Source: Bosea sp. (in: a-proteobacteria) (lineage in GTDB: Bacteria; Pseudomonadota; Alphaproteobacteria; Rhizobiales; Beijerinckiaceae). Taken from it: a stretch of 64,000 nucleotides of DNA. Position numbers and translations under genes: made by a program. Numbering within the stretch: position 1 is the first letter of the stretch; each line of letters starts with the position of its first letter. The stretch spans positions 1,664,698 to 1,728,697 of the forward strand of contig JAAVVV010000001.1 of the NCBI GenBank assembly GCA_023910605.1, written 5' to 3'. Of this stretch, positions 1 through 64,000 are shown one piece after another. The notes under the pieces were generated by a model, which worked only from the letters and a program-made list of their open reading frames with translations, made no database searches and was not told the DNA's origin.

Positions 1-582
1 GGTCTGGAAGCCCGAAAGGTTCGGGTTGCCCTCGGCCTTCATGATCTTCTCGGCGCCGGCCTGAAGCTCGGCCCAGGTCTTTGGCGGCTGCACGCCATGC
101 TTCTCGAGCAGGTCCTTGCGGTAGTAGAGGAACTGCGCATCCGCGAAGTAGGGCAGGGCGATGACGCGGCCGCCCACGATGTTGGCCTCGCGATAGGCGG
201 GCAGATAGCGCGCCATGATCTTGTCCCTGTCGGCGCCCAGGAACTGGTCGAGCGGCTCGGCCCACTGTGCGGCGGCCCACTGCGCCGGCCGGATCACGTC
301 GATCAGGATCACGTCGAGCGCGGAATCCTTCGAGGCCAGCACGGTGTTGAGGTATTGCTGCTGCTGCTCGGAGGTGGCGCCGCCGACCTCGACCTCGATC
401 TTCACGCCGGGCGTGCGCTTCTCGTATTCATCGGCGATCTTGCGCATCACGTCGGGGCGCTGCTGCCCGCCGGTGAAGATGCGCAGGGTCGTCTGCGCCA
501 TGGCGAGGCTGGACACGCCGACGCTCAGGGCGAAGCCGAGCGTGGCGCCCAGCGACAGGTTCAGGAAAGTCCGCTTCTTCAT
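1..582 (-). CDS. Sugar ABC transporter substrate-binding protein (partial, N-terminal part)
   Basis: The 194 visible residues are the N-terminus of an extracellular solute-binding protein (family 1, sugar type); the gene continues past the left edge. A typical Sec signal peptide (MKKR, hydrophobic stretch, LAMA-Q) covers about residues 1-29. The mature part starts TTLRIFTGGQQ and carries the usual WAELQAGAEKI segment near residue 180. The start is the ATG at 582-580, with an AGGACA-type ribosome site just upstream. It lies 31 bp downstream of the MalK-type ATPase gene in the same direction, so the two form one transporter operon whose permeases should lie left of the window. The substrate is not readable from the sequence; the neighbouring kinase, aldolase and isomerase suggest a sugar, possibly sulfoquinovose or a glycoside of it. 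Confidence 0.85.
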   Translation of the reverse strand, partial: MKKRTFLNLSLGATLGFALSVGVSSLAMAQTTLRIFTGGQQRPDVMRKIADEYEKRTPGVKIEVEVGGATSEQQQQYLNTVLASKDSALDVILIDVIRPAQWAAAQWAEPLDQFLGADRDKIMARYLPAYREANIVGGRVIALPYFADAQFLYYRKDLLEKHGVQPPKTWAELQAGAEKIMKAEGNPNLSGFQT

Positions 583-613
583 GGATTTGTCCTCCCTTGG
601 ACAGGTTGTGGCT

Positions 614-1690
614 TCAGGCGGCGAGCGCCCCGCCGGTTTCAGTGTCGAACAGATGCATGTCGCTGGCGCCCAGCGAGACGGTGACCTCGTCGCCGGGTTT
701 GACGCCGGACTGCGGCGGAAAGCGGCCCGTGAGCGTGGCGCCGCCGATGCTGAGCAGCGCCAGCGTCTCCGCGCCCAGAGGCTCCAGGATCTCGACCCGC
801 GCCTTGGCGTTGACGCCGCCGGGCAGGGCGTCGGGCCCCAGCTTCACATGCTCGGGCCTGAAGCCCGCATCATAGCGCGCGCCTGGCCTCAGCCCCGCGC
901 GCGCCGGCAAGGCGAGCCCCGACGGCATGGCCAGCATCCGGGCGTCAGCGCTCGCGGTGAGCCTTGCGAAGCTCATCGGCGGGGAGCCCATGAAGCCCGC
1001 GACGAACCTGGAGGCCGGCTTGTTGTAGATGTCGTCCGGCGTCGCGAACTGTTCGAGATGGCCCGCGCGCAGCACTGCGATGCGGTCCGCCAGCGTCATC
1101 GCCTCGACCTGGTCATGCGTGACGTAGACGATCGAAGTGCCGAAGCGCTGGTGCAGCTTCTTGATCTCGATGCGCACCTCGGCACGCAGCTGGGCGTCGA
1201 GATTCGACAACGGCTCGTCGAAAAGGAAAACGCGCGGGCGGCGCACGATGGCGCGGCCCATGGCCACGCGCTGGCGCTGCCCGCCCGAGAGCTGCCCCGG
1301 CCTGCGGTCGAGCAGGTGGCCGATCTGCAACACCTCCGACGCTTCCTTGACGCGCTCGGCGATCTCCTGGGGCGCTGCGCCCCGCATCTTCAGCCCGAAG
1401 GCCATGTTGTCGTAGACGCTCTTGTGCGGATAGAGCGCATAATCCTGGAACACCATGGCGATGTCGCGCTCGCGCGGGGCCAGGTCGTTCACCACCGTGC
1501 CGCCGATGTCGATCTCTCCGCCGGTCACGGACTCGAGGCCCGCGATCATGCGCAACAGGGTCGATTTTCCGCAGCCGGACGGGCCGACCAGCACCACGAA
1601 CTCGCCATCGCCGAAGCTCAGGTCAATGCCGTGGATCACCTCGGCCTTGCCGAAAACCTTGCGGACCTTGCGGATGGTCACCGCTGCCAC
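614..1690 (-). CDS. Sugar ABC transporter ATP-binding protein, MalK/UgpC type
   Basis: This is the ATPase that powers a sugar importer of the CUT1 class (358 aa). Walker A GPSGCGKST is at residues 36-44, the Q-loop FQDYALYPH near 81-89, the signature LSGGQ at 134-138, Walker B VFLFDEP at 154-160, the D-loop SNLD directly after it, and the H-loop histidine in YVTHD near 190. The C-terminal 120 residues match the TOBE/MalK regulatory domain in length. It is first in a leftward operon with the binding protein and divergent from the PfkB kinase operon. The intergenic region between them carries the GTCTTATATAAGAC palindrome, so it is probably controlled by the GntR regulator at 7660-8430. Confidence 0.93.
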   Translation of the reverse strand: MAAVTIRKVRKVFGKAEVIHGIDLSFGDGEFVVLVGPSGCGKSTLLRMIAGLESVTGGEIDIGGTVVNDLAPRERDIAMVFQDYALYPHKSVYDNMAFGLKMRGAAPQEIAERVKEASEVLQIGHLLDRRPGQLSGGQRQRVAMGRAIVRRPRVFLFDEPLSNLDAQLRAEVRIEIKKLHQRFGTSIVYVTHDQVEAMTLADRIAVLRAGHLEQFATPDDIYNKPASRFVAGFMGSPPMSFARLTASADARMLAMPSGLALPARAGLRPGARYDAGFRPEHVKLGPDALPGGVNAKARVEILEPLGAETLALLSIGGATLTGRFPPQSGVKPGDEVTVSLGASDMHLFDTETGGALAA

Positions 1691-1784
1691 GCGTCTCTCC
1701 CCTGGAATGACTGCCTCTGACGGGCGCCTTCGCCTGATCGTGCCTTGCTGACGTCCGAAACGCCAGAGTTCCCTTTATGCCCAA

Positions 1785-1798
1785 GTCTTATATAAGAC
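1785..1798. promoter_or_regulatory. Perfect 14-bp palindrome GTCTTATATAAGAC, candidate GntR operator (copy 1)
   Basis: The sequence GTCTTATATAAGAC equals its own reverse complement and lies between the divergent ABC transporter and kinase operons. An identical copy lies at 8433-8446, directly upstream of the GntR-family gene and in the divergent region before suyA. Two identical 14-bp palindromes at the two divergent promoters of this region are best read as the binding site of the local GntR/UTRA regulator. The binding itself is inferred. Confidence 0.75.
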
Positions 1799-1876
1799 AC
1801 AAGACCCTTGAGGTTTTCGTGGTCCGGGTCTAAACCGGGCCTTCGGTCCACCCTCGGAGATCCATCAGGTTCAGGC

Positions 1877-2767
1877 ATGGCGAGCGTCCTGTGCGTCGGA
1901 ATTGCGACGCTTGATTACATTTATGGCGTCGAAAGCCTGCCGACCGAGGGCCGGAAGTATCGCGCCGCCGCGCTTGAGGTGCTTGGCGGCGGCATCGCGG
2001 CCAATGCAGCCGTGGCCGTGGCCCGGCTGGACGGGCGAGCCTCGCTTGTGACCCGCCTTGGCGACGACATCGCTGGCGATGCGATCCGGGCCGGCCTTGC
2101 CGATGAGCATGTCGATCTGGACCTGTGCCGCCCGTTGGCGGGGGGACGCTCGCCCGTAAGCGCCGTGATGGTCGATCGCGGCGGCGAGCGCATGATCGTA
2201 TCCTATTCCGACGCCGCCCTGCCGGCTATGCCCGAATGGTTGCCCGCCGCCCTGCCCGCAGGGGTCGGCTGCTTGCTGGGCGACACCCGCTGGGAGGAGG
2301 GCGCGCTGCACCTGTTCCGCCTGGCGAGGAGCGCTGGCGTGCCCGCCCTTCTCGATGGCGACCGCAAGCCGATGGACCCCGCGCTTCTCGATGCCGCCAG
2401 CCACATCGCCTTCAGCGAGGTGGGGCTGAAGGAACTCACCGGGCTTGATGATCCTGCCCGTGCGCTCCTCGGCGTCAAGGCCGACGCGCGCTGGCTGGCC
2501 GTCACTGCTGGCGAGCGCGGCGTCTGGGTCCGCGAGGGCGGGAGCATCACCCATGTCGAGGCCTTTCCCATACAGGCCGTGGACACGCTCGCGGCCGGCG
2601 ATGTCTGGCACGGCGCTTTCGCGCTGGCGCTGGCGGAAGGCCGGCCGGAAATGCAGGCCGTCCGCTTCGCCAATGCGGCCGCAGCCATCAAGTGCACCCG
2701 CTTCGGCGGGCGGAAAGGCGCGCCGGCACGCGCCGAAGTCGAACTCTTCCTGAAGGAACGCTCATGA
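1877..2767 (+). CDS. PfkB-family sugar kinase (candidate sulfofructose kinase, YihV-like)
   Basis: This 296-aa protein is a ribokinase/PfkB-type carbohydrate kinase that would phosphorylate a sugar with ATP in the cytoplasm. The glycine-rich N-terminal segment EVLGGGIAANAAVAVARL is at residues 34-51, and the second PfkB signature DTLAAGD, with the catalytic Asp, is at 236-242. The usual DTTGAGD has Leu-Ala here. The ATG at 1877 was chosen because the protein then begins MASVLCVGIATLDY, the normal family start; the reading frame is open further upstream to about 1808. Its stop overlaps the aldolase start (ATGA, 2764-2767), so the two are translationally coupled. Kinase plus LacD-type aldolase is the core pair of the sulfo-EMP pathway, but also of tagatose catabolism. 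A sulfofructose kinase role is inferred from context. Confidence 0.85.
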   Translation: MASVLCVGIATLDYIYGVESLPTEGRKYRAAALEVLGGGIAANAAVAVARLDGRASLVTRLGDDIAGDAIRAGLADEHVDLDLCRPLAGGRSPVSAVMVDRGGERMIVSYSDAALPAMPEWLPAALPAGVGCLLGDTRWEEGALHLFRLARSAGVPALLDGDRKPMDPALLDAASHIAFSEVGLKELTGLDDPARALLGVKADARWLAVTAGERGVWVREGGSITHVEAFPIQAVDTLAAGDVWHGAFALALAEGRPEMQAVRFANAAAAIKCTRFGGRKGAPARAEVELFLKERS

Positions 2768-3795
2768 CAACGCTCTCGCCCGGCAAGCTCTGGGGCCTGC
2801 GCCGGATGGCCGACGCGGCTGGCCTGTTCAAGATGGTGGCGGTGGACCAGCGCCCGCCGATCAAGAACCCGATCAAGGCCGCGCGCGGCGCCGCCGAGGC
2901 GCCCTATGATGATGTGGCCGGCTTCAAGCTCATGCTCGTCGAGGAATTGCAGGCCCATGCCTCGGCCATGCTGCTCGATCCGCATTTCGCCCTGCCGAGG
3001 GGGCTCTCCCTGCTCTCGCCCGCCAAGGGCCTGATCGTGACGCTGGAGGATTCGATCTTCCGCGAGACGCCGGGCGGGCGGCTGTCGTCCCAGATCGACC
3101 ACTGGTCCGTCGAGAAGATCAAGCGCACAGGCGCCGACGCCGTGAAGGTCCTGGCCTGGTATCGCCCCGATGCCGATGTGGCCGTCAACCGCGCCCAGCA
3201 GGATTTCACCAAGGCCATCGGCGAGGCCTGCGCCCGCTGCGACATTCCCTTCCTGTTCGAATTGCTGGTCTATCCGCTGGCGAAGGACGAGCACCAGACC
3301 ACAGATTATGTCGAGATGCAGGGCAAGCACGCTGGGCACGTGCTCGACAGCGTCCGCGAATTCGCCAGGCCCGATTACGGCATCGATGTCTTCAAGCTCG
3401 AGAGTCCGGTGCCGGCCAAGGGCATCGATGCTGCCGACCGCGCCGCCACGCAGGCGCTCTTCAACGAGATGGGCGCGCTCAGCGGCCGCCCCTGGGTGAT
3501 GCTCTCGGCCGGCGCCTCCATGGCCGAGTTCAGGATCGTCATGGAGCACGCCTACGCCGCCGGCGCCTCGGGCTATCTCGCGGGCCGCGCCATCTGGGCG
3601 GAGCCGTTCAGGGCTTTCCCCGACTGGGACGCGATCCGCGATGGCCTGCGCAGCCGTTCCGTCCCCTACATGGCCGAACTGAATGCGTTGACCGACCGGA
3701 AGGGCACCGCCTGGTTCGATCACCCGCTCTATGGCGGCAAGGCTGCCGTCGAACATGCCGATGACAGCTTCCGGCTGCACTACAAGGCAGGCTGA
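2764..3795 (+). CDS. Class I aldolase of the LacD/YihT family (candidate sulfofructose-1-phosphate aldolase)
   Basis: This 343-aa protein belongs to the tagatose-1,6-bisphosphate aldolase family (COG3684), which also holds E. coli YihT, the 6-deoxy-6-sulfofructose-1-phosphate aldolase. Landmarks are VAVDQR (residues 25-30), the Schiff-base lysine K211 in DVFKLESP, LSAGAS (247-252) and GYLAGRAIW (270-278). The reaction expected is cleavage of a ketose (bis)phosphate to dihydroxyacetone phosphate plus a three-carbon aldehyde, which would be 3-sulfolactaldehyde if the substrate is sulfonated. The start ATG overlaps the kinase stop. The neighbouring sulfolactate cluster under the same putative operator favours the sulfosugar reading; an ordinary tagatose-type substrate is the alternative. 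Confidence 0.85.
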   Translation: MTTLSPGKLWGLRRMADAAGLFKMVAVDQRPPIKNPIKAARGAAEAPYDDVAGFKLMLVEELQAHASAMLLDPHFALPRGLSLLSPAKGLIVTLEDSIFRETPGGRLSSQIDHWSVEKIKRTGADAVKVLAWYRPDADVAVNRAQQDFTKAIGEACARCDIPFLFELLVYPLAKDEHQTTDYVEMQGKHAGHVLDSVREFARPDYGIDVFKLESPVPAKGIDAADRAATQALFNEMGALSGRPWVMLSAGASMAEFRIVMEHAYAAGASGYLAGRAIWAEPFRAFPDWDAIRDGLRSRSVPYMAELNALTDRKGTAWFDHPLYGGKAAVEHADDSFRLHYKAG

Positions 3796-3819
3796 TGTCC
3801 GGACGCCGAAAAATGCCGG

Positions 3820-3918
3820 TGTCATCCCCGCCGGCCAGCAGGGCCGACAAGGTGGGGCCGCCGGCCGCAGGCAAATGCATCCCCATCCCCTCCGCAGCGC
3901 TCCGGCCGGGGATGACAT
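3820..3918. repeat. Intergenic imperfect palindrome (TCATCCCC / GGGGATGAC arms)
   Basis: The arms TGTCATCCCCGCCGGCC near 3819-3835 and GGCCGGGGATGACATC near 3904-3919 are inverted relative to each other and flank about 70 bp. The element fills the gap between the aldolase and isomerase genes. Related elements with a GGGAAGGG core lie at 12938-13042 and 23300-23395. They look like short interspersed palindromic elements rather than gene-specific signals. Confidence 0.6.
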
Positions 3919-3943
3919 CAAGGCGCGAGAAGAGGTTCAACCC

Positions 3944-5341
3944 ATGCCCGTGATCGGCATCCTGCCCCTGGCCCGGCCCACCTTCGATGTGCCCTATGCC
4001 GAGGAGATGGCCGCAGCCTGCTTCAAGGCGCTGGAGGCCACCGGCCACATGATCATCGGCTCCCGCGCCCTGCTCTTCGACGCGGCGGCGACGGAAGCCG
4101 CCCTTGCGGAGCTCAGGATGCAGAAGATCGACCTTCTGCTGATCCTGCAGGTCACCTTCACCGATGCCTCCATGACGGTGCGCATCGCCAGGGAGCAGCT
4201 TGCGCCGCTCGCCATCTGGGCGATGCCGGAGCCGCGCGCGGGCGGGCGGCTCCGGCTCAACGCCTTCTGCGGCCTCAACCTCGCGGCCCATGCGCTCGGC
4301 CTTGCCGGCGTGCCGCTGCGCTGGCTCTACAGCGCGCCCGACGCGCCCATGATCGGTGACGCGATTGGCGGACTGGTGGTCGGCGAGGAGCGCGATGTGG
4401 CCTTCACGGCCGGGCCTGCGCCCTCGCTGGTGGAGCGCGAGCAGGCCAGGCGCGTGATGAAGGCCCTTTCGGGCCAGTCGATCGGCCTTGTCGGCGAGCA
4501 TCCCGCAGGCTTCGACACCTGCGCCTATGATCCGGCGCGCCTTGCGGCGCTGGCCGGCGTCGATGTCCGGCGCATTGCGTTGCCCGAACTGTTCGAGACG
4601 GCGCGCGCCGTGCCGGCCGACGCCATCGCGGCCACGCGCGCCATGGTCGCGGCCCGGCTCGACGGGCTCGACGCCGTGGATCAGCCCCAGCTCGAGCGCA
4701 GCCTCGGCGTCTACCACGCGCTCGGCGCATTGCGGGATGCGAAGGGCTGTTCGGCCATGGCGGTGCGCTGCTGGCCCGAGCTGTTCACCGATCATGGCTG
4801 CGCCGCCTGCGGCCCCATGGGCCTGCTCACCGAGGGCAAGACGCCTTGCGCCTGCGAGGCCGATGTCTACGGCGCGCTGACCGGCATGATCCTTCAGGAA
4901 GTGTCGGGCGCCCCGGCCTGGCTGGTCGATGTCGTGGACTTTGACGGCAAGGACGACACGGCCGTGTTCTGGCATTGCGGCTCCGCGCCGCTCTCCATGG
5001 CCGATCCCGAGGTGAGGCCCCGCGCCCAGATACACACCAACCGCAAGATGCCGCTCTTGCAGGAGTTCACCCTCAAGCCCGGCCGCGTCACCATCTGCCG
5101 CATCAGCCAGGCGAAGGGGCGCACCAGCATGATCCTCGCGGGCGGGGAGATGCTGCGCGCGCCGATGAGCTTCACCGGAACCTCCGGCGTCGTGCGCTTC
5201 GACCGCGCCGCGGATGATGTGATGGAGGCCATGATGGAGTTCGGCCTCGAGCACCATGTCGCGATCGTCTATGGCGAGCATCGGGGCACGCTCAGGGCGT
5301 TGGGCGAGGAAATGGGCCTGCCCGTGGTGGAGCTGGCGTGA
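3944..5341 (+). CDS. L-fucose/L-arabinose isomerase-like protein (candidate sulfosugar isomerase)
   Basis: This 465-aa protein resembles the COG2407 group of L-fucose isomerase-related proteins, which interconvert aldoses and ketoses with a divalent metal. The segment GEHPAGFDTCAYD (about residue 185 onward) and the C-terminal DTAVFWHCGSAP are typical of the group. The start at 3944 gives MPVIGILPLARPTFDVPY and has an AGAGG ribosome site about 9 bp upstream. The frame is open further upstream through the palindromic repeat, but that part does not look coding. The stop overlaps the next ATG (TGATG, 5339-5343). Set between a kinase, an aldolase and an oxidoreductase it would supply the ketose for the kinase. 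This class is not the YihS isomerase of classical sulfo-EMP, so the match to sulfoglycolysis is an inference. Confidence 0.75.
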   Translation: MPVIGILPLARPTFDVPYAEEMAAACFKALEATGHMIIGSRALLFDAAATEAALAELRMQKIDLLLILQVTFTDASMTVRIAREQLAPLAIWAMPEPRAGGRLRLNAFCGLNLAAHALGLAGVPLRWLYSAPDAPMIGDAIGGLVVGEERDVAFTAGPAPSLVEREQARRVMKALSGQSIGLVGEHPAGFDTCAYDPARLAALAGVDVRRIALPELFETARAVPADAIAATRAMVAARLDGLDAVDQPQLERSLGVYHALGALRDAKGCSAMAVRCWPELFTDHGCAACGPMGLLTEGKTPCACEADVYGALTGMILQEVSGAPAWLVDVVDFDGKDDTAVFWHCGSAPLSMADPEVRPRAQIHTNRKMPLLQEFTLKPGRVTICRISQAKGRTSMILAGGEMLRAPMSFTGTSGVVRFDRAADDVMEAMMEFGLEHHVAIVYGEHRGTLRALGEEMGLPVVELA

Positions 5342-6558
5342 TGACGGACATTGTTCGCTATGGTCTGGTCGGCGCCGGCATGATGGGGCGCGAGCATATC
5401 CGCAACCTGGCGCTGGTGCCCGGCGCGGTCGTGACTGCCGTCTCCGATCCCGACGCTGACCAGCGCGCCATGTCGGCTGCGGCGGCCGGCGGCGCGAAGC
5501 CCTTCGCCGATCACCGCGATCTGCTTGAGTCAGGCCTCGTCGACGCGCTGGTCATCGCCAGCCCCAACGACACGCACATGGCCATCCTCGGGGACATCTT
5601 CGCAGCGCCGAAGGCCCTGCCGATCCTGGTGGAAAAGCCTGTCTGCACGACGCTGGCCGACTGCGATGGACTGGAGCGGGCCGCCGCCGCCTATGGCGCG
5701 CCGATCTGGGTGGCGATGGAATACCGCTACATGCCGCCCGTGGCCGAGCTGCTGCGCGAGGTCCGCGCCGGCACGGTGGGCCGGCTCAGGATGTTCGCGA
5801 TCCGCGAGCACCGCTTTCCCTTCCTCAAGAAGGTGGGCGACTGGAACCGCTTCACCGAGCGCACCGGGGGCACGCTGGTCGAGAAATGCTGCCATTTCTT
5901 CGACCTGATGCGGTTGGTCGCGGCTGACGAGCCGGTGCGGGTCTATGCCTCGGGCGCAGCCGACGTGAACCATCGCGACGAGAGCTATGGCGGGCGCGTG
6001 CCCGACATCCTCGACAATGCCTTCGTGATCGTCGATTTCCGCTCAGGGATCAGGGCGATGCTCGACTTGTGCATGTTTGCCGAGGGCAGCTACTGGCAAG
6101 AAGAGCTTGCGGCGACCGGCTCGGCTGGCAAGGTCGAAGCCTTCGTGCCGGGCCCGGCGCGCTTCTGGCCGGGCGGCGGCGAGCGGGCGAGCGAGATCCT
6201 GGTGTCGCCGCGCGAGCCCAAGAACCCTGTGCGCCGGCAGGTGCATGTTGACGAGGCCATTCTGATGGCCGGCGACCATCACGGCTCAACCTACTACCAG
6301 CACATGGGCTTCAATCGCGTGGTGCGGCAGGGCGGCGCCGTGGAGGTCACCATGGCTGACGGGCTCATGGCGGTTCGCATCGGCCTTGCCGCCGAGCGAT
6401 CCATCCGCGAGAGCGTGCCCGTCGCTCTCTGGCGCGGCGGTGGCGGCCTTGGTGCGGAACGCTTTGGCCCGGAACGCTTTGGCCCGGAACGCTTTGGGCC
6501 GGAAGGCTTTGGCCCGGAAGGATCTGGCCCGGAAGGATCTGGCCTGGCCGGGCATTGA
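5341..6558 (+). CDS. Gfo/Idh/MocA-family oxidoreductase with repetitive C-terminal tail
   Basis: This 405-aa NAD(P)-dependent enzyme has an N-terminal Rossmann motif (GLVGAGMMGREH, about residues 8-19), the EKP motif in LVEKPVC, and a second conserved block GTLVEKCCHFFDLM. The family acts on sugars, inositols and related compounds, and includes NAD-dependent glycosidases, one group of which hydrolyses sulfoquinovosides. The ATG at 5341 overlaps the upstream stop; a GTG at 5338 is in frame. The C-terminus ends in six imperfect 15-bp repeats (6451-6540) encoding GPERF/GPEGF/GPEGS units, which are absent from the normal fold and probably disordered. It is last in the operon. A sugar dehydrogenase or an NAD-dependent sulfoquinovosidase are both possible. 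Confidence 0.82.
   Translation: MTDIVRYGLVGAGMMGREHIRNLALVPGAVVTAVSDPDADQRAMSAAAAGGAKPFADHRDLLESGLVDALVIASPNDTHMAILGDIFAAPKALPILVEKPVCTTLADCDGLERAAAAYGAPIWVAMEYRYMPPVAELLREVRAGTVGRLRMFAIREHRFPFLKKVGDWNRFTERTGGTLVEKCCHFFDLMRLVAADEPVRVYASGAADVNHRDESYGGRVPDILDNAFVIVDFRSGIRAMLDLCMFAEGSYWQEELAATGSAGKVEAFVPGPARFWPGGGERASEILVSPREPKNPVRRQVHVDEAILMAGDHHGSTYYQHMGFNRVVRQGGAVEVTMADGLMAVRIGLAAERSIRESVPVALWRGGGGLGAERFGPERFGPERFGPEGFGPEGSGPEGSGLAGH
6451..6540 (+). repeat. Six tandem 15-bp repeats inside the 3' end of the oxidoreductase gene
   Basis: The unit GGCCCGGAACGCTTT is repeated six times with drift (the last two copies end GGATCT). It is in frame, so each copy adds five residues: GAERF, GPERF, GPERF, GPEGF, GPEGS, GPEGS. 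The array ends just before the stop codon. Confidence 0.95.
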
Positions 6559-6559
6559 G

Positions 6560-6588
6560 CGCCTGACCGGGATGATCCCGGCCAGGCG
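6560..6588. terminator. Bidirectional hairpin between convergent genes
   Basis: The arms CGCCTGACCGGGAT and ATCCCGGCCAGGCG form a near-perfect hairpin between the convergent oxidoreductase and binding-protein genes. There is no T-tract on either strand, so it may be a weak terminator or an RNA-stabilising stem. Confidence 0.45.
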
Positions 6589-6597
6589 ACCCTGACG

Positions 6598-7596
6598 TCA
6601 GTTCACCGCGCCGGCTGCGACGCCCGCTTCGCGCAGCGCCTTGGCCCATTTCGCCACCTCGCCCTCGAAGGCCGCCTTGTGGGCTGCCGGCGTCCGCTGG
6701 GACTCGGGAAAGGAGGTGGTGCCGAAAGAGGCGAAACGCTCGTTCACGGCCGGGTCCTTCATCGCGGCCTGAAGCGCCGTGCTGAGCCGGGCGATCGCCT
6801 CGGCCGGCGTGCCTTTGGGCGCGTAGAGGCCATGCCAGATGGTCATCTCCACCGGTGTGCCCGCCTCGCGGGAGGTGGGCACATCCTTGATGACGTCCAG
6901 CCGCTCGGCCGAGGTCACTGCATAGGCGCGGATCTTGCCGCCCTGGACCTGCGGCACGGCCGTGGTGGACTGGTCGCACAGCGCATCCACCTGTCCGCCG
7001 ACGAGGTCGTTCATGGCCGGGCCCGTGCCGCGATAGGCGACCTGCGTCGGCTTGGCCCCGACGGCCTGGCTCATCAGGATGATGCACAGGTGCGAGTTGG
7101 AGCCGACGCCGGCATGGGCCATGGTCAGCTTGTCGCCCTGCGACCTGGCATAGGCGAAGAAGTCGCGCGCATTCTGCGGCGGCAGCGCCATTTTGCCGGT
7201 GATGACCATCGGGCCGGTGTTGATCATGCCCAGCGGCTCGAAGGCGGTGGCGGTGTCGTAGCGCAGGTTGTTGTAGAGCGCGGGCGCCGCCTTCAGCGCC
7301 AGATGATGGATGAGGATGGTGTAGCCATCGGGCGCCGCAGTGGCGAGGCGCGAGGCCCCGGCCGTGCCGCCCGCGCCGGCCACGTTCTCGACGATGACCT
7401 GCTGGCCGAGCGTGCGGCCCATGTGCTCGGCGACGAGCCGGCCGATCACGTCGGATGGCCCGCCGGCGGCGAACGGCACGATCAGCGTGATCTGCTTGTT
7501 GGGGAAGCCCTGCGCTGCGGCGGGCGCGGCGGCCAGCAGGCAAAGCCCGGCCGCAGCGGCAGCCGTCAGCGTGATGGATGTGGTGGTTCGTGACAT
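6598..7596 (-). CDS. Tripartite tricarboxylate transporter (Bug family) substrate-binding protein, SlcH-like
   Basis: This 332-aa periplasmic protein has a Sec signal (about residues 1-27, ending AAAPAAAQG) and the Bug/TctC fold marks: ITLIVPFAAGGPSDVIGR near the mature N-terminus, VENVAGAGGTAG, and the central block VAYRGTGPAMNDLVGGQVDA. The ATG at 7596 was chosen because GGGAGGGT precedes it by 5 bp and the signal peptide starts there. It lies downstream of the GntR gene on the same strand, so both can be transcribed from the operator-bearing promoter near 8430. The TctA/TctB membrane subunits are not adjacent. Beside a sulfolactate cluster it may bind sulfolactate or a related sulfonate, as the slcHFG system does elsewhere; this is inferred. 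Confidence 0.85.
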   Translation of the reverse strand: MSRTTTSITLTAAAAAGLCLLAAAPAAAQGFPNKQITLIVPFAAGGPSDVIGRLVAEHMGRTLGQQVIVENVAGAGGTAGASRLATAAPDGYTILIHHLALKAAPALYNNLRYDTATAFEPLGMINTGPMVITGKMALPPQNARDFFAYARSQGDKLTMAHAGVGSNSHLCIILMSQAVGAKPTQVAYRGTGPAMNDLVGGQVDALCDQSTTAVPQVQGGKIRAYAVTSAERLDVIKDVPTSREAGTPVEMTIWHGLYAPKGTPAEAIARLSTALQAAMKDPAVNERFASFGTTSFPESQRTPAAHKAAFEGEVAKWAKALREAGVAAGAVN

Positions 7597-7659
7597 GTGT
7601 ACCCTCCCAAGGTTCGTTTTGCTGGACGCCGGGATCATCAGACCCCGGCGAATGGCTTG

Positions 7660-8430
7660 TCAGCGCATGAACGAAAGATAGTGCGCATCATCGGTGAGGC
7701 ACAGGCTCACCCGCCATTCGACGGGTCGCGCATCGAGCGACAGCGCCAGGCGCTGCACCATGAGCGCGGGATGGCCCGGCGGCTTGCCCAGCGCCTCGGC
7801 GTCGCGCGAGGTCAGCGCCACCGCCTTCAGCTTCTCGCGGGCATGGGCGATGGTCACGCCGTATCGCTCTGCATAGAACGCATAAAGGCTGTTCGGCACG
7901 GCATCGTCCGTGATGCGGGGGAACATCGCATCGGGCAGGGACAGCGTCTCGATGATCATCGGCACATTGTCGATGGCGCGCATCCGGCGCACGCGAGCCA
8001 CCTTGGCGCCCGCCTCGAGCCCGAGCTGCTCGCGCTCGGTGGCGGTGGCTGTATGCACCGCAGCCTCGAGCACGACGCTTTCGGGGAATCGCGCGATGCC
8101 GTCATCCGGAACCAGCTTGAAAAACTGGAAGAGAATGCGCTTTTCGTCGTGCTGCGCCACGAAGGTGCCGCGTCCCTGCTGGCGCACCAGCAGGTTCTCG
8201 CCAGCGAGTTCGTCCAGCGCCTTGCGCACCGTGCCCTGGCTGACGCCGATCTCGGCGGCGAGCTGCCCCTCGCTTGGCAGCAGGAAGCCGGCGGGCCAGA
8301 CCCCGTCCACCATCCGCTTCACGAAGGCGTCCTTGACCTGCCGGTAGAGCGGCCGGAATCCGACAGGGACCGGCGCCGCTGCGCTCGCTCCCGAACCATG
8401 ATCGTCGATTTCAGGCTTGTCAGAAGTCAT
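7660..8430 (-). CDS. GntR/HutC-family transcriptional regulator (UTRA domain), probable regulator of the sulfonate island
   Basis: This 256-aa repressor-type protein has a GntR winged helix (about residues 27-95, helix-turn-helix AAEIGVSQGTVRKAL at 58-72, then GRGTFVAQ) and a UTRA effector-binding domain from about residue 105. The start chosen is the ATG at 8430 (MTSDKPEIDD). The palindrome GTCTTATATAAGAC lies 2 bp upstream of this ATG, leaving no room for a ribosome site; the TATAAG inside it could be a -10 box for a leaderless mRNA. An alternative ATG at 8454 would put the palindrome inside the gene. It is divergent from suyA, and the second palindrome copy links it to the sugar operon at 1785. 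Confidence 0.87.
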   Translation of the reverse strand: MTSDKPEIDDHGSGASAAAPVPVGFRPLYRQVKDAFVKRMVDGVWPAGFLLPSEGQLAAEIGVSQGTVRKALDELAGENLLVRQQGRGTFVAQHDEKRILFQFFKLVPDDGIARFPESVVLEAAVHTATATEREQLGLEAGAKVARVRRMRAIDNVPMIIETLSLPDAMFPRITDDAVPNSLYAFYAERYGVTIAHAREKLKAVALTSRDAEALGKPPGHPALMVQRLALSLDARPVEWRVSLCLTDDAHYLSFMR

Positions 8431-8432
8431 AT

Positions 8433-8446
8433 GTCTTATATAAGAC
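8433..8446. promoter_or_regulatory. Perfect 14-bp palindrome GTCTTATATAAGAC, candidate GntR operator (copy 2)
   Basis: This is identical to the copy at 1785-1798. It sits in the 107-bp region between the gntR start and suyA, so binding here could control both directions, including autoregulation of gntR. Confidence 0.78.
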
Positions 8447-8537
8447 CAAAACATCGGAGCCGTCGAGGGGGCCGCGAAGGATTGTTCGCGGCGGACCGGG
8501 GCGGTCGCTGGATGAAACATGAAACCGGGAGGAATGA

Positions 8538-8825
8538 ATGTCTGCTCCGCATCTGCTCGTGCACGAGCGTGAGGACAATGTCGGCGTGGTGGTGGTGGAA
8601 GGCCTGAAGGCCGGCGTCAGGATGCTGTGCGTCGTCACCCACGACAATTCATCCTTCGAACTGACGGCGAATTCCGATGTGCCGATCGGCCACAAGGTCG
8701 CGCTGAAGGACCTCAAGGCCGGCGACACCGCCATCAAGTATGGCCAGGACATCGGCAAGATGGTCGGCCCCGCCAAGGTCGGGGACTACGTGCACGTGCA
8801 CAACCTCAAGACCAAGCGCTGGTGA
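8538..8825 (+). CDS. suyA: (2R)-3-sulfolactate sulfo-lyase, small subunit (SAF domain)
   Basis: This 95-aa protein is a stand-alone SAF domain equivalent to the N-terminus of altronate dehydratase UxaA. Conserved parts are VPIGHKVALKDLKAGDTAIKYG (residues 49-70) and the terminal HVHNLKTKRW. With SuyB it forms the lyase that splits (R)-sulfolactate to pyruvate and sulfite. The start has a strong GGGAGG site 5 bp upstream. SuyB follows after 171 bp containing a palindromic repeat. The two-gene arrangement, the SuyB sequence and the downstream sulfolactate dehydrogenases favour SuyA over a split altronate dehydratase. Confidence 0.85.
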   Translation: MSAPHLLVHEREDNVGVVVVEGLKAGVRMLCVVTHDNSSFELTANSDVPIGHKVALKDLKAGDTAIKYGQDIGKMVGPAKVGDYVHVHNLKTKRW

Positions 8826-8837
8826 GCGCGGCACGCC

Positions 8838-8965
8838 ATCATTCCGGGGCCGCGCGGCGGAGACCGGAACCGAGGACCACCTGCATTCAGCCTATGTTCC
8901 GCCCCAAGCAACCGGTGTTCATGGGTTCCGGGCCCGACGCCGAGGCGTCGCCCCGGAATGACGCG
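8838..8965. repeat. Intergenic palindromic element (ATTCCGGGG / CCCCGGAAT arms)
   Basis: ATTCCGGGG at 8841-8849 and CCCCGGAAT at 8951-8959 are inverted repeats flanking about 100 bp, filling the gap between suyA and suyB. A compact relative lies at 18700-18729. Confidence 0.6.
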
Positions 8966-8996
8966 GCATCGGCTCCCTGACGAGAAAGATGACATC

Positions 8997-10277
8997 ATGA
9001 CCATTGTCGCCAATTTCGAACTCAACAAGAACCGCCTGGCCAACATCAAGGGCCGCAAGATCGACGTGCCGGGCTTCAAGTCTCCGGTGCTGAAGAAGCG
9101 CTCCTCGGCCAGGCATGACAACTTCATGGGCTGGCGCCGCGAGAACGGCCGCGTCGGCGTGCGCAACCATGTGCTGATCCTGCCCCTCGATGATTTGTCC
9201 AACAGCGCCTGCGAGGCCGTGGCCAACAACATCAAGGGCACGCTCGCCATCCCCCACGCCTATGGCCGGCTCCAGTTCGGCGAGGATCTCGATATCCACT
9301 TCCGCACCCTGATCGGCGCGGGCTCGAACCCGAACGTGGCCGCCGTGGTCGTGATCGGCATCGAGGATGGCTGGACCAAGATCGTGGTCGACGGCATCGC
9401 CAGGACCGGCAAGCCGGTCGTGGGCTTCGGCATCGAGGGCGTGGGCGACATCGGCACCATTGCCAAGGCCAGCTATGTCGCCAAGGAATTCGTGCAGTGG
9501 GCCTCCGAACTCACCCGCGAGAAGTGCGACATCGGCGATCTCTGGGTCTCCACCAAGTGCGGCGAGAGCGACACCACCACGGGCCTGTCGTCCTGCCCCA
9601 CCGTCGGCAACATGTATGACAAGTTGCTCCCCAAGGGCATCCACGGCGTCTTCGGCGAAACCTCCGAGATCACCGGCGCCGAGCACCTGTGCAAGGCGCG
9701 TGCGGCCACGCCGGAGGTCGGAGAGCGCTGGTACAAGATGTGGCAGGCCTACCAGACCGACGTGATCGAGCAGTTCAAGACCTCCGACCTGTCGGACAGC
9801 CAGCCCACCAAGGGCAACATCAAGGGTGGGCTCTCGACCATTGAGGAAAAGGCGCTGGGCAACCTCGAGAAGATCGGCCGCGAGTCGAAGTTCATCGACA
9901 TTCTCCAGCCAGCCGAGACGCCGCAGAAGGGCCCCGGCCTTTACTTCATGGACACCTCTTCGGCCGCTGCCGAATGTGTGACCCTGATGGCGGCGGGCGG
10001 CTATGTCGTCCACACCTTCCCGACCGGCCAGGGCAACGTCATCGGCAACCCGATCGTCCCCGTGATCAAGATCACCGGCAATCCGCAGACCATGCGCACC
10101 ATGCCCGAGCACATCGACGTGGATGTGTCAGGCATCCTGCGCCGCGACATGACCATCCCCGAAGCCGGCGACGCCCTGATCGCCAACATCGTGCGCACCT
10201 CGAACGGCCGCCTCACCGCAGCCGAGGCGCTTGGTCATCGCGAATTCTCGATGACCAAGCTCTATCGCAGCGCGTGA
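8997..10277 (+). CDS. suyB: (2R)-3-sulfolactate sulfo-lyase, large subunit (UxaA C-terminal family)
   Basis: This 426-aa protein is the catalytic-size partner of SuyA in the UxaA/altronate dehydratase family. It carries the family signature [13 protein letters not shown] (about residues 45-57) and long blocks I recognise from SuyB proteins: [53 protein letters not shown] and [18 protein letters not shown]. It cleaves (R)-3-sulfolactate to pyruvate and sulfite in the cytoplasm. The ATG at 8997 gives [13 protein letters not shown]; the frame is open further upstream only through the palindromic repeat. It is second in the suyA-suyB-GNAT-suyZ-slcC-comC run. An altronate dehydratase would be one fused gene with uronate genes nearby, which are absent. 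Confidence 0.88.
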
Positions 10278-10289
10278 TGCCCATGATCG

Positions 10290-10370
10290 TCATTGCGAGG
10301 AGCGAAGCGACGAAGCAATCCAGCTGCGGCAAGCGCCGTTCTGGATTGCTTCGCTGCGCTCGCAATGACA
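10290..10370. repeat. Interspersed palindromic repeat (GTCATTGCGAG...CTCGCAATGAC)
   Basis: The left arm begins GTCATTGCGAGGAGCGAAGC at 10290 and the right arm ends CGCTGCGCTCGCAATGAC at 10370, with GCAATCCAG / CTGGATTGC continuing the pairing inward. This is the family of palindromes scattered widely in alphaproteobacterial genomes. It separates suyB from the GNAT gene. Confidence 0.85.
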
Positions 10371-10380
10371 GTTTGGCGTG

Positions 10381-10938
10381 ATGACACCGCAGCTTCAACT
10401 CGTTGCGCCGTCTCGCACTCATCTGGATGCTTACACGGCGGCGCTCAGGACAGGCTGGTCGCCCTTCGCCGCGCGCGACGTGTCCCGCGAGCATCTTGAT
10501 GCGATCAGCAGGGACGCCGAGGCGTTCATCCTCGACCAGAACCGGGTCGAGGGCGGCGTCATCACCCTGCCTGACGGATCGAGCCGGCCGCGCCTGCCGA
10601 TGAAGATGCGCTGGATGTGGGACGGCGATTTTTGTGGGGCGGTCAACCTGCGCTGGCAGAAGGGCACGGACGCGCTGCCGCCCTACGTAGCAGGCCATGT
10701 CGGCTATACGGTCGTGCCCTGGAAACGCCGTATGGGTCATGCGACCGCTGCGCTCGGCCTGATCCTCTGCGAGGCGCGGTCCGTGGGGCTTGGGAAGGTC
10801 GAGATCACCACCCATCCCGACAACGAAGCTTCCCGTCGCATCATTGAAGGGCATGGCGGCCGTTTCGTAGAGGAGTTCGTCAACCCGCACTACGGCGACA
10901 GGCCGCAGCTGCGTTACACGATCGATCTGGCGCCATGA
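10381..10938 (+). CDS. GNAT-family N-acetyltransferase embedded in the suy operon
   Basis: This 185-aa protein has a GNAT acetyl-CoA-binding region (VGYTVVPWKRRMGHATAALGL, about residues 105-125) followed by the typical beta5 / alpha4 segment KVEITTHPDNEASRRIIEGHGG. The ATG at 10381 is used; a GTG at 10378 is in frame. Its stop overlaps the start of the exporter gene (ATGA, 10935-10938), so it is translationally coupled to a sulfonate-pathway gene. The acceptor is unknown. Its function in sulfolactate use is not established; it may be a passenger or act on an amine linked to the pathway. Confidence 0.8.
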   Translation: MTPQLQLVAPSRTHLDAYTAALRTGWSPFAARDVSREHLDAISRDAEAFILDQNRVEGGVITLPDGSSRPRLPMKMRWMWDGDFCGAVNLRWQKGTDALPPYVAGHVGYTVVPWKRRMGHATAALGLILCEARSVGLGKVEITTHPDNEASRRIIEGHGGRFVEEFVNPHYGDRPQLRYTIDLAP

Positions 10939-11990
10939 CGACCTTGAGCCTGCCATCCGCCGCCATGGTCCGGAAGCTCGCCCCAGGCATGCTGCTGTCG
11001 CTGGCGGTGGCGATTGCGTCCTATCTCGCCGCGCCGCTGCTCAAATCGCTGACCGGCGGTCGCCTCGCGCTACCGGACATGGTGATCGCCCTGATCATCG
11101 GCATTGCGCTGCATTCCACCGTGATGACGCCTCGCTTCGAGCCGGGCATGACCTTCTGTGTGAAAAAGCTGCTGCGCTGGGCCATCGGTCTGCTGGGCCT
11201 GCGCATCGCGCTGGGGGACATCATTGGCCTCGGCCTCGGTGTGGCCATGCTGGTCGTGGCCTCGATGATCCTCACGGTCGTGGCCGCCATCTGGCTCGCC
11301 AGGGTGCTGGACCGCGATGTGGGTTTCGGCGCGCTCGCGGGTGCGGCCAATGCGGTCTGCGGCGCATCCGCGACGCTGGCGGCGGCGACAGTGGTGCCCG
11401 ACTACAAGCGCAAGAGCGCGGACATCGCCTTCACGGTGGTGATGGCGAACGCGATCTCCACCATCGTGATGCTGGCCTATCCGCCGCTTTGCATCTGGCT
11501 GGGCCATGATGCGCGCACCACGGGCATCATGCTCGGCGCCACAATCCATGACATGGCGCAGGTGGTCGGCGCGGGCTATGCCGTGTCGGAGAGCGTCGGC
11601 AACACAGCCGTCATCGTCAAGCTCTTCCGCGTTTTCCTGCTGCTGCCGATGGTGCTCGCCATCGGCTGGTATTTCGTACGGCAAGGCGAGGCCACCGGCG
11701 AGGCCAAGGTGCCGGTGCCCGTCTTCGCGCTCGTCTTCCTGGGCCTGTGCCTGCTCAACAGCGTGATGATGGCGAGCCCTGCGCTCTCTGCTCCGGTGGG
11801 GTATCCCGTCATCAAATCCGTGCTTGGCGAGGCTTCCAAATGGGGCCTTCTGGTCGCCATCGCCGCGCTCGGGCTCGGCACCTCGCTCAAATCCATCCTC
11901 ACCATCGGCTGGCGCCACATGGCCGTGTTCATGGGCGCCACGCTGGTCATCCTGCTCGTCATCCTGGCGGGCCTTCGCCTTCTCGCCTGA
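10935..11990 (+). CDS. suyZ: YeiH/PSE-family exporter (SuyZ-like, putative sulfate/sulfite exporter)
   Basis: This 351-aa integral membrane protein has about ten hydrophobic segments and the family marks of the putative sulfate exporter (PF03601, YeiH) group: MVIALIIGIALHS, LLRWAIGLLGLRIALGDI, GAANAVCGASATLAAA and GATIHDMAQVVGAGYAVS. In sulfonate degraders the SuyZ member is placed with suyAB and is thought to expel the sulfate or sulfite left after desulfonation. Here it is coupled to the GNAT gene upstream and lies 9 bp before slcC. The family is certain; the transported ion is inferred from context. Confidence 0.82.
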   Translation: MTTLSLPSAAMVRKLAPGMLLSLAVAIASYLAAPLLKSLTGGRLALPDMVIALIIGIALHSTVMTPRFEPGMTFCVKKLLRWAIGLLGLRIALGDIIGLGLGVAMLVVASMILTVVAAIWLARVLDRDVGFGALAGAANAVCGASATLAAATVVPDYKRKSADIAFTVVMANAISTIVMLAYPPLCIWLGHDARTTGIMLGATIHDMAQVVGAGYAVSESVGNTAVIVKLFRVFLLLPMVLAIGWYFVRQGEATGEAKVPVPVFALVFLGLCLLNSVMMASPALSAPVGYPVIKSVLGEASKWGLLVAIAALGLGTSLKSILTIGWRHMAVFMGATLVILLVILAGLRLLA

Positions 11991-11999
11991 GGGACAGAC

Positions 12000-12932
12000 A
12001 TGCCCGACATCGTCATCACCGAATTCATGGACGAGGCCGCGATCGCCGAAGGCCTCAAGGGGCATGACGTGGTCTATGACCCCAAGCTCGTCGACAAGCC
12101 CGAGGAACTGGCGAGCCTTCTGGGGGACGCGCGCGCCATCATCGTGCGCAACCGCACCCAGGTGCGCGAGCCGCTGCTGGCTGGAGCCCCGAAGCTGAAG
12201 GTGGTCGGCCGCCTCGGCGTCGGGCTCGACAACATCGACATGGTGGCCTGCGCCGCCCGGTCCATCGCGGTCCATCCCGCAACCGGCGCCAATGACGTTT
12301 CGGTGGCGGAATACGTCATCACCGCCGCGCTGGTGCTGCTGCGCCGCGCCTGGTTCGCCACCGACCGCGTCGCGAATGGCGGGTGGCCGCGCAACGACCT
12401 GATGGGCTGCGAGATCTCGGGCAAGACGCTCGGCCTCGTCGGCTTCGGCGCTATCGCCCGCGAGACGGCGATGCGGGCGCGGGCGCTGGGCATGAAGGTC
12501 GTCGCGCATGACCCTTTCCTGAGGGCGGATGATCCGGCCTGGGCCCGGCTCGGCGCCACGCCGGCCGAGCTGCCCGCTCTGCTGCGCGAGGCCGATGTCG
12601 TCTCGCTGCACGTGCCGCTGACCGAGCGCACCCGCGGCATGATCGGCGCCGGCGCGCTTGCCTCGATGAAGCGCAGCGCCATCCTCATCAACGCCGCGCG
12701 CGGCGGGGTGGTGGACGAGCCCATGCTCGTCTCTGCCCTGAAGGACGGCGTCATCGCGGGCGCGGCGCTCGATGTTTTCGATGTGGAGCCGCTGAAGGGC
12801 GAGCAGGCGGCGCTGTTTGCAGGCTGCCCCAACCTCATCCTTACCCCCCACATCGCCGGCGTGACGGAAGAATCCAACGTGCGCGTCAGCTGGGTTACGG
12901 TCGAGAACGTGAAGCGGGCGCTGGCCGGATAG
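12000..12932 (+). CDS. slcC: D-isomer-type 2-hydroxyacid dehydrogenase, probable (S)-sulfolactate dehydrogenase
   Basis: This 310-aa NAD-dependent dehydrogenase of the SerA superfamily has the cofactor motif GLVGFGAIARE (about residues 143-153). Its catalytic residues are the Arg in NAARGG, the Glu in DVFDVEP and the His in TPHIAG. In sulfolactate degraders SlcC oxidises (S)-sulfolactate to sulfopyruvate, and the present N-terminus (IVITEFMDEAAI) and IVRNRTQVRE resemble those proteins. It follows the exporter gene by 9 bp and precedes comC. Together with ComC it would invert the stereocentre of sulfolactate for SuyAB. Activity on an ordinary 2-hydroxyacid is the alternative. Confidence 0.82.
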   Translation: MPDIVITEFMDEAAIAEGLKGHDVVYDPKLVDKPEELASLLGDARAIIVRNRTQVREPLLAGAPKLKVVGRLGVGLDNIDMVACAARSIAVHPATGANDVSVAEYVITAALVLLRRAWFATDRVANGGWPRNDLMGCEISGKTLGLVGFGAIARETAMRARALGMKVVAHDPFLRADDPAWARLGATPAELPALLREADVVSLHVPLTERTRGMIGAGALASMKRSAILINAARGGVVDEPMLVSALKDGVIAGAALDVFDVEPLKGEQAALFAGCPNLILTPHIAGVTEESNVRVSWVTVENVKRALAG

Positions 12933-12937
12933 CCGGG

Positions 12938-13042
12938 CTGTTGTCCCCGGCTTGTCCGGGGCGCGGGAAGGGAACCCCTTGCCGACTCATCGCGCCCTTT
13001 ACCGGATCCCTTTCCCGATGCTCGCTGCGTCGCCGGGATGAC
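12938..13042. repeat. Intergenic palindromic element with GGGAAGGG core
   Basis: The element contains TGTCCCCGGCTTGTCCGGGG, CGGGAAGGGAACCCC and, inverted further on, GGATCCCTTTCCCGATGC with CGCTGCGTCGCCGGGATGAC. It fills the slcC-comC gap and shares its inner core with the element at 23300-23395 and its outer arm with that at 3820-3918. Confidence 0.55.
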
Positions 13043-13057
13043 ACTGGAGATGATGCC

Positions 13058-14029
13058 ATGACCACGCTTTCGATCCCCGACGCCATCGCCCATGTCGCAG
13101 CCCTCTTCACGCAGGCCGGCGTGTCCCCCGCCAATGCACGCTCCGTGGCGACGGCGCTGGTCATGGCCGAGGCTGACGGCCTCAAGGGTCACGGCCTTTC
13201 GCGCGTGCCGAGCTATCTCGCCATGGCCCGCAACGGCAAGATCGACGGCAAGGCCGTGCCGGTGGCGACCCAGCCCCGGCCCGGCGTGCTCGCCATCGAT
13301 GCCAGGGACGGCTTCGCCTATCCGGCCATCGATCTCGCCATCGACCGGCTGCCGGCCGTTGCCCGCGCGCAGGGCGTCGCCATCGCCCCGATCAGCCGAT
13401 CGAGCCATTGCGGCGCGGCCGGCCTGCATGTCGAGAAGCTGGCCGATGCTGGCCTCGTGGCCCTGCTCTTCGCCAACACGCCGGGCGCGATGGCGCCCTG
13501 GGGCGGCTCGCGCCCCGTCTTCGGCACCAACCCCATCGCCTTCGCCGCGCCACTTCAGGGCCGCGAGCCCGTGGTCATCGACATGGCGCTGTCCAAGGTG
13601 GCGCGCGGGCCGATCATCGCGGCCAGGCAGAAGGGCGAGAGCATCCCCGAAGGATGGGCTCTCGACGCCGGCGGCAAACCCACCACCGATCCGGCCCAGG
13701 CGCTGGCGGGCACCATGGTGCCGCTCGGCGACGCCAAGGGCGCCACGCTCGCCATGATGGTCGAGATCCTCGCCGCCGCGCTGGTGGGCGCGAACTTCGC
13801 CTTCGAGGCCTCGTCCTTCATGGATGACAAGGGCGGCCCGTCCCGCACCGGCCAGCTGATCCTCGCCATCGATCCCGTCGCCATGGGCGGCGACGGGTTC
13901 GCCGCGCGGATGGTTGCGCTCGCCGCAGCGATCGAGAGGCAGCCCGGCACGCGCCTTCCCGGCTCACGACGCGCGTTATTGCGTATGAAATCCGAAAATG
14001 ACGGCATGAAAATGCCGGAATTTGACTAA
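13058..14029 (+). CDS. comC: Ldh/malate dehydrogenase-2 family enzyme, probable (2R)-3-sulfolactate dehydrogenase
   Basis: This 323-aa protein belongs to the malate/L-lactate dehydrogenase (Ldh_2) family, a fold distinct from ordinary lactate dehydrogenases. Family marks are the early ADGLKGHGLSRVPSY segment (about residues 34-48), ISRSSHCGAAG and PWGGSRPVFGTNPIAFAAP. ComC interconverts sulfopyruvate and (R)-sulfolactate with NAD(P)H. The ATG at 13058 has GGAGA 8 bp upstream. It is the last gene of the run; the next gene follows after 126 bp. The tail after LPGSRR is short and AT-richer. Confidence 0.82.
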   Translation: MTTLSIPDAIAHVAALFTQAGVSPANARSVATALVMAEADGLKGHGLSRVPSYLAMARNGKIDGKAVPVATQPRPGVLAIDARDGFAYPAIDLAIDRLPAVARAQGVAIAPISRSSHCGAAGLHVEKLADAGLVALLFANTPGAMAPWGGSRPVFGTNPIAFAAPLQGREPVVIDMALSKVARGPIIAARQKGESIPEGWALDAGGKPTTDPAQALAGTMVPLGDAKGATLAMMVEILAAALVGANFAFEASSFMDDKGGPSRTGQLILAIDPVAMGGDGFAARMVALAAAIERQPGTRLPGSRRALLRMKSENDGMKMPEFD

Positions 14030-14155
14030 AATACGCATGTATTTGCAATTCGTTCAGGGTTTCTGACCACAACTTGACGTCGGCTGACAATCGGCCATGC
14101 TTGATCCGCAACGGCTATCGTGCCGTGGCGGATGATGGTCCCTGAGCAAGGCGCA

Positions 14156-15202
14156 ATGACCGAATCATCGGCAGTCATGGGCGAACTGAAGGTTAGCCTC
14201 GCCGCGGCTGGCGAAGGGCGGCGCGACGACATCCTCGTCAAGATCGCAGATCTGTTCGAGGGCGTGTCGCATCTGCTCGATGAGGGCAGCGTCGACACCT
14301 TCGGCTTGATCTTCGTGTCCCTCATCCCGGTCTGCTCGGAGCAGGCCAAGGCGCATCTTTCGGACGCCATCGCGCCTAACCCGCGCGCGCCCGGCGTGGT
14401 GATCCGGCACCTCGCCTTCGATGATTCCATTCTCGTCGCCCGGCCGGTGATCCGGCTGTCGCCGCTGTTGCTCGACGAGCACCTTCTGGCCCTCGCCACG
14501 GTGAAGAGCCCGGCCCATCTGCTCGCCATGTGCGAGCGCGCCAGCCTGGCCAGCCGCGTCACAGACGTCATCCTTTCGCGCGCAAACGGCGAGATCATGG
14601 TGGCGCTGGCCGCCAATGCCGGCGCCCGGTTCTCCGAGCGCGGTCGCATGAAGCTCGCCGAGGCAGCGCTTGATGATGGCGGGCTTTATGATGTGGTCGT
14701 GAAGCGCGAGGACCTCGCCAATGGGCTGGAGGCTGGCGATGGAGCCGGCCTCTGGCAGGGTCAGCCCACGCCTGCTGGGTTCATCCCATCGGCGCACATG
14801 CCGGCGGCGCATGAGGGCGACGAATGGCCCGCCCCTCAGCCGGCAGACGCCCTGCGCGCAGGCTCTGGCCCTCAAGTGCCGGAAACCGACCGGCTGCTGC
14901 GCGAATTGCTGGCCGAGGACAAGATCGACGCCGCGATTGGCGCGCTGGCCCATAAGCTTGGCTTCAACGTCCAGCCGGTCGCCAAGGCCTTCTCTCTCGA
15001 CATCCATGGCGGCTTCCTCACCTACGCGCGGGCCGTGCCGCTGACCTGGGACACGACCTTGCGCTTCCTGATGAAGCGCTATGCGGCAGGACATGTGACC
15101 CCGCGCCTCGAGCGCTCGCAGGCCGATTTCCAGCGCCTGGCTGTCGATGATGCGCGGCGGGTTGCCTCGCTGCTGGCCGAACACGGCTCCAGGCCGACCT
15201 GA
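14156..15202 (+). CDS. DUF2336 domain-containing protein
   Basis: This 348-aa cytoplasmic protein of unknown function is mostly helical and matches the DUF2336 family, which is nearly confined to Alphaproteobacteria. The first 180 residues have HEAT-like helical pairs (DILVKIADLFEG, VVIRHLAFDDSILVARPVIRLSPLL, DVILSRANGEIMVALAANAGARFS). A low-complexity linker at about 200-245 leads to the C-terminal domain (LLRELLAEDKIDAAIGALAH onward). The ATG at 14156 has AAGG 6 bp upstream; the frame is open to a GTG at 14120. It is not obviously linked to the sulfonate genes before it or to ade after it, which is convergent. Confidence 0.75.
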   Translation: MTESSAVMGELKVSLAAAGEGRRDDILVKIADLFEGVSHLLDEGSVDTFGLIFVSLIPVCSEQAKAHLSDAIAPNPRAPGVVIRHLAFDDSILVARPVIRLSPLLLDEHLLALATVKSPAHLLAMCERASLASRVTDVILSRANGEIMVALAANAGARFSERGRMKLAEAALDDGGLYDVVVKREDLANGLEAGDGAGLWQGQPTPAGFIPSAHMPAAHEGDEWPAPQPADALRAGSGPQVPETDRLLRELLAEDKIDAAIGALAHKLGFNVQPVAKAFSLDIHGGFLTYARAVPLTWDTTLRFLMKRYAAGHVTPRLERSQADFQRLAVDDARRVASLLAEHGSRPT

Positions 15203-15246
15203 AGACGCCGGGTTCGCCGCAGCCGATGGCGGCGTCCTTGCCGGCG

Positions 15247-17004
15247 TCACCCCGGCCCGGCCTCCACCAGCGCGAAGCGGTCCACGTCCACCAGCCCCTT
15301 GTCGGTGATCTTGAGGTGCGGGATCACCGGCAAGGTCAGGAACGCCACCTGAAGGAAGGGTTCGGCCAGCGCCACGCCGAGGGCTTGGGCGGCGGCGCGC
15401 AGCGGGATCAGCGCGTCATGCACCTGCTCGAAGCTGCCATCGCTCATCAGGCCGGCTATGGGCAGGGCGAGTTCGGCCAGCACAGCGCCTTCATCCGCCA
15501 CGCAGAATCCGCCGCCGAGTGCGACAAGCCGGTTCGCCGCCGCCGCCATCGAGGCCTCGTCCACGCCGACCACGCACAGATTATGGCTGTCATGGCCCAC
15601 CGACGAGGCAATGGCGCCACGCTTCATGCCGAAGCCGTGCACGAAGCCCGTCGCGATGCCGTTGGTCCTGCCATGCCGCTCGATGACGCTGACCTTGACG
15701 ATGTCCTGCGCCAGGTCGATTGCGGCAAGGCTCCGGCTGTGATCCCCGGCGCCTCCGGCGCCATCCGGGACGACGCTGCTGGTTGGCAGCGAGCGTTTCA
15801 GATGCTCCGTGATGATCTTGCCTGGCACGACGCCGATGACGGATGTCTCTCCGCTGGCTGCCGCGACATGGAAGTCATGCGCGACGAGCTTGCGTGACCT
15901 GACGCTGCCCTTGCCGACGCTGGCCACCGGCCCTCGCGCCGCGAAGGCTTCGTCTGTCGCCAGCTTCCCGCCAGCCAGCGTGAGCGAGACGCGGCAGTCG
16001 GCGAGATCGTCGAGCAGCACGATGTCGGCGCGCTTGCCCGGCCCGATGAAGCCCCGGTCGCTCAGCCCGAAGGCCCGTGCCGCCGAGAGCGTGGCCGTGC
16101 GGTAGACCGCGAGCGGATCGCGGCCATGGGCGATGGCCGTGCGGATCATGTAGTCGATATGGCCTTCCTCGGCGATGTCGAGCGGGTTGCGGTCATCGGT
16201 GCAGAAGGCGAGGAACGGCGAGGTGTCCCTGTCGATCAGCTCCAGCAGCGCGTGCAGGTCCTTCGAGACGGAGCCCTCGCGGATCAGGATGTGCATGCCC
16301 TTGGCGAGCTTCTCGCGCGCCTCGTCGGCGTTCGTCGTCTCGTGGTCCGTGCGGATGCCGGCGGCGAGGTAGCCGTTGAGCCGCAGCCCGCGCAGCAGCG
16401 GCGCGTGGCCGTCGACGTGCCGTTCCGAGAAGGCGCTCAGCTTGTCGAGGCAGCCCGGATCACGGTGAAGCACGCCCGGAAAATTCATGAACTCGGCCAG
16501 CCCGATGACCTTGGGATGATCCATGAACGGCACCAGGTCGGCCGCCGAGAGCGCTGCGCCGGCCGTCTCGAGATGCGTGGCGGGCACGCAGGACGAGAGC
16601 TGCACGCGCAGATCCATCACCATCCGCTCGGCGCAGGCGAGGAAATAACGGATGCCGTCAGCGCCCAGCACGTTGGCGATCTCGTGCGGATCGCAGATGG
16701 CCGTGGTGACCCCGTGCGGCAGCACGCAGCGTTCGAATTCAAAGGGCGTGATGAGCGACGATTCGACATGGCAATGCGTGTCGATGAAGCCCGGCACGGC
16801 AATGCGGCCCGCGGCGTCGATGCTGCGGTGGCCCTGATAGCGCCCATGCGTGCCAACGATGGTGTCGCCCATGATGGCGATGTCGGTGTCGATCAGCGCG
16901 CCCGAAACGAGGCAGAAGAGCCGCGCATTCGTGATGACGAGATCGGCGCGCGCATCGCCCGTGCCGGCCGCGATGCGGGAAGCGAGGGTGCCAGGCGAGA
17001 TCAT
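15247..17004 (-). CDS. ade: Adenine deaminase
   Basis: This 585-aa metal-dependent amidohydrolase converts adenine to hypoxanthine and ammonia. Metal and active-site motifs are [13 protein letters not shown] (about residues 71-83), [20 protein letters not shown] and FCTDDRNP, and the length is normal for Ade. It is divergent from xdhABC across a 170-bp gap. Hypoxanthine is the substrate of xanthine dehydrogenase, so the two transcription units form one purine-salvage/catabolism module. The start is ATG at 17004 ([10 protein letters not shown]). Confidence 0.93.
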
Positions 17005-17174
17005 GTTGAACGCCTCGGCCCATGCCCGCCGCCGGTCAGGGCTTCGCTGCGCTCGCCATGATGGCTTTGCAACGGTTCGGACCCCCCATCGCGACCGTCA
17101 ATGATCAGCTTGCTACACATCGACACGGCTTCGCCCCTCTTCCGTTCCGCGCTGCATCGCGGCATGATCCGTCC

Positions 17175-18680
<1,506 letters not shown>

Positions 18681-18699
18681 AGGCCACTGCACTCCCTCA

Positions 18700-18729
18700 T
18701 TCCGGGGCTGGCGCAGCCAGAGCCCGGAA
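18700..18729. repeat. Compact inverted repeat (TTCCGGGGCTGGC / GCCAGAGCCCGGAA)
   Basis: The 13-14 bp arms pair almost fully around a 3-base loop, 20 bp after the xdhA stop and directly before the GIY-YIG remnant. It shares the ATTCCGGGG core with the element at 8838-8965. There is no T-tract. Confidence 0.6.
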
Positions 18730-18745
18730 ACCATGACAACGATCC

Positions 18746-19095
18746 ATGGCGAGGGGCGGTCATGTCCATCTCATGGCCAGCGGCCGGCACGGCACGCTCT
18801 ATCTCGGGGTGAGCCTTGATGCCGTTCGCCGGGCGAGCTTGCATCGGCAATCGCCGATCCGGGGCTTCACGGCAAGTTATGTCGTGAAGCGTCTGGTCTG
18901 GTTCGGGGTTTTCGAAGACATCGCGCTGCGGTCGCGCGCGAAACGGACATCAGGAAATGGCGGCGCCAGTGGAAGATCAGTCTGATCGAGAAGGACGACC
19001 CGGATTGTCTGGATCTGTTCCCGGAGCTGGCGCGGCAATGGACCAGGGATTATGGTCATGGATCACAGGCCCGGCGCGCTCGCGCCGCCCCGTGA
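18746..19095 (+). pseudogene. GIY-YIG nuclease family protein, frameshifted
   Basis: The first frame reads HVHLMASGRHGTLYLGVSL and FTASYVVKRLVWFGVFED, the N-terminal half of a small GIY-YIG domain protein (the usual form is YVYLMASxxNGTLYxGVT). After about 18935 the similarity continues in another frame as DIRKWRRQWKISLIEKDDPD and ends at the TGA 19093-19095. A net shift of minus one (or plus two) bases splits the gene. The GIY tyrosines are also changed (HVH, YLG). Intact relatives are about 95-110 aa. It sits between xdhA and xdhB, an unusual place for such a gene. Confidence 0.8.
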
Positions 19096-19114
19096 TGACG
19101 GAGCGGTTCACCCC

Positions 19115-21460
19115 ATGAATGCCAGCATCCGCACCATTGCCGGTGCGCCGCCCGAGCCGCTGCGCCATGTGCACCAGCCGCTTGCCCATGACAGCGCCAC
19201 GCTGCATGTGCAGGGCTCCGCGGCCTATGTCGACGATCTGCGCGAGCCGGAGGGCACGCTGCATCTCGCCTGCGGGCTCTCGCCCGTGGCGCGCGGCAAC
19301 CTCAAGGCCATGGATCTGTCCCCCGTGCTGGCACATCCCGGCGTCGTCGCTGTGTTCACCGCCGAGGATGTGCCGGGCGTCAACGACGTCTCGCCCTCGA
19401 TCGGGGGTGATCCCATGTTCGCCGAGCGCCGCGTGCTGTTCCATGGCCAGGTGCTGTTCGCCGTGGCCGCCACAACGCGGGACGCTGCCCGGCGGGCCGC
19501 CCGTCTCGCCAGGATTGAGATCGACCCCGAGACGCCGCTGGTCACCGTCGACGACGCCGGGCCGACGGGGGAGAAGGTGCTTGACGATTACAGCTTCGAG
19601 CGCGGCGACATAGAGGGCGCGCTGGCGAACGCGCAGCACAGGGTCGAGGGCGTTTTCCGCATCGGCGGGCAGGAGCATTTCTATCTTGAAGGGCAGGCCG
19701 CTTTCGCCATCCCCAGGGAGGATGGCGAGGTCCTCGTCCATTCCAGCACGCAGCACCCCACCGAGGTGCAGCATGTCGTGGCCAAGGTGCTGGGCCTGCC
19801 TGATGCCTTCGTCATCTGCGAGGTGCGGCGCATGGGCGGCGGCTTCGGCGGCAAGGAGAGCCAGGCCACGCAATGGGCCGCCATCGTGGCGCTGGCCGCG
19901 CACAAGCTCAAGCGCCCCTGCAAGATCCGGCTCGACCGGGATGATGACTTCGCCACCACAGGCAAGCGCCATGACTTCCGCTGCGATTACCGCATCGGCT
20001 TCGATGGCGATGGTCGCATCGAGGCCTATGATGTCGATTATCTTGCACGTTGCGGCTATTCGGCGGATCTGAGCCAGGGTGTGGTCGACCGCGCCATGTT
20101 CCATTCGGATTCGTCCTACTGGCTGCCGGTCACCCGCATCAACACGCGCCGGCTGCGCACCAATACGGTGAGCAACACCGCCTTCCGCGGCTTCGGCGGC
20201 CCGCAGGGGATGCTGATGGCCGAGCGGATGATCGACGAGATCGCCTGGGCCCTCGGGCGCGATCCGCTCGATGTGCGCTATGCCAATCTTTACCGGCCGG
20301 GCGAGGATGTGACGCCCTATGGGCAGACCGTGACCGAACTCGACACGATGCACGCGCTGATCCGTGAGCTGGAGGCGAGGGCCGATTACCGCGCCCGGCG
20401 CAACGAGGTGGCGGCGTTCAACGAAGCATCCCGCCACATCAAGCGAGGCCTTGCTCTCACCCCGGTGAAGTTCGGCATCTCCTTCACGCTGAAGGCGCTG
20501 AACCAGGCGGGAGCGCTGGTCCATGTCTATCAGGACGGCTCGATCCAGCTGAACCATGGCGGCACCGAGATGGGGCAGGGGCTCTACCAGAAGGTGGCCC
20601 AGGTTGTGGCCGAGTGCTTTGGCGTCGATATCGCCCGCGTGCGCATCACCGCCACCACCACCGAGAAGGTGCCGAACACCGGCCCCACGGCTGCGTCATC
20701 GGGCACCGATCTCAACGCCCGCGCGGCGCTGAACGCCGCCGAGGCGATCAGGGGCCGGATGGCGGACCATGCAGCCTCGCTCTGGGGCTGCGAGGCGTCG
20801 GAGATCGCCTTCCGTGATGACCGCGTCTTCCATGCCAACGAGTCGATGGGTTTTGGCGAACTCGCCAGGAAGGCGCATCTCGACCGTGTCCACCTCTCCC
20901 ATGCGGGCTTCTATGCGACGCCGGGCATCACCTGGGATCGCGCGAAGAAGCACGGCAACCCCTTCCTTTACTATGCCTTCGGCGCTGCCTGCGCCGAGGC
21001 CGAGATCGACACGCTGACGGGCGAGAACAGGCTGCGCCGCGTCGACATTCTGCACGATGTCGGAAAATCGCTGAACCCGGCCATCGACATCGGCCAGATC
21101 GAGGGCGGCTTCGTGCAGGGCATGGGCTGGCTCACCACCGAGGAGCTGGTGTTCGATGCCAGGGGCAAGCTGCTGACCCACGCGCCCGCCACCTACAAGA
21201 TCCCCGTCGCCAGCGATGTGCCGGCCGATTTTCGCGTCGCGCTCTATCCCAACGCCAACCGCGCCGATGTCGTCCATGCGAGCAAGGCCGTGGGCGAGCC
21301 TCCGGTGATGCTGGCCAATGCCGTGTTTTCAGCGCTGGCCGATGCCGTCCATGCGCTGAACCCGTCCGCGCGCGTGCCGCTTGATGCGCCGGCCACGCCC
21401 GAAGCCATATTGCGCGCCTGCGAAGCGGTCAGGGGCCGGCCGATGGGAGGGGCGCGTTGA
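19115..21460 (+). CDS. xdhB: Xanthine dehydrogenase large subunit (molybdopterin)
   Basis: This 781-aa catalytic subunit binds the molybdenum cofactor. Typical motifs are VRRMGGGFGGKES (about residues 242-254), TAFRGFGGPQGM, HGGTEMGQGLYQK and the C-terminal HASKAVGEPPVML with the catalytic Glu. The ATG at 19115 begins 20 bp after the end of the broken GIY-YIG gene; the frame is open upstream to 19052. xdhC follows closely. Cofactor synthesis depends on genes elsewhere, and moaA is at 55961-56980. Confidence 0.94.
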   Translation: MNASIRTIAGAPPEPLRHVHQPLAHDSATLHVQGSAAYVDDLREPEGTLHLACGLSPVARGNLKAMDLSPVLAHPGVVAVFTAEDVPGVNDVSPSIGGDPMFAERRVLFHGQVLFAVAATTRDAARRAARLARIEIDPETPLVTVDDAGPTGEKVLDDYSFERGDIEGALANAQHRVEGVFRIGGQEHFYLEGQAAFAIPREDGEVLVHSSTQHPTEVQHVVAKVLGLPDAFVICEVRRMGGGFGGKESQATQWAAIVALAAHKLKRPCKIRLDRDDDFATTGKRHDFRCDYRIGFDGDGRIEAYDVDYLARCGYSADLSQGVVDRAMFHSDSSYWLPVTRINTRRLRTNTVSNTAFRGFGGPQGMLMAERMIDEIAWALGRDPLDVRYANLYRPGEDVTPYGQTVTELDTMHALIRELEARADYRARRNEVAAFNEASRHIKRGLALTPVKFGISFTLKALNQAGALVHVYQDGSIQLNHGGTEMGQGLYQKVAQVVAECFGVDIARVRITATTTEKVPNTGPTAASSGTDLNARAALNAAEAIRGRMADHAASLWGCEASEIAFRDDRVFHANESMGFGELARKAHLDRVHLSHAGFYATPGITWDRAKKHGNPFLYYAFGAACAEAEIDTLTGENRLRRVDILHDVGKSLNPAIDIGQIEGGFVQGMGWLTTEELVFDARGKLLTHAPATYKIPVASDVPADFRVALYPNANRADVVHASKAVGEPPVMLANAVFSALADAVHALNPSARVPLDAPATPEAILRACEAVRGRPMGGAR

Positions 21461-21500
21461 AGCCGCAGCCGCCCCGCCGGACCACATGGGCGACAGCACC

Positions 21501-22379
21501 ATGACGACACCGGCTGCCTTGTTGCTCGGGCGGCTCGCCGGCATCGTGGCGCGCGATGGCGCGGCCACGCTCGTCACTGTGGCCGACACCAGAGGTTCGG
21601 CCCCGCGCGAGCCCGGCGCGATGATGGCGGTGCTCAGGGATGGCAGCTATCTCGGCACCATCGGCGGCGGCGCGCTGGAATGGGAGGCGCAGGTTCTGGC
21701 CCGGCAACTGGCCAGGGCTGGCGAGGGCCTGACCCGGCGCATCGACCGCGCGCTGGGCCCCGACCTTGGCCAGTGCTGCGGCGGGCGCGTTGTCCTCGAT
21801 CTGAGGGTGTTCACCGCGGCCGATGCGGCGGAGCTCGCGCGGCTGCGCCTTGAGGCCGAGGCGCGCGATGGCCGGCAGCCCCTCGCCCTTTTCGGCGCGG
21901 GCCATGTCGGCCGCGCGCTGGCGCTGGCATTGGCGCCGCTGCCCTTCCGCCTGTGCTGGATCGACTCGCGCGACGACGCCTTTCCCCCCCATCTGGCGGC
22001 CAATGCCGAGGCTATGCTGACCGGCGATCCGCCCGCCGCCGTGGCGGCGCTGCCGGCCGGCAGCTTCGTGCTGGTGCTGACCCATGACCATGCGCTGGAT
22101 CTCGCCATCACCGCCGCGGCGCTGTCGCGCGATGATCTGCCCTTCGTGGGGCTGATCGGCTCCGCCACCAAGCGGGCGCGCTTCCAGCGCCGCCTGCGCG
22201 AACTGGGCCTCACCGAGCATCGCATCGCGGGCCTTGCGTGCCCCATCGGACTGCCCGGCATCGCAGGCAAGGAGCCCGCCGTGATCGCTGCCAGCGTTGC
22301 GGCGCAGCTTTTGTCCGTGATGGAGGAGCACCGGGCGGCAACGCGCGCTGATGCCGCCATTCCACGTCCCCGCCCATAA
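21501..22379 (+). CDS. xdhC: Xanthine dehydrogenase accessory protein XdhC
   Basis: This 292-aa protein binds and sulfurates/inserts the molybdenum cofactor into xanthine dehydrogenase. The N-terminal XdhC/CoxI domain includes ATLVTVADTRGSAPREPGAMM and GTIGGGALEWEA; the C-terminal NAD-like domain begins LALFGAGHVGRALA and ends with GIAGKEPAVIAASVAAQLL. The ATG at 21501 gives MTTPAALLLGR; the in-frame ATG at 21486 is equally possible, and neither has a strong ribosome site. It follows xdhB by 40 bp, completing xdhA-xdhB-xdhC. Confidence 0.9.
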   Translation: MTTPAALLLGRLAGIVARDGAATLVTVADTRGSAPREPGAMMAVLRDGSYLGTIGGGALEWEAQVLARQLARAGEGLTRRIDRALGPDLGQCCGGRVVLDLRVFTAADAAELARLRLEAEARDGRQPLALFGAGHVGRALALALAPLPFRLCWIDSRDDAFPPHLAANAEAMLTGDPPAAVAALPAGSFVLVLTHDHALDLAITAAALSRDDLPFVGLIGSATKRARFQRRLRELGLTEHRIAGLACPIGLPGIAGKEPAVIAASVAAQLLSVMEEHRAATRADAAIPRPRP

Positions 22380-22509
22380 ATCGGGCAGCATCGCGGTGGA
22401 CCCCCCTTGCGGCCCGCCGACCGGTCGCGCAAGCTGTCGGGCAATCCCCGGCTGGCGCGGGTTCCGCCGCAAGCGCTGGAGGAGACAGAACAATACGGGA
22501 GGTTTCGAC

Positions 22510-23283
22510 ATGCAATCATTCGCCAGATGGGCCGCCGCTGCGGCCTTCCTCGCTGCCGGCGCCGCGGGCGTGCAGGCGCAGGCCATCACTGAACTCAGGC
22601 TTGGCACCGAGGGCGATTATCCGCCCTTCAACGCGCTGAACGCCAACAAGGAGCTTGTCGGCTTCGAGATCGATTACGGCAACGCGCTGTGCGAGAAGAT
22701 GAAGGTGAAGTGCACCTGGGTGGTGCAGGATTGGGACGGCATCATCCCTGCGCTGCTCGCCAAGAAGTACGACGTCATCATCGCCGGCATGAACGCCACC
22801 GAAGAGCGCGCCAAGCGCGTCGACTTCACCGCCGTCTACACCCGCACGCCGATCTCGATGATCACCGCCAAGTCTGTGACATCTAACGACATGTCGCCCG
22901 CCGCCCTCAAGGGCAAGGCCATCGGCGCGCAGGGCTCCACCATCCACGCAAACTGGCTGGAGAAGCACTACAAGGACGCCAACATCCGCCTCTATCCCAA
23001 GCAGGAGGATGCCAACCTCGACCTCTTGAACGGCCGCCTCGACTATATCGTGGCCGATCGCCTCGCGCTCGAGGACTTCCTCGCCGCCCGCGGCAAGGAT
23101 TGCTGCCGCCTTGTGGGCGACATCCAGCGCGATCCGCAGATCCATGGCCCTGGCGTCGGCATGGCGGTGCGCAAGGAGGACGCCGCCATCAAGGACATGC
23201 TGAACAAGGCCATCGCCGAGTCCCTCGCTGACGGCACCCATGCCCGCATCGCCGCCAAGTGGTTCAAGTTCCCCGTGATGTGA
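22510..23283 (+). CDS. Polar-amino-acid-type ABC transporter substrate-binding protein
   Basis: This 257-aa periplasmic protein of solute-binding family 3 (lysine/arginine/histidine type) has a signal peptide of about 23 residues ending VQAQA. The fold marks are LRLGTEGDYPPFNALN, LVGFEIDYGNALCEKM, WDGIIPALLAKKYDVIIAGM and the TEERAKRVDFT segment. The ATG at 22510 is the start of the signal peptide. It leads an operon with two permeases and stands directly downstream of the xanthine dehydrogenase genes, so a nitrogenous (purine-derived or amino acid) ligand is likely. Confidence 0.88.
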   Translation: MQSFARWAAAAAFLAAGAAGVQAQAITELRLGTEGDYPPFNALNANKELVGFEIDYGNALCEKMKVKCTWVVQDWDGIIPALLAKKYDVIIAGMNATEERAKRVDFTAVYTRTPISMITAKSVTSNDMSPAALKGKAIGAQGSTIHANWLEKHYKDANIRLYPKQEDANLDLLNGRLDYIVADRLALEDFLAARGKDCCRLVGDIQRDPQIHGPGVGMAVRKEDAAIKDMLNKAIAESLADGTHARIAAKWFKFPVM

Positions 23284-23299
23284 GGCCGCGAAAGACGGC

Positions 23300-23395
23300 G
23301 TCACCCCCGGCGGCCTGAAGGGCCGGGAAGGGTATCGGGCCAGCCGTCAGGGCGCCGGGTTCCCTTCCCCTCCGCCTCGCTGCGTCCGGACATGG
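23300..23395. repeat. Intergenic palindromic element with GGGAAGGG core
   Basis: GCCGGGAAGGG near 23321-23331 and GGGTTCCCTTCCCC near 23358-23371 are inverted repeats, followed by CTCGCTGCGTCCGGA. This fills the gap between the binding-protein and first permease genes. The core matches the element at 12938-13042. Confidence 0.55.
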
Positions 23396-23441
23396 CGCCT
23401 CCCTTCCGCTTCGATCCGCCATCCCGGAGCCTCCGCCCTCC

Positions 23442-24167
23442 ATGTTCAGCAACCTCCACTATCTCGGGTTTGGCGATGGCGGCTGGGGCTGGGCTCTGCT
23501 GCAGGGGGCGGGCGTCACCATCTCGATCGCGCTGGCGACGCTGCCCTTCGGGCTGGGTCTGGGCCTCGTCATCGCGCTCATGGCGCGCTCGCAAAGCGCC
23601 GTGGCCCGCTGGTTCGCCACCGTCTACACCACGGTTTTCCGCGGTGTGCCGGAGTTGCTGACGCTCTACATCATCTATTTCGGAGTGCAGATCGTGGTCC
23701 AGCGCATGCTGGAAACCATCGGCATCAAGGGCTTCTCGATCCACCCCTTCGTGGCCGGCATGGTGGCGCTCGGCATCGTGCTCGCAGCCTTTTCGTCCGA
23801 GGTCTGGTCTGGCGCGCTCAACGCCATCCAGAAGGGCCAGCGCGAGGCCGGCGCGGCGCTGGGGCTGTCGAAGGCGCAGGTCTTCCGGTTCATCGTCTTT
23901 CCCCAGCTCATGCGCGTGGCGTTGCCGGGCCTCGGCAACAACTGGATGGTGCTGCTGAAGGAGACCTCGCTCGTCTCCGTCATCACCTTGCAGGACATCA
24001 TGTTCATCGCCCAGCGCGGCTCATCCAACACCAAGGAGCCCTTGCTGTTCTTTACCGCCGCAGCGCTGATCTACCTGTTCTTCTCGCTGATCTCCTCGTG
24101 GCTCTTCGTTCGGCTTGAGCGCCGCTCCAACCGGGGCCAGGCCGCCTTCGGGGGGCAGTTGCGGTGA
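23442..24167 (+). CDS. ABC transporter permease, HisQ-type
   Basis: This 241-aa inner-membrane permease has about five hydrophobic segments and the EAA loop SGALNAIQKGQREAGAALGLSKAQ (about residues 125-148), where the ATPase docks. The N-terminal GAGVTISIALATLPFGLGLGLVIAL is typical of the HisQ/GlnP family. It overlaps the next permease start by four bases (24164-24167). Confidence 0.9.
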   Translation: MFSNLHYLGFGDGGWGWALLQGAGVTISIALATLPFGLGLGLVIALMARSQSAVARWFATVYTTVFRGVPELLTLYIIYFGVQIVVQRMLETIGIKGFSIHPFVAGMVALGIVLAAFSSEVWSGALNAIQKGQREAGAALGLSKAQVFRFIVFPQLMRVALPGLGNNWMVLLKETSLVSVITLQDIMFIAQRGSSNTKEPLLFFTAAALIYLFFSLISSWLFVRLERRSNRGQAAFGGQLR

Positions 24168-24880
24168 GGTGGTGCGATCATCCCGGCTACTGGGTGGGCT
24201 CCGAGGTTTTGCAGAATTATGGCTGCCGCATGGCCACGGGCCTCGGCATCACGCTTCAGCTTGTGGCCATCTCGGTGTCGCTGGGCTTCGTCATCGGGCT
24301 CGGGCTCGCTCTGGCGCGGCTTTACGGCCCGCGCTGGTCGGGAGCGCTGGTTGGCGGCTACACCACCTTCTTCCGGGGCACGCCGCTGCTCTGCCAGCTC
24401 TTCCTGGTTTATTACGGCCTCGGGCAGCTTCGGCCCTTCTGGCAGGATGTCGGCCTGTGGTGGTTCTTCCGCGAGCCCTATTACTGCGCGCTCTTCACCT
24501 TCACCATCAACACGGCGGCCTATCAGGCGGAGGTGCTGCGCGGCGCCATCCAGTCCATTGGCAAGGGCCAGTTCGAGGGCGCCGCCGCGCTCGGCCTGCA
24601 CCGCTGGGCCACGCTGCGCCATGTGGTGCTGCCCCAGGCCATGATCGTGGCGCTGCGCCCGCTGGGAAACGAGCTGATCGTGATGATCAAGTCATCGTCC
24701 GTGGCCTCGCTGGTCACGCTGTTCGATCTGATGGGCGCGACGCGCCTCGCCTTCGCCCGCTCCTTCGATCTCAGCATCTACCTCTACGCAGCGCTCCTCT
24801 ACCTTGCGATGGTGGAGATCATCCGCCGGCTCTGGGATGTGATGGAGCGCAGGCTGACGCGGCATGTGGTGGTCAGATAG
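24164..24880 (+). CDS. ABC transporter permease, HisM-type
   Basis: This 238-aa permease starts at a GTG overlapping the stop of the first permease. It has the EAA loop RGAIQSIGKGQFEGAAALGLHRW (about residues 126-148) and the motif TFFRGTPLLCQLFLVYYGLG near residue 65. Together with the preceding gene it forms the membrane heterodimer. No ATP-binding subunit follows; the next gene is unrelated, so the ATPase must be encoded elsewhere or shared. Confidence 0.9.
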   Translation: MRWCDHPGYWVGSEVLQNYGCRMATGLGITLQLVAISVSLGFVIGLGLALARLYGPRWSGALVGGYTTFFRGTPLLCQLFLVYYGLGQLRPFWQDVGLWWFFREPYYCALFTFTINTAAYQAEVLRGAIQSIGKGQFEGAAALGLHRWATLRHVVLPQAMIVALRPLGNELIVMIKSSSVASLVTLFDLMGATRLAFARSFDLSIYLYAALLYLAMVEIIRRLWDVMERRLTRHVVVR

Positions 24881-24992
24881 ACTTTCGCCACAATCGCCGC
24901 CTAGACAGTGATCGAGGTCTGCGGGGTCTTGATCCATTTGCCAGCCAGTTCATGGCGTAATCCGATCTCCACACGAGGCAAGGAGGCAGGCT

Positions 24993-26798
24993 ATGGCTTT
25001 GGGCGCTCCGTTGGGCAACCCGCCGCATTTCACCTTCGATGTCTTCGATACGACGCTGTGCCGGCTGGTGCATTCGCCCGAGGACCTTCACCTGATCGTT
25101 GGCAGAAAGCTGCTCAGGCAAGGCATCAGCTCCTGCTGCACGCCCGTTTTCGTCGCCTCGCTGCTTCGGCAAGCCGGCATCGATGCTCCCTGCCGGGTCG
25201 GGGCCTCCAGCGAACGCTGCAAGAGCAAGTCCGAGGGGACGCTCGATGACGAGGTCGCGGCGGAGCGTGGCGTTGCCCCGTCCTCCTTCCGGCATCTGGG
25301 CAGCAATGTCGTCGCCGATGTGCGCAATGCCCGGGGCCGGGGCGCCGAATTCTTCACCGGATCGCACCCAACGACGCGCGAGCGCATGCTGGCGGCCTCT
25401 GGCCAAGGCGAATTTCTGGCCTCCGCCATCGCAGGCTCTGCCCGGGCCGCGCGCCTGGCTCAGCCGGAGTCAGGCAAGGAAGGCATCGTGACGGCGTCTG
25501 CCAGCGTCGGGGGGCCGCTGTTCATGGCCTACACGTTATGGGTCCTGCTCGATGTCTTGAAGCGCGGCGGCCGCGCCATCCATTTCCTCGCCCGTGACGG
25601 CCAGATCCTGGCCAGGATCTGCGAGCGGCTGGTGCGCTGGCTCAAGCTCGATGTCGAGGTGCGCTATGTCTACGCATCGCGGCAGGCTTTCCTGCTGCCG
25701 GCGCTGCCGGTGGAGAGCCCCGCCATCGTCGAAGAGGCGCTGGCCCTGGCCTACTATGACGTCGTCACGCTCGGTGAAGCGCTCACCGTGCTGAAGTACA
25801 GCCCCGCGGACATCGCATCGGTTGCCGGAGAATTGCCCTTCGAGATGAGCCGGACATCAGCATCGCTCTCGCCGGAGGAGCGGCGCGCCCTTGTCGGCGC
25901 GCTGCTGGCGCCGTCCCTCCTGGAGCCGCTGCAAGGCCGGGCGCGCGAGGCCCGGGAACCCGCGCTGCGCTATCTCGGGGAGGCCGGGCTGCTGGATGCG
26001 GATGAAGCCTGCATCGTCGATTTCGGGTGGCGGGGGACCACGCAACTGCGGATGCAGAAGCTGCTCGGAAGCCGCGTGAAGCTGCATGGATACTATATCG
26101 GCATCAACAATCCCGTGCTTGGCGCCAACGACAGCCATCAGGCATGGACGAGCGAGATTCCCTGGAATGTCGGCCTGCTGGAGGTCATGGCCGCCGCGGA
26201 TCACACCAGCGTCAAGGGCTTCGCCTTCTCGCAGGACGGCAAGCCGATCTGCTCGCCGCCCGTCCGCGAAAACACCGTTCTGATCGAATGGGGCGCCCTC
26301 GTGCAGCAGGAGGTGGCGCTGCGTTTCGTCGACAATCTGCTGGGCGCTGTGGACCCGGAGCTGTTCAGCGCGCAGGAGATGCAGGCCGCCCTTCAGGCGG
26401 CGGCCATCGATGCCCACCGCCATTTCAGGCTGTCGCCGACCCCGGCGGAGGCGGAAGCCTATGGCGCGATCCCCCACCACGCCGGCGTCACGCACGAGGT
26501 CGCCAAGGATCTGGCTCCGCTCGTGACCAGCGGCGATCTTCTCCGCCATCTGGTCGACAAACGGGCGCGGCGCACGGTGTCAAGCTGGTACACGGGCTCA
26601 TTGGCGCGATCGGCGCGAGCCTCCCTCCTGCCGAGGGTGATGCACGCTTCCATCGAGCTATACCTGCGGCTCCGCGTGCGCCTGTCCTTCAGGCTGAAAC
26701 ACAGGGACATCACGCACGAAGGCCGGCAGCCGCTCAACGACGCAACCGCCGCCCGCCACGCCGCCGGAGCGGATGGCAGGGCTCAGCCGATGGTGTGA
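24993..26798 (+). CDS. HAD-superfamily hydrolase-like protein (COG5610 type) with eroded catalytic motifs
   Basis: This 601-aa protein resembles large HAD-like proteins often found with surface-polysaccharide genes. Motif I is present (FTFDVFDTTLCR, nucleophile D16). The cap region before motif II seems shortened, motif II is ISSCCTPV rather than the usual SDMYL-like stretch, and motif IV reads HLGSNVVADV (residues 101-110), with S104 where relatives have Asp in GDN. The C-terminal two thirds (RAIHFLARDGQILARIC, then DEACIVDFGWRGTTQLRMQ) keep the second conserved domain. No polysaccharide genes are nearby. The phosphatase function may be lost; the C-terminal domain role is unknown. Confidence 0.65.
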   Translation: MALGAPLGNPPHFTFDVFDTTLCRLVHSPEDLHLIVGRKLLRQGISSCCTPVFVASLLRQAGIDAPCRVGASSERCKSKSEGTLDDEVAAERGVAPSSFRHLGSNVVADVRNARGRGAEFFTGSHPTTRERMLAASGQGEFLASAIAGSARAARLAQPESGKEGIVTASASVGGPLFMAYTLWVLLDVLKRGGRAIHFLARDGQILARICERLVRWLKLDVEVRYVYASRQAFLLPALPVESPAIVEEALALAYYDVVTLGEALTVLKYSPADIASVAGELPFEMSRTSASLSPEERRALVGALLAPSLLEPLQGRAREAREPALRYLGEAGLLDADEACIVDFGWRGTTQLRMQKLLGSRVKLHGYYIGINNPVLGANDSHQAWTSEIPWNVGLLEVMAAADHTSVKGFAFSQDGKPICSPPVRENTVLIEWGALVQQEVALRFVDNLLGAVDPELFSAQEMQAALQAAAIDAHRHFRLSPTPAEAEAYGAIPHHAGVTHEVAKDLAPLVTSGDLLRHLVDKRARRTVSSWYTGSLARSARASLLPRVMHASIELYLRLRVRLSFRLKHRDITHEGRQPLNDATAARHAAGADGRAQPMV

Positions 26799-27009
26799 CG
26801 CGGGGCCGCGGGAAGCGCCCTGCAAGTGCATGAGATGATGGCCTCGGGATCGCTTGGCATGCCGCCATGGGCATTTCCGGCATTAGGTAGCAAATGCACC
26901 AACGCAAAGTTGGTCGTTGACACAGGTAGGCCATTGGCCTACAGGTGCTTTGTGCAGCGATTGCCACTGGCTCAAGCTGTGCTTTGGGAGCGCTTTGCAG
27001 GTGGTGGTA
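26799..27009. other. Intergenic, no gene seen; GC drop begins here
   Basis: After the HAD-like gene the composition falls in GC and codon-like periodicity ends. No convincing coding region, RNA or repeat was found in this stretch; it is the left flank of the toxin-antitoxin islet. Confidence 0.5.
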
Positions 27010-27423
27010 ATGCAGAAAGTCGAAAATGTAATTCCGTTTCGGGCTCAAGGACACCCTATCGAGTTCGTGATGACCAAATCATTCGATCGTGACTGTACCA
27101 ATGTTTTGTCGCCGGATGAATGTACTGGTTTAGTGAACTACCTTTCGGCTCACCCAGACAAAGGAGCTGTCATCCGTGGCACTGGCGGCCTCCGCAAGCT
27201 CCGATGGACGGCAAAAGGTCAAGGAAAGCGTGGTGGCGCTAGGATCATTTACTATTTCCGAGACTTGAATTTCCCGCTTTTCTTGCTTGCTGTTTATTCG
27301 AAGGGCCAAAAAATGGACCTTACCCGAGAGAACTACAGGCAAATCGAGGCAAAAGTTGCCTTGGTCTTAGAACGAATGTGTTGGTCCACCGGATTTATCC
27401 GGGTCCCAAACCGGCAAGCTTAG
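27010..27423 (+). CDS. RelE/HigB-like toxin of a type II toxin-antitoxin pair
   Basis: This 137-aa protein matches the RelE/ParE superfamily group in which the toxin gene comes first. Landmarks are GAVIRGTGGLRKLRWTAKGQGKRGGARIIYYF split across two beta strands (about residues 52-85) and FLLAVYSKGQKMDLTRENY. Such proteins cut mRNA on the ribosome. The ATG at 27010 has AGGTGG 6 bp upstream; a later in-frame ATG (MTKSFDRD, residue 21) is a possible shorter start. The antitoxin starts 18 bp after the toxin stop. Lower GC than the flanks suggests horizontal acquisition. Confidence 0.85.
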   Translation: MQKVENVIPFRAQGHPIEFVMTKSFDRDCTNVLSPDECTGLVNYLSAHPDKGAVIRGTGGLRKLRWTAKGQGKRGGARIIYYFRDLNFPLFLLAVYSKGQKMDLTRENYRQIEAKVALVLERMCWSTGFIRVPNRQA

Positions 27424-27441
27424 ATGTACGAGGAGAGAACC

Positions 27442-27735
27442 ATGAACGACGGTCACAAGATAATTGAGGGGCTCGATGACGTGCTCGCTTGGACCGAGGG
27501 TGATCAGTCGGCCGCCCGCATTCTCAAATGGGAGGCTCCGACAAGCATCGATGTTCGTCGGGTGCGCGATAAGCTTGGGATGACGCAGCGCCAGTTTGCC
27601 GCGAGGTTCGGTTTGAAATTGGATACGTTGAGGAATTGGGAGCAAGACAAACGTTGCCCAGATGCGACCGCTCGCGTTTTGCTGACGTTGATTGACCGCG
27701 ACCCTGAGATGGTAAAGCGAGCTCTCGCTATTTGA
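27442..27735 (+). CDS. XRE-family antitoxin partner
   Basis: This 97-aa DNA-binding antitoxin has a helix-turn-helix MTQRQFAARFGLKLDTLRNWE (about residues 49-69) in the C-terminal half. It would neutralise the preceding toxin and repress the operon. The ATG at 27442 has GAGGAGAG 5 bp upstream and was preferred over the in-frame ATG at 27424, which lacks a ribosome site. A strong terminator follows within 6 bp, closing the two-gene operon. Confidence 0.85.
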   Translation: MNDGHKIIEGLDDVLAWTEGDQSAARILKWEAPTSIDVRRVRDKLGMTQRQFAARFGLKLDTLRNWEQDKRCPDATARVLLTLIDRDPEMVKRALAI

Positions 27736-27740
27736 AATAG

Positions 27741-27766
27741 AAAAGCCGCCCAAACGGGCGGCTTTT
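27741..27766 (+). terminator. Rho-independent terminator of the toxin-antitoxin operon
   Basis: The stem GCCGCCC / GGGCGGC with loop AAAC is followed by TTTT. It starts within 6 bp of the antitoxin stop. Confidence 0.9.
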
Positions 27767-27767
27767 C

Positions 27768-27839
27768 GGGCCGGGGAATGGTTCCAGCAGTCGGGTTTGC
27801 ACTGGCTCGCTAGGGGTCCGATCCCCCTCCGGTCCACCA
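27768..27839 (+). other. tRNA-like 3' end (acceptor stem, T-arm, CCA), possible attachment site or tRNA/tmRNA remnant
   Basis: AGGGG-TCCGATC-CCCCT (27812-27828) forms a standard T-arm, followed by CCGGTCC, A and CCA (27829-27839). The 5' stretch GGGCCGG at 27768-27774 can pair with all seven acceptor bases (one G-T). The 37 bases between do not fold into a normal D-arm plus anticodon arm, so this is not an intact tRNA. It lies immediately after the toxin-antitoxin terminator, where an integrase target site would be expected. Confidence 0.45.
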
Positions 27840-27875
27840 TTCATATGACAAACGTTGATGTCCGTCTAGTTGGCT

Positions 27876-28037
27876 TCAAGGTTTGAAGCTCCAGGCCACG
27901 CCCCATGCCTTCCCGTCCTTGGAAAGAAACTCGATACCTCGAACGGCAAGGGCAGCTTCAATTGCCTTTAGGGTGGCCGGAATGGGCGTTCGACGGCCCT
28001 TCTCAAAGTCGCGGACCGTTGACAGCGAAACGCCAGC
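27876..28037 (-). pseudogene. XRE-type regulator remnant (C-terminal part only)
   Basis: The reverse strand encodes AGVSLSTVRDFEKGRRTP followed by IPATLKAIEAALAVRGIEF, the recognition helix and C-terminus of a common small XRE regulator. The N-terminal helices expected before AGVS (usually RAARALLGWSQ-like) are not recognisable in any frame, so the gene looks truncated and degenerate. It is inside the lower-GC islet. Confidence 0.6.
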
Positions 28038-28211
28038 AGCGGCTCCGGGGAGCAGGGGAGCGCCGGCAGACGCTGCCTGTCGTGGCGATGTGGACCTAAG
28101 GCACCTCTGCGGCGCGCGGAACTGGCGGAAATCCGCATGGGGAGGATCCCGGCTCGCAAGATGCCAGACTGGCGGCAGGATGAGCATGGCCGGCGCCACC
28201 GCCCCCAAATG

Positions 28212-28238
28212 AAAAGGGGCAGCTTGCGCCGCCCCTTT
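28212..28238 (-). terminator. Rho-independent terminator on the minus strand
   Basis: Read on the minus strand, AAAGGGGCGGC-GCAA-GCTGCCCCTTTT forms a hairpin with a GCAA tetraloop and T-run. It lies 35 bp beyond the tiny ORF 28273-28341. Confidence 0.7.
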
Positions 28239-28272
28239 CCGATCTCGTTGGCATTGTCGAACGCGAGCCCGA

Positions 28273-28341
28273 TCAGACGCCGAGCCTCTTTGCAGAGAGG
28301 ACCCAGCCCTTTTGAGACCGCGAATGATGACAATGAGACAC
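28273..28341 (-). CDS. Tiny ORF (22 aa) behind an extreme Shine-Dalgarno sequence
   Basis: The GTG at 28341 is preceded by AGAAAGGAGGTGATCCA, which is complementary to the whole 16S rRNA 3' end, with GGAGG 7 bp from the start. The product would be MSHCHHSRSQKGWVLSAKRL plus two residues, with no known family. The ORF is followed by a minus-strand terminator, so a short transcription unit is plausible. Alternatively this is only a relic of an rRNA 3' end. Confidence 0.3.
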   Translation of the reverse strand: MSHCHHSRSQKGWVLSAKRLGV

Positions 28342-28570
28342 TGGATCACCTCCTTTCTGAAAAAAGCCGGCGACTTTGCCGACCGATACAAGGTGGTGTG
28401 AGTCGGGTTAACAACCAATAGCAAAACGGTGACGGCGCGGGGTTCCCTGCGCTCAAATCGGCGTCATCGCGCCCGCGCCTGCACAGCCCGTGGGCGCGCG
28501 CCGCACTGGCGCGGGGCGTTCCGTTGCGCTAGTGCGGGAAGCCTTTTTTCCTGCTTCACGGAGAACCCTG

Positions 28571-29437
28571 ATGAACGTCGCATTCCTTGGCCTTGGCGTG
28601 ATGGGCTATCCGATGGCAGGTCACCTGCTGCGCAAGGGCGGTCACGCCGTCACGGTCTATAACCGCACCTTCGCCAAGGCGGAGGCCTGGGTGGCGGAGC
28701 ATGGCGGGAAAGCTGCCCGCACGCCGGCCGAGGCCGCTGCCGGGCAGGACATCGTCTTCGCCTGCGTGGGCAATGATGACGATCTGCGCGCCGTCACCAT
28801 CGGCGAGGGCGGCGCCTTTGCCGCCATGGGCAAGGGCACGATCTTCGTGGACCACACCACAGCCTCGGCGGATGTCGCGCGCGAGCTTCACGCGGCGGCC
28901 AAGGCGCGCGGCTTCGATTTCATTGATGCGCCCGTCTCGGGCGGGCAGGCGGGCGCGCACAATGGCGTGCTCACCGTGATGTGCGGCGGGGATGAGGCAC
29001 CTTACGCCAGAGCCGAGCCGGTGATCGCCAGCTTCGCGCGCATGTGCAAGCTGCTGGGGCCAAGCGGCGCGGGCCAGCTCACCAAGATGATCAACCAGAT
29101 CTGCATCGCCGGGCTGGTGCAGGGCCTCTCCGAAGGTCTGCATTTCGGCCAGCGCGCCGGGCTCGACATCGAGGCTGTGGTGGAGGTGATCTCCAAGGGC
29201 GCAGCCGGCTCCTGGCAGATGGAGAACCGCCACAAGACCATGAACGCCGGCAAATATGATTTTGGCTTCGCGGTGGACTGGATGCGCAAGGACCTCGGCA
29301 TCGTGCTGGCCGAAGCCCGCCGCAACGGCGCGAACCTGCCAGTCACCGCGCTGGTGGACCAGTTCTATGCCGAAGTGCAGAAGATGGGCGGCGCGCGTTG
29401 GGACACGTCGAGCCTGATGGCGCGGCTCAACAGGTGA
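28571..29437 (+). CDS. Beta-hydroxyacid dehydrogenase (3-hydroxyisobutyrate dehydrogenase / GarR family)
   Basis: This 288-aa NAD(P)-dependent enzyme begins with the Rossmann motif FLGLGVMGYPMAGHL and has the substrate motif DAPVSGGQAGAHNG (about residues 118-131) and the catalytic Lys in GQLTKMINQ (about residue 170). The family covers 3-hydroxyisobutyrate and tartronate semialdehyde reductases and the sulfolactaldehyde reductase YihU. It stands alone, 14 kb from the sulfonate island, so no particular substrate is supported. The ATG at 28571 has GGAG 10 bp upstream. Confidence 0.88.
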   Translation: MNVAFLGLGVMGYPMAGHLLRKGGHAVTVYNRTFAKAEAWVAEHGGKAARTPAEAAAGQDIVFACVGNDDDLRAVTIGEGGAFAAMGKGTIFVDHTTASADVARELHAAAKARGFDFIDAPVSGGQAGAHNGVLTVMCGGDEAPYARAEPVIASFARMCKLLGPSGAGQLTKMINQICIAGLVQGLSEGLHFGQRAGLDIEAVVEVISKGAAGSWQMENRHKTMNAGKYDFGFAVDWMRKDLGIVLAEARRNGANLPVTALVDQFYAEVQKMGGARWDTSSLMARLNR

Positions 29438-29509
29438 CGGCTCAGGGGCTGACGCAGCGCAAGGCCGTGATGGACGTGCGCGGCCAAAAGCGCCGCGTCA
29501 GTCATCACC

Positions 29510-30298
29510 TCACCGTCCCTTGAACGCTGGCGGCCGCTTCGTCATGAAGGCCATGATCGCCTCCTGGAAATCGTCGGTGCGGCCGGCCTGGCGCTGCAGG
29601 TCCGCTTCCAGCTGGAGCTGGGCGGCGAAGTCGTTGTCGAGGGATCTGGCAAGCGCCTGCTTGATCATGCGGTAGGCGAGGGCAGGGCCGGTGGCGAAGG
29701 GCTTCACGAAGGCGGCCACTTCCCCGGCGAAGCTGGCGTCGTCGAACACCTTGTAGATCAGGCCCATCGCCTGGCCTTCCTCGGCGCTCACGCGGTCGGC
29801 CGTCAGGCACAGCGCCAGCGCCCGCTTCATGCCCACGATGCGCGGCAGCAGCCAGGTGCCGCCGGCGTCGGGCAGCAGCGCGATCCTTGCGAAGGCCTCC
29901 TGGAAATAGGCCGAGCGCGCCGCCACCACGAGATCGCAGGAGAGCACGAGGTTGGCGGCCGCGCCCACGGCAGGCCCGTTGATCGCCGCGACGGTGATCT
30001 TGGGATAGTCGATCAGCCGCAGCGCCAGCGGGTTGTAGTCGCGCTCAAGCGGCGGGCCGAGATCGAGCTTGCCGTCGGCGTCCATGGGCAGCTTCTCGGT
30101 GAGATCCTGACCGGATGAAAACGCCCGGCCGGCGCCGGTGAACACGACGACACGCACCGCCTCATCCGCTTCGGCGGCATCCAGCCCCGCCCGGATGCCC
30201 TCGAACATCTGCGCCGAAAAGGCGTTGAGCTTCTCAGGCCTGTTGAGCGTGATGGTGGCGACGCCATTCGCGGCGGCATAAAGGGCGGCATCGGTCAT
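29510..30298 (-). CDS. Enoyl-CoA hydratase/isomerase family protein (PaaG-like)
   Basis: This 262-aa crotonase-fold protein has the oxyanion-hole segments GAGRAFSSGQDLTEK (about residues 56-70) and AAINGPAVGAAANLVLSCDL, and the acidic position in ALLPDAGGTWLLPR (about 139-152), as in PaaG-type 1,2-epoxyphenylacetyl-CoA isomerases. Conserved Asp in PDAGGTW fits isomerase rather than two-Glu hydratase chemistry. No other phenylacetate genes are adjacent, so only the family is firmly supported. Confidence 0.85.
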   Translation of the reverse strand: MTDAALYAAANGVATITLNRPEKLNAFSAQMFEGIRAGLDAAEADEAVRVVVFTGAGRAFSSGQDLTEKLPMDADGKLDLGPPLERDYNPLALRLIDYPKITVAAINGPAVGAAANLVLSCDLVVAARSAYFQEAFARIALLPDAGGTWLLPRIVGMKRALALCLTADRVSAEEGQAMGLIYKVFDDASFAGEVAAFVKPFATGPALAYRMIKQALARSLDNDFAAQLQLEADLQRQAGRTDDFQEAIMAFMTKRPPAFKGR

Positions 30299-30372
30299 GG
30301 CGGCGTTTCCGGGCTTATTGGTTTAGTTATGAACTATGCCCCAGGCCTTGCCGTTTTCCAAGGAGCGGGCGC

Positions 30373-31182
30373 TCAGTCTGCGGGTGGCGGGCCGTCCTTG
30401 CTGCGGCGCTTTCGCCCTTCCGCCAGCGCGTGGAAAGCGCCGCGCAGCGTGCGGCAATCCTGCTCGGTCATGGCCAGACGGTGCAGGATGTCGCGCAGGT
30501 TGCGGGCCATGATCTCGCGTTTGTCGGGCGGAAAGAAGCCGCCCCGGTCGAGCTCATCCTCCAGATAATCGAACAGGGACACGATCATCTCGCGCGCCGC
30601 GGGGAGCTGCGCGTCCGGATCGAACGGCTTGATGTCGCCATGCGCGGCACGGAACCACTCATAGCCCATGAGCAGCACCGCCTGCGCAAGGTTGAGCGAG
30701 GCGAACTGCGGGTTGACCGGAAAGGTCACGATCGCGTCGGCCAGGCTGATCTCCTCATTCTCGAGCCCGGTGCGCTCGCGCCCGAACAGGATGCCGACAC
30801 CCTGGCCTGCGCTCACCCGGCTCGCCACCTCGGGCATCATCTCGGCGGGCGTGAACACCCGCTTCATCTGGCCGCGATTGCGGGCGGTTGTGGCGAAGAC
30901 GAGGTTGAGATCGCCGATGGCGGAGCGCGCATCGGCGAAGAGCCGCGCCGATTGCAGGATATGCACGGCGCCCGAAGCCGCCTGATGCGCGCCCTTGGGC
31001 AGCCCGCCGCCCGTAGGCCAGCCATCGCGCGGCTTCACGAGGCGCAGGTCGCTGAGGCCGAAATTCGCCATGGCGCGCGCCACCATGCCGATGTTCTCGG
31101 CCAGTTGCGGCTCCACCAGGATGATGGCCGGGGAAGGCCCCTCGCGGCTGATCAATGTGTGGTTCGTGCCTGCGCCGGTCAT
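30373..31182 (-). CDS. trmJ: tRNA/rRNA methyltransferase TrmJ family (SPOUT)
   Basis: This 269-aa protein has the SPOUT methyltransferase marks ILVEPQLAENIGMVARAM (about residues 21-38), GILFGRERTGLENEEI and FPVNPQFASLNLAQAVLLM, which build the knotted SAM site. TrmJ methylates position 32 of tRNAs. The C-terminal third is the usual helical extension. The ATG at 31182 is preferred; a GTG at 31203 is in frame. It is divergent from icd. Confidence 0.88.
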   Translation of the reverse strand: MTGAGTNHTLISREGPSPAIILVEPQLAENIGMVARAMANFGLSDLRLVKPRDGWPTGGGLPKGAHQAASGAVHILQSARLFADARSAIGDLNLVFATTARNRGQMKRVFTPAEMMPEVASRVSAGQGVGILFGRERTGLENEEISLADAIVTFPVNPQFASLNLAQAVLLMGYEWFRAAHGDIKPFDPDAQLPAAREMIVSLFDYLEDELDRGGFFPPDKREIMARNLRDILHRLAMTEQDCRTLRGAFHALAEGRKRRSKDGPPPAD

Positions 31183-31400
31183 GGCCCGCGCATAGCGCAG
31201 CACGCAGCCAAAGGCGAGAGGCGGCTGGGCTGGACGCGCCGCAAGGACACATGGTGACAGATTGAAGAAGCTGTAACCTTGAGCCCAAAGCCGTGCTTGC
31301 CGGCCATGGCGCGCGCGCGCTAGACAGCGCTGAACGGCTTGCGTCCCCGTGCCGCGCGCCTGACACAGCCAATCACATGCCCCCGGGAAGGTCGCTCCTC

Positions 31401-32615
31401 ATGAACAAGATCAAGGTTGAAGGCACCGTCGTCGAAATGGACGGCGACGAGATGACCCGCATCATCTGGCAGTACATCAAGGACAAGCTGATCCACCCCT
31501 ATCTCGACATCAAGCTCGACTATTACGACCTCGGCATCGAACACCGCGATGCAACCGACGATCAGGTCACGATCGACGCGGCCAACGCCACCAGGAAGCA
31601 TGGCGTGGCCGTCAAGTGTGCGACCATCACGCCTGACGAGGCCCGCGTCGAGGAATTCAAGCTCAAGCAGATGTGGAAGTCGCCCAATGGCACGATCCGC
31701 AACATCCTTGGCGGCGTCATCTTCCGTGAGCCGATCATCTGCAAGAACGTGCCGCGCCTGGTGCCGGGCTGGACCCAGCCCATCATCGTCGGCCGCCATG
31801 CCTTCGGCGACCAGTATCGCGCCACCGATTTCCGCTTCCCCGGCAAGGGCACGCTGACGATCAAGTTCGTCGGCGAGGATGGGCAGGTCATCGAGCGCGA
31901 GGTGTTCAGGTCCCCTGGCGCCGGCGTCGCCATGGCGATGTACAACCTCGATGACTCGATCCGGGACTTCGCCCGCGCCTCGCTGAATTATGGGCTGAAC
32001 CGCAAGCTGCCGGTCTACATGTCCACCAAGAACACGATCCTCAAGGCCTATGACGGCCGCTTCAAGGACATCTTCGAGGAGGTGTTCGCCACCGAGTTCA
32101 AGGCCAGGTTCGAGGCGCTGAAACTCACCTACGAGCACCGCCTCATCGACGACATGGTGGCGTCGGCGCTCAAGTGGTCCGGCGGCTATGTCTGGGCCAC
32201 AAAGAATTATGACGGCGACGTGCAGTCCGACATCGTTGCGCAGGGCTTCGGCTCGCTGGGCCTGATGACCTCGGTCCTGATGACGCCGGATGGCAAGATC
32301 GTTGAATCCGAGGCCGCGCACGGCACGGTCACGCGCCACTATCGCGAGCATCAGAAGGGCAAGGAGACCTCGACCAACTCCATCGCCTCGATCTACGCCT
32401 GGACCGGCGGGCTCAAGCATCGCGCCAAGCTGGACAACAACCTCCAGCTCGCCCGCTTCGCCGAGACCCTCGAGAAGGTCTGCGTCGACACAGTGGAAAG
32501 CGGCTTCATGACCAAGGACCTCGCGCTGCTGGTCGGCGCGGATCAGCGCTGGCTGTCGACAACCGGCTTCCTTGACAAGATCTCCGAGAACCTGACTCGC
32601 GCCATGGCGGCCTGA
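31401..32615 (+). CDS. icd: NADP-dependent isocitrate dehydrogenase
   Basis: This 404-aa TCA-cycle enzyme converts isocitrate to 2-oxoglutarate. It belongs to the eukaryote-like class common in Alphaproteobacteria: [20 protein letters not shown] start, [15 protein letters not shown] (substrate serine region), [20 protein letters not shown] and [16 protein letters not shown]. The start is the ATG at 31401. A clear terminator follows at 32640-32666. Confidence 0.97.
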
Positions 32616-32639
32616 TCGCCCTCACGCGGCAGAACTGGA

Positions 32640-32666
32640 AAAGGCCGGCGCGAAGCCGGCCTTTTT
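32640..32666 (+). terminator. Terminator after icd
   Basis: AAGGCCGGC and GCCGGCCTT arms around GCGAA are followed by a TTTTT run, 25 bp after the icd stop and before the convergent alaS. Confidence 0.9.
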
Positions 32667-32714
32667 CATGAGGTGAGGCCAATGGTTTGACAGCCTTTCC
32701 CAGGCCGGCCCTGC

Positions 32715-35372
32715 TCAGGCGCCGAGCGCGGCCTCGATGGCGGCGATGGCCTCGGGCGCCTTCGCGCCCTCCGGCCCGCCTGCCTGCGCCATGTCGCGCC
32801 GGCCGCCGCCGCCCTTGCCGCCGAGCGCTTCCGCCGCGGCGCGCACCAGCGCCACGGCATCGAAGCGCTCGGCGAGATCGTCCGTCACGCCCACCACGAC
32901 GCCGGCCTTGCCATCGGCGCCGACACCGACAATGGCCACGACGCCGGAGCCGAGCTGAGCCTTGGCGGCATCGGCGAGGCTCTTGAGATCCTTCATCTCC
33001 ACGCCCGAGATGGCGCGGCCGATGAAACGCACCCCGGCAATCTCGCGCTCCGGATCCGCGCTGCCCGCGCCGCCGCCCATGGCCAGCTTCTTGCGCGCCT
33101 CGGAAAGCTCGCGCTCCAGCCTGCGCCGCTCCTCGATGATCGTGCCCAGCCGCTCCGCCGCCTCGCCGGGCGTGGTCTTGAGCAGGCCCGCCAGCTCGTG
33201 CAGACGGCGGCTTTCCGCCGCAAGATGGCGGCGGGCAGCCTCGCCGGTCATGGCTTCGACGCGGCGCACGCCGGCTGCGACCGCGCCTTCGCTGACGATG
33301 GTGATGAGCCCGATGTCGCCGGTGGCGGCGGCGTGGGTGCCGCCGCAGAGTTCCACCGAGAAGGTCTTGCCCGCGCGCTCGCCCGTCCGCACAGTGCCCA
33401 TGGACACCACGCGGACTTCATCGCCATACTTTTCGCCGAACAGCGCGCGCGCGCCCGAGGCGATGGCGTCATCCACGCCCATGAGTCTTGTCACGATCGG
33501 CTCGTTCTGCAGCACGATGCGGTTGGCGATCGCTTCCACGGCCTCCAGCTCGACGGGGGCGATGCCCCTGCTGTGGCTGAAATCAAAGCGCAGCCGTTCG
33601 CCCGAGACCATCGAGCCTTTCTGCGCGACATGGTCGCCAAGGGTCAGGCGCAGCGCCTCGTGCAGCAGATGGGTCGCCGAATGGTTGGCGCGGATGGCGC
33701 CGCGGCGGCCGCTGTCCACCACAAGCTCCGCCACCTTGCCAGGCGCCAGCACGCCGGCCTCGACCATCACCTCGTGGACGAAGACATCGCCCACCTTCTT
33801 TTGCGTGTCGGTGATGCGGGCGCTGAAGCCTTCGCCCCTGACGATGCCTGTATCGCCAACCTGACCGCCGGACTCGGCATAGAACGGCGTCTGGTTCACC
33901 AGCACGAAGCCGGTCTCTCCGGCCGCCAGCGCCTCCACCTCCGCGCCGCCGCGCACCAGCGCGGTGATCACGCCCTCGGCGCTCCCGGACGCATAGCCAA
34001 GGAACTCGGTCGGCCCCACCTTGTCGCGCAGGCCGAACCACACCGTGTCGGCCGCAGCCTCGCCGGAGCCGGCCCACGCCGCCCTCGCCTTGGCCTTCTG
34101 CTCTGCCATGGCGGCATCGAAACCAGCGACATCCACGCCGATGTCGCGCGCTCTCAGCGCATCCTGCGTCAGGTCGAGCGGGAAACCGAATGTGTCGTAG
34201 AGCGTGAAGGCGACCGAGCCCTTGAGCTTGTCGCCCGCGCCCATGCCGGATGTTTCGGAATCGAGGATCGAGAGGCCGCGCGCCAGCGTGGTGCGGAAGC
34301 GGGTCTCCTCGAGCTCAAGCGTCTCGGCGATCATCGCCTCGGCGCGCGCCAGCTCCGGATAGGCCTGCCCCATCTCGCGCACCAGCACGGGCAGCACCTT
34401 GTGCAGCAAGGGCTCGCGCGCGCCGAGCAACTGCGCATGACGCATGCCGCGGCGCATGATCCGGCGCAGCACATAGCCGCGCCCCTCGTTGGAGGGAAGC
34501 ACGCCATCGGCGATCAGGAAGGACGCGCAGCGCAGATGGTCGGCGATGACGCGGTGGCTCGCCTTCCGGGCGCCGGCCGGATCGACCTCTGTCAGGTCTG
34601 CGACGCGCCCGATCAGTGCCCGGAACAGGTCGATCTCGTAATTGTCATGGGTGCCCTGCAGCACGGCGGCGATCCGCTCCAGCCCCATGCCGGTGTCGAT
34701 CGACGGGTGGGGCAGGCTCAGGCGCTGGCCCTCGGCCGTCTCCTCGTATTGCATGAACACGAGGTTCCAGATCTCGATGAACCGGTCGCCATCCTGATCG
34801 GGCGAGCCGGGTGGGCCGCCAAAGATGTGCTCGCCATGATCGTAGAAGATTTCCGAGCACGGGCCGCAGGGACCGACATCGCCCATCCGCCAGAAATTGT
34901 CCGATGTCGGGATGCGGATGATGCGGCTGTCGGGCAGGCCCGCGATCCTGCGCCAGAGCCCGTGCGCCTCGTCATCCTCGGAAAAGACCGTGACGGTCAG
35001 CTTCTCCCTGGGCAGGCCATATTCCCGTGTCACCAGGTTCCAGGCCAGCTCGATGGCGACATCCTTGAAGTAGTCGCCGAACGAGAAGTTGCCGAGCATC
35101 TCGAAGAAGGTGTGGTGGCGGGCGGTATAGCCAACATTGTCAAGGTCGTTGTGCTTGCCGCCGGCGCGGACGCTCTTCTGCGCGGTGGTGGCGCGGCTGT
35201 AGGGGCGCTTCTCCACGCCGGTGAAGATGTTCTTGAACTGCACCATGCCCGAATTGGCGAACAGCAGGGTCGGATCGTTGCGCGGAACCAGCGGGCTCGA
35301 AGGCACCACCTCATGGCCATTGGCCTTGAAGTAATTCAGAAAAGTCGACCTGATCTCGTTGACGCCACTCAT
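32715..35372 (-). CDS. alaS: Alanyl-tRNA synthetase
   Basis: This 885-aa class II synthetase has the N-terminal catalytic domain (start [15 protein letters not shown], then [19 protein letters not shown] and [20 protein letters not shown]), the editing domain zinc/His motifs [11 protein letters not shown] and [13 protein letters not shown], and the C-terminal DHHA1-type domain. The ATG at 35372 begins the canonical N-terminus; the frame is open to 35408. It lies downstream of recA on the same strand, the usual order in this group. Confidence 0.97.
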
Positions 35373-35550
35373 GGCCAGAGCACCCGATTCAAAGGACCGC
35401 GACGGCACGGCGGGCCGCCTCGCAATCCTGTCTGTCTAGTGGCGGGTTCAGCCGATGTCCACACAGCCGATGCTGCGGGCCGGCCAGCTGGGCTGGGGCC
35501 GGCCCGCGCCGCATCAACGCCAACGGGCGCGCCTCATCTGGAGGCAGACT

Positions 35551-36639
35551 TCACTCGGGCTCGCCCTCGTCGAGATCGTCGGCAGTCGGCGTCGCGTTCT
35601 GCAGGATCTGGTCGGCGACGATCGCCTGGTTCTGGCGGATCATCATCTCGACGCGGGCGGCCACATCGGGGTTCGCCCTGAGGAAGGTCTTGGCGTTCTC
35701 GCGTCCCTGGCCAAGGCGCTGGCTGTCGAAGGAGAACCACGCGCCGGACTTCTCCACGATGCCGGCCTTGACGCCCAGATCGATGAGTTCGCCCACCTTC
35801 GAGATGCCCTCGCCATACATGATGTCGAACTCCACCTGCTTGAACGGCGGCGCGACCTTGTTCTTGACGACCTTGACGCGGGTCTGGTTGCCGACCGCCT
35901 CGTCACGCTCCTTGATGGTGGAGGTGCGGCGGATGTCGAGACGCACCGAAGCATAGAACTTCAGCGCATTGCCGCCCGTCGTGGTTTCCGGCGAGCCATA
36001 CATCACCCCGATCTTCATGCGGATCTGGTTGATGAAGATCACCATGGTGTTCGAGCGCGAGATCGAGCCGGTCAGCTTGCGCAGCGCCTGGCTCATCAGG
36101 CGAGCCTGCAGGCCGGGCTGCACGTCGCCCATCTCGCCATCGATTTCCGCGCGCGGCACCAGCGCCGCCACCGAGTCGATGACCAGCACATCCAGCGCGC
36201 CCGAGCGCACCAGCGTGTCGGTGATCTCCAGCGCCTGCTCCCCTGTATCGGGCTGCGAGATCAGGAGGTCGTCGAGCTTCACGCCCAGCTTGCGGGCATA
36301 GACTGGGTCGAGCGCATGCTCCGCGTCGATGAAGCCGCAAACGCCGCCGTTCTTCTGCGCTTCCGCGATGGTGTGGAGCGCCAGCGTGGTCTTGCCGGAG
36401 GATTCAGGGCCATAGATCTCGATCACACGGCCTTTCGGCAGGCCGCCGACGCCCAGCGCGATGTCGAGGCCCAGCGAGCCGGTGGAAATCGTCTCGATCT
36501 CGACAGCCTTCTGGTTCTTGCCCAGCCGCATGATCGAGCCCTTGCCGAAAGCGCGCTCGATCTGGGAGAGCGCGGCGTCGAGAGCCTTGGTCTTGTCCAT
36601 GGAAGAGCCTTCAACCAGTTTGAGATTCGCTTGGGCCAT
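35551..36639 (-). CDS. recA: Recombinase RecA
   Basis: This 362-aa protein carries Walker [10 protein letters not shown] (about residues 75-83), MAT-type loops [19 protein letters not shown] and the acidic C-terminus ending DDLDEGEPE. It drives homologous recombination and LexA cleavage. The ATG at 36639 has AAGGA 8 bp upstream. A GTTC-N7-GTTC SOS box lies about 105 bp upstream, so it is LexA-controlled. Confidence 0.98.
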
Positions 36640-36743
36640 GTTCGCGGTCCTTATGGCATGTGGCGGCAAGCCTCACAACGCGATGAAGATTCCGCGCCGC
36701 CCTTGCCTTGTCGGAAATGTACGCTCTTTGTTCTCGTTTACAA

Positions 36744-36758
36744 GTTCTAATTTTGTTC
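36744..36758 (-). promoter_or_regulatory. SOS box (LexA site) upstream of recA
   Basis: GTTC-TAATTTT-GTTC matches the alphaproteobacterial LexA operator GTTC-N7-GTTC exactly. A further GTTC at 36730-36733 is spaced by ten bases and is not a standard half-site. The flanking 36640-36941 gap contains no gene. Confidence 0.85.
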
Positions 36759-36941
36759 TCGTCCCGAATTTGTCGGGCGCTCTGCGAGAACGTCCGGAAC
36801 GGCCGCCTGCGCCTGTTGGGCGCTGAGGCGACAGCGCCGGCGACACGGGTTGTGAAGGTGCGGACGGGCGGGACGCAGCCGGTGAAGCAATCCGTATCGG
36901 CCTGCCGCCTGTCAGCTTGCGCGGCGGGCGATCAGCCAGCG

Positions 36942-37595
36942 TCAGCGCAACAGCCTTGCCACCTGTCCCCGAAGGAAGGGCAGCAGCTCGCGCTCGAACC
37001 ACGGGTTGTTCTTCAGCCAGGCGTTGTTGCGCCAGGATGGGTGGGGCAGGGGCACGATGCGCGGCGTGCGCGGGGTGGCGAACACGCTCTCCCAGTTCTG
37101 CACCATCTCGGTCAGGCCGCCGCCGCCGCCGCGCCGTCCCAGATGCCATTCCTGCGCATGTTGGCCGATGGCCAGCACGAGCTCGAGATCGGGCAGCCCC
37201 TCGAAGACGCGGTTGCGCCAGAGCGGCGCGCATTCCTTGCGCGGCGGCAGGTCGCCGCCCTTGGCGTCCTGTCCGGGGAAGCAATGGCCCATCGGCACGA
37301 TGGCCACCTTCGAGGCATCATAGAACTGCGCCTCGCTCAGCCCCAGCCATTCGCGCAGCCTGACTCCTGACGGGTCCATGAAGGGCTTGCCCGTGGCATG
37401 GGCCAGCGTGCCGGGCGCCTGGCTGGCGATGCACAGCCGGGCGGTGGCGGCGGCCTGGATGATCGGGCGCGGCTCATGGGCCAGCGGCCTGTCCTTGCGG
37501 GGCATGTCACGGCACACGCGGCAGGCGCGCAGCTCGACGAGCAGATCATCGAGCGTGCCGGTCAGGGTTTCATCGGAACGGATCTTGCGGGGCAT
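36942..37595 (-). CDS. Uracil-DNA glycosylase family protein
   Basis: This 217-aa protein of the COG1573-like family has motif A IASQAPGTLAHATGKPF (about residues 56-72), where the catalytic region follows a Cys-rich N-terminus (CRVCRDM), and motif B LPHPSWRNNAW near residue 184. It would remove uracil or act on a related base. The start MPRKIRSDETL at 37595 is reasonable. Its nearness to recA is typical chromosome context, not proof of SOS control. Confidence 0.8.
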   Translation of the reverse strand: MPRKIRSDETLTGTLDDLLVELRACRVCRDMPRKDRPLAHEPRPIIQAAATARLCIASQAPGTLAHATGKPFMDPSGVRLREWLGLSEAQFYDASKVAIVPMGHCFPGQDAKGGDLPPRKECAPLWRNRVFEGLPDLELVLAIGQHAQEWHLGRRGGGGGLTEMVQNWESVFATPRTPRIVPLPHPSWRNNAWLKNNPWFERELLPFLRGQVARLLR

Positions 37596-37614
37596 GCCGC
37601 TTGTCTAGGCGCTC

Positions 37615-37775
37615 CGGCTCGGGCGCGCCAGCAGGCTTTCATGCCCGCGCGCCTGATCATGCCTGCGCGCCCGATGCGCAAGCTCCGGCGGCATGGCGAT
37701 GCGCTGCGCCCGCGCGAAATCGAGCGCGACGCCCCCGATGATGTCCGCGATGCTGATCGCGTCGCCGCAAAGGAA
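37615..37775 (-). pseudogene. Glutathione S-transferase C-terminal remnant
   Basis: The minus strand reads FLCGDAISIADIIGGVALDF followed by ARAQRIAMPPEL and LLARPSRSA before a TAG at 37617-37615. This is the conserved C-terminal helix set of a GST (usual form GDxxSIADI). A stop lies 3 codons before it, and no N-terminal thioredoxin domain is found, so only a relic remains. The rest of the 37596-37896 gap holds nothing recognisable. Confidence 0.5.
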
Positions 37776-37896
37776 GGGCGTTCACATGCTTCGCGCGCCA
37801 CGGCGGCTCGTGGGAACGGTGATGCTTCTCAAGATGGGAGCGGGATGGCCAGCAGGCTATGAAGCAAGATGGCTGCGAAGCCCTCTGCGCAGTCCT

Positions 37897-38439
37897 TCAG
37901 CCTTGCGATTTCATGGCCCTGTGCTCCGAGGGCAGCGTAAATCGGCCGCTCCACAGGCCGCGCTGGGCCGCCCGCGCTTCCTGCTCCTCGCGGGGGTAAT
38001 CGCCATAGTCCACAGCGCGCCCCTCGCGCACGATGGCGGCGTTGAGCAGTTCCTCGCCCCGCGTGCAGGCTCCCAGCAGGCGGCCATAACGGTCGCGCCC
38101 CTCGATCCGGCAGATCACGGCCCCGCGCTGCAGGCGCGCATGCAGCCAGCTGCGCGCCACCACGCCGCAGGCATAGTTCCGCCCTGTCCGGTCCGCGCAA
38201 TACTGATCGATTTCGGGGGCATCGACGCCCTTGAGCCGGATTTCCCGGCCGGCCACCCGCAAAGAGTCGCCATCGATGGCCTCGCCAAAGCCGGCCACCT
38301 GATCCGGGGCGTTCCATCGCTGCTCGAGCTGCTGCGCGCCGAGCAAGAGCAGCATCAGCATCCCTGCCCCGGCGAGCCAGTCCACGAGGCGGCTGCGTCG
38401 CCTCCGCGGGCCGCGCGGCCCCAGTTCAGCAGACCGCAT
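37897..38439 (-). CDS. Membrane-anchored thermonuclease (SNase-like) family protein
   Basis: This 180-aa protein has an N-terminal hydrophobic anchor (about residues 22-36, LAGAGMLMLLLLGA) and a staphylococcal-nuclease domain: AIDGDSLRVAGREIRLKGVDAPE (about 55-77) with the calcium-site Asp and catalytic Arg/Glu, then RDRYGRLLGAC. It likely acts on the outer face of the inner membrane. The ATG at 38439 is used; the frame opens at a TTG two codons earlier. Confidence 0.85.
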   Translation of the reverse strand: MRSAELGPRGPRRRRSRLVDWLAGAGMLMLLLLGAQQLEQRWNAPDQVAGFGEAIDGDSLRVAGREIRLKGVDAPEIDQYCADRTGRNYACGVVARSWLHARLQRGAVICRIEGRDRYGRLLGACTRGEELLNAAIVREGRAVDYGDYPREEQEARAAQRGLWSGRFTLPSEHRAMKSQG

Positions 38440-38516
38440 CAGCAAGGCGTTAACGATTCCCGTGCAAGTTTCTGGGTCCCGCGTCTGTCTAGCGTGAAAG
38501 CGTCCCGAGCTCCAGC

Positions 38517-40058
38517 ATGACTGGCCGTCTGACCCCAGAAACCGTTCAGATCGCGCCGGTGGCCACCGCTGCTGTGCGCGCGAACGATGAGGACAGGCTG
38601 GGCCAGCGCCGGCAACTGGGCCGCAATCTCCAGAGCGTGCGTGAACGCCTGACCTCCGCCAGCGGGCTCGAGCGTTCCTTCGAGTCCGAGTTGCTCCGGC
38701 AGTTCGCGGCCAAGGCCTCCGGCGCCTCCTGCATCATCCTCGTCATACTCACGCTGGCCGTCAGCCTGGTGGCCTCGTTCTGGCTGCCTCCGTTCCGCAT
38801 CGCGGTCTGGGGCTCGCTCGGCCTGTCCTCGGCGGTGCTTCTGTTCCTGCTGGCCCGCCGCGCCCTGCGCACCTGGGAGACCGAAACTGGTCTGGGCCGC
38901 CGCAGGCTGGTGATCGGCATGGCCATCGTGGCTGCGATCTGGGCCGGCCTCGTGCTCATGATCCCGGCCGTTGCCGACCCGGCCGCCAAGGTCTTCGTGG
39001 TCGCCGCGCTGATGTTCTACGGCACAGTTGTGGTGATGAGCGCCTACACGGTGCCGCTGGCGGTGCATGTGGCGCTCGGCCCGCTCGCCGTGGCGCTGTG
39101 CACCTTCCTTTGGTTCAACCGCGACTTGGGCACGTTCACCATCGCGGTGGTGGGCATCGTCGGGCAGGCCTTCTTCCTCTTCCTCGCCAACCGGCTCTAT
39201 TCGCAGGCCGTGGCGACGCTGGAGTTCCGGGCCGAGAAGGACATCCTGATCGCGGAGCTTGAAACCGCGACGATCAACTCCGAGGACGCCCGCCGCAAGG
39301 CCGAGGATTCCAACCTGGCCAAGTCCAAGTTCCTGGCCACCATGAGCCATGAGCTGCGCACCCCGCTCAACGCCATCCTGGGCTTCTCCGAGGTGATGAA
39401 GAACGAGGTTTTCGGCCCGCACGGCTCGCCCTCCTATCGCGAATATGCCTCCGACATCCATTCCAGCGGCCAGCATCTGCTCACCCTGATCAACGAGATT
39501 CTTGATCTGTCGCGCATCGAGGCAGGTCGCTACGAGCTCAAGGAAGAAGCTGTCAATCTCGCCCATGTGGCGGATGATTGCCTGCACATGCTCAGCCTCA
39601 GGGCGCGCGGCAAGAGCCAGACCATCCGTCAGGCCGTCGAGCCCAACCTGCCGAAGGTCTGGGCGGATGAGCGCGCCATGCGGCAGATCATCCTGAACAT
39701 CCTCTCCAACGCGGTGAAGTTCACTCCGCAGGGCGGCGACATCGCGCTCAAGGTCGGCTGGACGACCAATGGCGGGCAATACGTCTGCGTCACCGACAAC
39801 GGTCCCGGCATTCCCGAGAGCGAGCTCAACACCGTGCTCTCCAGCTTCGGGCGCGGCTCGCAGGCCATCAAGACTGCCGAGGAGGGTTCGGGCCTTGGCC
39901 TGCCGATCGTCAAGGGTCTGGTGGACCTGCATGGCGGCGTCTTCACGCTCAAGTCCAAGATCAGGGTCGGCACGGAAGTGATGTTCACGATTCCCGCCGC
40001 GCGCGTCATGGAAACGTTGCCGGCCATCGCGCCGGAGCCGGCCCGGCGCATTGCCTGA
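38517..40058 (+). CDS. Membrane sensor histidine kinase (PleC/DivJ-like)
   Basis: This 513-aa protein has about five or six membrane segments (residues 70-225), a short coiled linker, a HisKA domain with H278 in ATMSHELRTPLNAILGFSE, and an HATPase domain: ILNILSNAVKFTP (N box), VTDNGPGIPE (G1) and EEGSGLGLPIVKGLVDLHGG (G2). The HisKA sequence resembles alphaproteobacterial PdhS/PleC kinases that act on DivK/PleD. No response regulator is adjacent, so the partner is not known. Confidence 0.88.
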   Translation: MTGRLTPETVQIAPVATAAVRANDEDRLGQRRQLGRNLQSVRERLTSASGLERSFESELLRQFAAKASGASCIILVILTLAVSLVASFWLPPFRIAVWGSLGLSSAVLLFLLARRALRTWETETGLGRRRLVIGMAIVAAIWAGLVLMIPAVADPAAKVFVVAALMFYGTVVVMSAYTVPLAVHVALGPLAVALCTFLWFNRDLGTFTIAVVGIVGQAFFLFLANRLYSQAVATLEFRAEKDILIAELETATINSEDARRKAEDSNLAKSKFLATMSHELRTPLNAILGFSEVMKNEVFGPHGSPSYREYASDIHSSGQHLLTLINEILDLSRIEAGRYELKEEAVNLAHVADDCLHMLSLRARGKSQTIRQAVEPNLPKVWADERAMRQIILNILSNAVKFTPQGGDIALKVGWTTNGGQYVCVTDNGPGIPESELNTVLSSFGRGSQAIKTAEEGSGLGLPIVKGLVDLHGGVFTLKSKIRVGTEVMFTIPAARVMETLPAIAPEPARRIA

Positions 40059-40266
40059 ACGTCGCGTCAACCGCGATTGACAGCTCTTTCGCCATCTCAT
40101 AGCTTTTTTGCGTGATCGAATTCGAGGCTGGACGAGCTGGTCGAGGCTGCCGCTTCAAGCGGAACCGTTGCGTTTTGCCGTCATCTCTCTCCAGGATTTC
40201 GATGAACACGCGGCTCCGCGAAAGGCGGACCGGCACTCTGGCAATGACGAAAAGGCATCACCTGAT

Positions 40267-40476
40267 ATGGCAAGCGGCACCGTGAAATGGTTCAACGCCA
40301 CCAAGGGCTACGGTTTCATCCAGCCCGATGACGGCTCCAAGGACATCTTCGTCCACATCTCCGCAGTGGAACGCGCGGGGCTGAAGGAACTGAGGGAAGG
40401 CCAGAAGATATCCTTCGAAATGGCCACGGACCGCCGGACCGGCAAGCAATCCGCCGACCAGTTGCGCGTAAGCTGA
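40267..40476 (+). CDS. Cold-shock protein, CspA family
   Basis: This 69-aa single-stranded nucleic-acid-binding protein has RNP1 [10 protein letters not shown] and RNP2 DIFVHISAV, with the usual start [13 protein letters not shown]. It acts as an RNA chaperone. The ATG at 40267 is preceded by a 200-bp untranslated region after the kinase gene, a common place for cold-responsive leader structure, although none was resolved here. The 40477-40663 gap to ureC is empty. Confidence 0.95.
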
Positions 40477-40663
40477 GCCAGGCCGCAGCCTCATCGCCAC
40501 ACACTCGAAATCCGTCAGACCGGAGCGGCCCATCGCGAAGCTCCCGAAAAGGAGCTGCATCACGATGGCCGCTGTGAGGCGACCCGACGTGACCGTTCAT
40601 GAGTTTGTGGCCTGATATCGCTTGTCATTGATGGCAAATTGCAACGTGAAATCAATCATGCCC

Positions 40664-42379
40664 TCAAAACAAGAAATACCGCTGCGCCATGGGCAGCGCC
40701 TTCATCGGCTCGCACACCAGTAGCTCGCCATCGGCGGTGACGGCATAGGTCTCGGCGTCGATGCGGATGTCGGGCGTGGCGTCGTTGTGGATCATGCTCT
40801 TCTTGGAGATGCCGCCCCGCACATTGGCTACGGCCACGCAAGCCTTGGAGAGGCCAAGCCTTTTCGCGCCGCCATTGGCGATGAAGGCCTGGCTGACGAA
40901 GGTGACGGAGGTGGCCGTCATTGCCTTGCCATAGGCGCCGAACATGGGCCGGTAGTGCACCGGCTGCGGGGTCGGGATCGAGGCATTGGGGTCGCCCATC
41001 GGCACGGCGGCGATGGCGCCGCCCTTTATGATCATGGAGGGCTTCACGCCGAAGAAGGCGGGGTCGAACAGCACGAGGTCGGCCATCTTGCCGGTCGCGA
41101 TCGAGCCGATATGCGCCGAGACGCCGTGCGCTATGGCCGGGTTGATCGTGTATTTCGCGACATAGCGCTTGGCGCGGAAATTGTCGTTGCCGCGCCCGGC
41201 ATCCTCGGGCAGCGCGCCGCGCTGCACCTTCATCTTGTGCGCGGTCTGCCAGGTGCGGGTGATGACCTCGCCGACCCGGCCCATGGCCTGGCTGTCGGAA
41301 CTCATCATCGAGAGCGCGCCAAGGTCATGCAGGATGTCTTCGGCTGCGATGGTTTCCTTCCTTATGCGGCTCTCGGCGAAGGCGAGATCCTCGGGGATGG
41401 ACGGGTCGAGATGGTGGCACACCATCAGCATGTCGAGGTGTTCGTCGAGCGTGTTGACGGTGAAGGGCCGCGTCGGATTCGTGGATGAGGGCAGGACATT
41501 GTGCAGCCCCGCCACCTTCATGATGTCGGGCGCATGGCCGCCGCCCGCGCCTTCGGTGTGGAAGGCATGGATGGTGCGGCCCTTGAAGGCGGCAATGGTG
41601 TCATCGACATAGCCGGCCTCGTTGAGCGTGTCCGAATGCAGCATCACCTGGATGTCATGGTCATCGGCAACGCTCAGGCAGTTGTCGATGGCGGCCGGGG
41701 TGGTGCCCCAGTCCTCGTGCAGCTTCAGCGCGCAGGCGCCGGCCTCGATCATCTCGACCAGCGCCGCAGGGGTCGCCGCATTGCCCTTGCCGGAAAAGGC
41801 GAGGTTCATCGGAAAGCTGTCGGCGGCGCGCAGCATCTGGCTCATGTGCCAGGGGCCCGGCGTGCAGGTGGTGGCCGATGTGCCGGCCGAGGGGCCAGTG
41901 CCGCCGCCCAGCATGGTGGTCAGCCCGCTCATCAGCGCATCCTCGATCTGCTGCGGGCAGATGAAGTGGATGTGGCTGTCGAAGCCGCCGGCCGTGACGA
42001 TCTTGCCCTCGCCGGCGATCACGTCCGTGCCGGGGCCGATGAGGATGGTGACGCCCGGCTGGATGTCGGGGTTGCCGGCCTTGCCGATGCCGCTGATGCG
42101 CCCGTTCCTGATGCCGATGTCGGCCTTCACGATCCCCCAATGGTCGAGGATCAGAGCGTTGGTGATCACCGTGTCGGCCGCGCCCTCGGCATTGCTCATC
42201 TGCCCCTGGCCCATGCCGTCGCGGATGACCTTGCCGCCGCCGAACTTCACCTCCTCGCCATAGGTGGTGAAGTCGCGCTCGACCTCTATGACGAGATCCG
42301 TGTCGGCAAGCCGCACCCTGTCGCCGGTGGTCGGCCCGAACATGTCGGCATAGGCGGAACGGGCGATGCGAAAGGCCAT
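40664..42379 (-). CDS. ureC: Urease subunit alpha
   Basis: This 571-aa catalytic subunit hydrolyses urea at a di-nickel site. Ligands visible are H136 and H138 in DSHIHF, the carbamylated K219 in [11 protein letters not shown], and the flap segment [20 protein letters not shown] with the catalytic His. The length is standard. It follows ureAB by 147 bp on the same strand. Confidence 0.97.
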
Positions 42380-42526
42380 GGATCAGGCTCCTGCCGGCGG
42401 ATCGTCAGATCGGGAAGGCGAGGGCGAGGGGCGGGAGTCGAGGGGCGGGAGGCGCTTCATGATTGTGGTCCTTGTCAAAAAACGGTGGTCATCGTGGCGC
42501 CGGGATACGGGTTTGGCGCAATCGGA

Positions 42527-43147
42527 TCACAGCGCGCCCATCACCTTCTGCTGGAAGCCGTAGACCTCGCGCTTGCCCGCCAGCGCGACGAGGGTGATCT
42601 CGCGGCTCTGGCCCGGCTCGAAGCGCACGGCCGTGCCGGCCGCGATGTCGAGGCGCATGCCGCGCGCCTTGGCCCGCTCGAAGCTCAGCGCGGCGTTCGT
42701 CTCGAAGAAATGGTAATGGCTGCCGACCTGGATCGGCCTGTCGCCTGTGTTTGCGACCGTGAGCGTCACGGTGGCGCGGCCCTCGTTGAGCACGAGATCA
42801 CCGGGCAGCGTCTCCACCTTGCCCGGCTCAAGGGCATGGCTGGCGGAGCGGATCGGCTCATGGACCGTCACCAGCTTGGTGCCGTCCGGAAAGGTCGCCT
42901 CCACCTGCACGTCGTGGATCATCTCGGCGATGCCGTCCATGACCTGCTCGGCGGTGAGCACATGCGCGCCCGCCTCCATGAGGTCGGCCACCGAACGCCC
43001 GTCGCGCGCCCCCTCGATGACGAAATCGGTGATCAGCGCCACGGCTTCTGGATAGTTCAGCTTCACGCCGCGATCGAGCCTGCGCCGCGCCACCATTGCG
43101 GCCATCGAGACCAGCAGCTTGTCCTTTTCGCGGGGCGACAACATCAT
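42527..43147 (-). CDS. ureAB: Fused urease gamma/beta subunit
   Basis: This 206-aa protein joins UreA (about residues 1-100, [21 protein letters not shown] and [20 protein letters not shown]) to UreB (about 105-206, [37 protein letters not shown]). Separate gamma and beta genes are usual; fusion is known from Helicobacter and some other bacteria. The ATG at 43147 is used. It lies between ureD and ureC. No ureE, ureF or ureG is found in the window. Confidence 0.95.
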
Positions 43148-43166
43148 GGGATTGGGTCCTCAGGTG

Positions 43167-44048
43167 TCAGGTTTGCCAGCTGCGCGGCAAGGCGCGGCCG
43201 GTGAGATGGATCATCAGGCGGGCAAGATCCGCCCGCAACGCGGCGGCGTCCGGCGAGAGCAGCCGCGCCACGATCAGGTCGGGCAGGGCGCTGGCTCCGC
43301 ATTCCGAGACGGCGCCCGCCATCGCCTCGCGCGCCCCCTCCAGCCGTTCATGGGCTTGCGGCGCGGCCACCAGCACCGTGGCCACGGCACGCGCGCCGCC
43401 GGCGATGGCCTGCCGCTGAAGCAGGGCATGGACCTTGCCCGCAAGGCGCACATCCTCGGCAAAGATCAGCCGACCGCCGCGCCGCACGCGCCAGCGATCG
43501 GCGAAGCGGGCCTCGTCCAGCGCCTCGCCCATGGCGCTGCGGCCGAAATACAGGCTTTCGCAGGCGATCAGCGTGGCGTCCGGCGCCAGATCGGCCTCGA
43601 GCGTGCGGCCCAGATGGGCCTGGCCGAAAAGGATGGCCTCCTGCGGCAGCCAGTCGAGCCGCGCGCCGGGCTTGATGCGGATGCGGGTGTCCACCCGGGT
43701 TTCGGGGCCCTGGCTGCGGTAGATCTTCTCTGCCGCCTGCGTGGTGACCACCGCTTCCGCCCCGGCCTCGACATGGAGCCCGGTCAGCAGGCTGTCGCCC
43801 CCCGTCATGCCGCCGCCGGTATTGATCAGCACGGCTTCGCAGGGGCCGCCATGCGCACGGGGAAAGCGCACCCTGAAACCGCCTCTCTCGTCCGCCTCTG
43901 TCCTGACGGTGCGCGGCCCTGCTCGTTCGAAACGGATGCGCACGCCGCCCTGCGCGCGGATGTGCGCCGGCACGAGCGGAAGCGGACAGGGCGCTGTCGA
44001 CGATCCGTCATGATCCGGGTTGTCCTGATGAAGCGGCTGATCGAGCAT
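43167..44048 (-). CDS. ureD: Urease accessory protein UreD
   Basis: This 293-aa protein is part of the UreDFG nickel-insertion complex. Family marks are LINTGGGMTGGDSLLTGLHVE (about residues 74-94), TQAAEKIYRS and ACESLYFGRSAMGE. The ATG at 44048 (MLDQPLHQ) was chosen because the sequence before it has no UreD similarity, although the frame is open to 44234. It is first in the ureD-ureAB-ureC operon. Confidence 0.92.
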   Translation of the reverse strand: MLDQPLHQDNPDHDGSSTAPCPLPLVPAHIRAQGGVRIRFERAGPRTVRTEADERGGFRVRFPRAHGGPCEAVLINTGGGMTGGDSLLTGLHVEAGAEAVVTTQAAEKIYRSQGPETRVDTRIRIKPGARLDWLPQEAILFGQAHLGRTLEADLAPDATLIACESLYFGRSAMGEALDEARFADRWRVRRGGRLIFAEDVRLAGKVHALLQRQAIAGGARAVATVLVAAPQAHERLEGAREAMAGAVSECGASALPDLIVARLLSPDAAALRADLARLMIHLTGRALPRSWQT

Positions 44049-45698
<1,650 letters not shown>

Positions 45699-45771
45699 TC
45701 CATGGCCTGCGCCGCTGCGCCGGCGCCCAGACAGGTGAAGCCGACACGCAAGATCGGCCACCCCAGATTGC

Positions 45772-45798
45772 AACCCCGGCCTCGCGCCGGGGTTTTTT
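45772..45798 (+). terminator. Terminator after the TRAP binding-protein gene
   Basis: AACCCCGGC / GCCGGGGTT arms around CTCGC are followed by TTTTTT, 74 bp after the stop codon. Confidence 0.92.
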
Positions 45799-45854
45799 CT
45801 TGGCGGCGCTGCCGCCGCCGACATGCTAGGCTCCCGAAAAAGCGGAGTGATCCG

Positions 45855-46265
45855 ATGGCGCAGGATATCTCTTCAGCTGCTCAGCCACGTCCGGCATGGC
45901 GTGCGCGCGACGCCCGCGCTGCCTCCCGCGCATTCGCGGCGTGCGCCCTGGCCGGAGCGATGCTGGCGGTGCCCGCCCTCGCGGAGACGCCGACGCGCCG
46001 TGCCGCGCCGGCCGCGCCCATCGCACCGCCTTGCCCTGAATATGGTCCGGGCTTCGTGCGCCTTTCGAGTGGCGGCTGCGTGCGTGTCGGCGGCTATGTG
46101 CGCGGCGAGGCCGTGGTGCGCCAGCGCCGCTCGTCCTGGGAAGGGCGTTCTGCGCCCGTGCCGGCGCTGGGCGCGGGCTCGGGCGTTTCGCTCGAATGGC
46201 GCTCGGCCCCGGCCTCGGCCCCGGCGAGGGCGGTGGTGAGGATGCGCGGCGAGCGGCTGCCTTGA
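45855..46265 (+). CDS. Small exported protein with a porin-like N-terminal motif
   Basis: This 136-aa protein has a signal-like hydrophobic stretch (about residues 26-42, AACALAGAMLAVPALAE). Its mature segment PCPEYGPGFVRLSSGGCVRV followed by GGYVRGE resembles the start of alphaproteobacterial Porin_2 proteins, including the paired cysteines of the first loop. A full porin would be 350-500 aa; here the frame ends 75 residues later with an Arg-rich, low-complexity tail. It may be a truncated porin or a small envelope protein. It lies between convergent TRAP genes and has its own start (ATG 45855) just after a terminator. Confidence 0.55.
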   Translation: MAQDISSAAQPRPAWRARDARAASRAFAACALAGAMLAVPALAETPTRRAAPAAPIAPPCPEYGPGFVRLSSGGCVRVGGYVRGEAVVRQRRSSWEGRSAPVPALGAGSGVSLEWRSAPASAPARAVVRMRGERLP

Positions 46266-46287
46266 GAGGCAGCCGCCGCCTGCCGCT

Positions 46288-48270
46288 TCACTGGATGCGC
46301 GGCGGCTGCGTCAGGTCCAGCGGCGGCAGCCCTCCCGGCCCGCCCCCTGGTGCGTCAAGGCTGGGAATGCCGATATTGTTGAACTGCTGGTTGATCTGGT
46401 CCTGGTTCAGCTGAACTGCGGATTTCTTGTAGTGCATCACCATCTGCGGGAAGGTGATGACAAGCGCGACCATGAGGCACTGGATCACGACGAAGGGAAC
46501 AGCTCCCCAGTAGATCTGCCCTGTGGTGATGGGCTCCATCGACTTGCCGGTGACCTTGTCGGTGTAGGCGAATTTCGGCGCCACCGAGCGCAGGTAGAAC
46601 AGCGCGAAGCCAAAGGGCGGGTGCATGAACGAGGTCTGCATGTTCACGCCCAGGATGACGCCGAACCAGATCAGGTCGATTCCCAGCTTCTCGGCCGGCG
46701 GCCCCAGCAGCGGCACGATAATGAAGGCCAGCTCGAAGAAGTCGAGGAAGAAGGCCAGCAGGAACACGATGACGTTCACGACGACAAGGAACCCGACCTG
46801 GCCGCCCGGCAGCGAGACGAGCAGGTGCTCCACCCACAGATGGCCGTTCACGCCATAGAAGGTGAGCGAGAACACCCGCGCGCCGAGCAGGATGAACAGC
46901 ACGAAGGCGGAGAGCTTCGCCGTGGATTCGATCGCCGAACGGATGATGCCCCAATTCAGCCGGTTGGGCTCGTTGGACATGTAGCGCTTGAGGCCCGCCA
47001 GCAGGATCGCGCCGGCCGCGCCCATGGCGCCGCCTTCCGTCGGCGTGGCGACGCCGATGAAGATCGTGCCGAGCACCAGGAAGATCAGCGCCAGGGGCGG
47101 CACCATCACGAAGGTGACCTGGGTGGCGATGCGGGACATCAGGCGAAAGCCGGTGGCGCGCTCGATGAAGCCGACCACTGTGGCGTAGAGCGCGCCGGCG
47201 GCCAGCGCCTCGGAGAGCAGGGCCCAGTTGCCGTAGCCGGCGTTCTTGAGAAAGTACCAGCCGGCAGCAAGCGCCAGCGTGATGAGCGCCGTCAGCGGCG
47301 CGCGCTTGGCGCCGAAGGCCCGGTGGAAGACCGCGCACAGGAAGGACACCACAACGCCCACCGACATGGTCAGGATGACGAAATCGGCACCGCCCTTCAC
47401 ACTGGTCTGGCCGAGCACATAGATGCCCACCACCGCCGAGAACAGCACGAGCACGCCCAACTGCCAGACCCCGCGCGAGCCATCCGGCTCCTTGAAGCCG
47501 ATGTCTGCAACCGGAAGACCGGGAACGTAGGAGGGGCGGAACAGGCCGACAAGGAAGATGTAGCCGGCATACATGGCCGAGAGCACGAGGCCGGGGATGA
47601 AGGCGCCCTCATACATGTCGCCCACCGAGCGGCCGAGCTGGTCCGCCATCACGATCAGCACCAGCGACGGCGGAATGATCTGCGCCAGCGTGCCTGAGGC
47701 CGCGATGACACCCGAGGCGACGCGCCGGTCATAGCCGTAGCGCAGCATGATCGGCAGCGAGATGAGGCCCATGGAGATGACCGAGGCGGCCACGACGCCC
47801 GTGGTGGCGGCAAGTAGCGCCCCCACGAAGATGACAGCGTAGGCAAGCCCGCCACGGATCGTGCCGAAGAGCTGGCCGATCGTGTCGAGCAGATCCTCCG
47901 CCATGCCGGAGCGTTCCAGCACCAGGCCCATGAAGGTGAAGAACGGGATGGCGAGCAGCACGTCATTGTTCATCGTGCCGTAGATGCGCTCGGGCAGCGC
48001 CTGAAGGAAGTTCGGCACGAACAGGCCAAGCTCGATCCCGATGATGGCGAAGAACAGGCCGTTGGCCGCCAGCGCGAAGGCCACCGGATAGCCCAGCAGC
48101 AGGAACACCACCAGCGCGGCGAACATGATCGGCGCCATGTTGTCCTTGACGAAGCCCGAGAGGCCGCCGCCGGCTGTGGCGGCCATGGCATCGCCCGTGT
48201 GCAGCGCCAGCATCGCAAGGGCGGCGATGGACGCCAGCCCGGCGGCGCGCAGGAAGAATCGCAGTGTCAT
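46288..48270 (-). CDS. TRAP transporter large permease (DctM family)
   Basis: This 660-aa protein, longer than the usual 430, has about 14 hydrophobic segments and DctM motifs: PFFTFMGLVLERSGMAEDLL, GVVAASVISMGLISLP, ASGTLAQIIPPSLVLIVMADQ and GVATPTEGGAMGAAGAI. The extra length is an internal insertion with added membrane segments (about residues 270-400), as in large keto-acid/mannitol-type TRAP permeases. A signal-like N-terminus follows the ATG at 48270. An ATG at 48306, overlapping the dctQ stop, is an alternative start. The C-terminus ends in a Gly/Pro-rich tail. Confidence 0.88.
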   Translation of the reverse strand: MTLRFFLRAAGLASIAALAMLALHTGDAMAATAGGGLSGFVKDNMAPIMFAALVVFLLLGYPVAFALAANGLFFAIIGIELGLFVPNFLQALPERIYGTMNNDVLLAIPFFTFMGLVLERSGMAEDLLDTIGQLFGTIRGGLAYAVIFVGALLAATTGVVAASVISMGLISLPIMLRYGYDRRVASGVIAASGTLAQIIPPSLVLIVMADQLGRSVGDMYEGAFIPGLVLSAMYAGYIFLVGLFRPSYVPGLPVADIGFKEPDGSRGVWQLGVLVLFSAVVGIYVLGQTSVKGGADFVILTMSVGVVVSFLCAVFHRAFGAKRAPLTALITLALAAGWYFLKNAGYGNWALLSEALAAGALYATVVGFIERATGFRLMSRIATQVTFVMVPPLALIFLVLGTIFIGVATPTEGGAMGAAGAILLAGLKRYMSNEPNRLNWGIIRSAIESTAKLSAFVLFILLGARVFSLTFYGVNGHLWVEHLLVSLPGGQVGFLVVVNVIVFLLAFFLDFFELAFIIVPLLGPPAEKLGIDLIWFGVILGVNMQTSFMHPPFGFALFYLRSVAPKFAYTDKVTGKSMEPITTGQIYWGAVPFVVIQCLMVALVITFPQMVMHYKKSAVQLNQDQINQQFNNIGIPSLDAPGGGPGGLPPLDLTQPPRIQ

Positions 48271-48305
48271 GGACAGATTTCCGGAAAAGGAGAGGCGGGC
48301 GGGCA

Positions 48306-48959
48306 TCAGGAGCCGGGCCGGTTGGCGCCGGGCGCAGGCTCGGCCGCAGCGATGGGAGCGAGGCCGTCGGCCTGGGCCTGCTTCAGCAGCCGTTCGGCCT
48401 CGGCCAGCGCCGCTGCCGCATGGCCGCCGTCGCTGGCGGTGTGCGTATGGTCCTCGATCAGCCCGCGCATGATCGCGATGCGCTTGATGATTTCCGAGAT
48501 GCCCTGCACCGCGAGCAGGAAGAAGCCGATGACCACCAGCGACTTTGCCGGCCATTGCGGCAGGCCGCCGGCGTTCAGCGATTGCTCGTTGAGGGCAAAG
48601 GAGCGCGTGAAGAAGGGCCAGCCGTCGATGATCATGATGATGCAGAACGGCATCAGGAACAGCACGTGGCCGACCAGGTCGATGACCTGCTTGAGCCAGC
48701 GCGGGAAAAGGTTGTTCACGATGTCGATGCGGATGTGCTCCTGCGCGATCAGCGTCCAGGGCGCGCACAGAAGGAACACCGCGCCAAACAGCACCCATTG
48801 CAGTTCGAGCCAGGCGTTGGACGACAGGTCGAAGAGCTTGCGGATGATGGCGTTCACGGTCGCGACAAGGATCGCGACCCCGATCAGCCAGGCGACGATG
48901 CGTCCGATGCGCGTGTTGGCCGCGTCGATGGCGCGGCTGAAGGAAAGTAGACCACCCAA
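48306..48959 (-). CDS. TRAP transporter small permease (DctQ family)
   Basis: This about 217-aa protein has four membrane helices and DctQ features: AWLIGVAILVATVNAIIRK, AWLELQWVLFGAVFLLCAP, EHIRIDIV and PWPAKS-like region before the last helix. The start proposed is a TTG at 48959, because AAGGGGG precedes it by 7 bp and the protein then begins close to the first helix. ATG codons at 49019 and 49082 are in frame but lack ribosome sites. It precedes dctM with a 1-base overlap if the longer dctM start is used. An extra Ala-rich C-terminal tail of about 45 residues is present. Confidence 0.8.
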   Translation of the reverse strand: MGGLLSFSRAIDAANTRIGRIVAWLIGVAILVATVNAIIRKLFDLSSNAWLELQWVLFGAVFLLCAPWTLIAQEHIRIDIVNNLFPRWLKQVIDLVGHVLFLMPFCIIMIIDGWPFFTRSFALNEQSLNAGGLPQWPAKSLVVIGFFLLAVQGISEIIKRIAIMRGLIEDHTHTASDGGHAAAALAEAERLLKQAQADGLAPIAAAEPAPGANRPGS

Positions 48960-49098
48960 AATGCTGCCCCCTTTTCGCGCCCGGCTCGCGTCAGGACGCC
49001 TGCCGAAAGCACAATGCATGGCTGTTGTTTGACGGGGTGATAACCAAGGCAATTCCCAGCCGCAAGCTGATATTTGCGCCAATGGCAGGCCTTGGCGG

Positions 49099-50277
49099 TC
49101 AGCTCCGCCGATCGAGGAAGCGGATCGCCGCCGCGCCCAGCGTGCAGCCCAGCATGAGCATGAGGAAGGCGGGCGGCCATATGGGGGTGAGCGCCCCGGC
49201 CAGGTAGGCCGCGCCCGCGCCGATGCCGAGCTGGACGAAGCCGGTCAGCCCCGCCGCCGCGCCGGCCAGCTCGGGCCTGACCGAGAGCGCGGACGCCGTG
49301 GCGCTGGGAATGGTGAGCCCGTTGCCGATGCCGTTGAGCATCAGCGGCACGAACAGGAGGGCCGGCTGCCAGACCATGATGAAGGGCAGGGCCGAGGCGA
49401 TGCCGACCGAGACGGCGGAGATGGCCAGCCCGAGCGGGATCATCCGCGCCGCCCCGATGCGCTGGCCGAAGCGGCCGGTGAGGAAGTTGCCGAGCATGTA
49501 GCTGCCCGCCATCATGACGAAGAAGAAGCCATACACATCCGGCCCCGCCTTCATGTGCTCGACCACCGCATAGGGAGCGCCTGCGATGAAGCTGAAGAAT
49601 GTGGCGGAGGTCAGCGTCAGGATCGCGCTCGCGACGAGGAAGGCCCGCTCGCGCATCAGGCGCGGGAAGGCGCGGAACATGTCGAGCACCCTGGCGGGTG
49701 CACCGGTGCGGCGCATCGTCTCCGGAAGCTTGAGCATGGCGCCGGTCGTGGCGATCAGCCCCACAAGGGCCATCAGCGCGAAGATCAGCCGCCAGCCATG
49801 GTTCTTCTCGACGAAGCCGCCCACCAGCGGCGCGAGCATGGGCGCCACCACCATCGCCATTGTCACGTAGCCGATGATGCTCGCCGCCTCGTCCTTGCCC
49901 GCCATGTCGCGGGCGATGGCGCGGGTGAGGGCGAAGGCCGTGCCTGCGCCTGCGGCCTGCAGCATCCGCGCCAGCAGCAGCGTCACGAGGCTGTCCGACG
50001 CATAGCCCAGGATCGAGCCAAGCGTGAACAGGCCAAGCCCCCCGATGATGCAGGGCCGCCGCCCGATCCGGTCCGAGAGCGGCCCCACCACGAGCTGCGA
50101 GAGCGCAACCGCGGCGAGATACAAGGTCAGCGTGAGCTGGATCGTGCCGTAATCGGTGCCGAGCGACCGCGCGATGGCCGGCGTCGCCGGCGCCAGCACA
50201 TTGAGCGCGAAGGGCTGCACCGCGCTGCACAGCACGAGGATGGCGAGCGATGGCCGGATCATCGGGGCGGCCTTCAT
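49099..50277 (-). CDS. MFS drug-resistance transporter, Bcr/CflA family
   Basis: This 392-aa protein has 12 membrane segments and the MFS motif A variant GPLSDRIGRRPCIIGGLGLF (about residues 59-78), with LQAAGAGTAFALTRAIARD and PMLAPLVGGFVEKNHGWR as in Bcr/CflA efflux proteins. The ATG at 50277 overlaps the EamA stop (ATGA). It is the last gene of a solA-like / EamA / MFS run. Confidence 0.88.
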   Translation of the reverse strand: MKAAPMIRPSLAILVLCSAVQPFALNVLAPATPAIARSLGTDYGTIQLTLTLYLAAVALSQLVVGPLSDRIGRRPCIIGGLGLFTLGSILGYASDSLVTLLLARMLQAAGAGTAFALTRAIARDMAGKDEAASIIGYVTMAMVVAPMLAPLVGGFVEKNHGWRLIFALMALVGLIATTGAMLKLPETMRRTGAPARVLDMFRAFPRLMRERAFLVASAILTLTSATFFSFIAGAPYAVVEHMKAGPDVYGFFFVMMAGSYMLGNFLTGRFGQRIGAARMIPLGLAISAVSVGIASALPFIMVWQPALLFVPLMLNGIGNGLTIPSATASALSVRPELAGAAAGLTGFVQLGIGAGAAYLAGALTPIWPPAFLMLMLGCTLGAAAIRFLDRRS

Positions 50278-51164
50278 GCCGCCGGTTCCCTGGCGCGCAC
50301 GCGCTGGCGATGCAGCGTGTAGAGCCCGCTGCCGACGATCAGCGCTGCACCCGCCAGCGAGGGCGCGTCGGGCCAATCGCCCCAGATGGCGGCGCCGAGC
50401 ACGATGGCGAAGACCAGCACCGTGTAGCGGAAGCCCGACACCAGCGAGACATCCGCATCGCGGTAGGCGACGATGATGGCGTAATTGCCCAGCGCCACGA
50501 AGAGCGCGGCGGCGACCAGATACAGCGTCTCGCGCAGGGCGAAGGGCCGCCAGGTCTCTGTCAGCCCCAGAACCAGCCCCATGCTGCCGACCACGAGCGT
50601 GGTCGAGAAGGTGATGACCGTGGAGGGCACGTCCACGCCGATGCGCCTTGTCATCAGGTCGCGGAACCCCACCAGCAGCGCGCTGGCCAGCGCCACCACG
50701 GCATAGACGTTGAACCCGTCCGCCGAAGGCCTCACGATGATGAGGACGCCCACGAAGCCGACCCCTATGGCGAGCCAGCGCCGCCAGCCCACCCGCTCCA
50801 TCCCCAGCATCGCCGCCAGCGCCACCACGATCAGCGAGGCGGCCTGAAGGATCGCCGTCATGTTGGCGAGCGGCAGCTTGGCGAGTGCCGTGATGAAGGT
50901 GATGGCCACGAGCCCCTCGATCACCCCGCGCATCAGCACCATGGGCTCGCGCATGGCCTTGAGGTCGCTGAGCGAGCCGAAGCTGCGCACCAGAAGCAGC
51001 GCGGCGGCTGTGGCGAACACGCCCCGGATCGCCAGCACCTGCCCGGTGGGATAGGCGGCTGTGGCCAGCTTCACGAAGGCGTCATTGACCACGAACAGCG
51101 CCATGGCGCACACCATGGCGATCACGCCGCGCCGGTTGCTGGCCGCCGAGGCGCCGATGGGCAT
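50274..51164 (-). CDS. EamA/DMT-family transporter
   Basis: This 296-aa membrane protein has ten helices in two EamA repeats (first from about residue 13, second from about 155). Typical parts are FVVNDAFVKLATAAYPTGQV and LGAAIWGDWPDAPSLAGAALI. The ATG at 51164 lies 6 bp from the preceding stop; its own stop overlaps the MFS gene. The substrate is unknown. Confidence 0.88.
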   Translation of the reverse strand: MPIGASAASNRRGVIAMVCAMALFVVNDAFVKLATAAYPTGQVLAIRGVFATAAALLLVRSFGSLSDLKAMREPMVLMRGVIEGLVAITFITALAKLPLANMTAILQAASLIVVALAAMLGMERVGWRRWLAIGVGFVGVLIIVRPSADGFNVYAVVALASALLVGFRDLMTRRIGVDVPSTVITFSTTLVVGSMGLVLGLTETWRPFALRETLYLVAAALFVALGNYAIIVAYRDADVSLVSGFRYTVLVFAIVLGAAIWGDWPDAPSLAGAALIVGSGLYTLHRQRVRAREPAA

Positions 51165-51169
51165 GGCCC

Positions 51170-52315
51170 TCACGCCGCCGCCTCGAAGCGCTTCAGGCTG
51201 AAGTGCGACAGATCGAAGGCGCTTTGGCCCTTCGTGCTGAGGTCGGCCAGGATCTCCCCGATGGCGGAGGCGAACTTGTAGCCGTGGCCGGAACAGCACG
51301 AGGCGAAAACCACCTGCTCGGCGCCCGGAATGGTGTCGATGACGAAATGCTCGTCGGGCGTCACTGTGTAGAGGCAACCCTTGATCGCCAGCGGCTCCGT
51401 GGTGGCGTGTGGAAAATAGCGCGCCACCGCCGTGCCCAGCATACGAACCTGACGCTCGCTCGGCGTGCGGCTGGGGTCGGAGGCGTCGAGCTGCTCCCGC
51501 GCGAAGTGCGGGCCGCCGATCTTGAAGCCAGGATGTTCCCAGAGCGGAAAGCCGTAGAAATTGCCTTCCTCCACGGTCAGGATGAAGACCGGCATCTTGC
51601 CAATCCTGAACGGCTCGGGATCCTTCACGCTGTACCAGCCTATGGCTTGCCTAACGGTCTTCAGGTGCGGCGCCAGGGCCGTGTTGAGCGTGTCCATCCA
51701 GGCCCCGCTGGTGAGCACGAGCCGGCCTGCGGTGTATTGCCCCTTCGCCGTCGTCACGCGCACGCCGCCATGGCCGGTCACGCTCCATTCGAGCACGGGC
51801 TCGTTGGCGCGGATCGTGGCCCCGGCGGCCTGCGCGAGCCCGACATGGGCGAAGATTGCGCGCTCGGATGCGACGAAGCCGCCATCGGGCTGCCACAGGC
51901 CGATCTGCCCTTCAGGGAGCGCGAATGCGGGAAAGCGACGCATGATCTCGGCGCGGTCCAGCGTTTCATGCGGCAGATCGTGGTCGATGCAGGACTGGCG
52001 CGCGCTTTCGACGAAACCTGCGCCTTCCGGCGCGATATCGATCGAGCCGGTGACGTGCAGAAGCTGCATCCCGGCCTTTCGGCCCGTCTCGGCCCAGAGC
52101 TCATGGGCGCGACGCACCATCGGCACATAGTGCGAGCCTTCGAAGTAGGCGAGGCGGATGATCCGGGTCATGCCGTGGGAGGAGCCCATTGAATGGCCCA
52201 GGTCGAAGCGCTCGAGCCCCAGCACGCGCTGACCGCGCTGCGCGAGATGCCAGCACGCGGCCGAGCCCATGCCGCCCACGCCGGCCACGATCACGTCATA
52301 GGCTTGATCCGACAT
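51170..52315 (-). CDS. solA: N-methyl-L-tryptophan oxidase / monomeric sarcosine oxidase family
   Basis: This 381-aa flavoprotein oxidises an N-methyl amino acid. It has the FAD motif VIVAGVGGMGSAACWHLAQRG, the family mark SMGSSHGMTRIIRLAYFEG, and the covalent-flavin cysteine region ASCCSGHGYKFASAIGE (about residues 340-356). The ATG at 52315 (MSDQAYDVIV) was chosen; the frame is open upstream. It heads an operon with two transporters. The exact methylated amine is not known, so the symbol is a family label. Confidence 0.83.
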   Translation of the reverse strand: MSDQAYDVIVAGVGGMGSAACWHLAQRGQRVLGLERFDLGHSMGSSHGMTRIIRLAYFEGSHYVPMVRRAHELWAETGRKAGMQLLHVTGSIDIAPEGAGFVESARQSCIDHDLPHETLDRAEIMRRFPAFALPEGQIGLWQPDGGFVASERAIFAHVGLAQAAGATIRANEPVLEWSVTGHGGVRVTTAKGQYTAGRLVLTSGAWMDTLNTALAPHLKTVRQAIGWYSVKDPEPFRIGKMPVFILTVEEGNFYGFPLWEHPGFKIGGPHFAREQLDASDPSRTPSERQVRMLGTAVARYFPHATTEPLAIKGCLYTVTPDEHFVIDTIPGAEQVVFASCCSGHGYKFASAIGEILADLSTKGQSAFDLSHFSLKRFEAAA

Positions 52316-52499
52316 CCCGCTTCCCATTCCCGTCCCGCAGGTCCCGTCCTGCCTGTCGCTTATGCCATGGATCGCGCGATGGGCCACGCTCCGGCGCAAC
52401 ATGGCTGCATGCGCCGGGATACCCCCAAGATATTGGTTCGTCGAAAACGGATCACCGCATCCAATGCGAAAGGTCTGCATTGAAGGCGGCTTCGACCTG
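52316..52499. other. Intergenic, normal composition, no gene seen
   Basis: This stretch upstream of the solA-like gene has host-like GC and no recognisable gene. It probably contains the promoter of the solA-like operon. It borders the AT-rich block that begins at about 52500. Confidence 0.5.
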
Positions 52500-52708
52500 A
52501 CGGATTAAGTTCTTTAAACTGAACGTACACATAGCCGACATTAGCTTTGAGAATTGAATTCAATATAATTGCCATGTTGATTACTAAAATTGGCATTGAC
52601 GATGTTTTTTAGCATTTATTTATATATTTTCTGATAAAAAGTTTATAATTAAAATGAATTGAATAATAAAAAATCTGAATCAAATTTTAGTCCGTATAAA
52701 AATTGCGG
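52500..52708. other. Very AT-rich non-coding block
   Basis: About 200 bp of strikingly AT-rich sequence (for example TTTATTTATATATTTTCTGA) in a high-GC genome. No gene was seen. It directly follows the stop end of the HD-domain gene and marks recently acquired DNA. Confidence 0.85.
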
Positions 52709-53269
52709 TCATAACTTGACGATTCCGAGAGTTACCTTAATGCCACCAACCAATGTTGAGCCTCCATAATCTTTCGCAAGACGCATCAATGTGTCATGGA
52801 AACCTAAGTTTGGGAACGCTGCCTCAACTTTTCCAATCGCAGCTCTGCTCATGCCCTTACGGAGCATTCCTTTCGAGGCATCGATCCAATCGGCCTTTCG
52901 GCAGGCCTCGATGATTTCCCTGTGTGGTCCGGTGTAAGGAAAAATCTTGTGGTGCCAATGGATGGCTCCACGAAGCAGATCGGGATCCAAACCCAGCCCA
53001 AGCTTTTGGTTGTCGGCTATTGCTACGGCCTCGGATGGTTCCAGATAGGCCAATTCGTGATCTGTCCAGAGACCAATGTCATGATAGACAAACGCAGCCT
53101 CGACAAGCCTCTCATGTTCTTTGGCATTGCCCAGAAAATGCATTGCATAAGTGATCGTGCGGTAAACATGGTTCCGATATCCCGGAAAGTCTCTGCCAAT
53201 CAGAGTCTCGTATTGCGCGAATAATTCTTCGACAAAGGGTCTTTCCATCTTGATCGTGATGTCTGACAT
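52709..53269 (-). CDS. HD-domain protein (putative metal-dependent phosphohydrolase)
   Basis: This 186-aa protein has an HD signature: HVYRTITYAMHFL (first His), then EAAFVYHDIGLW (HD pair), IHWHHK and ADWIDA near residue 130, consistent with a small nucleotide or nucleic-acid phosphohydrolase. Codon use is clearly lower in GC than its neighbours, so it was probably acquired horizontally together with the AT-rich block. The ATG at 53269 has AAGGA 10 bp upstream; an ATG at 53302 is in frame. The biological substrate is unknown. Confidence 0.75.
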   Translation of the reverse strand: MSDITIKMERPFVEELFAQYETLIGRDFPGYRNHVYRTITYAMHFLGNAKEHERLVEAAFVYHDIGLWTDHELAYLEPSEAVAIADNQKLGLGLDPDLLRGAIHWHHKIFPYTGPHREIIEACRKADWIDASKGMLRKGMSRAAIGKVEAAFPNLGFHDTLMRLAKDYGGSTLVGGIKVTLGIVKL

Positions 53270-53489
53270 CAAACATAGTTCCTTGGTTGATACGACATCC
53301 ACGGGATGTCCGACGTTTCTGGGTTGATGTTGCCGCGTTGGTTGTCATTTGGCAATGTCCTGGCGCCATCGCGCCCGCCAAAGCAGGCCGCCAGGCGCTG
53401 ATGGCGGCGACAATGGCGTTTTCAGCGCCGGAACTGACGATTTCTCCCTGATGGAGACGCGCCTCTCCCCTGGGTTTTGTTGGAACTCA

Positions 53490-53960
53490 TCACAACCGGC
53501 CTGCCCATGTCGGCGCTGGATCAGGCGGTGGCGGCCGTCCGGCAATCAGTCTCAGGATTTCGGCGAACAGCATTTTCGAGATAGCCACCCCAGCCATTTG
53601 GACGACAACATAGCGGCCATGGCTGATGACCTTGGCGCCAATCTTGATGAGCGTCTCCTCGAGGCTGGTCAGTGACCAGTCCCTGATGGGCTCTGGCGCG
53701 GCCAGGTGCGCAGGAAGTTGCCGATGTTGCAGGCGAGAGCATGGAAATGGAGGCGGCCGTTCTTGCCGGCGCGCGTATCGGCAAGCATGGTGCCTGCCAT
53801 CGCGCTGAGACCAGGCGTGTCGTCGAGTATGCGACAGGCGAGCCATCCGGCATCGGAAGTGATTCGCGAGCCATGGAACCCCAACTTCAAACGGCGGTCG
53901 AAATCGCGCCTCAGGGCGCCATCAGTCGATTCACCCGCCAGGTTCTCCGTGGCGGCCTTG
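53490..53960 (-). pseudogene. IS1380-family transposase remnant
   Basis: Two minus-strand frames carry pieces of one transposase. One has RLKLGFHGSRITSDAGWLAC, LDDTPGLSAMAGTMLADTR and HALACNIGNFLRT; the other has WSLTSLEETLIKIGAKVISH and GRYVVVQMAGVAISKMLFAE with ILRLIAG. Start and end segments are present but the catalytic centre between the ADTR and HALA segments has been deleted, and a frameshift separates the parts. It lies beside the horizontally acquired HD gene. Terminal inverted repeats were not found by eye. Confidence 0.75.
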
Positions 53961-54133
53961 TGTATTTCAATCTAATACATTGAAAGATATACATTAATCG
54001 GATGCCCTCAGCCGCAAGTCAATGCTCTGTCCGGCGAATGCGGGATGAGCTTTTCGCCGGCCCGGCCATCGTCGCGCGTCTCATCCGAAGAGCTCCTGAC
54101 AGGATTAACGAAACCTTAAGCGGAGGCTGCGAT

Positions 54134-55954
54134 ATGTCGGACACGTCGGAGCCGGACATGGGTTTGCTGGACTATGCACGCACGCTTCTGATGCGGTCAG
54201 GCCCGGCTGCGCCAAGGCCTGCGCCATCCCTCCCTGTGACTGAGGCAACGCCGCCGACGGGGCTGGAGATCGATGCGCGCCAGCGCCACTTCCGCCAATC
54301 CATCGACATGATCGAGCATGACGTGTCGGCCGCCCTCGACCGGCTCACGCGCCTCATCGGAACCTCCGGCGAGATCACGGGCCAGACCGCAAGCGATCTC
54401 GACCAGATCCATGCCGGCATGGCCGCGCTGCGCGAGGCGGCCGCGCTCGCCGCGCGCGACGTGGCCGAACTGGCCGATTCCTCCGGCAAGGTCTCGGCCA
54501 GCGTCGAGACGGTGAGCAGCAATGTCGCGCAGGCGCGCCAGAGCGTCGCCGAGGCGGCGAAGGTCGCGTCCTCAGCGACCGACATCATGTCGAGCCTCTC
54601 CACGGCTTCTGCCGAGATTTCGACCATGGTCGACACCATCGCGCTGATCGCCCGGCAGACAAACCTGCTTGCGCTCAACGCCACCATCGAAGCCGCGCGC
54701 GCGGGCGACAGCGGCCGCGGCTTTGCGGTCGTGGCGCAGGAGGTCAAGAGCCTGTCGGTGGAAACCGCCAAGCGCGTCGCCGACATCCGCAAGCGCGTGC
54801 ATGTGCTGGAGCAGGCCACCACGAAATCATTCGACGCCATCGCCGCGATCGCTGGCCTGATCACCGACGTGAACCCCATGGTGTCGGCCATTGATGACGC
54901 CATGCATGAACAGGCCATGTCGGTGGTGGAACTGACGCGCCGCACCCAGCAGACCGCCCGCTTCGTCGAGACGGTGGCCGAGCGCGTGGGGCAGGTGGGC
55001 GCCACCGCCACCACCGCCACCGAGCGCAGCGCAAGTGCTGCGAGCGCAGCCGAAAAGGCGATTCGGGAAGCCTCCAACGTGTCGCGTTTCGTGGCAGCCA
55101 TCCGGCAGGCCGGCTTCGTCGCGCGGCGCAAGCATGACCGCTTTCCGTGCGAATTGCCGTTGATGATCAAAAGCGGCGTGAAATCCTGGCGCGCCGCAAC
55201 CATCGACATCAGCCTGGGCGGCGCGCTGCTCGGGCGGCCTCCCGACTTCGATGCGCTCCGCGGCGAGAAGCTGGAACTGGTCATGGACGGGGTGGGCACG
55301 CTGCCCGCGACGCTTCTCGTGATCAGTCCGTCAGGCCTGCATTGCGCCTTCGACGACATGGAGCGGATGCTGGCCGGGCGCCTGCGCGAGCGCATCGCCT
55401 CGGTCCAGGCCGAGTATCAGCCCATGATCGAGCGCACCCGGAAGCTGGCCGCGCGCATCGCGCTGGCCATGCAGGCGCTGGTCAAGGAAGGTACCCTGTC
55501 CGAGGAGGCCCTGTTCGCGACCGATTACACCCCGATAGCGGGCGCCGACCCGCCGCAATTCGAGACGCCCTCCCTGCCTGCCCTTTGCGCGGTCATGCCT
55601 CCGATCTGCGAGCCGATGCTGCTGGAGGATGCGAACGTGGTCTACTGCGTGGCGATGGACCGCAATGGCTACATCCCCGTGCACAATCGCATCTACGCGC
55701 AGCCGCAGCGGCCAGGGGAGCGCGAGTGGAACGTCGCCAATGCCCGCGACCGCCGTTTTTACGATGACGAAGCCGGGCTGACGGCGGCGCGCTCGGTCCG
55801 CCCCTTCGTCATCCAGTCCTATCGCCGCGAGATGGGCCAAGGCCAAGGCGGCCATGTGCGCGAGATCGCCGTGCCCATCTTCGTCAACGACCGCCACTGG
55901 GGCGGCCTCAAGGTCGGCTTCAGGCTGACGCCGTCGCCCGTCACGGCGGAATAG
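54134..55954 (+). CDS. Soluble methyl-accepting chemotaxis protein with PilZ-like domain
   Basis: This 606-aa protein has no membrane segment. The chemoreceptor signalling core runs from about residues 55 to 325, with the hairpin tip region [20 protein letters not shown] and [20 protein letters not shown] (about 168-206). A PilZ-like domain follows ([10 protein letters not shown] at 331-340, [10 protein letters not shown] at 358-367), the c-di-GMP binding pattern RxxxR...DxSxxG. The last 190 residues form a sensory-like domain also seen in alphaproteobacterial receptors ([37 protein letters not shown]). The ATG at 54134 has GGAGG 7 bp upstream. It could link c-di-GMP to chemotaxis. Confidence 0.88.
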
Positions 55955-55960
55955 AGGCGG

Positions 55961-56980
55961 TCAACCGCCGGTGACGCTCATGTGCCGGCCCACGGCGGGG
56001 CGCGCCACCTTGCGGTCGATCACGAAGTCATGCCCCCTGGGCTTGCGCGCAATGGCGTCCTCGATGGCCTTGTGCAGCGGCCCGTCGCTCTCGCTGGCGC
56101 GGATCACCGAGCGCAGGTCGGCCGCATCCTCCTGACCCAGGCACATGTAGAGCGTGCCCGTGCAGGTCAGCCTGACGCGATTGCAGCTCTCGCAGAAATT
56201 GTGCGTCATCGGAGTGATGAAGCCCAGGAGCCCGCCCGTCTCCGCCACGCGCACATAGCGCGCCGGGCCGCCGGTGCGGTGGGGGTCATCGACCAGCGTG
56301 AACGTGTCGAGCAGGCGCGCGCGGACCTGGCTCAGCGGAAGAAACTGGTCGATTCGCGCCGGCTCGATGTCCCCCAGCGGCATCACCTCGATGAAGGTGA
56401 TGTCCATGCCCTCGCCATGCGCCCAGCGGATGAGTTCCTCGATCTCACCTTCGTTGACCCCCTTGAGAGCCACGGCGTTTATCTTGATGCGCAGGCCGGC
56501 GGCGCGTGCCTCGGCCAGCCCCTCATGCACCCTTGCGAGGTCGCCCCAGCGCGTGATGGCGCGGAACTTGTCTGGATCGAGCGTGTCGAGCGAGACGTTG
56601 ATCCGGCGCACCCCGATCGCAGCCAGCTCCGCGGCATGCCGCGCGAGCTGCGAGCCGTTCGTCGTCACGGTCAGTTCCTCGAGGCCCTTGTCGAGATGGC
56701 GTGACAGCGAGCGGAACAGGCTCATGATGTCGCGGCGCACCAGCGGCTCGCCGCCCGTGATCCTGATCTTGCGCGTCCCGCGCGCGATGAAGGCCGAGCC
56801 GATCCGGTCGAGTTCCTCCAGCGTCAGCAGATCGCGCTTGGGCAGGAAGTGCATGTCCTCGGACATGCAGTAGACGCAGCGGAAATCGCAGCGGTCCGTA
56901 ACCGAGATGCGGATGTATTCAATGGTGCGGCCGAAAGGGTCGACCAGCGGCTGCGCCTGGCGGGGGGTCAGAAGATCCAT
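55961..56980 (-). CDS. moaA: GTP 3',8-cyclase MoaA (molybdopterin synthesis)
   Basis: This 339-aa radical SAM enzyme makes cyclic pyranopterin precursor. The radical SAM cluster motif is CDFRCVYC (about residues 31-38), followed by [12 protein letters not shown]. The C-terminal 4Fe-4S ligands are in [15 protein letters not shown], and the chain ends in the GG dipeptide needed for activity. It provides cofactor for molybdoenzymes such as the xanthine dehydrogenase at 17175-22379. It lies convergent to the chemoreceptor, 6 bp apart. Confidence 0.96.
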
Positions 56981-57166
56981 GGCTTCACCATATCGAGTCC
57001 GTAATGTCGCCGCTGCGGCCAGCGGCGTGCGGGGGAGCTGGGTGGGCTGCTCGACCCACAGGCTGGCCGCAGCAATCCTCTACCTCTTTTTCCCATGCTG
57101 TGCGAGGAGCTGTGCAGCGTCAATTTGATTTCACATCATGCGCGCCTGCCTTCGGGAGCCGGAACC

Positions 57167-57553
57167 ATGTCCAATCAGCAGCTATGGCCCAGCGAGATCC
57201 GCCTTTCGAAGGACAGGCGCACCCTGAGCGTCACCTTCGAGGATGGGAGCCGCCATGATCTGCCGGCCGAGTATCTGCGGGTGGAGAGCCCCTCGGCGGA
57301 GGTGCAGGGCCATGGTCCGAACGAGAAGAAGCTCATCGCCGGCAAGATGAACGTGGAGATCCTGTCGGTGGTGCCGGTGGGCCATTATGCGGTGAAGCTC
57401 GTCTTCGACGATCTGCACGACACCGGCATCTATGGCTGGGACACGCTGGCCCAGATGGGGCGGGACCATTCCGTGAAATGGCGCGCCTATCTCGATGCGC
57501 TGGAGATCGCGGGGCTCGGCCGTGAGCCGGCCGCGCGGACCCCGCGCCGCTGA
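57167..57553 (+). CDS. DUF971 (GBBH-like N-terminal domain) protein
   Basis: This 128-aa protein matches the gamma-butyrobetaine hydroxylase-like N-terminal domain found alone in many bacteria. It begins WPSEIRLSKDRRTLSVTFEDGSR and has LPAEYLRVESPSAEVQGHG and VKLVFDDLHDTGIYGWDTL. Stand-alone members are often linked to Fe-S or molybdenum cofactor proteins; here it is divergent from moaA. Its molecular role is unproven. Confidence 0.8.
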   Translation: MSNQQLWPSEIRLSKDRRTLSVTFEDGSRHDLPAEYLRVESPSAEVQGHGPNEKKLIAGKMNVEILSVVPVGHYAVKLVFDDLHDTGIYGWDTLAQMGRDHSVKWRAYLDALEIAGLGREPAARTPRR

Positions 57554-57709
57554 TTTTTCCTGAAAGTTGTATGGGCAATGCAGGCATTCAACTTGCAGAT
57601 GCACTGTATCACCTTGTTAAGTATGCTGTTTTCCTGCTGCTGCATTCACACCAGTTTTTAATCGTCGTCCTGGAAGAGTGAACGGTGAATACGGACGGGG
57701 ACGACCAGG

Positions 57710-59404
57710 ATGCAGGCGCTTGTCATGGACCTCCCGCTCGACGCGGGCGCTTGCGATCGGCGGGACGCACGTCAGCCAAGCGAACGCCTGATCGGCCGCA
57801 TCGTGGCCTGCGACGGCTCGCGCGCCACCATTGCGGCGTCGGCCGCCAGCCTCGTCGGCGCCGCGACGGATTTCTGGTCGATCGGCCGGCTGATCTCGAT
57901 CAGCATGGGCCAGACGCGCGTGGTCGGCCTGGTCTGCGAGATGAGCGCCACTGCCAATGTCTGGGCCGAAGGCCTCGAGAATGAGATCCATGTGAAGGTC
58001 GAGCTTGTCGGCGAGATCGTCGACCGCTCCGACGGCAAGCTTGAGTTCCGCCGCGGCATCTGCGCCTATCCCAATCTCGGCGCCGTCGCGCACCGCATCC
58101 GCGTGACGGACCTGCTGGCCGTCCATGATCTGGGCGACCGCAGGGGCATCGAGATAGGCTGGCTCTCGCAGGATTCATCCATCCCCGCCACGGTCTGCGT
58201 CGATGACATGCTGCGTTGCCATTTCGCCGTGGTCGGCACCACCGGCGTCGGCAAGTCCAGCGCCGTTGCCCTGCTGCTGCGCGAGGCCGTGGCCAAGAAG
58301 CCCAATCTGCGCGTGCTCGTGCTCGATCCGCACAATGAATACGCCCATGCCTTCCACGGCATGTCGACGACGCTCGATTCGAACACGCTGGAACTGCCCT
58401 ACTGGATGTTCAGCTTCGAGGAGATGATCGATGTCGTCTTTCGCGGCCGCGAAGCGGTGCAGGAGGAGATCGACATCCTGCGCGAGATCATCGGGCTCGC
58501 CAAAGGCCGCTACCGGGTCTCCAGCGAGAGCGCCACCGTCTCGCGCCTCATCCGCAAGCCGCTCGACATCGGGGGCATGTCTTCCGACGCGCCGGTGCCC
58601 TATCGCTTCAACGATCTTTACAGGATCATCGAGGAATACCTCGGCCAGCTCGAACCGCGCTTCCCGCGCTTTCACCTGCGCTCGCTCAAGAGCCGCCTCG
58701 AAAACCTGTTCGCCGATCAGCGCTATCGCTTCATGTTCGGGCGCTCGACGGTCGAGGACAACCTTGACCAGGTGATCAGCACCATCTTCCGCATCCCCCA
58801 CGAAAACAAGCGGATCTCCATCCTGCAACTGGCGGGCATCCCGTCGGAGGTCGTCAACGCGGTGGTGTCGGTGCTGTCGCGCCTCGCCTTCGACATCGCC
58901 TCCTGGAGCGGCGGCGGCTTCGAAGTCCTCGTGCTGTGCGAGGAAGCGCATCGCTACATCCCGCAAGACCGGGCGCTCGGCTTCGCGCCGACCCGCGCCT
59001 CGATCGCCCGCATCGCCAAGGAAGGCCGCAAATACGGCGCCTATGTCGGCATCGTCACGCAGCGGCCGGGCGAACTCGACCCCACCATCCTGTCGCAATG
59101 CTCGACGGTCTTCGCCATGCGCCTCGGCAACACGCGCGACCAGGACATCATTCGCGCGGCGATCGCCGATTCATCGGCCAGCACCATCGGGTTCCTGTCG
59201 TCGATCGGCAACCGCGAGGCCATCGCCTTCGGCGAGGGCGTGGCCACACCGATGCGCATCACCTTCCGCAGCCAGCGCGCCCATGAACTGCCCGCCGCGC
59301 AGCATGGCGGAGCGCCGCAAGGTCAGCTCAGTGAGGACGACATCAGCCTGCGCGGGATCATCGGCCGCATGCGCGGCGCCGGAGATCCGTCCGAACGCTT
59401 TTGA
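57710..59404 (+). CDS. HerA-type ATPase (DUF87 domain)
   Basis: This 564-aa protein has a HAS-barrel-like N-terminus and a HerA/FtsK-type ATPase domain: Walker A VVGTTGVGKSSAVALLL (about residues 180-196), DPHNEYAHAF, Walker B EVLVLCEEAHRYIP (about 405-418) and the arginine-rich finger region IARIAKEGRKYGAYVGIVTQRP. HerA proteins pump or unwind DNA, usually with a NurA nuclease. No nuclease is adjacent; neighbours are DUF971 and an L,D-transpeptidase. The ATG at 57710 is used. Confidence 0.85.
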   Translation: MQALVMDLPLDAGACDRRDARQPSERLIGRIVACDGSRATIAASAASLVGAATDFWSIGRLISISMGQTRVVGLVCEMSATANVWAEGLENEIHVKVELVGEIVDRSDGKLEFRRGICAYPNLGAVAHRIRVTDLLAVHDLGDRRGIEIGWLSQDSSIPATVCVDDMLRCHFAVVGTTGVGKSSAVALLLREAVAKKPNLRVLVLDPHNEYAHAFHGMSTTLDSNTLELPYWMFSFEEMIDVVFRGREAVQEEIDILREIIGLAKGRYRVSSESATVSRLIRKPLDIGGMSSDAPVPYRFNDLYRIIEEYLGQLEPRFPRFHLRSLKSRLENLFADQRYRFMFGRSTVEDNLDQVISTIFRIPHENKRISILQLAGIPSEVVNAVVSVLSRLAFDIASWSGGGFEVLVLCEEAHRYIPQDRALGFAPTRASIARIAKEGRKYGAYVGIVTQRPGELDPTILSQCSTVFAMRLGNTRDQDIIRAAIADSSASTIGFLSSIGNREAIAFGEGVATPMRITFRSQRAHELPAAQHGGAPQGQLSEDDISLRGIIGRMRGAGDPSERF

Positions 59405-59456
59405 GCGGGCAGGGGTGGGTGATCGCAGCCCGTCCACCGGCAGGGCGGCCCCAACG

Positions 59457-59483
59457 AAAAAGGCCGGCGTGGCGCCGGCCTTT
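59457..59483. terminator. Hairpin after the HerA-type gene
   Basis: AAAGGCCGGC / GCCGGCCTTT arms around GTG lie between the convergent ATPase and L,D-transpeptidase genes and could end transcription in both directions. The A/T runs are short. Confidence 0.7.
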
Positions 59484-59509
59484 CCGCATCCGGCGATGCT
59501 AGCGACATC

Positions 59510-60085
59510 TCAGCGCAGCACGACGACCCGGGCGCCGACGCGGACGCGCTCGTAAAGGTCGATCACGTCCTCGTTGATCATGCGGATGCATCCCGAGGAG
59601 ACGGCCTGGCCGATGGTCTCGGGCTCGTTCGAGCCATGGATGCGATACAGCGAAGAGCCGAGATAAAGCGCGCGTGCGCCCATCGGATTCTCAGGACCGC
59701 CGGGCATGAAGCGCGGCAGGTCGGGCCGGCGCCTGAGCATCTGCGCGGGCGGCGTCCAGCTGGGCCATTCCGCCTTGCGTGTCACGGGCTTGGTCCCGGA
59801 CCACTCGAAGCCGGGACGCCCCACGCCCACGCCGTAGCGCACGGCCTGCGTGCTCGACAGGATGAAGTAGAGGCGCCGTTCGCGCGTGTCGACCAGCACT
59901 GTGCCGGGCGCATAGCGCGAATTATACGTGACGGTTTCACGCGGGATAGCGGTCGCCTGCGGCCTGAACTCCTCCTGCACGCTCAGCAGCGGCTGACGGG
60001 TCAGCGGATCGATCTCTGCGATGGCCGGCGCGGCGAAGCCTACGCTCAGGGCGATCGCGGCGAACGCGGAAGCGAAACGTCGCAT
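59510..60085 (-). CDS. L,D-transpeptidase (YkuD family)
   Basis: This 191-aa exported enzyme crosslinks peptidoglycan or attaches proteins to it. A signal peptide covers about residues 1-23. The catalytic motif HGSNEPETIGQAVSSGCIRM (with the nucleophilic Cys) is at about residues 155-174. The start MRRFASAFAAIALSVG at 60085 is a clear signal sequence. Confidence 0.94.
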   Translation of the reverse strand: MRRFASAFAAIALSVGFAAPAIAEIDPLTRQPLLSVQEEFRPQATAIPRETVTYNSRYAPGTVLVDTRERRLYFILSSTQAVRYGVGVGRPGFEWSGTKPVTRKAEWPSWTPPAQMLRRRPDLPRFMPGGPENPMGARALYLGSSLYRIHGSNEPETIGQAVSSGCIRMINEDVIDLYERVRVGARVVVLR

Positions 60086-60323
60086 GATAACCTCGGTGTG
60101 ATGAATGGATTGGCTTGATTACGCCATGGCCCAAGCCAATGTCTGATTTCCAGCCTCAACGCAATTGGGGCGGGCCGCGTCTCACGAATGTGTTTGCAGG
60201 CGGAAAAACAGCGTTGCACATTGGCCACAGGTAGATTGACGGAGGCATCTCCGATTTGGTTCACGCAGCAAAGCCGCCGCGCTTGACGCGCCCCCGGCTT
60301 GCGCTTATCCAACCGCCCGGATC

Positions 60324-60398
60324 GGGCGCGTAGCTCAGCGGCAGAGCACTCCCTTCACACGGGAGGGGTCACAGGTTCAATCCCTGTCGCGCCCACCA
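60324..60398 (+). tRNA. tRNA-Val (anticodon CAC)
   Basis: The acceptor GGGCGCG pairs with CGCGCCC at 60388-60394; D-arm GCTC/GAGC is present; the anticodon stem CTCCC/GGGAG encloses loop TTCACAC, giving anticodon CAC; the T-arm is ACAGG-TTCAATC-CCTGT. The CCA end (60396-60398) is encoded. Confidence 0.97.
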
Positions 60399-60443
60399 TT
60401 TCCCCCATATGGCGCCGCATCGGCGGCCAGGCGCTCCCGTCCA

Positions 60444-61295
60444 TCAGAGACGGATAAAGGGCACGCCCGCGACGGCCTGGCCGAAGGCGAGGCCTGTTAT
60501 GGCGGTCACCAGAACGGCGCTAGCCCATATCGCCATCTGCTCACGTCCAGGAAAGACCTGCGCAGCGAGCCAGCCCGTGATCGGCAGCATCTGCATGGCG
60601 TGCAGCCCGAAGAAATGGGCGACGCGCAGATCGCCGCCGACCAGCGACCAGCCGAACGGCCACAACCCGGCCTGACCCGGCATCGGCCCCACCCAGTGGG
60701 CGGGCTGCACGGACATGTAGATGCCCGACAGGCCTCCAAGGACGCCGCCGAGCATCAAGCCGAGTCCGGCTGCCAGGGCGATGGGGTCGCGCTTGCGCCC
60801 ATGACGCACGATCAGCACGCCGATGATGGCGGCCCCCAGGGCCATGATCACGGCGCCGCCCCCCATGAGCAGATACATCATCGCGGCCCACGGTGCGGAA
60901 ACGTTGTAGTGCGACGCGGCGCCACGCGAGGCCTGGACCGTGATGTAGATGGCTTCGAACAGCGCTGCAGCCACCAGCGCCCAGACCACCGTTCGGACCA
61001 GCCAGCGGTCCCGCACGGACGGGGGCAGCAGCAGCAATGCCAGAGCCACCGTCGCCAGATGAACCGCGATGGACAGCTGGAACTTGAGCGGCTTGATCCA
61101 GATGTTGACTCCGTTGAGTTCGCGCGGGTCGATCAGCCCCGCCAGCGTGGTGGGGATCATCGCCAGCAGCATCAACATGGCGGTGATGCCAAGCGGAGCG
61201 GAACCGCGATGCGCTGCGGTGAGCAGCTCATGCCAGCGCTGGCCGCGAGCAAGGGGAAGGGCTGCCGCGATCATGTCACGATGCGCTCCCGACAT
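60444..61295 (-). CDS. Multi-pass membrane protein of unknown function
   Basis: This 283-aa protein has about seven or eight hydrophobic segments. Recognisable features are a conserved-looking VNIWIKPLKFQLSIAVHLA segment (about residues 55-73) and FFGLHAMQMLPITGW near residue 235. I do not recognise a named family. The ATG at 61295 (MSGAHRDMIA) overlaps the preceding DUF4281 gene by 20 bp, so both are in one operon controlled by the promoter with the TetR-type operators. A lipid or carotenoid context is suggested only by its neighbour. Confidence 0.75.
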   Translation of the reverse strand: MSGAHRDMIAAALPLARGQRWHELLTAAHRGSAPLGITAMLMLLAMIPTTLAGLIDPRELNGVNIWIKPLKFQLSIAVHLATVALALLLLPPSVRDRWLVRTVVWALVAAALFEAIYITVQASRGAASHYNVSAPWAAMMYLLMGGGAVIMALGAAIIGVLIVRHGRKRDPIALAAGLGLMLGGVLGGLSGIYMSVQPAHWVGPMPGQAGLWPFGWSLVGGDLRVAHFFGLHAMQMLPITGWLAAQVFPGREQMAIWASAVLVTAITGLAFGQAVAGVPFIRL

Positions 61296-61752
61296 TGTTC
61301 GCGTGAGACCCGCCGCCGCGGCGCAGGCCGGAGTTCGGCAGCATGGCGAGGCGCATGGCCAGCCACAAGGCAAGGCCAAGCGGCCCGAACAGCAATGTGG
61401 CCGGCAGGAGCGGCAGCACCAGCCAGCGGGATACGCCATGGGCTTCGGCATCGCGCGCAATCCAGGCGCCAAGAAACAGGTCGAAAGCCAGATAGTGCAC
61501 CCAGCCCGCGAGCAGCATCCAGCGCGATCCGAAAAGGGCCGCAACCTCTGCAAGCGAGCCGAACCCGCCCTGTGCGGAAGACCAGTACGCTCCGATGATC
61601 GCCACATAGCCGACGGACAGCAGCCCGGGCACTGCAAGCCCGGCGATGACATCCCGTCCCATGCGCCAGCGCAGAAGGATGGAAGCGGTCAGCACCAGCC
61701 AGCCTGACATGGCCAGTATGCTGGCATGGCGGAACAGGTCGTCAGGCTGCAT
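61276..61752 (-). CDS. DUF4281 (ABA4-like) membrane protein
   Basis: This 158-aa membrane protein has about four helices and the family motif GWVHYLAFDLFLGAWIARDA (about residues 84-103), followed by LFGPLGLALWLAMR. The family is related to plant ABA4; in bacteria its role is unknown. It starts 12 bp from the first of three TetR-type operators, which probably control it. Confidence 0.85.
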   Translation of the reverse strand: MQPDDLFRHASILAMSGWLVLTASILLRWRMGRDVIAGLAVPGLLSVGYVAIIGAYWSSAQGGFGSLAEVAALFGSRWMLLAGWVHYLAFDLFLGAWIARDAEAHGVSRWLVLPLLPATLLFGPLGLALWLAMRLAMLPNSGLRRGGGSHANNVGSAS

Positions 61753-61763
61753 GGCGCGATCCT

Positions 61764-61784
61764 CATCTTGTCGGCGACAAGATG
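61764..61784. promoter_or_regulatory. TetR-type operator 1 (CATCTTGTC-N3-GACAAGATG)
   Basis: A perfect palindrome with 9-bp arms and a 3-base centre, 12 bp upstream of the DUF4281 start and in the 158-bp region shared with the divergent TetR gene. Confidence 0.85.
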
Positions 61785-61798
61785 CATGGCGCGATCCT

Positions 61799-61819
61799 CA
61801 TCTTGTCGGAGACAAGATG
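61799..61819. promoter_or_regulatory. TetR-type operator 2 (CATCTTGTC-N3-GACAAGATG)
   Basis: Identical arms to operator 1, starting 35 bp later; only the centre differs. The segment around it (GCGATCCTC) is duplicated too, so the operators arose by tandem duplication. Confidence 0.85.
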
Positions 61820-61831
61820 CAGGGCGCTTTC

Positions 61832-61852
61832 GTTCTTGTCAATGACAAGATG
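61832..61852. promoter_or_regulatory. TetR-type operator 3 (imperfect copy)
   Basis: GTTCTTGTC-N3-GACAAGATG, with a changed outer left arm, starts 33 bp after operator 2 and 59 bp before the TetR start. All three sites are on roughly the same helix face (about three turns apart). Confidence 0.75.
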
Positions 61853-61910
61853 GCCGTGAAGGCGCTAAGGAGGAGCCCGCCAGGCCGATGGCCGTACAGG
61901 AGACGAGACC

Positions 61911-62540
61911 ATGACGCAGCAACCGCAAAAGCCGGAGCGGTATCATCATGGCAATCTGCGGGTGTCACTGATCGGGGCCGGCCGCACGATTCTCGAGGAA
62001 GGCGGTCTCGGCGCCCTGAGTCTGCGGGCGGTGGCCCGGCGTGCGGGAGTCTCCCACGCAGCGCCGGCGCATCACTTCGCATCGCTTGGGCTGTTCCTGT
62101 CGGCCTGCGCCGCATCCGGCTTTGCCGAATTCTCCGAAGCCTTGCTGGCTGCGCGCGCTCGCGGGCACACTCCTGCGCTGGCCATGGCCGAGATGGGCCG
62201 GGCCTATCTCGCCTTTGCGAGGGCGCATCCGGCGCTCTTCCGGCTGATGTTCAACCATGACGCGATCGCGCAGCGGACGGCCGAACATGCCGAGGAGGGC
62301 GCAAGGGCTTACCAGATCCTGGTCGACGCCGTGCGTGCGCTGGATGAGCGCGTGGATGACGAGACGCTTGAGTTTCGCACCCTTGCAATCTGGTCCCTGG
62401 CGCATGGTCATGCCGATCTGATGCTGGAGCGGCAGGTCGGCGCGCGTTGCGATGCACCGGATCAGGTTCTGCCGATGGCTCAGCAGCAGGTGGCCCGCGC
62501 GCTGTTGGTGCTGATGCGCGGATTTGATGCCTCTTCATGA
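61911..62540 (+). CDS. TetR/AcrR-family regulator
   Basis: This 209-aa repressor has an N-terminal helix-turn-helix (LSLRAVARRAGVSHAAPAHHF, about residues 37-57) and a C-terminal domain of the WHG/TetR_C_13 type (FARAHPALFRLMFNHDAI). It is divergent from the DUF4281 operon, with three palindromic operators between. Autoregulation plus control of the membrane operon is the simplest reading. The inducer is unknown. Confidence 0.9.
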   Translation: MTQQPQKPERYHHGNLRVSLIGAGRTILEEGGLGALSLRAVARRAGVSHAAPAHHFASLGLFLSACAASGFAEFSEALLAARARGHTPALAMAEMGRAYLAFARAHPALFRLMFNHDAIAQRTAEHAEEGARAYQILVDAVRALDERVDDETLEFRTLAIWSLAHGHADLMLERQVGARCDAPDQVLPMAQQQVARALLVLMRGFDASS

Positions 62541-62543
62541 AAA

Positions 62544-62565
62544 CGCCCGGCCTGATGGCCGGGCG
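62544..62565 (-). terminator. Terminator between convergent TetR and PRC-barrel genes
   Basis: CGCCCGGCC / GGCCGGGCG arms around TGAT. Read on the minus strand the hairpin is followed by TTTT, so it serves the PRC-barrel gene best; it lies 4 bp after the TetR stop. Confidence 0.75.
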
Positions 62566-62607
62566 TGATCTGTCATTCGGGCACGGAAGTGCGGCCTGAA
62601 ATCTGGA

Positions 62608-63273
62608 TCAGGGACGCGGAGGCGTGGCGCTGGTGCCCGTGCCTGTGCTCGTGCCTGTGCCGCTGCCAGTGCCGGTCATGCCGGTCGAGCCGGTTGTACC
62701 GACCCTGCGCGTCCCTTCGGCGTCGAAGGCGGGAGCGCTTTCGAGGTCGGCGCGGGTCATGCCGCGCAGCACGATGCGGTCAGGGTGGAGCGTGCCATGC
62801 GCGGCCATGCCCGTGGTCCCCGTGACGCCGATCCCCGTGACGCCGGGCGTCGTGCCCGTCCCGGTCGCGCGGGTGCCCGTCGTCGCGGCGCTCTGGATTT
62901 CCAGCGCCTCGAACGGCACCGCGACATCCTTCTGGCCGATGCCGAGGAAGCCGCCGACGCCGACCACGACGGCCACGACGCGACCGTCGCGTCCGATCAG
63001 CAGGTCATTGATGTCGCCGATGTTCTCATTGTTCATGCCGTAGACATTCGTGCCGGTGAGGTCCGAGCCGAGCATCTGCCCCGGCTGCGGCGTGGCCACG
63101 GCCTGCATGGCGGCGCGTGCGCCCTGCTGGACGCCCCCGGTTGCGCCCATGGGCTGCTGGGTCTGCATATTGGTGTTCGGCTGCGTCGTCGGCGCGCCGG
63201 TCGTCTGGGCCGCGACGGGCGCGACAAGGGCAGCGCTCAGCAGCAACGCTGCAAAACTGACATGGGTTTTCAT
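62608..63273 (-). CDS. Exported PRC-barrel domain protein with Thr/Gly-rich tail
   Basis: This 221-aa protein has a signal peptide (about residues 1-22, ending VAPVAAQ), a PRC-barrel segment (MLGSDLTGTNVYGMNNENIG and DINDLLIGRDGRVVAVVVGV, then DVAVPFEALEI), and two low-complexity Thr/Gly stretches. The C-terminus is largely TG repeats. The ATG at 63273 has GGAGG 7 bp upstream. PRC-barrel proteins of this sort are common in Hyphomicrobiales, often stress-linked. Confidence 0.85.
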   Translation of the reverse strand: MKTHVSFAALLLSAALVAPVAAQTTGAPTTQPNTNMQTQQPMGATGGVQQGARAAMQAVATPQPGQMLGSDLTGTNVYGMNNENIGDINDLLIGRDGRVVAVVVGVGGFLGIGQKDVAVPFEALEIQSAATTGTRATGTGTTPGVTGIGVTGTTGMAAHGTLHPDRIVLRGMTRADLESAPAFDAEGTRRVGTTGSTGMTGTGSGTGTSTGTGTSATPPRP

Positions 63274-63450
63274 GGATGATCCTCCATTTGCGATTGAAAA
63301 GACTGAGTGCTGAATCAACGGGTTGGGAACGCGATGGTTCCGCTCGCGGATGCCTTGCCAGCCCTGTCAGCCCTGCCCTGCCGCGCTCCAGCCGCAAATG
63401 GACAGGCCCGTCGGAGCGGGCCGTTCCTGCATGACCTGAGAATGAGCCGA

Positions 63451-63678
63451 TCAGCCGCGCGAGATGGAGCCTGCCGCGCGCGCACTGGCGCCTTCGCCGG
63501 CCGTGGCGCCGGCGCCGCTGCCGGCATTGCCGATGCGGGCCGTGCCCTGCCGGGTGCTGCCGCTGCGCTTCCAGAGCCGGTAGATGACATAGCCAAGGCC
63601 GCCCAGAAGCAGCCTCGACCTGAGCCACGAGCCAAGGCCCCTGCGATTGTCGTGATCGTAGTGCTGTCCGTGATGCAT
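63451..63678 (-). CDS. Small His/Gly-rich hypothetical protein
   Basis: This 75-aa protein begins MHHGQHYDHDNRRGLGSW, has one possible hydrophobic segment (LLLGGLGYVIYRLW, about residues 24-37) and a Gly/Ala/Ser-rich tail. AGGAGG lies about 6 bp upstream of the ATG, which supports translation. No family is recognised; it may be a small membrane-associated protein. Confidence 0.6.
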   Translation of the reverse strand: MHHGQHYDHDNRRGLGSWLRSRLLLGGLGYVIYRLWKRSGSTRQGTARIGNAGSGAGATAGEGASARAAGSISRG

Positions 63679-63774
63679 CCGATCCTCCTGTATGGCGATT
63701 GCCCGAAAACAATCACCGCAGACAGCGATTGTTCCGCTGCTGCGACAGGGTGACAGAGGCCGTGCGGCGATGCC

Positions 63775-64000
63775 TCAGCCAGGCACGAGGCTCAGCCTCA
63801 AGCCGCCCAGTCGCGCGAAGGCGCGGGTCCGGCAGGTGAGGATGATGACCTGCTGCTGGCGGCCCGCGCGCGCCAGCGCATCGAACATGCGCTCGATACG
63901 GTCGTCGTCGGCAAAGACGAGCGCATCATCGAGCACGATCGGCACGCTCTGCCCGCGCTCGGCCAGCATGGAGCCCATGGCGAGGCGGGTCAGCACGGCG
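63775..64000 (-). CDS. YhaN-like AAA ATPase, C-terminal end (partial)
   Basis: The gene enters from the right edge. The visible 74 or so residues read LTRLAMGSMLAERGQSVPIVLDDALVFADDDRIERMF when pieced over Walker B (IVLDDAL) and end with QQQVIILTCRTRAFARLGG, the typical end of SbcC/RecN-like ATPases of the YhaN type that have long coiled coils. It would act in DNA repair or with a YhaO-type nuclease that should lie to the right. Confidence 0.75.
   Translation of the reverse strand, partial: AVLTRLAMGSMLAERGQSVPIVLDDALVFADDDRIERMFDALARAGRQQQVIILTCRTRAFARLGGLRLSLVPG

Follow-up and report, generated by a model that had tools for sequence, protein, structure and literature searches.

The gene island at the left end of the window (the whole stretch of 64,000 nucleotides that was analysed) very probably encodes, as a genomic prediction, one regulon for the complete use of sulfoquinovose (SQ), the sugar of plant sulfolipid, and of sulfoquinovosyl glycerol. 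In most descriptions of aerobic SQ breakdown, those of the sulfolytic monooxygenase and dioxygenase routes aside, two species form a relay: the first releases sulfolactate or DHPS, and the second removes the sulfonate group. A compact, clearly delimited regulon with both halves makes single-cell sulfoglycolytic breakdown directly testable, for a sugar of which some ten billion tons are made each year (PMC10755693).

The pathway that we infer, including all enzyme activities, the dehydrogenase assignment, GntR binding and the inducer, would run as follows. A SmoF-type ABC transporter would import sulfoquinovosyl glycerol, from which the GH188 enzyme SqgA with its catalytic NAD+ would release SQ; a mutarotase and an SqvD-type isomerase would convert SQ to sulfofructose, which a YihV-type kinase and a class I aldolase would turn into DHAP and (S)-sulfolactaldehyde (SLA). 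An unlinked GabD-type dehydrogenase would yield (S)-sulfolactate, SlcC and ComC would lead via sulfopyruvate to (R)-sulfolactate, SuyAB would release pyruvate and sulfite, and a SuyZ-like protein would export the sulfite. The GntR regulator of the sulfolactate module would bind GTCTTATATAAGAC at each of the two divergent promoters and probably respond to a C3 intermediate, such as sulfolactate, as inducer.

The island covers positions 1 to 14029 of the window and about 4 kb further to the left (Table 1). Its gene content, family placement, key residues and shared, conserved operator can be read directly from the DNA; every gene named in the original prediction of a sulfosugar and sulfolactate island was found in the window as an open frame, and its interpretation is supported as a prediction. 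Start codons lie at 1877 (kin), 3941 (iso), 8430 (gntR), 8538 (suyA) and 8997 (suyB), the isomerase queries having started at 3938, one codon upstream. An Rfam scan at gathering thresholds gave no match inside the island, and the GNAT-like gene was detected in one relative among the best 80 of 335.

Table 1. Genes and operator sites of the island, in window positions
Feature	Positions	Strand	Basis or remark
ABC solute-binding protein, 5' part, SmoF-like	1..582	-	gene runs on leftwards past the window edge
ABC transporter ATPase abcA, UgpC/MalK type	614..1690	-	NF008653, 477.9 bits, over the cut-off of 432
Operator palindrome GTCTTATATAAGAC	1785..1798		divergent abcA/kin promoter
PfkB kinase (kin), predicted sulfofructose kinase, YihV type	1877..2767	+	PDB match, site residues
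Class I aldolase, predicted sulfofructose-1-phosphate aldolase	2764..3795	+	PDB 8tnf, Lys211
Predicted SQ isomerase (iso), SqvD/SftI branch, L-fucose isomerase superfamily	3941..5341	+	NF048012, PF02952, model
Predicted GH188 NAD+-dependent sulfoquinovosidase SqgA	5338..6558	+	8qc3, 8qc2, sulfonate triad
TctC-type solute-binding protein	6598..7638	-	PF03401; not in the original prediction
GntR/HutC-type regulator gntR	7660..8430	-	GntR-family models, none over cut-off
Operator palindrome GTCTTATATAAGAC	8433..8446		divergent gntR/suyA promoter
suyA, predicted (R)-sulfolactate sulfolyase small subunit, 95 aa	8538..8825	+	sequence comparison
suyB, predicted (R)-sulfolactate sulfolyase large subunit, 426 aa	8997..10277	+	identity gap, neighbours of homologues
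GNAT-like gene, named by eye	10378..10938	+	not in the original prediction
SuyZ-like putative sulfite/sulfate exporter, YeiH family	10935..11990	+	TIGR00698, PF03601
slcC-like predicted (S)-sulfolactate dehydrogenase, D-2-hydroxyacid dehydrogenase family	12000..12932	+	PGDH-family models
comC-like predicted (R)-sulfolactate dehydrogenase	13058..14029	+	NF040650 best model

Relatives were picked by the isomerase as the best-scoring 80 of 335 loci; flanking sequence of up to 10 kb was fetched, and a gene counted as present when its tblastn hit reached a score floor set by the authors. Many of these loci are contigs of metagenome-assembled genomes (56 of the 80 reach at least 17 kb), so that absence of a gene near a locus is weak evidence. 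For the residue alignments a hit had to cover at least 85% and be free of stops, a filter passed by 73 of 74 kinases, 72 of 73 aldolases, all 80 isomerases and 48 of 53 SqgA proteins.

The predicted sugar half

The sugar ABC transporter of the original prediction is present and extends past the left edge of the window: the binding-protein frame (L003:14003-15280, minus strand) runs leftwards from window position 582, and beyond it, outside the window, come two putative permease-like frames and then a mutarotase (aldose 1-epimerase, PF01263). The best PDB match of the binding protein is SmoF (7nbz, E 1.1e-121; next distinct sequence 1.1e-69), which suggests a SmoF-like sulfoquinovosyl-glycerol-binding protein. 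The TctC-type binding protein has no TctA or TctB adjoining it among its island neighbours, and possibly serves sulfolactate. The gene described early on as a Gfo/Idh/MocA oxidoreductase exists, but its product is better read as a GH188 sulfoquinovosidase, with 8qc3 (E 5.1e-146) and 8qc2 (E 6.9e-142) as PDB matches. Its sulfonate triad Arg159/Leu163/Lys165, which is Arg166/Leu170/Lys172 in ArSqgA (PMC10755693, PMC11465081), is kept in 48 of 48 aligned relatives; family and triad alike agree with a predicted NAD-dependent sulfoquinovosidase. Nothing else in the island says as much about the substrate as the GH188 enzyme and the SmoF-type binder, and the original prediction had recognised neither.

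For the kinase, the best PDB match is the E. coli sulfofructose kinase 7ag6 (E 3.2e-59), whose Lys27, Asp136, Arg138 and His247 are all kept, against Thr, Gln, Glu and Asn in ribokinase; Lys27 and Arg138 are conserved in 73 of 73 aligned relatives. Asn109, which we take to be a sulfonate contact in YihV, as we likewise assume the sulfonate-contact roles of the YihV residues, is Ser in the window and Asn in 62 of the 73 relatives. Against the sulfofructose kinase call counts the second match, 2rbc, an uncharacterised 'sugar kinase' (5.4e-55), which scores almost as well as YihV and has the same Lys and Arg. The aldolase is nearest, by sequence and by fold, to 8tnf (E 5.5e-91; TM 0.84, 46% identity), titled sulfohexulose-1-phosphate aldolase, with LacD behind it and YihT also matched. 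Its Lys211, present in all 72 aligned relatives, aligns with a lysine of YihT, both presumably the Schiff-base residue, and fold and lysine fit a predicted class I SFP aldolase. The original prediction had named tagatose-like aldolase and kinase sites as evidence against itself, and the sequences mostly point the opposite way: four kinase residues agree with YihV and the aldolase lies nearest to 8tnf, but the aldolase carries the NCBIfam name tagatose 1,6-diphosphate aldolase (340 bits, over the cut-off of 184) and Asn109 is replaced.

A non-sulfonated sugar operon of the tagatose, fucose or inositol type that adjoins suyAB by chance would account for this name and for the below-cut-off names ribokinase-like and inositol dehydrogenase-like, and is nonetheless highly improbable. 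It was rejected because for each of binder, glycosidase, kinase and aldolase the nearest solved relative is a sulfosugar protein; furthermore, GH188 occurs in 53 and GH31 in 15 of the best 80 of 335 loci and the two never together, which also argues against a plain-sugar operon.

The isomerase, expected from the start to be fucose-isomerase-like, is indeed so: it matches PF02952, and its sole NCBIfam match is the SftI model NF048012 (271 bits, below the cut-off of 700), which places it in a distant branch of the SftI family and not as an SftI equivalog. A fold model was made because PDB sequences gave no match at E up to 1; the model (pLDDT 91.5) is matched in Foldseek by L-arabinose and L-fucose isomerases, at an rmsd of about 24 Å and a TM of about 0.58, so that these matches back the superfamily only. 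The residues aligned with FucI Glu337, Asp361 and His528, presumably metal ligands, are identical in all of the best 80 of 335 relatives. Among plasmids, 53 records matched the isomerase, all of them below 60% identity and the best, in Zymomonas mobilis, at 40%.

The fucose-isomerase-type enzyme also fits a reading in which the upper half handles another sulfohexose, such as sulfofucose via sulfotagatose, instead of SQ. Along these lines, 8tnf stems from Paracoccus strain Merri, for which the available text gives growth on sulfofucose but none on SQ (PMC12421959). We regard this as unlikely, in that the GH188 enzyme and the SmoF-like binder indicate SQ glycosides, the clustered PfkB kinase and PF01791 aldolase of Merri were, according to the same partial text, not raised on sulfofucose, which takes an ED route (PMC12421959), and the SfcF sulfofucose dehydratase families had no match among the scanned island proteins.

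The sulfolactate half and the sulfolactaldehyde step

The suyA product is 46, 61 and 73% identical to the small subunits of Cupriavidus, Methylobacterium and Paracoccus clusters, respectively. SuyB is 57-84% identical to 13 plasmid homologues, the remaining 27 rows of the 40 listed among 315 records being at most 38.6%; it is 67-84% identical to copies beside hpsN/hpsO or slcC/comC-like genes, including 67% for the copy beside hpsN/hpsO in C. pinatubonensis. No NCBIfam model was over its cut-off for suyB, galactarate dehydratase reaching 121.7 bits against 730.85, and altronate or galactarate dehydratase was dropped as an identity because of the identity gap (within the 40 of 315 records) and the homologues' neighbour genes. 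SuyA and SuyB together fit a predicted two-subunit UxaA-family sulfolyase of the SuyB group. The slcC-like protein is matched by PGDH-family models, none over its NCBIfam cut-off, and in the PDB mostly by phosphoglycerate dehydrogenases; it is 59 and 66% identical to copies beside suyAB in Paracoccus and Methylobacterium. The comC-like protein, with the L-sulfolactate dehydrogenase NF040650 as its top model (185 of 500 bits, below cut-off), is 63-64% identical to copies beside suyAB, so that both dehydrogenases of the predicted SlcC/ComC inversion pair stand next to suyAB. The SuyZ-like protein matches PF03601 and scores below the cut-off of TIGR00698 (108.8 against 232.6). The below-cut-off scores of isomerase, ComC-like and SuyZ-like proteins, and the tagatose-type score of the aldolase over its cut-off, were counted against the pathway. 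The genome also encodes PF00174 molybdoenzymes, at most candidates for a sulfite dehydrogenase. ComE and Xsc models had no over-cut-off match in this genome, and for this reason the ComDE-Xsc route appears unavailable here.

The claim that one regulon takes a C6 sulfonate to pyruvate and sulfite finds sequence support at every step but the oxidation of sulfolactaldehyde, for which the island yielded no dehydrogenase gene. One GabD-type candidate lies unlinked, about 76 kb away. GabD-like aldehyde dehydrogenase (ALDH) genes occur in 25 of the best 80 of 335 loci, and in two genomes of the same family one adjoins comC; the candidate here is a 59% homologue that carries both proposed sulfonate arginines, but it looks much like an ordinary succinate-semialdehyde dehydrogenase, and in the PDB four other sequences outscore the 8c54 entry.

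Operator, regulator and linkage of the halves

The identical palindromes announced for both divergent promoters are confirmed: the 14-bp GTCTTATATAAGAC has two matches in the window at up to two mismatches (0.01 expected), and these are the only sites in the 3.76-Mb genome at up to one mismatch, where the backward-read control gave no match. Among the best 80 of 335 loci, a site with at most one mismatch occurs in 22 of 27 with gntR and in 1 of 53 without it, and sites precede both halves in the same number, 22 of the 27 gntR-bearing relatives (counted by eye). The five gntR loci without both sites are L103 (a contig that begins inside the aldolase), L124, L126, L132 and L159; in L114, one of the 22, the second site lies 451 bases before the ALDH hit, and the lone site among loci scored without gntR is an exact one in L105, where the contig is 5 kb long and comes from a close relative. 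An exact GTCTTATATAAGAC also stands upstream of suyA in a Methylobacterium cluster. The GntR/HutC-type protein, whose gene is present in all 25 suy-bearing loci among the best 80 of 335, likely regulates the island, and the same operator at both promoters, unique in the genome and conserved, points to a single GntR regulon with putative binding.

Two adjoining but separate pathways, sulfoglycolysis with excretion of sulfolactate or DHPS and an operon for scavenging sulfolactate, would be in keeping with the lack of an SLA dehydrogenase in the island and with modules that occur apart: 45 of the best 80 of 335 isomerase loci (30 of these with GH188) have neither suyAB nor comDE in reach, and suyAB clusters of Cupriavidus, Paracoccus and Methylobacterium plasmids have no sugar half in the 15-19 kb viewed. 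There is little probability in this reading, since the operator is common to both promoters and conserved across genera, and suyA or suyB lies within the fetched flanks of 25 of the best 80 of 335 loci. Furthermore, no SLA reductase was seen among the scanned island proteins, and the SlcC/ComC pair is what (S)-sulfolactate would require ahead of SuyAB. In favour of one joint pathway, SuyB occurred in one sampled order in 16 of 19 genomes with the closest isomerases versus 66 of 378 others (Fisher 1.8e-9, kinship ignored); for the isomerase matches in that order, flanks were fetched for 29 of 50 non-own genomes.

Relation to known sulfonate pathways

The concept as such is in print, in actinobacterial clusters (PMC11465081) and, in the parts of these sources at hand, in SuyAB-extended sulfo-TAL (PMC9594981) and Paracoccus sulfofucose breakdown (PMC12421959). 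The actinobacterial GH188 'Y160' clusters, put forward by Backlund and Higgins (2024) as possibly new sulfoglycolytic pathways, likewise combine SF kinase, SFP aldolase, fucose isomerase, GH188, SuyA/SuyB, a PGDH-type dehydrogenase, an ABC transporter and a regulator in one cluster; in them Tyr takes the place of Leu170 and the SLA dehydrogenase is linked (PMC11465081), whereas the island belongs to an alphaproteobacterium, is of the Leu type, has ComC- and SuyZ-like genes and a documented shared operator, and has no linked SLA dehydrogenase that could be found. According to the available text, Merri also takes a C6 sulfosugar to sulfite in one cell by SlcC, ComC and SuyAB, with a PfkB kinase and PF01791 aldolase in the cluster and the SLA dehydrogenase likewise not identified; its ED route on sulfofucose was shown experimentally and its cluster is described without an isomerase (PMC12421959), whereas the island's EMP route is directed at SQ and predicted from genes alone. 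SuyAB-extended sulfo-TAL of Thermotogae and Chloroflexi shares the clustering of sulfoglycolysis with SuyAB and the SqvD isomerase but, as the accessible portion states, replaces kinase and aldolase by a transaldolase (PMC9594981).

The island resembles sulfo-EMP (E. coli yih) in its YihV-type kinase and class I aldolase and sulfo-EMP2 (B. urumqiensis) in its SqvD-branch isomerase, with the same intermediates as both, and the excerpts consulted report hybrids of the two (PMC9594981, PMC12890257); it differs from both in its hybrid enzyme set and in predicted end products of sulfite and pyruvate, not DHPS or sulfolactate. As far as searched, nothing earlier describes the hybrid sulfo-EMP/SuyAB form for Alphaproteobacteria, the operator that its halves share or the sister form that has ComDE and Xsc. 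On balance we lean towards a wider reading, in which single-cell SQ mineralisation by the hybrid sulfo-EMP core would be widespread in aerobic Alphaproteobacteria and some Gammaproteobacteria. In it a plug-in core would join either of two unrelated modules, SuyAB (GntR; ABC or TRAP uptake) or ComDE with Xsc (DeoR, TRAP); in the SuyAB form the sulfolactate regulator would have captured the sugar half, and therefore a downstream C3 intermediate would switch on C6 uptake and splitting. If true, the two-member relay of sulfoglycolytic SQ breakdown would be the exception in these groups. The SqvD-branch isomerase, YihV-type kinase, 8tnf-type aldolase, GH188, SuyAB and the operator form a marker set, and the question of the missing SLA dehydrogenase, shared with strain Merri, is narrowed here to one candidate gene.

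Composition of the island and its core enzymes

All genes named in the original prediction are present as open frames in the window, with suyA and suyB as two separate genes, and to its left, in the 3.76 Mb genome, the transporter genes run on with the binding protein, two permease-like frames and a convergent mutarotase. Judged from its sequence, the island lacks only one step of the predicted pathway, has sharp limits, and points to glycosides of sulfoquinovose (SQ). The best solved relative of the binding protein in a PDB sequence search is SmoF, the sulfoquinovosyl-glycerol-binding protein (E 1e-121; next distinct sequence 1e-69). The gene predicted to encode a Gfo/Idh/MocA oxidoreductase is there, and by its PDB matches the product, SqgA, is a GH188 sulfoquinovosidase (8qc3, E 5e-146; 8qc2, 7e-142; then 8zn9, 1e-122, named merely a putative oxidoreductase). 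8QC2 is the GH188 structure of PMC10755693, as named in the available text of PMC11465081, and 8qc3 presumably comes from the same structure series. The sulfonate-binding Arg, Leu and Lys of SqgA are kept in the window and in 48/48 aligned relatives; the window enzyme is of the Leu type, in contrast to the Tyr-type GH188 of the actinobacterial clusters in PMC11465081. Because FlSqgA was inactive on nitrophenyl glucosides, according to the available text of PMC10755693, the predicted sqgA points specifically to SQ glycosides.

The kinase is nearest in the PDB to the E. coli sulfofructose kinase YihV (E 3e-59), closely followed by 2rbc, an uncharacterised sugar kinase (5e-55). YihV Lys27, Asp136, Arg138 and His247 are conserved in 73/73 aligned kinase relatives; the corresponding ribokinase residues are Thr, Gln, Glu and Asn. 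At the position of YihV Asn109, which we take to be the third sulfonate-contact residue, the window kinase has Ser, the relatives showing Asn (62/73), Ser (6/73), Gly (3/73) or Ala (2/73). The top PDB match of the aldolase is 8tnf, a Paracoccus strain Merri entry with the title sulfohexulose-1-phosphate aldolase, with LacD and then YihT behind; NCBIfam names it, over cut-off, tagatose 1,6-diphosphate aldolase. The predicted fucose-isomerase-like character of the isomerase was borne out by a fold model (pLDDT 91.5) that falls in the arabinose/fucose isomerase superfamily. With 271 bits against the NCBIfam model of the SftI/SqvD group (cut-off 700), the isomerase is, by sequence, a distant member of this group. 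The residues aligned with Glu337, Asp361 and His528 of fucose isomerase (FucI), presumably its metal ligands, are identical in all 80 relatives (best 80 of 335). SqvD retains the FucI metal ligands, as stated in the available text of PMC9594981.

Several minor features are included in the table. The TctC-type binding protein has no adjoining TctA/TctB, and a homologue occurs in 8 of the best 80 of 335 relatives, mostly the closest. The GNAT-like gene, which separates suyB from the suyZ-like gene, was seen in 1/80 of these. The Rfam match to the 5' ureB sRNA family is strong (111 bits) and may reflect merely conserved ureB coding sequence.

Coordinates of the features and loci discussed
Feature	Location	Remark
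Window	C1:1664698-1728697	
Palindrome GTCTTATATAAGAC	window 1785-1798	exact
Palindrome GTCTTATATAAGAC	window 8433-8446	exact
TctC-type binding protein	window 6598-7638	
GNAT-like gene	window 10378-10938	
Adenine-deaminase-like and xanthine-dehydrogenase-like frames	window 15247-21460	right of island; names by eye
5' ureB sRNA family match	window 41938-42227	
GabD-type aldehyde dehydrogenase candidate	C1:1754835-1756247	~76 kb beyond comC
Exact palindrome, Methylobacterium radiotolerans plasmid pMRAD01	L187 8493-8506	starts 57 bases before suyA
GH31-type gene	L047 6820-8940	
ComDE loci	L115, L117, L118, L158, L160, L163, L164, L166, L171, L179	

Relatives and gene co-occurrence

In GTDB genomes, an isomerase alignment (A1) picked up 335 relatives, and the best 80 were kept; the closest loci (L102-L108, from MAGs titled Hyphomicrobiales or Beijerinckiaceae) have isomerases 79-83% identical to that of the window. 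Among these best 80 of 335, a kinase was present in 74, an aldolase in 73, both in 67, GH188 in 53, slcC in 49, a GabD-like aldehyde dehydrogenase in 25, and suyA or suyB in 25. A GH31 glycosidase was found in 15/80, never together with GH188, and neither in 12/80; the zero overlap has a chance of 2.6e-9 if the loci are independent, though the genomes are related. This exclusion agrees with the complementary distribution of SQases described in the available text of PMC10755693. GH31 lies in the GH188-free loci L110, L114, L121, L123, L126 and ten more among the 80, and also in L047; the two copies scanned scored below cut-off with both PRK10658, an alpha-xylosidase model, and PRK10426, the former being the nearer.

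In a separate set of sampled genomes from one order, the 19 with the closest isomerases comprise the window genome and 18 others, leaving 378. Beside the isomerase, the 18 others carry the aldolase (18/18) and the kinase (17/18). SuyB (E <=1e-100) occurs in 16/19 of the closest-isomerase genomes vs 66/378 of the rest (Fisher 1.8e-9, kinship ignored); two of the three misses have a contig-edge suyA fragment beside gntR (L054, L058), and the third genome is 84% complete. Loci L059-L067 hold a related isomerase (43-47% identity) with TRAP and GH31-type genes and no kinase or aldolase matches, and perhaps represent another sulfosugar pathway.

A shared operator

The predicted identical palindromes at both divergent promoters were recovered as exact copies of GTCTTATATAAGAC. 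At <=1 mismatch, the whole genome has it at these two promoters only (backward-read control 0), and at <=2 mismatches 0.01 matches are expected in the window. Among the best 80 of 335 isomerase loci, gntR is present in 25/25 suy loci vs only 2/55 others; a site with <=1 mismatch occurs in 22/27 gntR loci vs 1/53 others, and with <=3 mismatches in 27/27 vs 11/53. Paired sites, one before gntR/suyA and one before the sugar half, were counted by eye in 22/27 gntR loci. On plasmid pMRAD01 of M. radiotolerans, where the 19 kb viewed show the lower (sulfolactate) half only, the palindrome is exact and the GntR shares 56% identity with its window counterpart; the site before suyA has 3 mismatches in a Paracoccus cluster and at best 4 in a Cupriavidus cluster. 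Since sites thus occur in suyAB clusters showing the lower half, the operator is most likely that of the sulfolactate regulator, under whose control the sugar half has come. From such a capture, we infer that the inducer would be a C3 compound.

Desulfonation and the step from sulfolactaldehyde to sulfolactate

Compared with plasmid homologues (40 of 315 records listed), SuyB is 57-84% identical to 13 and, after a gap, <=38.6% identical to 27. The closer group of these 40 includes the Cupriavidus pinatubonensis copy adjoining hpsN/hpsO and that of a Paracoccus aestuarii cluster, which also has GntR, TctC, a hydroxyacid dehydrogenase, an Ldh-family oxidoreductase and a putative sulfate exporter. 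SlcC and ComC of the window are 59-66% identical to copies adjoining suyAB in Paracoccus and Methylobacterium. Their position in the pathway fits the stereochemistry in the available text of PMC12421959, (S)-sulfolactaldehyde (SLA) to (S)-sulfolactate, sulfopyruvate, (R)-sulfolactate, and pyruvate plus sulfite.

An aldehyde dehydrogenase was not found in the island; the whole genome has five PF00171 matches. The GabD-type candidate is 59% identical to the enzyme adjoining comC in a same-family genome, and the only match to it in the window genome at E <=1e-60. Four PDB sequences outscore 8c54, which we take to be the characterised Rhizobium enzyme. The candidate, a plausible SLA dehydrogenase, has Arg at both sites proposed for sulfonate binding in the available text of PMC10599462, as likewise does human succinate-semialdehyde dehydrogenase there. 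In Paracoccus the SLA dehydrogenase was not identified either, according to the available text of PMC12421959. Rhabdaerophilum calidifontis (L178), of the same family as the window genome, has an aldehyde dehydrogenase gene within its cluster.

Since the same gene combination is already listed for Actinobacteria (PMC11465081), and the available texts describe a SuyAB-extended sulfo-TAL from gene clusters (PMC9594981), mention hybrid sulfo-EMP1/2 sets in Proteobacteria and Actinobacteria (PMC12890257) and report a tandem sulfofucose pathway shown experimentally (PMC12421959), the island is a variant on a known theme; its value lies in a near-complete pathway with clear limits, pointers to SQ glycosides and a regulatory signature tying both halves.

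Ten of the best 80 of 335 loci, all GH188-bearing, have ComDE in place of SuyAB (in L160 both subunits, alpha and beta, pass their model cut-offs; the other nine were called by tblastn). They also carry DeoR and TRAP genes (10/10), slcC (10/10) and an aldehyde dehydrogenase (9/10). Within the 80, suy and comDE never share a locus (chance 0.018 if independent). It therefore seems that one sulfosugar core supplies two distinct routes of desulfonation. No report coupling SQ breakdown to sulfopyruvate decarboxylase was found in the largely non-subscription literature searched; the one paper that came up deals with gut microbiota. The ten genomes have Xsc over cut-off in 10/10 and SuyB in 1/10, and the combination of ComDE and Xsc may form a second tandem route.
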